Shown: piece by piece, positions 1 to 36,012 of the stretch
Position numbering within the stretch: position 1 is the stretch's first letter
Layout: every line of letters starts with the position of its first letter
NCBI GenBank assembly: GCA_000415505.1
Contig: KE354481.1
Location: 1 to 36,012, forward strand
Origin: Streptomyces afghaniensis 772
Lineage (GTDB): Bacteria > Actinomycetota > Actinomycetes > Streptomycetales > Streptomycetaceae
Direction of reading: 5' to 3'
DNA length: 36,012 nucleotides
Made by a program: the position numbers and the translations under genes
Notes under the pieces: generated by a model
Databases searched by the model: none
What the model saw: the letters and a program-made list of their open reading frames with translations, nothing else
What the model was told of the DNA's origin: nothing

Positions 1-729
1 CGTTGAACGTCATCGACAAGTCCGGGCTGCCGCCGGCGAGGAAGCAGGGCCCGCTGTCGCGACCGATGGTCGCCGGCCCGGACGACACGATTCATCCGAC
101 GCGACTCCGGCACAGGGGTCGATGCCGCGCCGTACGGCTGCTGCACACAGGTCAGCGAGGGCCGCCGTCGAGCACGGTCACTTCATCGGCACCCGGCGGC
201 CGGACACCCTGAAGCCGAAGGACGCCTGGCTCGACACCGAGCACACCGCCGCGTTCGAACGAACGTCACGACCGGCGAGATTCCCGAGCGCATCGAGGCG
301 CTGGCCCTCGCACACTCACCTGTGCCAGCGCCGGGCCGTCGCCGACCGGCGAACCCGCCCCCGCCAGATCGCCGACACGCCGTCGCCGGCCTACGTCCCC
401 GCCGTGGGGAGTGCCGCGTGCACGAGGCGAGGACTGCGGCGACGACAATCCCTGCTTCCCGGACGCGCACATCGCGCTCGCGGAGGCCGTCAGCATCACC
501 ACCGACCTTCGGTCACGTCCGCTCCTTGCCGCATCGACCCCACCCGGGTCCGAGCGGTCGGGCGGATGGTCTCCCGTGGTTCGCCGCCGGGGGTGAGGAG
601 CTCCACTCCCACCAGGACCGCATCTCCTGCGCCGAACTCGACCGGGCCGTCAGCCCCGCCGACTGATCCCACCGACGTCACGCCACCGCCCCGACGGGGC
701 AGTGCCACTCAGCGAATGGAACCACGCAC
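1..729. other. Gene-poor stretch with possible decayed coding remnants
   Basis: No intact gene is convincing here. Short protein-like pieces appear on the + strand but change frame: about 180-310 reads ...DAWLDTEHTAAFE and, after a one-base shift, NVTTGEIPERIEALALAH; about 425-500 reads EDCGDDNPCFPDAHIALAEA. They could be fragments of one decayed gene, but I do not recognise a family. Codon third positions are less uniform than in the neighbouring ABC genes. The last part must also hold the promoter of the BMP operon, but no clear -35/-10 pair was found. Confidence 0.35.
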
Positions 730-1818
730 ATGACTGCGAAAAGCACGCTCCGTCGTCCTCGGGCCGCGGTCGGCCTCGCCCTCGCAGGGGCCCTCGCGCT
801 CTCCGGCTGTGCCAGCAACGCGGCGACGGCGCCCAAGGCGACCGCCCAGCCGAGCGGCGGCAGCGGCTCGGGCCTCAAGGAGCCCGATGTCAACGGCGAC
901 GGCAAGGTCGTCATCGGAGTCCTCAGCCCCGGCGACATCAACGACCACGGCTACTACCAGAGCTTCGTCGACTCGGCGGACGCCTTCGCCAAGGAGAAGG
1001 GCTGGACAGTCATCAAGCGTGGCAGCGTGCCCCCGAACGACGCGCTCAACGCGGCACGCGCGCTGTGTCAGCAGCACGTCGACATGGTCGCGCTCGCCGC
1101 GAGTGAGCTCAAGACCGCCGTACCCGCCTCCCAGGACCCGGTCTGCGCCAAGACCGCCTGGTACATGCCGGGGCAGGCGGGTTCCGCCCCGATCCCGCGG
1201 GTTCTGATGTCCACCGACGACCCCAACCAAAGCATGTTCGCCGCCGGCTACGCCGCAGGCCTGAAGATGAAGGCAGCCGGCTACACCAAGGCTGGGTTCA
1301 TCACCGGCACCAAGGCCGACTTCAGTGTCGCCGCCGCCAATGCCTTCCTGGCCGGGATCCGGGAGGTCGTCCCGAAGGCCAAGCTGACGAGCACCTACAC
1401 CGGCGACTTCAACGACTCGGCGAAGGCCAAGGAAGCCACTCAGGCACAGATCAGCCAGGGCGCCAAGGTCATCTACCCCTATCTCGGCGGCGCGACCGAC
1501 GCGTCGGCGAAGCTCGCGAACGCCAACGGCGTGCTCACCCTCACCCCCGGCACCGACCGGTGTGACTCGGCCAGCCCGAAGTTCGACTTCTCGGTGATCT
1601 TCGACCCGGGTGACTACTTCCGCGCCGCGCTGGAGGAGTTCGCCAAGGACAACCTGAAGATGGGCACGACGCGCGTGTGGCAGCTGGGCGTCGACCCCTA
1701 CCCGACCGTCAAGATCTGCGACCCCAAGGGGGACGAGAGCAAGCAGCTGGCGCAGTTCCTGAACAAGATCGGCAGCAAGAAGATCGACACCGCGGCCGAG
1801 GTCAAGCGCCTCGGCTGA
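730..1818 (+). CDS. BMP-family ABC transporter substrate-binding lipoprotein
   Basis: This is the extracytoplasmic binding subunit of a BMP/PnrA/Med-type importer. Known members bind nucleosides or other small ring compounds. The 362-residue product has a lipoprotein signal (RRPRA, hydrophobic stretch, lipobox LSGC with the lipidated Cys at 27), a low-complexity linker, then the periplasmic-binding fold starting VVIGVLSPGDINDHGYYQSF. The ATP-binding and permease genes follow at once (28 bp gap), as in complete BMP operons. A DVNGDG loop just before the binding domain looks like a calcium-binding DxNxDG element. The family is clear. The ligand is not; the nearby aromatic-type catabolic genes make a heterocyclic or aromatic solute possible. 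Confidence 0.9.
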   Translation: MTAKSTLRRPRAAVGLALAGALALSGCASNAATAPKATAQPSGGSGSGLKEPDVNGDGKVVIGVLSPGDINDHGYYQSFVDSADAFAKEKGWTVIKRGSVPPNDALNAARALCQQHVDMVALAASELKTAVPASQDPVCAKTAWYMPGQAGSAPIPRVLMSTDDPNQSMFAAGYAAGLKMKAAGYTKAGFITGTKADFSVAAANAFLAGIREVVPKAKLTSTYTGDFNDSAKAKEATQAQISQGAKVIYPYLGGATDASAKLANANGVLTLTPGTDRCDSASPKFDFSVIFDPGDYFRAALEEFAKDNLKMGTTRVWQLGVDPYPTVKICDPKGDESKQLAQFLNKIGSKKIDTAAEVKRLG

Positions 1819-1846
1819 CTGCCGACACCGACGAGGAAGATCAGCA

Positions 1847-2734
1847 ATGACACCGACAGCCTCAGCGGTTCCGTTTCTCGAGCTGCGCGGCATCACAAAG
1901 TCCTACGGATCGGTCACGGCCTGCGACGCCGTGGACCTCAGGGTCGACGCCGGCGAGATCCACGGACTCCTTGGGGAGAACGGGGCGGGCAAGTCCAGCC
2001 TCATGAAGGTCCTGCTCGGGCTGGTCCGGCGTGACGCCGGCAGCGTCCTGGTGCGCGGCGAGGAGGTCGCGCTGGACAGCCCGCAGGAAGCGGCCGAACT
2101 GGGCATCGGCATGGTGCACCAGCACTTCAGCCTCATCAACGGGCTGACCGTGTGGGAGAACGTGGCGCTCGGCGATACCGGCAAGGTGAACAAGCACGCC
2201 ATCTGCGCCGGCATCGCCGAGGTCTCCGCGCGGTACGGGCTGCCGATCGACCCTGAGGCACGCGTCGACGCGCTCTCGGCCGGCGAGCGGCAGCGGGTCG
2301 AGGTGGTCAAGTGCCTGCGGCGCGACCCTCAGATCCTGATCCTGGACGAGCCCACCTCGGTGCTGACCCAGGCCGAGTCGGAGGAGTTGTTCGCCGTGCT
2401 CGGCCGCGTGGTGCAGGAGGAGGGGCGCGCTGTCATCCTCATCAGCCACAAGCTCGCCGAGATCGCCCAGGCCACGGACCGGGTGACGGTCCTGCGCAAG
2501 GGCCGTGTCGCCTTCCGGGCGGTCACCTCCGAGACCACTCCACAGCTCCTCGCCCAGCAGATGGTGGGCCGTGAGGTGTCGCTGGGCGAGGAGGGCGCGG
2601 CCCTCGGCCTGCTGCCGGTGCAGAAGGCACGCACCGGCGGGAGCGGGGCCCAGGATGGGCAGCAGCCCGTCTGCGCCTCGCCGGCCTCAGCGTCGAGCAA
2701 CGTGGCGTCAGGGTTCTCGAAGGAGTCGATCTGA
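1847..2734 (+). CDS. BMP-type ABC importer ATPase, first nucleotide-binding half (frameshifted from second half)
   Basis: The first half of a double ATPase that energises the importer. It shows Walker A GENGAGKSS, signature LSAGERQRVE, Walker B ILILDEPTSVL and the H-loop LISHKLAE. AGGAAG lies upstream of the ATG. Family proteins carry two ATPase halves in one chain of about 510 residues. Here the frame is lost in the linker after MVGREVSLGEEG, and the reading frame ends 31 codons beyond any family-like sequence. The second half resumes in the -1 frame. In that frame, sequence matching the second half (RLRLAGLSVEQRG) is readable from about 2668, upstream of the stop at 2732. One base is therefore missing somewhere between about 2590 and 2668. 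This could be a real mutation or a sequence error. Confidence 0.85.
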   Translation: MTPTASAVPFLELRGITKSYGSVTACDAVDLRVDAGEIHGLLGENGAGKSSLMKVLLGLVRRDAGSVLVRGEEVALDSPQEAAELGIGMVHQHFSLINGLTVWENVALGDTGKVNKHAICAGIAEVSARYGLPIDPEARVDALSAGERQRVEVVKCLRRDPQILILDEPTSVLTQAESEELFAVLGRVVQEEGRAVILISHKLAEIAQATDRVTVLRKGRVAFRAVTSETTPQLLAQQMVGREVSLGEEGAALGLLPVQKARTGGSGAQDGQQPVCASPASASSNVASGFSKESI

Positions 2735-2736
2735 CC

Positions 2737-3402
2737 GTGGGCGCGGGTGAGATCGTCGCCCTCTACGGCGTCGAGGGCAACGGCCAGGCGACGCTCGGCG
2801 ATGTCCTCGCCGGCCTGGTCGCGCCGAACGCCGGCACCGTCGAGGTCGCCGGGAGCAGGGTCGACGTGCCCCGGCCCGGCGCGCTCGCCCGGGCCGGTCT
2901 CGGCATCGTGCCCGAGGACCGGCACCAAAGCGGCGTCGTCCTCGACATGAGCGTCGCCGAGAACCTGACGATGAAGTCGCTCGACAAGGTCAGCGGCCGG
3001 TTCCTGCTGCGGCGGGGCGTGATGCTCGCCGAGGCCCGTCGCCTCGCGGACGAGTTCAACATCATCACACCGTCGCTGGACGCGCCGGTGCGCAGCCTGT
3101 CCGGCGGCAACCAACAGCGGGTCGTGCTCGCCCGGGAACTGTCCGGTGACACCCGCGTCCTGGTGGCCGCGCAGCCCACTCACGGGCTGGACGTCGGTGC
3201 CATCGAGGACATGTATGCCCGGCTGCGCAAGGCGGCCGCCGAAGGCGTCGGGGTGCTGCTCATCTCCACCGAATTCGAGGAAGTCATGGCCCTTGCGACC
3301 CGGATCGCGGTGATCTCCTCCGGGCGGATCACCGGAGTACTCTCCGCCTCGGAGGCGACATCCGAGCGGCTCGGCATGCTGGTCGGCGGTGAGGCCGCAT
3401 GA
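2737..3402 (+). CDS. BMP-type ABC importer ATPase, second nucleotide-binding half
   Basis: The second half of the double ATPase. It has the degenerate Walker A (GVEGNGQATL) usual for half two in this family, signature LSGGNQQRVVLAREL and the modified Walker B LVAAQPTHGLD. The GTG at 2737 is only the first possible start after the stop of the upstream frame. Homologous sequence (RLRLAGLSVEQRGVRVLEGVDLTV) begins before it, so this is the 3' part of one gene broken by a frameshift, not a separate gene. A product starting at 2737 would lack the first beta strand. The stop overlaps the permease start by 4 bases (ATGA), keeping translational coupling. The permeases remain intact, which favours a recent lesion or a sequencing artefact. 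Confidence 0.8.
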   Translation: MGAGEIVALYGVEGNGQATLGDVLAGLVAPNAGTVEVAGSRVDVPRPGALARAGLGIVPEDRHQSGVVLDMSVAENLTMKSLDKVSGRFLLRRGVMLAEARRLADEFNIITPSLDAPVRSLSGGNQQRVVLARELSGDTRVLVAAQPTHGLDVGAIEDMYARLRKAAAEGVGVLLISTEFEEVMALATRIAVISSGRITGVLSASEATSERLGMLVGGEAA

Positions 3403-4580
3403 GTGCCGCCTCACTGATGAAGCCGGAAGACCTCGCCCGGCGCTTCCTCGCCCGGCTCCGACCAGGCCGCGATGGTGGGGTGACAGTCGGCCTCACCGTC
3501 GCATTCGTCGCCGTCGCCCTGGGCGCGTCCGCGCTGCTGCTCATGCTGACCGGTGCCTCGCCGAGCGCCTCCCTGTCCGCGATATGGACCGGGTCGGTGG
3601 CCAACGCCACCGGATGGACGATGACGCTGCTCAACATGGCGCCGCTGCTGCTGGTCGCGGTCGGCGCGTGCATCTGCTCGTCCGCCGGCACGTTCAACAT
3701 CGGCCAGGAGGGGCAGGTGCTCATCGGCGGCCTGGCCGGAGCCTGGGTCGGGCTGCGGCTGGCCATGCCCGGCCCCATGCTGATCGTCGTGGTGCTGATC
3801 GCCGCTGCGGTCGGCGGTGGCGCCTGGGCCGCGCTCAGCGCTCTGATGCTCCGCTTCCGCGGCGTCAACGTTCCGGTGAGCACCCTGCTGATGACGTTCC
3901 TCGCCATCCAGCTCGTCACGTTCGCGGTCAGCACACCCTGGGGCCTGCAGGAGAGTGTGCAGGGCTCCTCGGGCATCGCCGACGCCCAGTCCAACCCCCT
4001 GCCGGCGAACGCCCAGCTCGCGAGCTTCGGGCAGTACCCTTCGCTCCAGCTGAACACGGGCCTGTTCATCGCGCTCGTCGCCGCGGTCGGCGTCGCCCTC
4101 GTCCTGACCCGCAGTCGGTGGGGTTTCAGGGTCCGCATGGTCGGACTGAACCCGCTGACGGCCAAGCATGCCGGTGTCCGGGTGGGTGCGCTCGGCGGAT
4201 TCACCCTGGCGCTGTCGGGCGCCTTCGCAGGGCTGGCGGGAGGGCTGCTGCTGGCCAGCCCGGTCAGTACCAACCGGCTGCAGGCCGGGCTCTCGGACAA
4301 CGTCGGCTGGGACGGCCTGCTCGTCGCGCTCGTCGCGCGCAACCGGCCCATGGCCGCGATCCCGGTGTCGTTCGTGTTCGCCGTGCTGCGTGCGGGCGGC
4401 GATTTCCTCTCGGCCACCGGCGTGCCGTCGTATCTCGTCGACATCGTCAAGGCGTTGCTCGTCCTCGCCTTCGTCGCACCGCCCGTTCTCGTCGACCTCT
4501 TCCACGGGCGTCGCGGTGCCACCCCGCGGGCGGCGCCCGTCGTTTCCGTTGTCCCGGCCAAGACGGAGGCAGCCGCGTGA
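3399..4580 (+). CDS. BMP-type ABC importer permease 1
   Basis: Integral membrane subunit of the branched-chain/BMP permease family (BPD_transp_2 fold), 393 residues. About nine to ten hydrophobic segments are visible, starting with VGLTVAFVAVALGASALLLML. The family-typical SAGTFNIGQEGQVLIGGLAG and AGLAGGLLLASPVSTNRLQAGLSDNVGWDGLLVALVAR stretches are both present. The ATG overlaps the ATPase stop and its own stop overlaps the next gene, so the operon is tightly coupled. It pairs with permease 2 to form the heterodimeric channel. Confidence 0.9.
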   Translation: MSAASLMKPEDLARRFLARLRPGRDGGVTVGLTVAFVAVALGASALLLMLTGASPSASLSAIWTGSVANATGWTMTLLNMAPLLLVAVGACICSSAGTFNIGQEGQVLIGGLAGAWVGLRLAMPGPMLIVVVLIAAAVGGGAWAALSALMLRFRGVNVPVSTLLMTFLAIQLVTFAVSTPWGLQESVQGSSGIADAQSNPLPANAQLASFGQYPSLQLNTGLFIALVAAVGVALVLTRSRWGFRVRMVGLNPLTAKHAGVRVGALGGFTLALSGAFAGLAGGLLLASPVSTNRLQAGLSDNVGWDGLLVALVARNRPMAAIPVSFVFAVLRAGGDFLSATGVPSYLVDIVKALLVLAFVAPPVLVDLFHGRRGATPRAAPVVSVVPAKTEAAA

Positions 4581-5491
4581 GCGTTCTGGACAGCACCACG
4601 ACCATTCTCGCGAGCGGCGTCCGGCTGACCGTGCCGTTGGCCTTCGCCGCCTGCGGTGAGTACCTGGCCGAGCGCGCCGGCGCGATGAACATCTCCGTCG
4701 AGGCGATGATGCTCAGCGCCGCCTTCACCTCGGTCGCCACCGCCAGCGCGACCGGCAGTGCCACCGTCGGCCTCATGGCCGGCGTCATGACCGGCCTCGT
4801 CGTCGGTTTCGTGCACGGCAACCTCTCCCACCGGGCCCAGATCAACACCTTCGTCGTCGGCCTCGTGCTGAACGCGCTGGTGCTCGGGCTGACGAGCTAC
4901 CTGATCACGACCGAGCAGTTCGCCTCGCACCAAGTCGGGGTGCTGTCGATCCCGCTGCTCGAGGACATCCCGCTCATCGGCAAGCCGCTGTTCTCCGAAC
5001 GCTGGCCCGCCTACCTTCTGATTCTGCTGGTGCCGCTGACCTGGTGGTTGGTGGAGCGCAGCCGCTGGGGCCTGGAACTCCGGGCGGTGGGGGAGAACCC
5101 GCAGGCCGCCGACGTCACGGGCATCAAGGTGAACGTGCGCCGCCGGCAAGCCCTGCTGTGGTGCGGCGCGCTGGCCGGCCTCGGCGGCGCGTACCTCGCG
5201 GTCGGCGAGGTCGGATCGTTCAACCAGAACATGACCGCTGGACGCGGCTACATCGTCATCGCCGCGGTGATCTTCGGGGCCTGGCGCCTCGGCCGGACCA
5301 TGCTCGGCTGCCTGGTGTTCGGCCTCTCCGACGCGATGCGCCTGGCGCTCCCCGCGCTCGGTGTCACCCTCAACGCCCAGCTGCTCGTAGCGGCTCCGTA
5401 TCTGCTCGCGCTCCTCGCCATGCTGCTGTTCACCACCCAGCACCGAGAACCCGCGGCGCTCGGCCGCCCCTTCGAGCGCGGGTCCACCTGA
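4577..5491 (+). CDS. BMP-type ABC importer permease 2
   Basis: Second membrane subunit, 304 residues. I chose GTG 4577 because it overlaps the previous stop as GTGA. The open frame extends far upstream but is only a shadow of permease 1 there. Family signature GEYLAERAGAMNISVEAMMLSAAF lies near the N-terminus, and MTAGRGYIVIAAVIFGAWRLG in the C-terminal half. About eight to nine membrane segments are visible. It is the last gene of the importer operon, which ends at the hairpin at 5574-5607. Confidence 0.9.
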   Translation: MSVLDSTTTILASGVRLTVPLAFAACGEYLAERAGAMNISVEAMMLSAAFTSVATASATGSATVGLMAGVMTGLVVGFVHGNLSHRAQINTFVVGLVLNALVLGLTSYLITTEQFASHQVGVLSIPLLEDIPLIGKPLFSERWPAYLLILLVPLTWWLVERSRWGLELRAVGENPQAADVTGIKVNVRRRQALLWCGALAGLGGAYLAVGEVGSFNQNMTAGRGYIVIAAVIFGAWRLGRTMLGCLVFGLSDAMRLALPALGVTLNAQLLVAAPYLLALLAMLLFTTQHREPAALGRPFERGST

Positions 5492-5573
5492 CGGCAGCGT
5501 CCGAAGAAGGCCCCCTCGGCCGAAACAAGCACGGCCATCCAGACCGACAGCGTCCGGATGGGAACACCACTCG

Positions 5574-5607
5574 GCGCATGCCGGTCCCGCGAAGGGCCGG
5601 CATGCGC
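5574..5607. terminator. Convergent hairpin terminator
   Basis: An 11-bp perfect stem (GCGCATGCCGG with CCGGCATGCGC) around a 12-base loop that can add three more pairs. It lies between the stop of the permease (+) and the stop of the aldo/keto reductase (-), so it can serve both. There is no U-tract, as is common in Streptomyces. Confidence 0.8.
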
Positions 5608-5622
5608 TGTGGCACAGCGGTG

Positions 5623-6657
5623 TCAGCGGCGGCGGAGCGCCGCGGTCTCCAGCGCCGGAGGAGTATGGCCGATGTCGCGTGGGTTGAGCACGCTGCCCGG
5701 CGCGACGAGTTCGTCGATCCGGTCCAGCGCCTCGGCCGACAGCGGCCGGTCCACCGCGGTGAGCTGCGTCAGGAGCTGGTCATGGGTGCGCGGGCCCATG
5801 AGGGCTGAGGTGACGCCGGGATGGGCGAGCACGAATCGCAGCGCCAGCTCGACGAGTGTGCAGCCCTCGTCGGCGGCCAGGCGCACGAGTTCCTCGACGA
5901 CCGCCAGCTTGCGCTCGCGTATCCGCTCGTCGGCGTAGTCGAAGTGGTCACCGTGGGTCCGCGCGCGCGAGTCTCCCGCCGGTTCGGAGCCGGCCCGGTA
6001 CTTGCCCGTCAGCCAGCCGCCGCTCAGCGGGCTCCACACCATGACCCCCAAACCGTGCCGCTGCGCGGTGGGCAGGGCGGCGGCCTCCGCGTGCCGGGCC
6101 AGGATCGAATACGACAGCTGCTCCACGGTGAACCGCTCGCGGCCGGCACGCCGTGCCGCCCACTGTGCCTCCACGATCTCCTCTGCCGGGAAGCTCGAGG
6201 TCCCGATCGCCCGCACCTTGCCCGCCCGCACCAGGTCGCTCAGCGCACCGAGCGTCTCCTCGATGCCGGTCCGGGGATCGGGACGGTGGACGAGATACAC
6301 ATCGAGGTGGTCCGTCCGCAGCCGTCGCAGGCTGTCCTCCACGGCACGCGTGATCCAGAGCCGGGAGTTGCCGCGCCGGTTTCGGTCGAGCGGCCTTCCG
6401 GGCATCAGGTTGTGGACTTTCGATACGAGTACGACGTCGTCGCGGCGTCCTTTCAGCGCGCGGCCGAGGATCTCCTCGGACTCGCCGAAGGCGTACACGT
6501 CAGCCGTGTCGACGAAGTTGACCCCCGCGTCCAGCGCCGTCGACACGATGCGGTGGCACTCCGTCTCGTCGGTGTTGCCCCAGGCCCCGAACATCATCGA
6601 TCCGAGGCAGAGCTCACTCACCTCGATGCCCGTCCCACCCAGAATCCGGTAGCGCAC
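5623..6657 (-). CDS. Aldo/keto reductase
   Basis: NADPH-dependent carbonyl reductase of the AKR superfamily, 344 residues, cytosolic TIM barrel. The catalytic tetrad is visible: Asp and Tyr in NFVDTADVYAFGES, Lys in VVLVSKVHN and His in LDVYLVHRPD. The cofactor-binding end is present (ALMGPRTHDQL). I chose GTG 6657 (protein starting VRYRILGGTGIEV) because GAGGACGAGGAG precedes it and homology begins there; a longer in-frame extension to 6861 looks non-coding. It diverges from the VOC gene at 6845. The substrate is unknown; the location suggests a role with the VOC/SnoaL pair. Confidence 0.9.
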   Translation of the reverse strand: MRYRILGGTGIEVSELCLGSMMFGAWGNTDETECHRIVSTALDAGVNFVDTADVYAFGESEEILGRALKGRRDDVVLVSKVHNLMPGRPLDRNRRGNSRLWITRAVEDSLRRLRTDHLDVYLVHRPDPRTGIEETLGALSDLVRAGKVRAIGTSSFPAEEIVEAQWAARRAGRERFTVEQLSYSILARHAEAAALPTAQRHGLGVMVWSPLSGGWLTGKYRAGSEPAGDSRARTHGDHFDYADERIRERKLAVVEELVRLAADEGCTLVELALRFVLAHPGVTSALMGPRTHDQLLTQLTAVDRPLSAEALDRIDELVAPGSVLNPRDIGHTPPALETAALRRR

Positions 6658-6844
6658 GTCTTCTCCTCGTCCTCCCCGGCGACATCTGTCGCCGTCATGC
6701 CGCAGGCTTCCACCGCGGCGGGCGCGGAACCGATGTCGCGCGGGGTCAGTGTTCTCGGCGTACGTGTTGTGTCCGCAGCACATCGACCTCCGGGCGCGCG
6801 CGGACCTAGGCTCGAGGAAAACCGCACCACTCACTGGAGGTACC

Positions 6845-7297
6845 GTGGCCACCGGTCTCACCTCGGCCCGCTGGACTCACGTCGCGCTGCCGACCGGCGA
6901 TCTCGACAAGGCGATCGAGTTCTATACCTCGCTGACTCCCCTGGTCGTCGTCGAGCGTTTCAAGGACGCCGACGGCGAAAGCGTCTGGCTCTCCAACGAC
7001 AAGCAGGCCGAGACGCCCTTCGTGCTCGTCCTGGTGTCGTTCAACAAGGACAAGGGCACCCAGCAGGGCCTGCTGCACCCGTTCGCGCACATCGGCATCG
7101 AGGTGCCGGAGCGCGGGGACGTCGACGCGCTCGCGGACAGGGCCCGCGAACTGGGCTGCCTGCACTGGGAGCCCCGGCAGATGCCCGACCCCATCGGCTA
7201 CATCTGTGCTCTGAAGGACCCCGATGGCAACGTCATCGAGATCTCCCACGACCAGCGTGTCTTCGACACGGTCCGGGAGAAGTGGGGTTCGTCCTGA
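6845..7297 (+). CDS. VOC-superfamily (glyoxalase/dioxygenase fold) protein
   Basis: A 150-residue single-unit VOC protein. It starts RWTHVALPTGDLDKAIEFYTS, has HPFAHIGIEVPE in the middle and ends KDPDGNVIEISHDQ. Three candidate metal ligands can be seen: His in THVAL, His in AHIGIEV and Glu in NVIEIS. This fits a metal-dependent lyase, isomerase or dioxygenase rather than a pure binding protein. GTG 6845 is preceded by GGAGG with 4-base spacing; in-frame upstream codons to 6749 have no homology. Its stop overlaps the start region of the SnoaL-like gene, so the two are probably translated together. Confidence 0.88.
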   Translation: MATGLTSARWTHVALPTGDLDKAIEFYTSLTPLVVVERFKDADGESVWLSNDKQAETPFVLVLVSFNKDKGTQQGLLHPFAHIGIEVPERGDVDALADRARELGCLHWEPRQMPDPIGYICALKDPDGNVIEISHDQRVFDTVREKWGSS

Positions 7298-7677
7298 ACG
7301 AAACCCGCGCCGCGGTCGAGGCGTACCTGGCGGCGCTGAACGCACATGACGCCGACGCCGTGGCCGCCCGCGTGGCAGAGGACTTCGTCAACGAACACAC
7401 CTCGTCGACGGGGCAGAGCCGCAGGGGCCGCGCCGCGTACCGCGCCGCGCTGACCGGGTTCCTCGAGAACTTCGTGGACCTGCACTACGCGCCCGAGCGC
7501 TTTCTCGTCGACGGCGAGTCGGCCGCGGTGCCGTACGTCATGACGTTCCGCATGCGCTCTGCGGGCGACCGCCCCGTGCGCATCCGAGGGGTCTTCGTGT
7601 TCACCGTCGCCGGCGGTCTCATCACGCGCCGAACGGACTACTGGGACAGCGGCGAGGTGCAGCGGCAGCTCGCGTGA
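7282..7677 (+). CDS. SnoaL/NTF2-like small protein
   Basis: A 131-residue cone-fold protein of the SnoaL-like/nuclear-transport-factor-2 type. It reads TRAAVEAYLAALNAHDADAVA ... FVNEHTSSTGQSRRGRAAY ... YVMTFRMRS ... VRIRGVFVFTV ... GLITRRTDYWD. Such proteins act as small isomerases, hydratases or cyclases, or are non-enzymatic. The start is uncertain: GTG 7282 overlaps the VOC gene by 16 bases, and a CTG at 7294 exactly at the VOC stop would also work. The only visible purine-rich ribosome site (GGAGAAG, about 7276) fits the later codon better. It ends 54 bp before a strong terminator. Confidence 0.8.
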   Translation: MGFVLNETRAAVEAYLAALNAHDADAVAARVAEDFVNEHTSSTGQSRRGRAAYRAALTGFLENFVDLHYAPERFLVDGESAAVPYVMTFRMRSAGDRPVRIRGVFVFTVAGGLITRRTDYWDSGEVQRQLA

Positions 7678-7730
7678 CGTCCCGGCCGACAGGCCCGGAA
7701 TCGGCGCCCTGACCCGGCAGTCTGCCTCTG

Positions 7731-7766
7731 TGACACCCCGCCCGCTCTTCTGCGGACGGGGTGTCA
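7731..7766. terminator. Strong hairpin terminator
   Basis: A 15-bp stem with one mismatch (TGACACCCCGCCCGC against GCGGACGGGGTGTCA) and a 6-base loop TCTTCT. It lies downstream of the VOC/SnoaL pair. No U-tract follows. It separates this pair from the catabolic island. Confidence 0.85.
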
Positions 7767-8068
7767 GGCCTTCCCCGACGGGCGGGGCCCAGGGAGTGCC
7801 CTCGACCGTAGGCAGCCGTGTCAGAGGTACGGCTTGGGAGTGGACGCCGCCGAAGTGAGGCTGACCGGCGTCAGCAGCTCGTCCGGATCTCCCGTGACAG
7901 AGACTTGGTCCATGCCGCGCCGCCGGTCGCGGAGCCGCCCCACCGACCGGTTGATGCCGGTCGGCAGGGCGGCGGGTCCTTGCGTGAGGTCTTCGACGGG
8001 GCCGGGGCGGCCGAGGGGGCGAGGTCGTCCAGGTGGTCATGACGTCCGGCCTGCTCCGGTGCGGCCGG
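7767..8068. other. No supported gene
   Basis: About 300 bp between the terminator and the flavin reductase stop. A possible C-terminal coding remnant on the minus strand (reading DLTQGPAALPTGINRSVGRL ... STPKPYL, stop near 7824) has no recognised family and no start. No promoter or repeat was seen. Confidence 0.4.
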
Positions 8069-8503
8069 CTACAGCGGGTTCAGCGTGTGGAACCGGCGTC
8101 CTTGATAGGTGAGCGGCTCCCCTCCGCCGACCACCACACCGGCCACCTCGATCAGGATGATCGTGTGGTCGCCGGCGGTGAGGCGCTGGTGCACGACGCC
8201 CTCGAGCGACACGGTGGCGCCGTCGAGCAGAGGTGGACCGAGCTCACCCGGACTGAAGTGCGCCGCAGCGAACCTGTCGGCGCCGACCGTCGCGAACGCC
8301 TGCGCCACCGCGTGCTGGTCGGCCGCGAGGACGTTGACGGCGACCGACTCGGCCTGGCTGAAGGCCGGGTGGACGTCTGCGGTGTCGGCCAGGCAGACCG
8401 AAATCAGCGGCGGGTCCATCGACACGCTGGTCACCGAGTTGGCGGTGAAGCCGTACCGCTGCCCGGCCACTTCGGTGGTGACTACACAGACAGATGTGAC
8501 CAT
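8069..8503 (-). CDS. Flavin reductase family protein (N-terminus uncertain)
   Basis: FMN-binding split-barrel flavin:NAD(P)H reductase, as used by two-component monooxygenases. Visible landmarks are MVTSVCVVTTEVAGQRYGF, TANSVTSVSMDPPLISVCL, FAVNVLAADQ-like SVAVNVLAADQ and the late GDHTIILIEV with a conserved His. At 144 residues it is about 15-20 short at the N-terminus. The codons just upstream in the same frame read DPQAYRDGLSS, which is family-like, but no ATG or GTG precedes them. A frameshift or unusual start between 8503 and 8694 is therefore likely. No oxygenase partner is visible nearby. It lies behind the best promoter of the putative IclR regulon. Confidence 0.8.
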   Translation of the reverse strand: MVTSVCVVTTEVAGQRYGFTANSVTSVSMDPPLISVCLADTADVHPAFSQAESVAVNVLAADQHAVAQAFATVGADRFAAAHFSPGELGPPLLDGATVSLEGVVHQRLTAGDHTIILIEVAGVVVGGGEPLTYQGRRFHTLNPL

Positions 8504-8589
8504 CGAGGACAGTCCGTCGCGGTACGCCTGCGGGTCGTGGTGAGGGGCCGGCCGGCGCGTGACGGCCCGATCCCTGGAGGGGTGGCATG

Positions 8590-8694
8590 TCAGACCACCG
8601 CCATCTCGTCGGCGATCCGGGACGGTCGTCGTGTCGCGGGATCGGGCAGGGAGGTCGGCCCGGAGGCCAACGGGGAGAAAGCAGATCTCATCAT
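8590..8694 (-). CDS. 34-codon leader reading frame before the flavin reductase
   Basis: An ATG at 8694, preceded by AAAGG and about 20 bases downstream of the predicted transcription start, opens a 34-residue frame beginning MMRSAFSPLASGP and ending IADEMAVV. It has the only good ribosome site in this transcript. It is either a real leader peptide or, more likely, the true 5' end of the flavin reductase gene, separated from the rest by a frameshift, since the two frames differ. I do not recognise the sequence. Confidence 0.35.
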   Translation of the reverse strand: MMRSAFSPLASGPTSLPDPATRRPSRIADEMAVV

Positions 8695-8721
8695 GTCTTG
8701 CCTTTGTTGAGGGATGCCCCG

Positions 8722-8766
8722 ACGCTAGGATGGGCCGTCTCGTATGTCAACACGCCATCTCGCATT
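8722..8766 (-). promoter_or_regulatory. Sigma70-type promoter with two operator copies
   Basis: Reading leftwards: -35 TTGACA (8750-8745), 17-bp spacer, -10 TAGCGT (8727-8722). The spacer starts TACGAGACGGC, one copy of the motif shared across the island (8744-8734). A second copy, complement GCCATCTCGCATT at 8754-8766, lies upstream of the -35 box, exactly 20 bp (two helical turns) away. A repressor bound here would block RNA polymerase directly. Confidence 0.75.
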
Positions 8767-8817
8767 ATTCGCAGCGGATGAGGCCCGGGGGTGTCGAAGA
8801 CCTCGCTCCACCGCCCG

Positions 8818-9480
8818 CTACTGCGGCACTCCCTCGGACGCGTGCGCACCGGGCAGTGGGGCGGGCTGCGGTCCGCTGCGGGAGCGCAGCCACCAGTCGC
8901 GCATGCCCCACAGGACGAGCGCGCCATAGATGACGTAGACGAAGCCGGAGAAGGCGTAACCATTGGCGAAGGCCAGCGGGACGCCGACCAGGTCGACCAG
9001 CAGCCAGGCGATCCAGAACTCGACCATGCCGCGCGCCTGGGCGTACATCGCGACGACCGTGCCGACGAAGACGTAGGCGTCCGGCCAGGGGTCCCAGGAC
9101 AGAGTCGGGTAGGCCTTGAACAGGAGGGCCACAGCGACCGTGCAGACGGTGACCGCGCCGACCATCGCCGCACGCTCGCGCCAGGTGGCGAACCGCGGGG
9201 CGATCTGGCCGCTTCCGGATCGGCCCTTGTCGCGGTTCCAGCGCCACCAGCCGTACAGGGCCACGGTCATGACGACGGCCTGCTTGCCGGCGCTGCCGGT
9301 CAGGTTGCCGAAGAAGGCAGCGAAGAGGATGAGGCCGGACAGGAACTGCACCGGCCAGGTCCACAGGGAGCGGCGCCAGCCGAGGGCGAGGGCGGCCAGG
9401 CCGAGGATGTTGCCGATCATGTCCGACCACAGAATGTGCTGGCCGAACAGGACGAACGCCTCGGAGTTCAGTCCGTTCAC
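8818..9480 (-). CDS. pnuC: PnuC/RibM-family vitamin transporter
   Basis: A 220-residue membrane protein of the PnuC family, which takes up nicotinamide riboside, riboflavin or thiamine by facilitated diffusion. It has about seven hydrophobic segments and the family core WPVQFLSGLILFAAFFGNL ... GKQAVVMTVALYGWWRW, with a WIAWLLVDLVG segment near the end. Overall it recalls the actinobacterial riboflavin permease RibM as much as PnuC, so a flavin substrate is a real alternative. There is no FMN riboswitch upstream. It is followed, same strand, by the flavin reductase region, but the strong internal promoter at 8722-8750 makes them separate units. A GTCTAGAC palindrome lies 117 bp upstream of its start. 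Confidence 0.85.
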   Translation of the reverse strand: MNGLNSEAFVLFGQHILWSDMIGNILGLAALALGWRRSLWTWPVQFLSGLILFAAFFGNLTGSAGKQAVVMTVALYGWWRWNRDKGRSGSGQIAPRFATWRERAAMVGAVTVCTVAVALLFKAYPTLSWDPWPDAYVFVGTVVAMYAQARGMVEFWIAWLLVDLVGVPLAFANGYAFSGFVYVIYGALVLWGMRDWWLRSRSGPQPAPLPGAHASEGVPQ

Positions 9481-9517
9481 CGGGCGACCGGACCGGTTTC
9501 AGGCGAGTGAAGCGCGA

Positions 9518-9535
9518 ACCTGCCGTCCGGCAGGT
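9518..9535. other. Short perfect hairpin in the pnuC leader
   Basis: ACCTGCCG followed at once by its complement with two bases between (practical form: 7-bp stem, GTCC loop). It lies 38 bp upstream of the pnuC start on the transcribed strand. It could be an RNA hairpin or a protein site. No riboswitch consensus surrounds it. Confidence 0.4.
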
Positions 9536-9596
9536 CGTCGGGTATCGAGTTTCGGGAGCGATTCATGCGCCACAGCTTCAGGCCCCTATTCCCATA

Positions 9597-9608
9597 TTGT
9601 CTAGACTT
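9597..9608. promoter_or_regulatory. GntR/HutC-type operator candidate (TGTCTAGACT core)
   Basis: A perfect GTCTAGAC palindrome inside TTGTCTAGACTT, the core recognised by GntR/HutC-type regulators in actinomycetes (for example the DasR-like NTGGTCTAGACCAN class). It lies between the end of the sugar-binding lipoprotein gene and pnuC, next to a possible -10 box (CAATAT, minus strand). No GntR gene is in the window, so the regulator would be encoded elsewhere. Confidence 0.45.
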
Positions 9609-9691
9609 GACCTCGTAGGACCTGAATGGGCGACCCGGGGGGTGTGACTAGGCCTGGGGCGCGTCCGGCAGGCCGGTGGTGCCGTGGGGGC

Positions 9692-10801
9692 CTACTTCCT
9701 CAGGCCTGTCGCCGCGCAGTCGGCCGCGAGTGCGGGCGTGCATATGTCCGACGCTTTGTACATGCCGTCCCTGATGACCGTGTCCTTGATGTTGCCCTTC
9801 GTCAGGGCGACAACGGGCACGAGATGTGCGGGGATGCCCTTGCGGTGGGGGCTGTCGACCTTGTCACGTGTGAGGGCGGCGAACTGTATGTCTCTGCCCT
9901 GGGCCCTCGCCACGGCCATCTCCGCGGCGAGTTCGGCCTCCTGTGGGTACGGCTTGTACACGCTCATGTACTGCTCACCTGTGACGATCCGCCGCACCGC
10001 CGAGAGCTCGGCGTCCTGTCCGGTGATGGGTGGCAGGTCGGTTACGCCTGCGGCCTTCAGCGCCTCGATGATGCCGCCCGCCAGACCGTCGTTGGCGGCG
10101 TAGACGGCCTTGATGTCGTTCTTGCCGATTTCGTTGATCGCCTCGGTCATGTTCTTCTCAGCGGTCTGCGGCTTCCAGTCCTTGGTGTCGAACGACTTGG
10201 CGATCGTCACCTTGCCGTCGAGCGCGAGGAGCGCGCCCGCCTTGAACTGCTGGGCGTTCGGATCGATGGGCGAACCGTTCATCATGACGATCTTGTCGGA
10301 GATGCCGGCGTCCGCACCGAGGGCCTGCAGCAGGGAACGGCCCTGCACCTCGCCGACGAGCTCGTTGTCGAAGGTGATGTACGCGTCGATCGGGCCCTCG
10401 GCCAGCCGGTCGTAGGCGATGACAGGAATACCGGCCTCCTTGGCCTTCCTCACCCCGCCGGCGATGGCGTGCGCGTCGACGGGATCCAGCAGGATCACGT
10501 CGACCTGTGCGTTGATCATCTGCTGCAGTTGTCGTGCCTGCTCGTCCGCGTCCGCATCGGCGTTGGCGTACTCGACCCGGCCCTGGCCGCGGGTGAGGGA
10601 CGCGACCTTGGCCTTGATGACGGGGTGGTGGAACTGCTCGTACTGGGGGTTCGACTTTTCGGGCAGGAGCAGCCCTACGGTGATGTCGTCGCCCTTGGTC
10701 GGGCTCGCGTCGCCACTGCGCCCCGTCGCGTTGAGCCCACCGCAGCCGACGAGTGAGACAGAGAGCGCTGTGGTGGCTGCGGACATGGCGATACGGCGCA
10801 T
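9692..10801 (-). CDS. Orphan sugar-type ABC substrate-binding lipoprotein (RbsB/XylF-like)
   Basis: A 369-residue type-I periplasmic-binding-fold lipoprotein with lipobox LVGC (Cys 20). It reads DDITVGLLLPEKSNPQYEQF, DVILLDPVDAHAIAG, AGIPVIAYDRL, VYAANDGLAGGIIEALKAAG and PPITGQDAELSAVRRIVTGEQ, typical of ribose/xylose-binding proteins. The permease and ATPase genes usually next to it are absent, so it either borrows another transporter or has been recruited for sensing or for uptake of a non-sugar. Its upstream region (10900-11063) carries a cluster of the island's operator motif, which ties its expression to the catabolic genes rather than to sugar use. Confidence 0.88.
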   Translation of the reverse strand: MRRIAMSAATTALSVSLVGCGGLNATGRSGDASPTKGDDITVGLLLPEKSNPQYEQFHHPVIKAKVASLTRGQGRVEYANADADADEQARQLQQMINAQVDVILLDPVDAHAIAGGVRKAKEAGIPVIAYDRLAEGPIDAYITFDNELVGEVQGRSLLQALGADAGISDKIVMMNGSPIDPNAQQFKAGALLALDGKVTIAKSFDTKDWKPQTAEKNMTEAINEIGKNDIKAVYAANDGLAGGIIEALKAAGVTDLPPITGQDAELSAVRRIVTGEQYMSVYKPYPQEAELAAEMAVARAQGRDIQFAALTRDKVDSPHRKGIPAHLVPVVALTKGNIKDTVIRDGMYKASDICTPALAADCAATGLRK

Positions 10802-10899
10802 CGGGAGCTCACTTCAGGCGCGATCCGGACGTGGGTGCCGCATTGCGGCCCACCTGACTGAAAAGCCGACACGGAGACGCCCCGGTATCGAGCGGGGCT

Positions 10900-10932
10900 A
10901 CTCTACGAGATGAGAGACGGCATCTCGCAATA
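10900..10932 (-). promoter_or_regulatory. Promoter/operator of the orphan binding-protein gene
   Basis: Reading leftwards: TTGCGA (10930-10925) as -35 and CGTAGA or TAGAGT (10907-10900) as -10. The spacer holds TGCGAGATGCCGTCTCT, a near-palindromic copy of the shared motif (left half TGCGAGA, right half TCTCTCA). A further CATCTCGTA half lies over the -10 region. Confidence 0.55.
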
Positions 10933-10960
10933 TGTCCACCCGAGGTCGCGGTCGGGCTGC

Positions 10961-11030
10961 GCCGATCTCGCACCTGACCACCCGCCAATTCTTGCCTGGA
11001 GGGGGCGTCGGCCTACTCGCATCTCGCCTA
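10961..11030. repeat. Two imperfect extra operator copies
   Basis: GCCGATCTCGCAC (10961-10973) and CGCATCTCGCCTA (11018-11030) each match most of the GCCRTCTCGYATT consensus. With the copies at 10919 and 11051 they make four TCTCGC elements within 145 bp, between the divergent binding-protein and FAH genes. Cooperative binding across the divergent promoters is possible. Confidence 0.45.
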
Positions 11031-11040
11031 CCCGTATCGC

Positions 11041-11069
11041 TTGACACGATGCCATCTCGCATTGAAAGA
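11041..11069 (+). promoter_or_regulatory. Promoter/operator of the FAH-amidohydrolase-aldolase operon
   Basis: TTGACA (11041-11046), 17-bp spacer containing GCCATCTCGCATT (11051-11063), and a weak -10 GAAAGA (11064-11069). The start point would fall at about 11076-11078, at or next to the ATG at 11078, implying a leaderless mRNA. Confidence 0.65.
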
Positions 11070-11077
11070 TGCCCGCC

Positions 11078-11938
11078 ATGCGAGTAGTGACGACGGACGC
11101 CGGCCTGGGCCGGATCGAGGACGGGGCTGTCGCCCTGCTGAACACTGCTTTTCCGCACGTCGGCGCGGTCATCGAACAGGAGGGTTCGCTGCGGTGCCTG
11201 GCGTCGTGCGCGGTGCGCCGACGCATCCCGCTCGAAGAGGCCACGCTCGTGGCGCCCCTGGGCCGCCCCCGCGCGGTCTGGGGCGTCGGGCTCAACTACG
11301 TGTCGAAGGCAGCCCGCACCGGCCGCGGACTGCCCGAGCAGCCGATCCTCTACCTGGCCGCGTCGTCCGGCGTGTCGGCACCCGGCGCGCGGGTGGTGAT
11401 CCCGCAGTCCGCGACCGAACCCGACTACGAGGGCGAGATCGCGGTGGTCGTCGGGCGCCGGCTGTACCGGGCGACCGAGTCCGAGGTATGGCCCGCGATC
11501 GCCGGTGTCACCGCGGCCAACGACATGACGGCACGCGACATCATGCGCGCCACAGGCACTCCCGCCCTCGCCAAGAGCCACCCGGGCTTCACGCCGCTCG
11601 GCCCGTCGGTCCGCACTCCCGAGGATTTCACCGACCGTGACGCGATCCGCGTACGGACCCGGGTCAACGGTGAGCTCGTGCAGGACGACACGAGCGACGG
11701 GATGATCTTCCCGGTTCCCGATCTGCTCAGCAGGCTGTCGTGGTTCACCGTGCTTGAACCCGGCGACATCGTCCTCACCGGAACCCCGGCCGGCACCGGC
11801 CAGGACCGCGCGTGCTTCCTCGCCGACGGCGACGAGGTACGCGTCGAGGTGGACGGCGTGCTGCCCCTCGTCACCCGCATCGTGCGTCCCACGGACGCCT
11901 CACAGCACGACCACCGGCTGACCGAACCGGCCAGCTGA
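11078..11938 (+). CDS. Fumarylacetoacetate hydrolase (FAH) family protein
   Basis: A 286-residue FAH-fold enzyme. Family members hydrolyse or hydrate keto-acids in aromatic meta-cleavage pathways (2-hydroxypentadienoate-type hydratases, isomerases, decarboxylases). The C-terminal catalytic domain is clear: VWGVGLNYVSKA, EPDYEGEIAVVVGRR with the metal-binding Glu-x-Glu, VTAANDMTARD, SHPGFTPLGPSV and EPGDIVLTGTPAGTG. The N-terminal 65 residues are the usual less conserved domain. I chose ATG 11078, not 11069, because 11069 overlaps the -10 box. It is the first gene of an operon running to 14290. In context it probably acts after ring cleavage. Confidence 0.87.
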   Translation: MRVVTTDAGLGRIEDGAVALLNTAFPHVGAVIEQEGSLRCLASCAVRRRIPLEEATLVAPLGRPRAVWGVGLNYVSKAARTGRGLPEQPILYLAASSGVSAPGARVVIPQSATEPDYEGEIAVVVGRRLYRATESEVWPAIAGVTAANDMTARDIMRATGTPALAKSHPGFTPLGPSVRTPEDFTDRDAIRVRTRVNGELVQDDTSDGMIFPVPDLLSRLSWFTVLEPGDIVLTGTPAGTGQDRACFLADGDEVRVEVDGVLPLVTRIVRPTDASQHDHRLTEPAS

Positions 11939-11972
11939 CCGTTCCCCACCCTCCCCCCTGGAGCACACCTCG

Positions 11973-13136
11973 ATGTCCATCTCCTCCCTGTCGTCGTACG
12001 ACCTCGTCCTGGCCGGCGGCACCGTCATCGACCCGGCGTCGGACACCCATGCCCGGCTCGACGTGGCGGTCACCGGTGACCGCATCGCCGCCATCGGGGA
12101 GGGCCTGTCAGCGAACGCGGCCCGCACGATCGACGTCACCGGCTCCACCGTGCTGCCGGGCCTCGTCGAGGGCCACACCCACATCTTCCAGTACGTCTCC
12201 GCCGTCGGAGCCCCCGCCGAGGAGGCCCACCTGCGTCGAGGCGTGGTCGCCGCGGCGGATGCCGGGACGGCCGGCGCCTCGACGTTCGCGGCCTTCCGCA
12301 AGCTGGTGGTCGAGGCCAACCCACTGCGCATTGTCAACTTCCTCAACGTCTCGGTGCTCGGCCTGATCGACTTCAGGTTCGGCGAGCTGCTGAACCCCGA
12401 CACCCTGGTCCCCGAGGACGCACTCGCGACTGCCGAGGCCCACCCCGACATCGTCCGTGGCTTCAAGATCCGCCTCTCCGAGGACGTCGTCGGCGAGAAC
12501 TGGGAGTCGCTGCTGAAGAAGTCCGTGGCACTGGCCGAACAGGCCGGCCTGCCGCTGATGCTGCACATCGGCGAGACCTCGGAGCCGCTCCCCGTCGTCC
12601 TGGACCACCTGCGCCCCGGCGACATCGTGGCGCACTGCTACACCGGCAAGCCGTACGGCATCCTCGACGGCGACCACGTCCAGCCCGCCGTCACCGCGGC
12701 CCGTGAGCGCGGCGTCCTGTTCGACTCCGCCCACGGCAAGAGCAATCTCAGCTTCGAGGTGGCACGCCGGGCGATCGCCGACGGATTCCTGCCCGACGTC
12801 CTCAGCTCCGACACCAGCGCCCGTAACTGGCGCGGCCCGGTGTTCGACCTGCTCACCAGCATCTCCAAGCTGGTCGCGCTGGGCGCGCCGCTTGAGGAGT
12901 GCGTCCGGCGGGCCACCGTGGCGCCGGCCCAGTTGCTCGGGCTCGACGACGAGGGCTACGGGCGCCTGGAGGTCGGTGAGCGGGCCGACGTCACGGTCGT
13001 CGACTGGACCGACGAGGTCACCCTGCCCGACGCCGCCGGCAACACGATCGTCGCGCCGCGTCTGGAGCCGACCGTGGTGCTGCACGGCGGCAAGGAGGTC
13101 GACATCGTGCCGTGGCGGGGCCTGAAGTCGGCGTGA
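11973..13136 (+). CDS. Amidohydrolase/deacetylase-family metallohydrolase
   Basis: A 387-residue metal-dependent TIM-barrel hydrolase. Ligands follow the binuclear amidohydrolase pattern: H68 and H70 (EGHTHIF), a probable carboxylated K165 (GFKIRLS), H198 (LMLHIG), H221 (AHCYTG) and D280 (SSDTS). The N- and C-terminal beta-sandwich strands (LVLAGGTVIDP, GERADVTVVDW) are intact. It resembles the deacetylase-like branch of the superfamily more than dihydroorotase. It could cleave an amide, an ester or a cyclic amide. GGAG precedes the ATG. It lies 34 bp after the FAH gene and 27 bp before the aldolase gene, clearly one operon. Confidence 0.88.
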   Translation: MSISSLSSYDLVLAGGTVIDPASDTHARLDVAVTGDRIAAIGEGLSANAARTIDVTGSTVLPGLVEGHTHIFQYVSAVGAPAEEAHLRRGVVAAADAGTAGASTFAAFRKLVVEANPLRIVNFLNVSVLGLIDFRFGELLNPDTLVPEDALATAEAHPDIVRGFKIRLSEDVVGENWESLLKKSVALAEQAGLPLMLHIGETSEPLPVVLDHLRPGDIVAHCYTGKPYGILDGDHVQPAVTAARERGVLFDSAHGKSNLSFEVARRAIADGFLPDVLSSDTSARNWRGPVFDLLTSISKLVALGAPLEECVRRATVAPAQLLGLDDEGYGRLEVGERADVTVVDWTDEVTLPDAAGNTIVAPRLEPTVVLHGGKEVDIVPWRGLKSA

Positions 13137-13163
13137 CACGCCCGCACGTCCCAGGAGGACTCC

Positions 13164-13937
13164 ATGAGTGTCGGTGACGTCCATCTGCTGCGGCGCCGGC
13201 TGCGCAGGGCCCTGACGGCGGGGCGACCCGCCGTCGGCACGTTCGTCAAACTGGCCTCGCCCGACGTGGTGGAACTCGCCGCGGCGGCCGGGTTCGCGTT
13301 CGTGGTCGTCGACCTCGAACACTCCACCCTCACCGAGCGAGACGCCGTCGACCTGGTGCGCCACGCCGACGTGTGCGGGCTCCCGGCTCTGGTCCGCGTG
13401 CCCAAGGTGGACGCCGCCGCGGTCAACCGGCTCCTGGAGGCCGGGGCGGCGGGAATCCAGCTCTCCATGCTCACCCGCCTCGCCCAGTCCGAGGCACTCC
13501 TGGCGGCGACCCGGTTCGCTCCGACCGGCAGCCGGTCCGTGAGCCTGGCCAACAGAGCCGCCCGGTTCGGTGCGACCCCACTGGCCGGTTTCCTGCGTGC
13601 CGAGCAGGACGACCCGCCGGTGCTGGTCGGCCAGATCGAGACGGCGCGGACGGATCCGCTGCCGGAACTGGTCGCGGCCCTCGACGTGTGCTTCGTCGGC
13701 AGCACCGACCTCGCGGTCGACCTCGGCCTGCCGGCGGACCCGGCGGTGCTGGGCGCCGCGGTGGACCGGGTGAGGGGCGCCGCCCGCTCCGCCGGGGTGG
13801 CGTTCGGCGGCTGGGCGCCGAACCGGAACGCCGCGTCGGACCTGGGACTCGGTGACGCCGACTACCTGGTCGTCGGATCGGATCTGCAGATGTTGGCGGC
13901 CGGCCTGCGGGCGGCCGTCGGAGAGGAGAACCAGTGA
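13164..13937 (+). CDS. HpcH/HpaI-family class II aldolase
   Basis: A 257-residue aldolase of the 2,4-dihydroxyhept-2-ene-1,7-dioate type, which splits hydroxy-keto-acids into pyruvate plus an aldehyde using a divalent metal. It shows the family landmarks GTFVKLASPDVVELAAAAGFAF, VVVDLEHSTL (His-like base region), VRVPKVD, the metal-binding Glu in GQIETA and Asp in VGSTDLAVDLG. AGGAGG lies just before the ATG. Its place after FAH and amidohydrolase genes fits the last carbon-carbon cleavage of a meta-type pathway. The stop overlaps the cupin start (GTGA). Confidence 0.87.
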   Translation: MSVGDVHLLRRRLRRALTAGRPAVGTFVKLASPDVVELAAAAGFAFVVVDLEHSTLTERDAVDLVRHADVCGLPALVRVPKVDAAAVNRLLEAGAAGIQLSMLTRLAQSEALLAATRFAPTGSRSVSLANRAARFGATPLAGFLRAEQDDPPVLVGQIETARTDPLPELVAALDVCFVGSTDLAVDLGLPADPAVLGAAVDRVRGAARSAGVAFGGWAPNRNAASDLGLGDADYLVVGSDLQMLAAGLRAAVGEENQ

Positions 13938-14290
13938 GCACACGCAACGCGGCCCTGTTCCACACCGTCGTCAACTGGCACGAGATGCCGGTGACCCAGG
14001 TACGTCCGGGGGTCCGCCGTCGGGTCTACGCGACGGACGAGGTGATGATCTGCCATCACGAGCTCGACATCGGCATGACCCTGAACCCGCACCGGCACGA
14101 GGACTTCGACCAGCTGGTCCATATCGCCGAGGGGCGTGCGAACTACTACGTGGACGGGGTCGCACACGATATGCGTGCCGGTTCCTTCCTGCTGGTTCCC
14201 CGCGGCAGCGAGCACTACGTGGAGCCGACAGAGGCCCCGTGCGTGAACATCGACTTCTTCGTCCCGCCGCGGGCCGACCTGCTTCCCTGA
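13934..14290 (+). CDS. Small single-domain cupin
   Basis: A 118-residue cupin. Motif 1 reads HRHEDFDQLVHIAEG (metal-binding His, His, with Glu earlier), and motif 2 contains PRGSEHYVEP with the last His. The ligand set suggests a metal-binding enzyme or sensor. GTG 13934 overlaps the aldolase stop. It ends the operon, 26 bp before a perfect hairpin terminator. Its role is not known; a dioxygenase, isomerase or ligand-binding accessory function are all open. Confidence 0.82.
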   Translation: MSTRNAALFHTVVNWHEMPVTQVRPGVRRRVYATDEVMICHHELDIGMTLNPHRHEDFDQLVHIAEGRANYYVDGVAHDMRAGSFLLVPRGSEHYVEPTEAPCVNIDFFVPPRADLLP

Positions 14291-14316
14291 GCGGCGGATC
14301 TCGTGCGAGAACGAAA

Positions 14317-14346
14317 GAGGGCCCACCGCATCGGCGGTGGGCCCTC
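14317..14346. terminator. Convergent hairpin terminator
   Basis: A perfect 13-bp stem (GAGGGCCCACCGC with its complement) and an ATCG loop, between the cupin gene (+) and the IclR gene (-). It can stop transcription from both sides. Confidence 0.9.
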
Positions 14347-14365
14347 CCGTCTCGCCGCAGCCGGG

Positions 14366-15160
14366 TCAGCCGCCGTTGGGCGCGTCTTCGGAGGTGCCCA
14401 GCCGCTGCGACAACGCCCGGGCGGTCTCCAGCAGCGCCTGGGCCATCGGCGACGTGACGTCGTCGGAAACGGTCGCCGTCGTGCCGACGATCGCCAGCGT
14501 TCCGCTGATCGTGTCGCCCTCGAAAATGGGCGCCGCGACCGTGCGGACACCGTTGACGGTGGGGGAGTTGACCGACAGGCCGTGCTTCCGGATGGCTTCG
14601 AGCTCCTCGTTCAGCTCGGATTTGCGGACCGAGCGCGGCAGCGTCGGCACCTGCTCCGGGGGCAGGAACGCGAGGAAGACGCGTCCCTGGGCCGAGGACG
14701 TGAGGTTCAGGCGCGAGCCGACGCGGACGCTGATGCGCACCATGTGGTCGGTGTTGTCCACCGAGCGCACCACGGTCGCCGACTCGCCGTCCCAGACCGA
14801 CAACACGATGGTCTCGTCGATGCGCCTGACGAGTTCCTCCATGTACGGCTCGGCGGCGGCGACGATCGGCAGGCCGGCCCGCGCCGCCGTGGCGAGCGTG
14901 AGCACCTGGGGCCCGAGGGAGTACAGCGAGGTGCGCTCGTCGTACCGCAGCAGGTTCGCCGCCCGCAGTGCCTTCGTGTAGCGGTGCGCGGTCGCCTTGC
15001 TCGCCCCGAGGCGCGCGGTGATCTCGTTGAGGCTCATGTGCGGTTTTCCGACCGTGAACGAGCCGAGGATCAGCGCCGCACGCTGCACCGTCTGGATCGT
15101 CGGCGCTGTCCTGTCCGGACCGTCCTGCTCGCCGGTGCCGCCCTGCGCCTTCGTGGCCAT
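14366..15160 (-). CDS. IclR-family transcriptional regulator
   Basis: A 264-residue regulator. The N-terminal winged helix is clear (IQTVQRAALILGSF, MSLNEITARLGASKATAHRYTKAL, then a wing ending YSLGPQVL). The C-terminal effector domain follows (GLPIVAAAEPYMEEL ... VLSVWDGESATVVRSV ... SSAQGRVFLAFLP ... VAAPIFEGDTISGTLAIVG). IclR proteins next to aromatic catabolic genes usually respond to a pathway substrate or intermediate. GGAGCGAG precedes the ATG. It sits in the middle of the island, and its own promoter has a copy of the shared motif, so I infer it is the regulator of the 8.1-24.3 kb genes. Confidence 0.93.
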   Translation of the reverse strand: MATKAQGGTGEQDGPDRTAPTIQTVQRAALILGSFTVGKPHMSLNEITARLGASKATAHRYTKALRAANLLRYDERTSLYSLGPQVLTLATAARAGLPIVAAAEPYMEELVRRIDETIVLSVWDGESATVVRSVDNTDHMVRISVRVGSRLNLTSSAQGRVFLAFLPPEQVPTLPRSVRKSELNEELEAIRKHGLSVNSPTVNGVRTVAAPIFEGDTISGTLAIVGTTATVSDDVTSPMAQALLETARALSQRLGTSEDAPNGG

Positions 15161-15202
15161 GGAATTCTCGCTCCTGTCCGTGCCCGGTCAATGGTGGGAC
15201 GT

Positions 15203-15231
15203 CAAATGAAACGCCGTCTTGTATGAAGCAA
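15203..15231 (-). promoter_or_regulatory. Promoter/operator of the IclR gene
   Basis: Reading leftwards: TTGCTT (15231-15226), 17-bp spacer with TACAAGACGGC (complement GCCGTCTTGTATG at 15213-15225), then CATTTG (15208-15203). The -35/-10 match is weak and the motif has one change, as expected for mild self-regulation. Confidence 0.55.
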
Positions 15232-15292
15232 TGGTAAGGGTCGGGTCATGGTGGGTGAAAGAGCGCTGGGACGCGCATCCCCGTGAGCCGTG

Positions 15293-15343
15293 GTGGTGAA
15301 CGGGAGCCTGACGCTTCGCCGTCGTCGGGCTCCCGTTCACCAC
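15293..15343. terminator. Long hairpin terminator after the ferredoxin reductase gene
   Basis: A perfect 16-bp stem (GTGGTGAACGGGAGCC and its complement) with a 19-base loop that can itself pair. It is 19 bp beyond the stop of the minus-strand reductase gene. Confidence 0.85.
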
Positions 15344-15361
15344 GCCGCTCAGCGCGGCACC

Positions 15362-16360
15362 TCACGCGTCCGAGGAGTGCCCCGGTGTGATCGAGCGTGC
15401 TGGATCGAGCAGGGCGGCGATGTGGTTGACGGCCAGGGCCGCCTCACCGAAGCCGATGGAGATGAGGCTGACCTTGCCGTCGTGGTCGGCGATGTCGCCG
15501 GCCGCGAAGACGCGCTCCCGGTTCGTGCGCATCGTGCGGTCGACGAGGATGCGCCGACGTCGCAGCTCGAGTCCCCACCGTTCGATCGGGCCGAGATCGG
15601 CGATGAAACCGAGCGCGGCGACGACGGACTGGGCGGGCAGGATGATCCGGTCGCCGTCGGAGGACGCGACCACGACCTCCGACACGGCCCCCTCGCCGGA
15701 GACCTTCTCGACCTCGTACGGCGTCAGCACCCGCACCGAGGAAGCGTGTACCTGCTCGACACTGCGCTCGTGGGCCCGGAACCGCGTGCGCCGGTGCACC
15801 AGCGTCACCGACGAGGCGATCGGCTCCAGCGACAGCGCCCAGTCCAGCGCGGAGTCCCCACCGCCGACCACCACGACGTCCTGTCCGGCGAGCTCGTGCA
15901 ACCGCGGTACGAAATACCGCAGCCCCCGGCCGAGGTACTCGGAGCCCACCGGGAGTTCGCGGGGGATGAAGTTGCCGATGCCGCCGCAGACGAGCACCGC
16001 GCCCGCGGTGACGCGCGCGCCGGCGTCGGTGGTGGCGACGATGCCCTCGCCCGTGTCGTCCAGCCGGGTGACCCCGTGCCCGAGCAGGTAGGTGGGGTTC
16101 CACCGCCAGGCCTGCTCGGCCAACCGGTCCACCAGGTCCTGACCTCGGACAGCGGGGAAGCCGGCCACGTCGTAGATGAGTTTCTCGGGGTACAGCGCGG
16201 CGATCTGGCCGCCCACCGCGGGCAGAGCGTCGGCGACCGCCACGCTCAAGCCGCGGAAGCCGGCGTAGTACGCGCCGTACAGCCCGGTCGGGCCGGCGCC
16301 GATGATGAGCAGGTCGACGGAGACTTCGGGGCCGGCTCCCGTGGGCGCGTGGCCGGTCAC
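15362..16360 (-). CDS. Ferredoxin-NADP+ reductase, thioredoxin-reductase-like type
   Basis: A 332-residue FAD protein that moves electrons from NADPH to ferredoxin. It has the FAD motif GAGPTG (residues 21-26), DALPAVGGQIAALYPEK, the NADPH motif VVVGGGDSALDWAL, an ALGF region and the C-terminal FAD site VFAAGDIADHDGK. It lacks the CxxC disulfide of true thioredoxin reductases, which fits type-2 FNR of the YumC class. I chose GTG 16360 because it overlaps the ferredoxin stop as GTGA; longer in-frame sequence belongs to the ferredoxin gene on another frame. It is the reductase of the Rieske oxygenase electron chain. Confidence 0.88.
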   Translation of the reverse strand: MTGHAPTGAGPEVSVDLLIIGAGPTGLYGAYYAGFRGLSVAVADALPAVGGQIAALYPEKLIYDVAGFPAVRGQDLVDRLAEQAWRWNPTYLLGHGVTRLDDTGEGIVATTDAGARVTAGAVLVCGGIGNFIPRELPVGSEYLGRGLRYFVPRLHELAGQDVVVVGGGDSALDWALSLEPIASSVTLVHRRTRFRAHERSVEQVHASSVRVLTPYEVEKVSGEGAVSEVVVASSDGDRIILPAQSVVAALGFIADLGPIERWGLELRRRRILVDRTMRTNRERVFAAGDIADHDGKVSLISIGFGEAALAVNHIAALLDPARSITPGHSSDA

Positions 16361-16671
16361 GCGCCCACCTCCGGGTGGTCGTATCCGACCTGGCCGACCT
16401 TGCGGGCTCCGCCGGGCGAGCCGAGCGGTTCGGTCCCGAGGGTGAAGAACTCGGCGTTGATGCGCTCGAAGTGCTTGCTCTCCTCCGGCAGGTCCTCGTG
16501 ATGGAAGATCGAGATCTGCGGGCAGACGGGTTCGCAGCGCCCGCACTCGACACATTCGTCGGGCTGGATGTAGAGCATCCGGTCGCCCTCATAGATGCAG
16601 TCGGCCGGGCACTCCTCCATGCACGACTTGTCCATGATGTCGACGCAGGCCTGCGTGATGACGTACGGCAC
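16357..16671 (-). CDS. fdxA: 7Fe (3Fe-4S/4Fe-4S) ferredoxin
   Basis: A 104-residue FdxA-type ferredoxin. Cys 9, 17, 21 and 25 and Cys 40, 43, 46 and 50 form the two cluster motifs; the long C-terminal tail ending SPGGARKVG is typical. GTG 16671 (VPYVITQAC) matches the usual family N-terminus and has GAAGGG upstream. The earlier ATG at 16704 lies in the predicted promoter. It is first in a two-gene transcript with the reductase and diverges from the Rieske oxygenase operon, so the two transcripts together encode a three-component oxygenase: reductase, ferredoxin, oxygenase. Confidence 0.9.
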   Translation of the reverse strand: MPYVITQACVDIMDKSCMEECPADCIYEGDRMLYIQPDECVECGRCEPVCPQISIFHHEDLPEESKHFERINAEFFTLGTEPLGSPGGARKVGQVGYDHPEVGA

Positions 16672-16694
16672 GAGCTTGTTGCCCTTCACACGGT

Positions 16695-16723
16695 CGCACA
16701 GCATGCGAGACGGTGTATTTCAA
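16695..16723 (-). promoter_or_regulatory. Promoter/operator of the ferredoxin-reductase transcript
   Basis: Reading leftwards: TTGAAA (16723-16718), 17-bp spacer with ACCGTCTCGCATGC (operator copy, TGCGAGACGGT on the + strand at 16704-16714), then TGTGCG (16700-16695). Placing the start near 16688 supports translation from 16671. Confidence 0.6.
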
Positions 16724-16810
16724 TGTGGAACAGGATGATGGCCGTGCCGGGGCGGGGTGTCAACCGGAAAACGAATGCTTGACACCTTGAGAATGCTGGG
16801 GGACTCTGAT

Positions 16811-16839
16811 GCGACATACGAGATGGCGTCTCATAGCAC
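16811..16839 (+). promoter_or_regulatory. Promoter/operator of the Rieske oxygenase operon
   Basis: GCGACA (16811-16816), 17-bp spacer starting TACGAGATGGCGTCTCA, then TAGCAC (16834-16839). The spacer holds the most symmetrical copy of the motif: TACGAGA, five bases, TCTCATA. Layout is nearly the same as at 8722-8750. A second TTGACA (16779-16784) lies further upstream without a good -10 partner. Confidence 0.75.
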
Positions 16840-16876
16840 GCCACTCGGGTCGGGACTTGTGAGAGGCAAACTCCCC

Positions 16877-18229
16877 ATGGGAAGCAACCCCCGGACCGTC
16901 CCAGCGCCGATGATCGTCGAGGACTGGGACCAGCTCACCTTCCGGGTCAACCGCGAGGCCTACCGAAGCGCGGAAATCTTCGCCCGGGAACGCGGCTGGG
17001 TGTGGATGCACACCTGGCTCTACCTCGGGCACGAGACCGAGATCCCCAACCCCAACGACTTCAAGGTCCGCACCCTCGGCGGCCGGCCGCTGATCTTCTG
17101 CCGAGACAGCGCCGGCGAAGTGCACGCGTTCCTGAACTCCTGTCCGCACCGCGGCACCGTGCTGTGCCGCGAAAATGAGGGTTCGACCAGGCTCTTCCAG
17201 TGCTTTTACCACGCCTGGACGTTCCGCAACAACGGCGAGGTCGCCGCGATCCCCGACGCCGGGGCGTACGAGTCGAGCGACGAGTTCCGGGCGTCGATGG
17301 GGCTGCGCGGCGTGCCGCGCCTGGAGACCCACGAGGGGTTCGTCTTCGTCTCCTTCGACCCCGACGTCCCGCCGCTGCTCGACTACCTCGGCGACGCGGC
17401 CGACTACATGACGATGATCCAGCAGCAGCACGCCGGCGGCATGACCACCCTGCCCGGCACACAGCTCTACAGCGTGCGCGGCAACTGGAAACTCGCCGTC
17501 GAGAACGCCATGGACGGCTACCACTTCGCCCCGACGCACAACACGTTCGTGGGCTACCTGCGCGAGAGCGGCTACGCCGTCACCGACGACAACCAGTACG
17601 CGTACAACCTCGGCAACGGCCACGGACTGCTGGTCCTGACCGGGCACGGCGGACGCATCAGCATGATCTGGGAACCGCGCTTCGGTGAGGACGAGCGGGT
17701 CCGCACCGAGGCCCACCGAGCGGAGATGACACAGCGGCTGGGGGAGGAGCGGGCGCACTACGTGGCCGACGAGAGTCACATCCTGTTCGTCTTCCCGAAC
17801 CTGCTGCTGTTCGACATCGAGGGCCTGTCGATCCGGCAGCTGGAGCCCGTGGCACCCGACCAGACCGACGTGCGTGCCTGGCAACTGGTCCCGCGCGAGG
17901 AGGACCCGGACACGCGCGCCCTGCGCATGAAGACGGTCGTCAGCTTCGTCGGCCCGGGCGGACTCGCGACGCCGGACGACATCGAGGCGTACGAGGCGGT
18001 CCAGCGCGGCATCCAGGCCACGGCGGGCACCACCGCACCCGAGCTGGACTACAGCGACATGTCACGCGGCATGGCCGACGAGGTCAAGGGTGTCCAGGGC
18101 AGATCGATCGACGAGGGCGCGATGCGGGGCTTCTGGCGGCAATGGGTCGAAGCCACCGGGCTCGACGACGGCCTCGAGATCCACGGCGAGCGACCGGCGT
18201 CCTTCCTGGCAGGGAGGGACGTGCGATGA
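16877..18229 (+). CDS. Rieske aromatic-ring-hydroxylating oxygenase, alpha subunit
   Basis: Catalytic subunit, 450 residues, of a Rieske non-haem iron oxygenase that adds oxygen to an aromatic or related substrate. The [2Fe-2S] ligands are C89, H91, C109 and H112 (SCPHRGTV ... CFYHAW). The active-site iron is held by H216 and H221 in DGYHFAPTH, with D213 as the electron-bridging residue; the C-terminal Asp ligand region (about 350) is present. ATG 16877 is preceded by GAGAGG; in-frame sequence back to 16757 crosses the promoter and is not coding. A beta subunit follows with a 4-base overlap, as in alpha3-beta3 enzymes. Substrate unknown. Confidence 0.93.
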   Translation: MGSNPRTVPAPMIVEDWDQLTFRVNREAYRSAEIFARERGWVWMHTWLYLGHETEIPNPNDFKVRTLGGRPLIFCRDSAGEVHAFLNSCPHRGTVLCRENEGSTRLFQCFYHAWTFRNNGEVAAIPDAGAYESSDEFRASMGLRGVPRLETHEGFVFVSFDPDVPPLLDYLGDAADYMTMIQQQHAGGMTTLPGTQLYSVRGNWKLAVENAMDGYHFAPTHNTFVGYLRESGYAVTDDNQYAYNLGNGHGLLVLTGHGGRISMIWEPRFGEDERVRTEAHRAEMTQRLGEERAHYVADESHILFVFPNLLLFDIEGLSIRQLEPVAPDQTDVRAWQLVPREEDPDTRALRMKTVVSFVGPGGLATPDDIEAYEAVQRGIQATAGTTAPELDYSDMSRGMADEVKGVQGRSIDEGAMRGFWRQWVEATGLDDGLEIHGERPASFLAGRDVR

Positions 18230-18750
18230 CAACGATCAGCAACCGCGGCCTGGTCCGGTGCGCGGGACGCACCGTCACCAGGCCGGAGGTGGAGGACTTC
18301 CTCTACGCCGAGGCGGACATCCTCGACCACTGGGACTACGACAGCTGGCTGGCCCTCTTCGAGCCCGGAGCCCGCTACGAGATCCCGACCACCGACTACC
18401 GTCCCGGCTGGTCCCCGCACGAGACCGGATCGTTCGTCGACGACGACTGGGACCTGCTGAACGCGCGGGTCAAGCGACTGAAGTCCCGCAAGGCACATGC
18501 CGAGAACCCGCACTCGCGCACGCACCGGCTGGTGTCCAATGTGCGGCTGTCCGAGGAGTCGGAGGACTCCTTCCGGGTGGCGGCGTCCTTCGTGGTGCAC
18601 CGTGCCCGCGACGGGCACTTCGACGCCTACGTCGGGTGGTACGACCATCTGCTGGTGCCGACCGAGGACGGACTGCGTTTCCGGTCGCGGCGCTCGATCC
18701 TCGGCCACGAGTCGCTGGCGGCAGGCGCCCGGCTCAGCTTCATCCTCTAG
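18226..18750 (+). CDS. Ring-hydroxylating oxygenase, beta subunit
   Basis: The 174-residue small structural subunit (NTF2-like fold) of the Rieske oxygenase. It contains EVEDFLYAEADILDHWDYDSWLALFEPGARYEIP near the start and HRLVSNVRL ... YDHLLVPTEDGLRFRSRRSIL later, as usual in this family. ATG 18226 overlaps the alpha stop (ATGA) and GGGAGG lies 9 bases upstream, so the subunits are translationally coupled. Confidence 0.92.
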   Translation: MTTISNRGLVRCAGRTVTRPEVEDFLYAEADILDHWDYDSWLALFEPGARYEIPTTDYRPGWSPHETGSFVDDDWDLLNARVKRLKSRKAHAENPHSRTHRLVSNVRLSEESEDSFRVAASFVVHRARDGHFDAYVGWYDHLLVPTEDGLRFRSRRSILGHESLAAGARLSFIL

Positions 18751-18771
18751 CCGGCGACGGAAGGCGATCCG

Positions 18772-19983
18772 ATGATCCGACACACCCTGTCCTTCCGTTT
18801 CGCCGACGGAGTCGACGAGGCCACGCGGGAGTCCGTGCTGGCCGAGCTGCGCACCTTCCCGGACCGGTACCCGGCCATGTGCGGCTTCGTCCTCGGCGAG
18901 AACATCAGCACCCGCGACCAGACCTTCACCCACACCATGGCCGTCGACTTCGACAGTCAGGACGACCTGCTCGCCTATCTCGGCAGCGAGTCACACGAGA
19001 GCTTCGTGCGCACACGCTGGCGGCCGGTCATCGCCCAACAGGCCATCACCTCGTTCGAGTTCGCCGAGCGCCCCTCGCTCGCTGCAGGAAGGACACCGCC
19101 GGTGAGCACCCGCCCGCACGGCCCGTACGGCATGGAGTACGCCCGGATCGAAGTTCCGGACATGCAGGCCACGATCGACTTCCTCGAGTACCACGTCGGA
19201 CTGCAGCTGGAGCAGCGTACGGACGAGTACGCCTACCTGCGCGCCGACATCGAGCATCACGCGATCGAACTGATCCACGCCCCCGAGCGCACCGACGGCT
19301 GGACGACCGCGATCGGCTACAGCGTCGAGAGCGAGGAGGTCCTCGAACAGCTGCACAAGAGCGTGCTCGACGCCGGACTCGAAGTGCTCGAACTGCAGGA
19401 GCGACAGAAGGCGCTGTGCGACAACGGCTTCGCGGTGAAGGACCCCGACGGCCTCATCGTCGAGCTGTTCACCGAGTTCCAGGAGTACGCCGAGCCGCCG
19501 CACATCGAGATCCGGCCGCTCGACCTGGTGCACCCCTTCATCGCCACCGCGAAGTTCGAGGAAACGGTGGACTTCTACCAGAACGTCCTGCGGTTCCGGC
19601 CCTCGGACCACGTCGTCGGCTCGACCACGTTCTTCCGCGGCGAGGACCGCTACCACCACAGCCTCGCGATCCAGAACAACAAGGAGCACTTCACCGCGCA
19701 CCTGTGCTTCGCGATGAAGAGCCTCGACCACGTCATGCGGATGCGCGCCCGCGCGCTGTACAAGGGCGCGCCGATCGCCTCGGACATCGTCAACCACTCG
19801 GCGTCGACGTCGATCGCGTTCTACCTGCACGACCCCCGCTTCGGCCCGCGTTACGAACTGTGTGACAGGCACCGGGTGTTCACGCCGGAGGAGCACGAGA
19901 CGCACCGGCCCCGCCGGATGCCGGCCGACCCGCGCAACATCGACGTGTGGCGTCCGGCTTCCGACGACTGGGGACGTTTTTGA
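18772..19983 (+). CDS. Dabb-VOC fusion, probable extradiol-type ring-cleavage dioxygenase
   Basis: A 403-residue fusion. Residues 1-100 form a Dabb (stress-responsive ferredoxin-like barrel) domain, starting MIRHTLSFRF. Residues 119-375 form two VOC modules like a type I extradiol dioxygenase. The C-terminal module has a 2-His-1-Glu metal site: H254 (LVHPF), H310 (TAHLCF) and E362 (RYELC). The N-terminal module lacks the first His, as in structural modules. The linker contains an in-frame ribosome site (AGGAAGGA, 19085-19092) and GTG at 19102, so the VOC part may also be made alone. It follows the Rieske subunits by 21 bp, consistent with cleavage of their diol product. Confidence 0.85.
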   Translation: MIRHTLSFRFADGVDEATRESVLAELRTFPDRYPAMCGFVLGENISTRDQTFTHTMAVDFDSQDDLLAYLGSESHESFVRTRWRPVIAQQAITSFEFAERPSLAAGRTPPVSTRPHGPYGMEYARIEVPDMQATIDFLEYHVGLQLEQRTDEYAYLRADIEHHAIELIHAPERTDGWTTAIGYSVESEEVLEQLHKSVLDAGLEVLELQERQKALCDNGFAVKDPDGLIVELFTEFQEYAEPPHIEIRPLDLVHPFIATAKFEETVDFYQNVLRFRPSDHVVGSTTFFRGEDRYHHSLAIQNNKEHFTAHLCFAMKSLDHVMRMRARALYKGAPIASDIVNHSASTSIAFYLHDPRFGPRYELCDRHRVFTPEEHETHRPRRMPADPRNIDVWRPASDDWGRF

Positions 19984-21140
19984 GACAGCAGTTGCTCGAC
20001 GTCCTGCACCTGCTCGATGCGCTCCCCGCCCCACGTGGCGGGGAGCGCACGGCGGCCCACCGGTTGCGCGCCTGGTGCGCCGAGCGGTGGCCGCACGTCG
20101 AGTGGCAGGTGCTGGAGCACGGCTCCGCGGGCGGCAGCCTGGTCGCTGACCACGGAGCCGGGCCGCTGCTCTACTCCCACCTCGACACCTCGCTGGACGA
20201 GCAAGGTGCGGCCACCCGGCTCGTCACCGGCGACGACGCGCCCGTCGGTCCGCTGACTGTCGACGGCGACAGGGTGACCGGCTTCGGCCTCGGGGTCGCC
20301 CGCGGGCCCGCGGCCGCCGCACTGGTCGCCTTCGCCGAGGCGGGTGCCGGGCGGCTCCTGCTCGCGGGCTCCGGGACGCACCGCCGCACGAGCGGGAGCA
20401 CCGGTCTTGAGGCATACATCGACGCCTACCCGCTGCCGCCCTCGGCGATCGTGGCCAAGTGCGGCCCGCCGACGCTGCTGTGGCACGAGCCGGGCGCGTT
20501 CTACCTGACCGTCCGGGTGACCGGACGCTCCGGGGCCGCGATGGTGGCGGAATCCGCCACGCCACCCGGGGGAGTCGTCGCTCAGGCCGGCGTCGTCCTG
20601 GACGAACTGGCACGCTGGCGCACGGCCTATCTGGCCGCCGATCCCAGGGCGGGGCAGACCGGCCGGGCGTGCGGCATCGGAGCGATCAGTGGGGGATGGC
20701 CGGACAAGCCGGACCTGCTGCCGGCCCAACTGCGGGTCGATCTGTACGTCGTCGTCGGTGACCAGGCGGAGCCGAAGACGCTGGCGGCCGAACTGACCGA
20801 CCGGCTGCGGGCGCGGTGCGCCGCGTCGGACTTGCGTGATTGCGACATCGACGTGGAGGCCGAGCCGGTCGCGTCCGCCGCGGCCACGCCGGCCGACGCC
20901 CCGGTGGTGACGGCCGCCCGAGCGGCCTGGCTCGACGAGTTCGGTACGCAGCCGCCGCCGATCACCGGATGGACGGGCTCGACCGACGGCGTCGTCCTGC
21001 GCGCTCGCGGCGTCGACACCGTGCGCCTCGGCCCGAGGGCGAGGCCGGACACCGACGAACCGCGTCGCGATGCCCTGTCGTTGACGGATCTGACCGCCTT
21101 CGCGCGCATGTACCGAAAGCTTTTGACCGAACCGGGCTAG
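19980..21140 (+). CDS. M20-family-like protein without metal ligands
   Basis: A 386-residue protein with the M20 (ArgE/DapE/CPG2) layout. H67 and D69 of the first motif are kept (LLYSHLDTSLDE). However, the second motif reads GLGVARG, with Ala107 and Arg108 where the bridging Asp and Lys belong. The Glu-Glu pair is replaced by GSGTHRRTSG, and the C-terminal His (usually just before DE) is missing from RARPDTDEPRR. It is therefore unlikely to be a normal two-zinc peptidase. It may be a mono-metal enzyme or a binding protein. Start TTG 19980 overlaps the previous stop as TTGA; ATG 19947 is an alternative. Confidence 0.75.
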   Translation: MRQQLLDVLHLLDALPAPRGGERTAAHRLRAWCAERWPHVEWQVLEHGSAGGSLVADHGAGPLLYSHLDTSLDEQGAATRLVTGDDAPVGPLTVDGDRVTGFGLGVARGPAAAALVAFAEAGAGRLLLAGSGTHRRTSGSTGLEAYIDAYPLPPSAIVAKCGPPTLLWHEPGAFYLTVRVTGRSGAAMVAESATPPGGVVAQAGVVLDELARWRTAYLAADPRAGQTGRACGIGAISGGWPDKPDLLPAQLRVDLYVVVGDQAEPKTLAAELTDRLRARCAASDLRDCDIDVEAEPVASAAATPADAPVVTAARAAWLDEFGTQPPPITGWTGSTDGVVLRARGVDTVRLGPRARPDTDEPRRDALSLTDLTAFARMYRKLLTEPG

Positions 21141-21196
21141 CCCGGGCGGTTGCCGACGGTGGACCCAGGGAGTCGCGCGATGCCGAGACCATACGT

Positions 21197-21212
21197 AGGG
21201 CACGGATGCCCT
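21197..21212. other. Small stem-loop just before the CoA-transferase ribosome site
   Basis: AGGGCA-CGGA-TGCCCT forms a 6-bp stem directly before AAAGGAAG. It could affect translation of the CoA-transferase A subunit, or be chance. The gap between the M20-like gene and this one is 92 bp, with no operator copy, so the CoA-transferase genes may simply be read through. Confidence 0.3.
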
Positions 21213-21232
21213 GAAAGGAAGTGGACGGGCCG

Positions 21233-22008
21233 ATGGACAAAGTCATCGCCTCAGCCTCCGAAGCCGTGGCGGACGTCCCTGACGGGGCCTCCCTGACAGT
21301 CGGCGGTTTCGGTTTGAGCGGGGTCCCGGACATCTTGATCCAGGCCCTGTACGACGCCGGTGTGACAGGACTGAACGTGTTCTCGAACAACTGCGGCGCT
21401 CTGGACTCCGGTCTCGCCGTGCTCCTCGCCGCAGGCCGGATCGCCCGGGTGACCGGCAGCTACATCGGCGGCAACCAGGAGTTCGCCCGTCAGTACCTGG
21501 GCGGCGAGATCGAGCTGGAGCTGATCCCCCAGGGCACGCTCGCCGAGCGACTACGGGCCGGGGGCTGCGGCATACCGGCCTTCTACACCCCGGCCGGCGT
21601 CGGCACCCTGGTGGCCGACGGCGGCCTGCCGTGGCGGTACGACGGTGACGGCGGCATCGCCGTCGCCTCACCGCCCAAGGAGGTCCGCGAGTTCGCAGGC
21701 GGGGACTACGTCCTGGAGCACGGGATCACCACCGACTTCGCCCTGGTGCGGGCGGCGAAGGGGGACCGCCACGGCAACCTGGTGTTCGGCAAGTCCGCCC
21801 GCAACTTCAACCCGCTGGCGGCCATGGCCGGCCGCATCACGATCGCCGAGGTCGAGGAGTTGGTCGAGCCGGGCGGCATCGACCCGGACCAGGTGCATCT
21901 GCCCGGCATCTTCGTGCAGCGGGTGGTGGCCCTCAGCCCCGAGCAGGCCGCCGACAAGAAGATCGAGAAGCTGACAGCCGTCCCCAGGGACCGGGAGGTG
22001 CGGGCCTG

Positions 22009-22009
<1 letters not shown>
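21233..22009 (+). CDS. 3-oxoacid CoA-transferase, subunit A
   Basis: A 258-residue A subunit of a family I CoA-transferase, which activates a 3-oxoacid (3-oxoadipate or acetoacetate) with CoA from succinyl-CoA. It has [50 protein letters not shown] and [11 protein letters not shown], all typical. ATG 21233 fits AAAGGAAG upstream; GTG 21221 sits right on that site and is unlikely. Both PcaI (3-oxoadipate) and ScoA (acetoacetate) match at this level; aromatic context slightly favours the former. Confidence 0.9.
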
Positions 22010-22656
<647 letters not shown>

Positions 22657-22704
22657 CCCTGCTGAACATGTACGTCGCCGATGCTGTCGGCACCCCGGTC
22701 CCTG

Positions 22705-22741
22705 GTACGGCGGCGCGCTGCCCGTAGGCGCGCCGCCGTAC
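22705..22741. terminator. Hairpin terminator after CoA-transferase genes
   Basis: A perfect 14-bp stem (GTACGGCGGCGCGC and its complement) with a 9-base loop, followed by GTTTGG. Confidence 0.9.
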
Positions 22742-22854
22742 GTTTGGGCAGACAACCGCCGCAGCCCTGCGTCGGCATGGCTGCGGCGTTGGGGAAACTG
22801 TCTGGTGGTGCGCGACGGCGTCAGTACGGCCGCTCAGGCGCGCCTTGCTGTGCA

Positions 22855-22895
22855 CCACCCGCACCGGCCGTCAGCGTGAGGGCCGGTGCGGGTGG
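22855..22895. terminator. Hairpin terminator after the TauD/TfdA gene
   Basis: A perfect 15-bp stem (CCACCCGCACCGGCC and its complement) around an 11-base loop, 5 bp beyond the minus-strand dioxygenase stop. With the hairpin at 22705 it forms a two-sided barrier between convergent operons. Confidence 0.88.
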
Positions 22896-22900
22896 CGGTG

Positions 22901-23974
22901 TCACACTCCCCAGTCGTCGTTGACGGTGACCGCGTCGCCGATACGGAACCGGCCGCCAGGCACCAGCGGCGTCGTGGGCTCACCCAACTCGACGACGTGC
23001 TTGCCGAACTTGGGAGCCAGCGGGCGGCCGACGTCCCGCTTGAGCCACAGGCGCAGCAGGTGCCGACGGCGCTCCGGCTCCGGGTGGTCGACATAGCTGG
23101 TGCGTGAGTGCAGCGCGGCGTAGTTGAGCAGCCACTGCACGTCCCCCGGCTGGAAATCCATGTCGATCGGCAGGCCCGGCTCCTGTGAGATCTCGTCGAA
23201 GAGGTTGATGGCCGCGACCTGGTCGGGCGTCAGTTGCGGGACACCGGGGTACTCCTGGGCGCTGAAGATCATCGAGTTGCCCGCGTAGGTGCTGAAGACC
23301 CCGTCGACGTAGCCGATGATCGGCGAGGTGTAGGTCAGTTCCGGAGAGTCGGGGTCCTGACGCCGCCAGTCCCAGTGGTACGTGTCGAAGAGCCGAGGAG
23401 CGAGGTCCGGCCGGCGGCGCAGCATCTCGTTGTAGATCGTGGTTCCGCTGACCAGGCTGGAGGCTCCACCCTCCTTGGCGCCGCGCAGGCACATGAGGGC
23501 GACGACGTCCGAGCTGTCCGAGTGGAACGGCAGCCGGTCCCGCACTCGGGAGGGCAGAGCCCCCTCGTCGGACAACGTCTTGTTCGACGTGGCGATCACG
23601 TGGTCGAGCAGGTCTCCACGCTGGTTCTGCCCGATCGGCTGGCCCAGGTGCAGTCCCATGACGAAGAAGATGGCGGCTGCCATGGCGTCGCCGTACTCCT
23701 CGGTGCGCAGGCCGCGCACCAGGACGAAGCCGCGTCCGGCGTCCATCTGGGCCGCGCACTCCTCGTTGAGTGCGCGGCAGGCGTCGAACGGGTAGTCGGC
23801 GGCGGTGACGGTGCGCAGGTCGGGGTTCTCGGCGACGAAGCGCCGTCCCAGTGCCTCAAGCTCAGCCCGCTCGGCGTCGCTGAGCACGTAGATCCATTCG
23901 GTGGACCTCGACAGCTCGTCGCCGCGCCAGGCGGACGGTCCGGAGATCGGCTGAAGGCCGACAGTGGTGGTCAT
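22901..23974 (-). CDS. TauD/TfdA-family 2-oxoglutarate-dependent dioxygenase
   Basis: A 357-residue Fe(II)/2-oxoglutarate oxygenase with the double-stranded beta-helix core. The iron triad is H151 and D153 (FHSDSSD) with H289 (ALHSRTSY); the 2-oxoglutarate-binding Arg is in RRRHLLRLW. The length and the FVLVRGL ... QPIGQNQRGDLLDHV stretch fit the larger clavaminate-synthase-like branch. ATG 23974 (MTTTVGLQ) has GAGGAGC upstream; the in-frame extension to 24088 looks non-coding. It may hydroxylate a substrate or remove a side group before ring attack. It is transcribed towards the CoA-transferase operon, probably from the motif-bearing promoter at 24287-24315. Confidence 0.9.
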   Translation of the reverse strand: MTTTVGLQPISGPSAWRGDELSRSTEWIYVLSDAERAELEALGRRFVAENPDLRTVTAADYPFDACRALNEECAAQMDAGRGFVLVRGLRTEEYGDAMAAAIFFVMGLHLGQPIGQNQRGDLLDHVIATSNKTLSDEGALPSRVRDRLPFHSDSSDVVALMCLRGAKEGGASSLVSGTTIYNEMLRRRPDLAPRLFDTYHWDWRRQDPDSPELTYTSPIIGYVDGVFSTYAGNSMIFSAQEYPGVPQLTPDQVAAINLFDEISQEPGLPIDMDFQPGDVQWLLNYAALHSRTSYVDHPEPERRRHLLRLWLKRDVGRPLAPKFGKHVVELGEPTTPLVPGGRFRIGDAVTVNDDWGV

Positions 23975-24053
23975 GGTGATGCGCTCCTCGAAAATGCGGT
24001 GAAAGCCCGTGGGCGAAGACCCGACGGAAGACGAAGATCTCGGTGCGGCGGGT

Positions 24054-24074
24054 GTTCGTCGCTCGGCGACGAAC
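24054..24074. other. Hairpin between the small gene and the dioxygenase gene
   Basis: GTTCGTCGC-TCG-GCGACGAAC, a perfect 9-bp stem with a 3-base loop, in the 115-bp gap between the 46-codon frame and the dioxygenase. It could reduce read-through or protect RNA. Confidence 0.4.
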
Positions 24075-24088
24075 GGCACCCGGAACAC

Positions 24089-24229
24089 TCAGAACGGGGT
24101 CTGAGGCTCGCCGGCGGCCGTACCGGGGCGCAGTCCTTCCCGGGGCGGGAAGTAACTGAGCGGCTCGTCATAGGTCCGGCGGCCAGCGCACGACACGAGC
24201 AGAACGCCGATCAGGGCGACTGTCTCCAT
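24089..24229 (-). CDS. Small 46-residue protein upstream of the dioxygenase
   Basis: A short frame with ATG 24229 and AAAGGA 12 bases upstream. The product starts METVALIGVLLVSCAG, a short hydrophobic helix with a lipobox-like LVSC, and then a Pro-rich polar tail (YFPPREGLRP ... QTPF). It is first in the transcript from the motif-bearing promoter and runs in the same direction as the dioxygenase. I do not recognise it. It might be a small membrane or lipid-anchored protein, or a leader peptide. The good ribosome site and position support it; the short length argues for caution. Confidence 0.45.
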   Translation of the reverse strand: METVALIGVLLVSCAGRRTYDEPLSYFPPREGLRPGTAAGEPQTPF

Positions 24230-24286
24230 GCTGGTTCCGTCCTTTCGAGAAGTGCCTCAACCATAAGTGAGGGCAGAATGCGAGTC

Positions 24287-24315
24287 AATGGACGTGACGC
24301 CGTCTCGTATTGCAG
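24287..24315 (-). promoter_or_regulatory. Promoter/operator of the small-protein/dioxygenase transcript
   Basis: Reading leftwards: CTGCAA (24315-24310), 17-bp spacer starting TACGAGACGGC (complement GCCGTCTCGTATT at 24299-24311), then TCCATT (24292-24287). It is the right-most operator copy found, so it marks the likely border of the regulon. Confidence 0.6.
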
Positions 24316-24435
24316 TACAGTGCGTCGGCCGTCCCGGCACATGTGACGGCACCGGGTTCGGCCACAAGCTCCCCTCACGGCTGCACCCAGTACACCAACC
24401 TGACGATGCGCGCCCCGGATACAGGAGTGTCCGCG

Positions 24436-24702
24436 ATGCTCTTGGAAGTCGGCCGTGTCAACGAGCCCGTCGACGACCTGGCCAAGTTGCGCCGCTACAC
24501 CGAGTGGTTCGAGTTCCTGTACCGAAAGCCGACAAGGGCAAGGCGGGCCTGGACGGCGTGGTGGAGGCCGCCGCCCCTTTGGTACTGGGAGACATCGGGC
24601 AAGCGCGGGAGCTTCGCACTCAGGCTCCGGGGCCGAGCTGGTCGATGACTTTTGATACGGACGGCCCGGTGACCTATCCCTGTTGGCGCAGGCTGTTGGT
24701 GA
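24436..24702 (+). pseudogene. Unidentified frameshifted gene remnant
   Basis: ATG 24436 with AGGAG 8 bases upstream opens MLLEVGRVNEPVDDLAKLRRYTEWFEFLYRK. A one-base shift at about 24528 then gives KADKGKAGLDGVVEAAAPLV and GDIGQARELRTQAPG, which reads as one continuous protein. In each single frame the sequence turns into low-quality Arg/Trp-rich text. I do not recognise the family. The 24703-24820 stretch after it holds nothing I can name. Confidence 0.4.
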
Positions 24703-24824
24703 CATTGAGTAATCACGTGCGGATGCCGCCGGGGGCGATGGAGCGAGCTGCGACCCATGTCGGCCAGCACCGAATCAGCACGCCACAAACCGTGCTGGTT
24801 CCGTGCTGACTTCGAGGGCCGGAA

Positions 24825-24965
24825 TCATAGAAAACCGCAGGTCGCAGCCCCGATCGAATGATCGAATGAGTTGTCGTACCACTCGATGGTGGTGCCGATG
24901 AGGCTGGCTGTGACGATGCGTTTGAGGCTGGCGGGGGGTGGGGGAGCGGTCGCGGGGGAGGGCAT
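24825..24965 (-). pseudogene. 5' remnant of an MHS-type MFS transporter gene
   Basis: The N-terminus of a metabolite:H+ symporter: ATG 24965 with AGGAAG upstream, a Pro-rich start, then SLKRIVTASLIGTTIEWYD, the first membrane helix typical of this family. After this (about 24868) the sequence leaves the family abruptly, passes a duplicated ATTCGATC, and ends at a stop after 46 codons. About 400 residues are missing, so an intact transporter was cut here by a deletion or insertion. Confidence 0.7.
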
Positions 24966-25246
24966 CGGCACCACTTCCTGGCGGTTGGCGGGGACGGTTT
25001 CGTGTCGCCATACCGTAGGAATCTGCAGGTCAGGGGGCACATGTGGCGGGGTATAGTTCGAGGGTTGGCTATGCGTGCGGCCACCATGCCCGCTCATGGA
25101 AGGGCGGTTCAGAGGCTCGATGGCGGTCGAAACGAGCGCCGTCCGGGACGCGTGGTGCAGGATGATCTGACGGTGCGGTGCAGGAATCCTGCCCGAGCAG
25201 CCGACCTGCCGCACGAAGGCACGCCCCGGTGCGAAATACTCTCCCG
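24966..25246. other. Gap with no supported gene
   Basis: About 280 bp between the MFS remnant and the acetyltransferase gene. It must hold promoters for both directions. No clear boxes, motif copy or RNA gene were found. Confidence 0.35.
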
Positions 25247-25735
25247 ATGAGTTCACGCACTTCCCCGATCAGCCAGCCGATCACGATACGGAGGGCCGTT
25301 GCGCGGGATGCCAAACGGCTCACGCGGCTCGTGCGTGGCTCAGGCGCCTACGCGGGTAAGTACGCAGCCGCAGTCGCGGGCTACCGGGTCGGGCCTGATT
25401 ACATCGAGGCCCACCGCACCTTCGTGGCCGTCGGCGCCGACGAGCATGGCGGCCGGGTCCTCGGGTTCTACTCGCTCGTCCTCGCTCCACCGGAGCTCGA
25501 CCTGCTGTTCGTCGCCGACGAAGCGCAAGGACGGGGTATTGGACGGCTGCTCGTCGCGCACATGCAGTCCGAAGCCCGTGCCGCCGGGCTCGATCGTGTC
25601 AAGGTCGTGTCGCACCTTCCGGCCGAGGGCTTCTACCACCGTGCCGGTGCGGTGCGGATCGGGACCGCGCTCGCGAACCCGCCCGCCATGCCGTGGGACC
25701 GTCCTGAATTCGAGTTTCGCGTTTCTTCGGAATGA
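25247..25735 (+). CDS. GNAT-family N-acetyltransferase
   Basis: A 162-residue acetyl-CoA-dependent acetyltransferase. The acetyl-CoA loop (motif A) is LLFVADEAQGRGIGRLLVAHM, preceded by VLGFYSLVLAP and followed by the Phe/Tyr-His motif EGFYHRAGAVRIG. ATG 25247 is chosen; a longer in-frame start at 25178 has no homology. The acceptor cannot be read from sequence. It stands alone among decayed genes. Confidence 0.88.
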   Translation: MSSRTSPISQPITIRRAVARDAKRLTRLVRGSGAYAGKYAAAVAGYRVGPDYIEAHRTFVAVGADEHGGRVLGFYSLVLAPPELDLLFVADEAQGRGIGRLLVAHMQSEARAAGLDRVKVVSHLPAEGFYHRAGAVRIGTALANPPAMPWDRPEFEFRVSSE

Positions 25736-25993
25736 CGCGGCCCTCGGGGGCGGTGAAGACGAACTGGGCGCCCGCGCCCACGCCCGATGCTTCCGGGGCG
25801 GGGGTCCGGCGGCCCGAGCGCCGGCGGCGTCTCGATCGATGTGACCGGCTTTATCAGTCGCTCAAGTCGATCGAGCTAGGCGTTCGACTGTTGCTTGGGT
25901 CACTCCCGGTGCGCATGGAGGCCGGGTTGGGTTTCCGGGAAAATGAAGACATCCGACGTTGTGCCCTGGCCGCCGGTCGGCGCCTTCTGACTG
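25736..25993. other. Gap between acetyltransferase and TetR genes
   Basis: About 260 bp between convergent stops, with lower coding character and no strong hairpin. Nothing specific was found. Confidence 0.35.
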
Positions 25994-26617
25994 TCAGCTC
26001 GAAGGTACGGACACCAGATCCAGGCGGCCGCCGGCCATGGCCACCACGGCGGACACGAACGCCTGGAGGCAGGCGTGCTCGGCCTCCTCGTCAGGGTATG
26101 AGAGACGCTGCATCGTCAGCCCGTCGAAGCCGGCGAGGAAGAACCGCGCGATCGTCTCCGCGGACTGGGCGAGAGGCTGCCCGGTGCGCTCGGCCGCCTC
26201 GGCCACCAGTCGCGCCGTCACCTCGGTCACGCCCCGGTTGTGACTTTCCAGAGCTTGGCTCAGGGCGGGGGAGCGGAGCGCGAACATGGTCAGTTCCATG
26301 AGGAGCTGATGACTGGCGGGCTGCTCGCGGACCGTCCGCCACAGGGCGGCGGTCAGCGTGGCGACCGTCTCCTCGAACCCGGCCCCGGCCGGCGCCGCCC
26401 CTTCGACCTGTGCGATCAGATCCTGGGTGAGCTGTTCCATGACGGCGCGGTACAGCCCTTCCTTCGTGCCGAAGGTGTAGTGCACCGTGGCCTGGGCCAC
26501 TCCCAGCTCGCCGGCGATGGCACGGGTGCTTCCCGCCGCGACTCCTTCCCTCGCCATGTAGTCGATGGCCGCTTTGATCAGCTGAGGGCGGCGCTCGGCC
26601 GCGGGAACGTGAGCCAT
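25994..26617 (-). CDS. TetR-family transcriptional regulator
   Basis: A 207-residue regulator. The N-terminal helix-turn-helix is clear: RRPQLIKAAIDYMAREGVAAGSTRAIAGELGVAQATVHYTFGTKEGLYRAVM. The rest is the alpha-helical ligand domain (TetR_C-like, ending GGRLDLVSVPSS). It starts 13 bp from the divergent XRE-like frame, so self-regulation would affect both. GAGTCTC and GGCGTCTCATG sequences (26638-26673) just upstream are possible operator pieces and only resemble the island motif. The ligand is unknown. Confidence 0.92.
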   Translation of the reverse strand: MAHVPAAERRPQLIKAAIDYMAREGVAAGSTRAIAGELGVAQATVHYTFGTKEGLYRAVMEQLTQDLIAQVEGAAPAGAGFEETVATLTAALWRTVREQPASHQLLMELTMFALRSPALSQALESHNRGVTEVTARLVAEAAERTGQPLAQSAETIARFFLAGFDGLTMQRLSYPDEEAEHACLQAFVSAVVAMAGGRLDLVSVPSS

Positions 26618-26630
26618 GGCTGCATGGTAC

Positions 26631-26984
26631 GTGACTGAGTCTCCTGAACAAGTCGATAGACCGGCGTCTCATGAAGAGCGCGGCTACAGCTTGAAGGAGC
26701 TCGCCGAACGCAGCGGATTGAGCTTTCGCGGACTGATTTGCATCGAACACGGGCGGCGGAATGCAGGTGTGTTGACCATCCTGATCATTGCCTCCGGGCT
26801 GAACGTAGCGTCGCCCAAGCTGTTCGCAGATGTCTCGCAGGCTGCCGACAAGCCGCGTCCGCGCGCACCGACCACCAGCAGTTGGGCCGTGCGGCAGGCC
26901 TCTATACAGCGCTCCCGCGCTGAACCGCTCATCGGTGCTGAGGGTCGGGCAGGAGAGACCCGAGGGGTACCTGTGGGTCGGTGA
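26631..26984 (+). CDS. Small XRE-type helix-turn-helix protein, possibly truncated
   Basis: A 117-residue frame. Residues 23-70 form an XRE/Cro-type DNA-binding domain (YSLKELAERSGLSF, IEHGRRNAGVLTILIIASGL, LFADVSQ). Its last part (RPRAPTTSSWAVRQ...) has no homology and runs 56 bp into the convergent flavoprotein gene, so the natural end has probably been lost. Several usual residues are changed (FRGLICIEHG, LNVASPKLF). It may be a degenerate regulator remnant. GTG 26631 is a guess; ATG 26616 is in frame too. Confidence 0.5.
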   Translation: MTESPEQVDRPASHEERGYSLKELAERSGLSFRGLICIEHGRRNAGVLTILIIASGLNVASPKLFADVSQAADKPRPRAPTTSSWAVRQASIQRSRAEPLIGAEGRAGETRGVPVGR

Positions 26985-28179
26985 GCATGGGGATGTCTAC
27001 CGTCTGGGCGGTGCGGACGAGGGTCTGGAGCTGGTCGTTGACGTCCCAGATGTTGACGTTCATGCCCGCGAGCACCCGGTTGCCGGCGAGCCAGAAGGCG
27101 ATGAACTCACGTCCCGCCACGTCACCGCGGAAGACGACCTGGTCGTAGCCACCGGGCTCGACGTATCCGGCGTATTCCATGCCCAGGTCGTACTGATCGG
27201 TGAAGAAGTACGGAATCCTGTCGTATACCGCATCCTCTCGGCCGAGCATCGCCTTGGCCGCGATCTGCGGCTGGTTCAGCGCGTTGGCCCAGTGCTCGAC
27301 GCGGATGTGCTTGCCCAGCAGAGGGTGGAAGGCATGGGCCACGTCACCGGCGGCATAGATGTCCGGATAGGAGGTGCGCAGCCGTTCGTCGACGCGGATG
27401 CCGTTGTCGACCTCCAGGCCCGCCTCCTGCGCCAGCCCGATGTTCGGCTTGATGCCTACCCCGACGATGACCACGTCGGCGTCGATGCGGGTACCGTCGG
27501 ACAGCCGTACTCCGTCCACCGCGCCGCCGCTGCCGGTGATCTCGGCGACCTGTGCGCCGAACCGCAGATCCACACCGTGGTCGCGGTGCAGGTTCGCGAA
27601 AAGCTGAGCGACCTCGCGGCCGAGGACCCGCAGCAGCGGCAGCTCGGCCATCTCCAGCACGGTGACCTCCACACCGGCCGTACGCGCCGCAGCAGTGGTC
27701 TCCAGGCCGATCCAGCCCGCGCCGATGACCACTGCCCGTGAGGCGGACTGGAACGCTTCCTTGATCTGGTCGCTGTCCTCGACCCGTCGCAGGTAGAGCA
27801 CCCGCTCCAGGCCCGCGCCCGGGACCGGCAGGCGGCGCGGTGCGGATCCGGTGGTCAGCAGCAGCTTGCCGTAGCCGACCCGGCTGCCGTCATCGAGGGT
27901 CATCTCGCGCGCGGCCGGGTCGACGGCGGTGACTGCCATACCGAGCCGCATGTCCACGTTGTGCTCGGCGTACCACTGCGGCGGATGGACGTAGATCTGC
28001 TCCCGTGCGTCCTTCCCCGTCAGGTAGCCCTTGGACAGCGGTGGCCGCTCGTAGGGCCGCTCGCGCTCGTCGCCGATCAGAACCAGCGGTCCGTCGAAGC
28101 CCTCCTCGCGCAGGGCCTGCGCGGCCTTGGCGCCGGCCAGGCCGGCCCCGACGATCACACACGCGTCGTTCGCGGGCAT
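26929..28179 (-). CDS. Ferredoxin-reductase-type FAD oxidoreductase
   Basis: A 416-residue NAD(P)H:ferredoxin or putidaredoxin-reductase-like flavoprotein. It has the FAD motif VIVGAGLAGAKAAQALR, ERPYERPPLSKGYL, the NAD motif VVIGAGWIGLETTAAAR, DADVVIVGVGIKPN and DIYAAGDVAHAFHP, plus the C-terminal reductase domain. ATG 28179 (MPANDACVIVG) has GGAAGGGAA upstream. It lies 2 bp from the transaldolase stop, so both are read from one transcript. A partner ferredoxin or P450 is not adjacent. It could serve the Rieske system too, but that has its own reductase. Confidence 0.9.
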   Translation of the reverse strand: MPANDACVIVGAGLAGAKAAQALREEGFDGPLVLIGDERERPYERPPLSKGYLTGKDAREQIYVHPPQWYAEHNVDMRLGMAVTAVDPAAREMTLDDGSRVGYGKLLLTTGSAPRRLPVPGAGLERVLYLRRVEDSDQIKEAFQSASRAVVIGAGWIGLETTAAARTAGVEVTVLEMAELPLLRVLGREVAQLFANLHRDHGVDLRFGAQVAEITGSGGAVDGVRLSDGTRIDADVVIVGVGIKPNIGLAQEAGLEVDNGIRVDERLRTSYPDIYAAGDVAHAFHPLLGKHIRVEHWANALNQPQIAAKAMLGREDAVYDRIPYFFTDQYDLGMEYAGYVEPGGYDQVVFRGDVAGREFIAFWLAGNRVLAGMNVNIWDVNDQLQTLVRTAQTVDIPMLTDPQVPLGSLLPDPQHR

Positions 28180-28181
28180 CG

Positions 28182-29303
28182 TCAGTTCCCTTCCCTGGCC
28201 GCGGGCCGGCTCCGCAGCGTTTCGGCGAGCTGCTCGGCCAGCTGCTGCCAACTGGTGTCGAACTTCGACACGCCTTCGTCCTCAAGGGTCTGCACGAGGT
28301 CGTCGTAGTCCACGCCGACGGCTCGCAACCCGTCGAGAACCCGCTGAGCGTCGTCGTAGTGGGCGCGGACCGAGTCGGCCGGTATGCGGCCGTGGTCGGC
28401 GACCGCGCGCAGGGTGGCTTCGGGCATGGTGTTGACGACGCCGGGTGCGACGAGTTCCGTCACGTAGCGGGTGTCGGGGTAGGCGGGATCCTTGACGGAG
28501 GTCGAAGCCCACAGCGGACGCTGCGGTCGGGCCCCCGCCTGGCGGAGGGCATGCCAGCGGGGTGAGTTGAAGACCTGCTCGTAGTGTTGATAGGCCAGCC
28601 GCGCGTTGGCGATCGCCGCCTGGCCGCGCAGCTCGGCGGCCTGCGCGGTGCCGGCCTTGTCCAGGCGTGCGTCCGCCTCGGCGTCGACGCGGGAGACGAA
28701 GAACGAGGCCACCGAGCCGATCCTCGATAGGTCCCGGCCGGAGTCGCGGGCGCGTTCCATGCCGTCGAGGAAGGCGGCCATGACCTCGTCATGGCGGGCG
28801 AGGGAGAAGATCAGCGTGACGTTGATGCTGATGCCCTCGGCCAGGCACGCGGCGATCGCCGGCAGGCCCTGCCGGGCGGCCGGGATCTTCACGAACAGGT
28901 TGGGCCGGTCGACCAGCCACCACAGCGCCCGCGCCTCCGCGACCGTCGCCGCGGTGTCGTGCGCGAGCCGGGGGTCGACCTCGATGGAGACCCGCCCGTC
29001 GACGCCGTCCGTCGCGTCGTAGGCCGGGCGCAGCACGTCGCACGCCCATCGGACGTCGGTTGTGGTCAGCGCCCGCAGCGCCTCACCCACCCCGACTCCG
29101 CGGGCCGTCAGGTCACGGATCTGCTCGTCGTACGCGTCGCCACTCGTAATGGCCTTGGCGAAGATCGTCGGATTGGTGGTCACCCCCACCACCCGGTCAC
29201 GCGCGACCAGGTCCGCCAGGCTCCCGGAGACCAGCCGCTCCCGGCTGAGATCGTCCAGCCAGATCGACACTCCGGCATCGCTCAGTGAGTTCAAGGGATG
29301 CAT
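28182..29303 (-). CDS. tal: Transaldolase
   Basis: A 373-residue transaldolase of the pentose-phosphate pathway, the usual length for actinobacteria. It moves a dihydroxyacetone unit between sugar phosphates through a Schiff base. Landmarks are [59 protein letters not shown] and the active-site Lys in [16 protein letters not shown] 29303 follows GGGAGGAG. The longer in-frame sequence upstream is decayed DNA. A second transaldolase outside the main pentose-phosphate cluster is common in Streptomyces stress-type loci. Confidence 0.95.
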
Positions 29304-29483
29304 GACGCGCCGCTCCTCCCGCGAGCAAGGCGGAAGGAGCAGCTCGAGGCTTCTTGCTGCTCGTCCGCGGCCCGCACCAGAGCTTGCCTGTCGCTCCATC
29401 CTCTCCGGAAGGTCAGCGGCCCGCAATCCGCCCCGGGGGGCCCGACGAGTGTTGGCTGACCTGCACAGCCCGCCGACCGCCTG

Positions 29484-29865
29484 ATGCGTTCCGCATTCCT
29501 GATGTTCAAGCCGGCGCTCACTGTGGGGCCGGACGGCTCCCCCGAGAGTCTGGCTGCTGCGCGCCGGGGCGCTGCGGCAGCCGACCGCCAAAGCCTCAAA
29601 CCCTGGTCGCGCCCCTCTGGGGGCCGGCTCCACGTTCCCGGGCAGGACACGGTCCGGGGAGCGTGGAAAACGGACGTTCCCGGCCGCCGAGCGGCCACCG
29701 TCGACGCCATCGGCCAGGGTGAATTGCTGGGCTGGCCGTGGCTGGTCCCACCGCACACCTGGCAGCTCGGCGCAGAGACACAGCGGGTGATCGTCTGGCC
29801 CAGTACCGGATCTTCCTCGCACAGTGTGAGCACCGCTGACGCGTCGAATTCCAGTGCATGTACGG
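29484..29865 (+). pseudogene. Decayed cNMP-binding-domain protein with an inverted segment
   Basis: On the + strand at about 29640-29782 the text [25 protein letters not shown] matches the cyclic-nucleotide-binding (Crp-type) proteins common in Streptomyces. The part that should come next, [27 protein letters not shown], is present but on the opposite strand, 29863-29783, exactly 27 codons. The gene was therefore broken by a small inversion. The upstream part (29484-29640) is only weakly family-like, and no proper C-terminus follows. Confidence 0.65.
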
Positions 29866-30104
29866 ACCGGCAACTCAATTCATTGTGCTGCTCAGGCAGC
29901 GTTGTGAACTCGCGCAGCGCTCGCGCACGGATCGGTCGATAATGGAAGCGACCGACTTCGGCGAGACGTGAGGGCACGTCGCGGGGCTGCGCATGAACGA
30001 TCAATCCATGCAGATGAACGGTCCCCCGCCGGTCGTAGGGCTGGTCGGCGAGAGCCACGGCGGTTCGGACTGCCGGATCAGCCAGATCGTCGAAGGGCCG
30101 ATCC

Positions 30105-30347
30105 CTGTCCAAGCTGACCAGGCTGGTGCGGCTGTTCGCCCGCCGCTTCTCGGTGCAGGAGCGCATCGGTCGCCAACTCGCCGAATCTCTGCAACAGATA
30201 CTGCTGCCGCACGGCGTCGCGGTTCACTTGGGGGCAGTTCATCTGTGCACGCAGATGCGCGGCGTGCGGGAGATCGAGTCCAGTACGCAACTGCGCGGCG
30301 AGTTCTTCACGCTGTGCGGCCAGCGGGGGTTGGCCGGACATGGCTGA
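30105..30347 (+). pseudogene. GTP cyclohydrolase I-like 3' fragment
   Basis: The frame reads LSKLTRLVRLFARRFSVQERIG, then GVAVHLGAVHLCTQMRGVRE, the C-terminal half of GTP cyclohydrolase I-type enzymes (zinc-binding Cys in LCTQ). The N-terminal half with the catalytic His/Cys is missing, and about 15 residues between REIESSTQ and LRGEFF seem deleted. It ends 4 codons after the next gene starts, so the original genes were probably overlapping. Confidence 0.65.
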
Positions 30348-31011
30348 CCACAACGCCGCGCGCACCGCCGGACCGAGACAGACAACCTCCTTGGAGCACC
30401 TGGAGTTGCTGTACGAGAAGGCCGGGCAGCCCCACTTCGGTCTGCCCGCGGCGCTCGCTACGGCCTACGGCGGCGACCTGGGCTTCACCCCACCGTGTGT
30501 GTACGCGAACTTCGTCCGAGCCACGCCCGGCCACCAATGGACACCCGACCATGTCTGCCCGCAGGCCGCGCCCGCCTTCGCCGAGCTGCGGCGGAATCTG
30601 CGACGCCCCGCCCAACCGGAACTGGTCGTGATCACCGCGAGCGGTGACCTCCCCACCGAAGACCCAACCCTGGAGTCGGGCGCGCTCGTGGCCACCACCG
30701 TGGAAGGCGCCCGTCGACTGGAGGGACGCCTGCCGCCGGCGTGCACGACACTCACCCCGGGCGAAGGGGCCGTCCTCCGTTTGGCCGACGTACTCGCGGC
30801 TCTCCACGCTCGCGGACACACCGTGGTGCTCACCGAGGGCGGACCGCACCTCATCGGCAACCTGCTCGGTGAGGGCTTGCTGGATGAGCTGTTCCTCACG
30901 ACATCCCCGGTACTCGCCGGCCGAGCCGACACCGTCCTCGGTCACCGGGCCAGGACCGCGCAGCCCGGGGCGAGCAGGGACAGAACCTTCACAAGCTCGA
31001 GCGCTGCGTAG
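30340..31011 (+). pseudogene. RibD-C/dihydrofolate-reductase-family gene with internal deletion
   Basis: The 223-codon frame matches the RibD C-terminal reductase family at both ends: YGGDLGFTPPCVYANFV, then APAFAELRRNL, ELVVITASGDLP, VVLTEGGPHLIGNLLGEGLLDELFLTTSPVLAGR. Between ANFV and WTPDHV about 45 residues are missing, including the conserved SxDG substrate loop and the following NADPH-site helix. After LAGR the frame drifts to GHRARTAQPG and stops, so the C-terminus is lost as well. It is still open and could be annotated as a gene, but it is unlikely to be active. Confidence 0.65.
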
Positions 31012-31091
31012 TAGAGGTGGGCGCGGGAGTCTCCTGACCTTCACCGGGCAGCAGCCGAGCGACAACCTCACTCCCTCGCTGCCGTCGTCGT

Positions 31092-31122
31092 GTATCACCC
31101 ATGTATGGCCGCTCCCTAGCAT
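31092..31122 (+). promoter_or_regulatory. Promoter of the FtsX-type ABC operon with GTAT direct repeats
   Basis: GTATC at 31092 and GTATGGC at 31103 are 11 bp apart; a -10-like TAGCAT lies at 31117-31122, 14 bp after the start of the last repeat. No -35 consensus is present, as expected for an activator-dependent promoter. The layout repeats at 34781-34822. Confidence 0.6.
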
Positions 31123-31140
31123 GACGCCGATGGAGGCGCC

Positions 31141-34002
31141 ATGTGGGGAATGATCACCGGTCAGCTGCGCAGACAGTCCGTGCGGACGTTGACGTTGCTG
31201 GTCGGTGTGCTGGTGGCCACCGCCGGGTTCACTCTGCTGACCGGGTCCGTGGAGACCTCACGCCTGACGGTGAAGGCGTCCGCCGACGCCAACTTCCGTG
31301 CCGCGTACGACATCCTCGTGCGGCCCGCCGGTGCGCGGACCGGGCGCGAGGAGTCCGTCGGGCAGGTGCGGCCCAATTTTCTGTCCGGGCAGTTCGGTGG
31401 GATAACTCCCGGCCAGTGGCGGGAGATCGCCGGCCTGCGAGGGGTGGAGATCGCCGCTCCCGTGGCGATGCTCGGCTATGTGCAGGCCGGGACGCACGCC
31501 CAGGTCGATGTGACCGGGCAGCTCGACCCCGCGGCCGACCGGCAGCTGCTGCGGCTGCGCAACACCTGGACCACGGACCGGTCGCTGAGCAGGGCCCAGG
31601 ACCCGGGTTCGGTGTACGTCTACGTCACGAGCAATCCGGTCGTGCTGCCGGATGCCAGATCGACGGCCAAAGACCCGAGTTGGAGGAGTCTGTACACGTA
31701 CCGCGGACGGCACCTGACCGCCGTCGGTGACGCACTGAGCCAGGGGGACAGCCCCTGCGACGATGGTGAGATGCCTCCGCTCGAAGTGCTGCCCGGGGGC
31801 AAGTTCGAGCCGCTGTGCGCCCTTCGTACGGTCTCCTCGTCCGGCGGTGGCGCGGTCAACGACCAGCTCGACCCCGCCCAGCGCAGCGAACTCGTCGTCG
31901 TGCAGCGGCACGCGGACGGCAGCTTCACCAGCGGGACGGACGTGCACAACCGCACGACCTCCCGCCGCGCGGTGGCCGACATCGACTGGTCGATGACGCT
32001 GCTGCTCGCCGCCGTCGATCCCGAGCAGGAGGCCCGGCTGGTCGGGGTGGACGGGGCGATGGCCTCCGGCCGGTATCTGAAGGACGGTGAGAAGCCCGCC
32101 GTGGACACGCAGGGCGGGTCGCGGTTCGAGGACATCCCGCTGATCAGTACGGACCGGCCCTATCTGGACGAGCAGTTGAGCACGACGGTCTCGAGCGTCA
32201 CGGGAACGATTCCGAAGCTCTCCGGGCGCGGTGGGAAGGAGCTGCGCGGTCTGCTGGCCGGGCTGCCCGTCAGCCCGGGGCCGACCACGCGCGCCGACGC
32301 CGACACCGTGTTCCGGCGGTCGGTCGCGGACGGCACGATCGACGTCAACCCCTTCGTCGTCCTCCAGGCCGGAGCCCCCCGCTATGCGGCCGGCGGGGGA
32401 GTGCTGCGGCCCGCGCCCGTCGCGTCGGACAGCGGTGAGCTGTGGCGGCAGTCGACGTACGGCGGTGATCTGCCGGCGTGGTTCGTTCAGGACACGGCGT
32501 TCCGGCCGGTGACCCGACTGCCCGGGACCGACGCGAGCCAGGACCACTTCCCGCAGTTCAGCGTGGTCGGCACCTACGCCGTCGAGCGCCTGAAGGGCTT
32601 CTCGAAACTGTCCGAAGTGCCTCTGGAGACCTACCGGCCGCCCGCCGCCCGCGCCGCCGACGAGGCCGGCCGCGCCGCACTCGGCGGCCAGGCGCTGGCC
32701 CCCAACAGCAACCCGGGCGGCTACCTCGCCACCCCGCCGCAACTGCTCACCACCCTCCAGTCGGTTCAGGCCGTCACCGGCTCCGAGTCCCCGCATGCGA
32801 AGGACCCGATCTCCGCAGTACGGGTCAGGGTCGCGGGTGTGCGCGGAACGGACGAGGCGTCCCGGGAACGTATCCGCGCCGTCGCCGAGGCGATCACCAC
32901 CCGCACCGGGCTCGACGTGGACATCACGGCAGGTTCCTCCCCGGCGCCGCAGCAAGTGGCACTGGGGGAGGGCAAGTTCGGGCGGCCCGCGCTCGCGCTG
33001 ACGGAGAACTGGACCGCCAAGGGCACCGCCGTCGCACTCGTCGAGGCCGCCGACCGCAAGAGCGTGCTGCTCTTCGGCCTGGTGCTCGGCGTGTGTGCGC
33101 TGTTCCTCGGCAACGCCGTGGCCGCCTCCGTACGCACCCGGCAGCGCGACCTGGCCGTCCTCGCGTGCACCGGCTGGACGGGCGCCCGCCTCGCGGGACT
33201 TGTCCTCGGTGAGGTCGCCCTGGTCGCGGCCGTGGCCGGTGCCGCCGGTGCCGCGGCCTCGTTCCCGCTGGGCTGGGCCTTCGGCCTCGACGTCACCGCG
33301 GGGCGTGCGCTGCTGGCCATACCGCTGGTGGTGGCCACGGCCCTGCTGGCAGGGGCGCTTCCGGCGATACGGGCAGGGCGGCCGTATCCCGCACAGGCGC
33401 TGCGGGGCTCGGTCTCCGGGCCGCGGCGGGCCCGGCGCGCCGGGCGCGGGCGCACGCTGACCGGGCTCGCGGTGAGCGGAGCGCTGCGTACGCCGTCGCG
33501 TTCGGCGCTGGGCGCGCTGGCGCTCGCGGTGGGGGTGGCCGCGGTCTGCCTGGTCACGGCGGTCATGTGGACGTTCCAGGGCGCGGTCCAGGGGACGCTC
33601 CTCGGCGAGGCGGTGTCCCTCGAGGTGCGCGGGGTCGATGTGGCCGCGGCCGTACTCACCGCGGCCCTGGGGGTGTTCGCCCTCGCCGACGTCCTCTATC
33701 TCGACAGCTGTGAACGGGACGGGGAGTTCGCCATGCTGCGGGCCTGCGGCTGGGCCGACACCGAGGTCATGCGACTGGTCGTCGCGCAGGGTGCCGTGAT
33801 CGCCGTGGCGGGCGCGGTGACAGGCGCGGCGACGGGGCTCGCACTGACCGTGGCCTTCACCGGCTCGATTCCGGCGGGGCTGCCGGTGGCGGTGGGCGTG
33901 GTCGCGGTGGCGGGAGTGCTGGCGGCCGTGGCGGGCAGCGTCGTCGCGGCCGGCCTCGCGGTACGGCGGTCGCCGGCGGGGCCGTTGGCCGAAGAGGGAT
34001 GA
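31141..34002 (+). CDS. FtsX-like ABC transporter permease
   Basis: A 953-residue FtsX/MacB-type permease. One membrane helix lies at residues 15-37, followed by a very long (about 600 residues) extracytoplasmic part, then helices at about 640-660, 685-712, 722-745, 785-812, 840-858, 880-908 and 915-943 in two FtsX blocks. Such proteins are mechanotransmitters rather than classical transporters, and in Gram-positives often serve antimicrobial-peptide resistance, lipoprotein release or cell-wall enzyme control. GGAGG lies 6 bases before ATG 31141. The ATPase gene follows 44 bp downstream. Confidence 0.9.
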   Translation: MWGMITGQLRRQSVRTLTLLVGVLVATAGFTLLTGSVETSRLTVKASADANFRAAYDILVRPAGARTGREESVGQVRPNFLSGQFGGITPGQWREIAGLRGVEIAAPVAMLGYVQAGTHAQVDVTGQLDPAADRQLLRLRNTWTTDRSLSRAQDPGSVYVYVTSNPVVLPDARSTAKDPSWRSLYTYRGRHLTAVGDALSQGDSPCDDGEMPPLEVLPGGKFEPLCALRTVSSSGGGAVNDQLDPAQRSELVVVQRHADGSFTSGTDVHNRTTSRRAVADIDWSMTLLLAAVDPEQEARLVGVDGAMASGRYLKDGEKPAVDTQGGSRFEDIPLISTDRPYLDEQLSTTVSSVTGTIPKLSGRGGKELRGLLAGLPVSPGPTTRADADTVFRRSVADGTIDVNPFVVLQAGAPRYAAGGGVLRPAPVASDSGELWRQSTYGGDLPAWFVQDTAFRPVTRLPGTDASQDHFPQFSVVGTYAVERLKGFSKLSEVPLETYRPPAARAADEAGRAALGGQALAPNSNPGGYLATPPQLLTTLQSVQAVTGSESPHAKDPISAVRVRVAGVRGTDEASRERIRAVAEAITTRTGLDVDITAGSSPAPQQVALGEGKFGRPALALTENWTAKGTAVALVEAADRKSVLLFGLVLGVCALFLGNAVAASVRTRQRDLAVLACTGWTGARLAGLVLGEVALVAAVAGAAGAAASFPLGWAFGLDVTAGRALLAIPLVVATALLAGALPAIRAGRPYPAQALRGSVSGPRRARRAGRGRTLTGLAVSGALRTPSRSALGALALAVGVAAVCLVTAVMWTFQGAVQGTLLGEAVSLEVRGVDVAAAVLTAALGVFALADVLYLDSCERDGEFAMLRACGWADTEVMRLVVAQGAVIAVAGAVTGAATGLALTVAFTGSIPAGLPVAVGVVAVAGVLAAVAGSVVAAGLAVRRSPAGPLAEEG

Positions 34003-34046
34003 TCCGAGAAGGATGGACAGAGATACGGAGAGGGAGAGAGAACCCT

Positions 34047-34760
34047 ATGGGGGACGGTGCCTCGGTCCTGGTGGAGGACCTGCACAAGAGCTTCGGCACC
34101 GGTGACGGGCTGATCAAGGCCGTCGACGGCATCAGCCTGGACATCCCGGCCGGACACAGCGTCGCCCTCGTCGGCGCCTCCGGCTCCGGCAAATCAACAC
34201 TGCTGCACCTCATCGGGGCCATCGAACGGGCCGATGCGGGCCGGGTGGTGGTGGACGGCCAGGACGTCACCGCGCTGGGGCGGCGGGCCGCCGCTTCGTA
34301 CCGGCGCACGGTGGGGTTCGTGTTCCAGCGGTTCCATCTGCTGCCGGGCCTGAGCGCGCTGGACAACGTGCTGGCTCCCGTGCTGCCCCGTAAGGCCGGC
34401 TTCGACCGGGACGCACGCGCCCGCGAACTCCTCGCGGCGGTGGGTCTTCAGGGACGGGAGTCGGCGTTGCCCTCGCAGCTGTCCGGCGGACAGCAGCAGC
34501 GGGTCGCGGTGGCACGGGCGCTGATCGCCCGGCCCCGGTTGCTGCTCGCCGACGAACCCACCGGGAGCCTGGACTCGGCGACCGGTGAGCAACTCATGGA
34601 CCTGGTGGGAGAGCTGGCCGCCGAGTACGGCTGCACGCTCGTGGTGGCCACGCATGACATGGGGGTGGCGGAACGCTGCACGGACGTGCTGCGGGTACGG
34701 GACGGGCGCCTCGGTGAGGTGGCGGGCAGCGGCGGCTCGAGATCGCGGCGTGCCCGGTGA
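34047..34760 (+). CDS. ABC transporter ATPase (LolD/MacB class)
   Basis: A 237-residue ATPase, partner of the FtsX-like permease. It has Walker [12 protein letters not shown]-loop [12 protein letters not shown], signature [15 protein letters not shown], Walker [13 protein letters not shown] and the H-loop VATHDM. The [16 protein letters not shown] stretch is typical of the LolD/FtsE/MacB class. ATG 34047 follows a purine run GGAGAGGGAGAGAG; the in-frame ATG 33999 overlaps the permease end and is less likely. Confidence 0.93.
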
Positions 34761-34780
34761 GAGGGGCGCACGTGGTCCGC

Positions 34781-34822
34781 GTATCGGCGATGTATGGCAG
34801 GCGTATGCCGTCCCCGTAGCGT
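34781..34822 (+). promoter_or_regulatory. Promoter of the Cys-rich peptide gene with three GTAT repeats
   Basis: GTATC (34781), GTATGGC (34792) and GTATGCC (34803) are spaced exactly 11 bp; TAGCGT at 34817-34822 starts 14 bp after the last repeat start. The same spacing to the -10 box occurs before the ABC operon at 31092-31122, and the first two repeats are nearly identical in sequence (GTATC, 6 bases, GTATGGC). Confidence 0.65.
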
Positions 34823-34873
34823 CTTGGACGAACGCCGTCGTGACGGGCGACGGCCCCAATTGGGAGTTTCGAC

Positions 34874-35080
34874 ATGCGCACTCTGAACCGACTCGCAGAC
34901 TCGGTCCTCGGCCGGGTGGTACCGCGCGCCGAGGCCGAGGCGAGCACCACGGAGTACTGGTGCCGCCGCGACACGAGCTGCGGCCCTCAGTACCCCTCCG
35001 CCAAGGGGAACTGGCGCCGCACCTGCCAGTCGCCGGGCACGAACTGCACCGCCTGGACGCTCTACTCCTGCTGCTACTGA
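34874..35080 (+). CDS. Cysteine-rich RiPP-like precursor peptide
   Basis: A 68-residue peptide. Residues 1-23 look like a leader ([20 protein letters not shown], then AEA): an amphipathic helix without a Sec hydrophobic core. The rest, from about Ser24, has Cys at 30, 36, 51, 58, 66 and 67 and twelve Ser/Thr, ending TLYSCCY. This fits a ribosomally made, post-translationally modified peptide (lanthipeptide-type or disulfide-rich), similar in style to LxmA-type leaders as I remember them. GGGAG is 8 bases before the ATG. Its end overlaps the convergent signal peptidase stop by 7 bp. Modifying enzymes would lie outside the window, if they exist. Confidence 0.7.
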
Positions 35081-35640
35081 CGCGGTTCCTGTTCTCCCCG
35101 GTGCCGCCTCCCCGTGGCATCTGTCGCGCCGGCCCCCCGTCGCGTCCTGCGCGGGGGCCGGGCGTTCGTGCCGAGCACCACCGCGACCACCACGTCCACG
35201 GGTACGAGGCCGACGGTCCGCGAGTCCGTGCTCACCGCCGCGTTGTCGCCGAGCACCGCCATCCGCCCGGGCGGCACCCGGCCAGGACACCCGGGAACCC
35301 CGGCCGGCACCGGGTCGCCCGGCAACGCCGCGACCCGTTTCACCCACAGCCCGTCCCCGTCCGCGACCGGCCCCACCACACGGGCGCCGTTCGGCAGTTG
35401 CACCGGCAGGACGACCACCTGGCCCACGCGCAGCCGTCGGCCCGCCGAGCCACGGCGCCGCCCCGGAAGCCGCCCGCCTCGCCCCGTAGGCCGCCCGCCT
35501 CCGCCCGGAAGCCGCTCGCCTCCGCCCGCACGACCTCCGAGCCGACGGGCCAGGACCACCGCCCCGTCCCGAAGCCCGGGCTCCATGCTGTGCCCCCGTA
35601 CGGTCACGAGCATCAGCCACCTGCCGAGCACCCGCTTCAC
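35074..35640 (-). CDS. S26-family signal peptidase with a Gly/Arg-rich insert
   Basis: A 188-residue serine/lysine peptidase of the type I signal peptidase family. The nucleophile is Ser in VRGHSMEP, the general base is Lys in [14 protein letters not shown], and box E is present as [12 protein letters not shown]. Only one weak hydrophobic N-terminal segment exists ([11 protein letters not shown]). Between the two catalytic boxes lies a Gly/Arg-rich run (about residues 35-70), encoded by degenerate 18-20 bp repeats and longer than usual. GTG 35640 overlaps the upstream ABC gene stop (GTGA). It could process the nearby peptide. Confidence 0.85.
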
Positions 35641-36012
35641 CCCGCGACCTCCTGCTCCCGGCCGGGCTCGACCCCCTGAACCCCCGCCACCTCCCGCTCC
35701 GGCCCCGACGAGTCCTCCCAGAACCCCGCCGCCTGCCCTCGGAACAGCTCGGCATACCGTCCCGACGGCAACCTCATCAGCTCCTCATGCGGCCCTTCCT
35801 CCCGCACCGCACCCCCGTCGAGGAGCACGATCCGGTCCGCTGTACGAACCTCGCTCAGCCGGTGCGAGATCAGCAGCCGGGCCCGGCCCTGCCCCAACCC
35901 CCGGATCACGTCGGACACTTCGGCCTGAGCATCCGGATCGAGGCCCGACGTCGGTTCATCGAGCACGAACAGGTCCCGGTCCGCCCGGAGCAACGCCCGG
36001 GCCAGTGCGACC
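35637..36012 (-). CDS. Exporter-type ABC protein, C-terminal part (cut by the window edge)
   Basis: The last 124 residues of an ABC ATPase whose start is beyond 36012. Present are the end of the signature helix (VALARALL), Walker [14 protein letters not shown] and the H-loop LLISHRLSE, then the tail [22 protein letters not shown] typical of fused membrane-ATPase exporters (MsbA/lantibiotic exporter class). The gene couples to the S26 peptidase, suggesting export and processing of a peptide. Confidence 0.85.

What the first reader, a model, noticed from the sequence alone, without database searches (positions are those of the whole stretch)
8722..24315. An IclR regulon defined by operators placed inside promoter spacers
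The motif TRCGAGAYGGC (complement GCCRTCTCGYATT) occurs before the flavin reductase (two copies), the orphan binding protein and the FAH operon (shared region), the IclR gene, the ferredoxin pair, the Rieske operon and the TauD gene. In almost all cases it starts right after the -35 hexamer, inside a 17-bp spacer, the best being TTGACA-N17-TAGCGT. The Rieske copy is palindromic (TACGAGA-N5-TCTCATA). A repressor bound there would exclude RNA polymerase. The single IclR gene in the middle is the natural candidate. Motif positions are seen; the regulator assignment is inference.
Basis: partly seen in the sequence, partly recalled or inferred. Interest (0 to 1): 0.8.

Follow-up and report, generated by a model that had tools for sequence, protein, structure and literature searches.

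The report
IclR repressor's conserved aromatic-degradation operator set
A Streptomyces-type gene cluster for breaking down an unknown, probably aromatic compound carries a repeated DNA tag in front of its operons that is kept in related clusters of other actinobacteria together with one regulator gene, so that regulator very probably switches the cluster on and off.

Summary
The motif is real. It is a 19-bp palindrome, TRCGAGAYGNCRTCTCGYA, often with one weak arm. Related clusters (57 loci, one duplicate removed) hold 161 sites of 16 bits or more, 125 of them not of the training type; about 3 are expected. Ten orthologous Rieske clusters found by the Rieske protein all carry the operator; nine show the IclR gene nearby, in one the contig ends. 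Seven paralogous Rieske clusters have neither. So an IclR regulon is well supported. DNA binding is untested.

The title claim, operators inside promoter spacers, fails for several sites. It holds for the proximal flavin reductase site and FAH, probably for the binding protein. The Rieske and ferredoxin operators lie downstream of the -10, over the start of transcription. The TauD operator abuts the -35 from upstream. These geometries recur in relatives. All fit steric repression.

The operator resembles KdgR-type IclR sites. New member of a known kind: a regulon for an uncharacterised ring-hydroxylation and cleavage pathway.

The parts
14366..15160 (-). IclR-family regulator gene (264 aa), proposed repressor
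   Evidence: Pfam HTH_IclR 39.8 bits (cut-off 22) and IclR_C 91.1 (cut-off 24); recognition-helix residues TAHRY in all 82 rows aligned, duplicates included
8726..8744 (-). operator, flavin reductase proximal, in the spacer of TTGACA (8745-8750) N17 TAGCGT (8722-8727)
   Evidence: exact half-site; 9.1 bits, weak alone; promoter kept in window and the 3 relatives aligned, half-site with 1-3 changes
8746..8764 (-). operator, flavin reductase distal, 20 bp upstream of the proximal one, overlaps the -35
   Evidence: 14.8 bits; 13.6-16.4 bits in the 3 relatives
10911..10929 (-). palindromic operator before the sugar-type binding protein gene 9692-10801; upstream of TAGAGT (10900-10905)
   Evidence: 26.0 bits; site >=16 bits in 3 of 3 loci counted as holding the gene, window included
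11043..11061 (+). operator in the FAH promoter TTGACA (11041-11046) N18 AAAGAT (11065-11070), probable leaderless start ATG 11078
   Evidence: 16.2 bits; promoter boxes in 30 of 31 loci with a site >=10 bits, of 45 examined; alignment
15205..15223 (-). weak operator before the IclR gene (possible autoregulation)
   Evidence: 12.2 bits; under 9 bits in 12 of 16 Streptomyces relatives
16704..16722 (-). operator downstream of the ferredoxin promoter TTGACA (16758-16763) N17 CATCAT (16735-16740)
   Evidence: 17.5 bits; alignment of 22 rows, window included, read by eye
16817..16835 (+). palindromic operator downstream of the Rieske promoter TTGACA (16779-16784) N17 GACTCT (16802-16807)
   Evidence: 26.0 bits; of 52 loci 51 have a site >=14 bits, 49 of these TTGAC 34-41 nt upstream, 46 of the 49 NANNNT at 17-18 nt
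24291..24309 (-). operator abutting from upstream the TauD promoter TTGACT (24283-24288) N17 TATGGT (24260-24265)
   Evidence: 15.0 bits; of 24 loci 23 have a site >=11 bits, 22 of these TTGAC directly at its end
16877..18229 (+). Rieske ring-hydroxylating oxygenase alpha subunit, first gene of the target operon
11078..14290 (+). FAH hydrolase, amidohydrolase, HpcH/HpaI aldolase, cupin operon
   Evidence: synteny; start by alignment
15362..16671 (-). ferredoxin and FAD reductase pair
   Evidence: reductase by Pfam; ferredoxin named from its sequence (recalled family), start GTG by alignment
22901..24088 (-). TauD-type dioxygenase
8069..8503 (-). flavin reductase
9692..10801 (-). periplasmic sugar-type binding protein

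Best explanation
The sites are operators of the IclR-family protein encoded at 14366-15160. Shown: a 19-bp palindrome TRCGAGAYGNCRTCTCGYA, conserved together with the IclR gene and placed at promoters of the catabolic units. Inferred: a dimer binds each palindrome (two dimers 20 bp, two turns, apart before flavin reductase) and, without inducer, blocks RNA polymerase in three ways: covering the spacer (flavin reductase, FAH, probably SBP), covering the transcription start just below the -10 (Rieske, ferredoxin), or covering the DNA up to the -35 (TauD). A substrate or intermediate of the pathway would release it. The ligand is unknown.
For: A matrix from 24 distinct non-Streptomyces Rieske sites ranks the eight window sites 1 to 8. 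161 sites >=16 bits in 57 cluster loci (1.11 Mb), 125 of them not of the training type; Markov-3 sequence gave a mean of 3.0 for the same loci plus one duplicate, and 0 sites lay inside genes matched to window proteins. Sites >=16 bits before FAH in 35 of 47, TauD 15 of 25, X19947 12 of 53, SBP 3 of 3 loci holding the gene, none used in training. X19947 has a site only in loci where gene order makes it head its own unit. Rieske searches of 394 and 392 genomes: 10 orthologues including the window, all with operator, IclR seen in 9 and contig end in 1; 7 paralogues with no IclR match in the 12-20 kb fetched and no site >=12 bits. A second IclR copy (60-63 percent) away from the cluster keeps a 14.2-bit site 31-41 nt before its start in 5 of 5 Microtetraspora loci. 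IclR is the one regulator type common to the window, L056 and L061 among the proteins scanned. Near-perfect TTGACA boxes under or beside the operators fit repression.
Against: No binding or expression data. The site before IclR is under 9 bits in 12 of 16 Streptomyces relatives. The 8726 site scores only 9.1 bits, about 1.2 expected per window by chance. Sites outside the cluster reach 15.7 bits in the own genome and 17.1 in G009, and one-mismatch palindromes in genomes without the orthologue reach 22.7. Most loci were fetched by IclR itself, so their synteny is biased. Of 12 fetched IclR loci classed as lacking the cluster, 2 have a site >=16 bits. No site >=16 bits before FAH in 12 of 47 loci or TauD in 10 of 25. 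The TauD position also suits an activator.
Confidence: 0.86

Rival explanations
1. IclR is a dual regulator: it represses where the operator covers the start site or spacer, but activates tauD (and perhaps iclR), where the operator sits at the upstream edge of the -35.
For: In 22 of 23 TauD loci with a site the operator ends 2-3 nt upstream of TTGAC or overlaps it by one base, with TANNNT at 17-18 nt; some IclR proteins activate (recalled).
Against: In 11 of the 22 the 19-mer shares a base with the -35, which should hinder polymerase; the promoter hexamers look strong enough to need no activator.
Confidence: 0.18
2. Another regulator binds the palindrome and the IclR gene is merely a neighbour.
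For: Binding is not shown; the copy before IclR is weak in Streptomyces. Other regulators occur nearby in single loci: TetR in the window, LuxR- and PadR-type in L061.
Against: The window's TetR has no match in the loci listed; no other regulator type is shared by the window, L056 and L061 among the proteins scanned; Rieske searches keep IclR and operator together; the palindrome resembles the KdgR operator and the family's 18-22 nt tandem spacing (PMC8222616).
Confidence: 0.08
3. The motif is a chance or codon-usage by-product of a GC-rich genome.
For: With two mismatches the half-site is not enriched in the window; 62 exact half-sites exist genome-wide; 24 of 78 genus genomes without the orthologue have one or two one-mismatch palindromes, scoring 16.4-22.7 bits.
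Against: Conservation at fixed promoter positions over genera; 161 sites against about 3 expected; among 80 genus genomes only the two with the orthologue have a zero-mismatch palindrome.
Confidence: 0.01

Closest known systems
KdgR-type (group 2) IclR operators, PMC8222616
   Same: The KdgR motif RWWGAAACGNCGTTTCAKKA shares centre and arm spacing with CGAGAYGNCRTCTCG (compared by eye); a chain named KdgR (5y6i) is the best solved-structure hit of this IclR; tandem sites 18-22 nt apart are described for the family.
   Different: Core is CGAGA instead of TGAAA; KdgR is listed there for pectin and galacturonate genes, this regulon is a ring-hydroxylation cluster; the NCBIfam KdgR model scores 71.9 bits, far below its cut-off 275.
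PcaR/PcaU/PobR family IclR regulators of aromatic catabolism
   Same: Best NCBIfam match of the IclR protein (97.3 bits); control of aromatic degradation operons.
   Different: 97.3 bits against a cut-off of 284.75, so not a member; the published GTNCG-N5-6-CGNAC type motif does not fit by eye.
PheR of Sphingobium (PMC13273656)
   Same: IclR repressor of a phenanthrene-degradation operon with a footprint over the start site (+23 to -21), like the Rieske and ferredoxin sites here (passages).
   Different: Different operator (GCAACG core) and organism; a single operon in the passages seen.

Membership tests
IclR family of regulators | N-terminal IclR winged helix and C-terminal IclR effector domain | tested here: met
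   HTH_IclR 39.8 bits and IclR_C 91.1 bits, above Pfam cut-offs
IclR family of regulators | Palindromic operators, often tandem 18-22 nt apart (PMC8222616) | tested here: met
   19-bp palindrome; flavin reductase sites 20 bp apart; FAH pairs 25 bp apart in relatives, outside that range
IclR family of regulators | Published consensus group 1 or group 2 | tested here: inconclusive
   Compared by eye: close to KdgR's site, but CGAGA departs from TGRAACA
IclR family of regulators | Specific binding as dimer or tetramer released by a ligand | not testable with these tools
   needs protein
KdgR | NCBIfam equivalog cut-off 275 bits | tested here: not met
   71.9 bits
PcaR/PcaU/PobR | NCBIfam subfamily cut-off 284.75 bits | tested here: not met
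   97.3 bits
   Rieske, ferredoxin and TauD sites lie outside the spacer

The most novel reading that the evidence does not exclude
One IclR protein controls one pathway through three promoter geometries kept in clusters of several actinobacterial genera (spacer, transcription start, abutting the -35), so that operator placement sets the order or even the sign of control, with ring-attack genes held by a start-site block and tauD activated or released first.
Probability: 0.2. Interest if true: 0.5.

Novelty: new member of a known kind. Interest (0 to 1): 0.36.

Why it matters
It gives a testable regulator, operator and target list for an uncharacterised actinobacterial ring-hydroxylation and ring-cleavage cluster found in several genera. 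The operator can be used to find further pathway genes (in other genera a P450, aldehyde and alcohol dehydrogenases, a hydantoinase-like hydrolase) and hence the substrate. It also shows a case where a look at one genome misplaces the promoter and comparison corrects it.

Tried and rejected
Rejected: (1) judging by the half-site alone; not enriched with 2 mismatches. (2) The spacer reading at Rieske, ferredoxin and TauD; contradicted by conserved -35/-10 boxes elsewhere. (3) TetR at 25994-26617 as regulator; its protein has no listed match in the loci. (4) Counting two-mismatch palindromes in whole genus genomes: counts do not separate genomes with and without the IclR gene; only zero-mismatch sites and their location do.

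Led nowhere: paper searches for the operator letters (20 of 21 papers listed, none relevant by title and start of abstract), for the cluster by its enzymes (1 paper, listing only) and for IclR meta-cleavage regulation in Streptomyces (15 of 20 listed, listing only). I did not identify the substrate. No structure was predicted. PMC13273656 was seen in passages only; PMC8222616 in outline, passages, part 1 of the results and two further sections.

Row handling: one search classed 58 of 70 sequences as cluster loci (Rieske or FAH homologue above 45 percent identity); L044 and L121 are the same DNA over the 5 kb compared, and repeats the count without L121 (57 loci, 161 sites). L102 and L103 are two pieces of one genome. 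Close strains are not independent. One search leaves out L121, L039, L040, L042 and L104 as duplicates. One search drops translations with stops, identity up to 45 percent or coverage up to 0.8; 82 rows remain, duplicates included. The matrix is trained on non-Streptomyces Rieske sites, so Rieske counts of those genera are circular (36 of the 161 sites); the other targets and the window are not.
Full report
WHAT IS THERE. The window (36,012 bases, 69.7 percent GC) is contig C776, positions 1-36012, of a 9.85 Mb genome. Its nearest named relatives at this locus are 12 Streptomyces, 90-95 percent identical in the IclR protein; an unnamed same-genus genome, G009, has 97 percent. The cluster holds a Rieske oxygenase alpha/beta pair, a Dabb-extradiol dioxygenase fusion, a ferredoxin and FAD reductase pair, FAH hydrolase, amidohydrolase, HpcH/HpaI aldolase, cupin, CoA transferase, TauD, flavin reductase, a sugar-type binding protein, a PnrA-like importer and one IclR gene. 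None of the nine enzymes and binding proteins scanned reaches an NCBIfam cut-off; the CoA transferase subunits reach the subfamily cut-offs of 3-oxoacid CoA-transferase. The substrate is open; 'aromatic' rests on the families.

THE MOTIF. Exact TRCGAGAYGGC occurs five times here of 62 in the genome. Loose half-sites are not enriched. The informative unit is a 19-bp palindrome, TRCGAGAYGNCRTCTCGYA, clearest in other genera. A matrix built from 24 distinct Rieske-promoter sites of non-Streptomyces loci, made symmetric, was run over the window. In Markov-3 sequence scores of 14.8 or more are expected 0.125 times per window; the last two sites are weaker, 0.35 and 1.2. Elsewhere in the own genome two-mismatch palindromes reach 15.7 bits, so the weaker window sites lean on position and conservation.

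CONSERVATION. In 58 cluster loci there are 165 sites of 16 bits or more against a mean of 3.0 in randomised sequence, none inside a gene matched to a window protein. Without the duplicate L121 it is 161 in 57 loci, 36 of them Rieske sites of the training type and 125 independent. Sites stand before FAH in 35 of 47 loci with the gene, TauD 15 of 25, SBP 3 of 3, X19947 12 of 53 and flavin reductase 1 of 4 at this threshold. X19947 is instructive: within the Rieske operon it has no site, but where gene order makes it head its own unit (Microtetraspora, Micromonospora, Streptosporangium L082, L101, L127) it has one of 24-31 bits. L084, whose contig begins close by, has none.

WHICH REGULATOR. Loci fetched by IclR are biased, so I searched by the Rieske protein. 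In 394 class genomes and 392 genus genomes (the draws overlap) there are ten orthologues (67-98 percent, and the window) and seven genomes with only a 41-44 percent paralogue. All ten orthologues have the operator. Nine have IclR nearby, and in G586 the contig ends first. The seven paralogous loci have no IclR match in the 12-20 kb fetched and no site of 12 bits or more. Among 80 genus genomes only the two with the IclR orthologue have a zero-mismatch palindrome, in the cluster both times; 24 of the other 78 have one or two one-mismatch ones. With two mismatches the counts do not differ (32 genomes). In five Microtetraspora loci a second IclR copy away from the cluster keeps a 14.2-bit site 31-41 nt before its start. 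The recognition-helix residues TAHRY are in all 82 rows aligned and in 1 of 25 IclR paralogues (L025; three more have TAHRL). IclR is the only regulator type shared by the window, L056 and L061 among the proteins scanned.

PROMOTER GEOMETRY. Rieske: of 52 loci, 51 have a site of 14 bits or more and in 49 of these TTGAC starts 34-41 nt upstream of it, with NANNNT 17-18 nt after the -35 in 46 of the 49. The operator therefore covers about +1 to +22 (start inferred). Ferredoxin: TTGAC[AG]-N17/18-CATCAT-like boxes stand upstream, the operator 12 nt below the -10 in the window (22 rows read by eye). FAH: of 45 loci 31 have a site of 10 bits or more; 30 of these have TTGAC at a fixed place and AAAGAT or AAGGAT 17-18 nt after the -35, 6-7 nt before the start codon in the rows, which suggests a leaderless message (inference). 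Many have a second operator 25 bp upstream. TauD: of 24 loci 23 have a site of 11 bits or more and in 22 TTGAC follows directly (one base shared in 11, 2-3 nt away in 11), with TANNNT at 17-18. Flavin reductase: two operators 20 bp apart, the proximal one in a TTGACA-N17-TAGCGT spacer, in the window and the 3 relatives aligned. SBP: the operator lies just above TAGAGT/TACAGT; the -35 is unclear, and the L053 row did not align because its hit begins at residue 49. IclR: the weak site abuts TTGACG and I found no convincing -10.

MECHANISM. Shown: the sites, their conservation and positions. Inferred: IclR binding, repression by steric block, induction by a pathway compound. Against: no binding data; the site before IclR under 9 bits in 12 of 16 Streptomyces relatives; 12 of 47 FAH and 10 of 25 TauD loci without a site at 16 bits; only 2 of 12 IclR loci without the cluster hold such a site.

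COMPARISON. The survey PMC8222616 (outline, passages and sections read) describes two operator groups and lists KdgR as RWWGAAACGNCGTTTCAKKA; ours, CGAGAYGNCRTCTCG, fits that frame with a different core. It also reports tandem sites 18-22 nt apart. PheR (PMC13273656, passages) protects +23 to -21 of its target, like the Rieske site. CGAGA as the start of a word does not occur in the main text of PMC8222616, and the listings of searches showed no report of this regulon; supplements were not open to me, so an earlier listing there is possible.

VERDICT. A well-conserved IclR regulon, by sequence evidence, with a corrected promoter picture; ordinary in kind, useful in detail.

Noticed in passing
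window 8590-8694 (-): A small frame (34 aa) between the flavin reductase promoter and the gene; similar frames (longer) with alike start and end occur in L043, L053 and L124, and it stops one base before an ATG. In the window the frame downstream of that ATG is offset from the relatives by a 2-base gap, so the flavin reductase start is unclear.
   Followed up: partly
window 19947-21140: Cluster gene without a Pfam family, only weak similarity to deacylase models, conserved in most clusters; it has its own operator where it heads a unit.
   Followed up: partly
L061:3900-4060: In Nocardioides an operator (22.3 bits) stands before a hydantoinase-like amidohydrolase, isochorismatase and 2Fe-2S protein unit, hinting at an N-containing substrate.
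   Followed up: partly
L095:13262, 14446, 16158: In Microtetraspora sites stand before or near the start of a P450-reductase fusion, an HpaE-like aldehyde dehydrogenase and a zinc alcohol dehydrogenase; the third is an exact half-site, not 16 bits.
   Followed up: partly
L040, L056, L082, L087-L096: Several lineages carry two IclR copies in one fetched stretch; whether they share the operator was not tested.
   Followed up: no
genome level: The cluster is patchy: the Rieske orthologue is in 8 of 392 genus genomes searched, window included, which suggests accessory or horizontally gained DNA.
   Followed up: no
window 18772-19983: Dabb domain fused to an extradiol-type dioxygenase, also in Nocardioides L061.
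   Followed up: no
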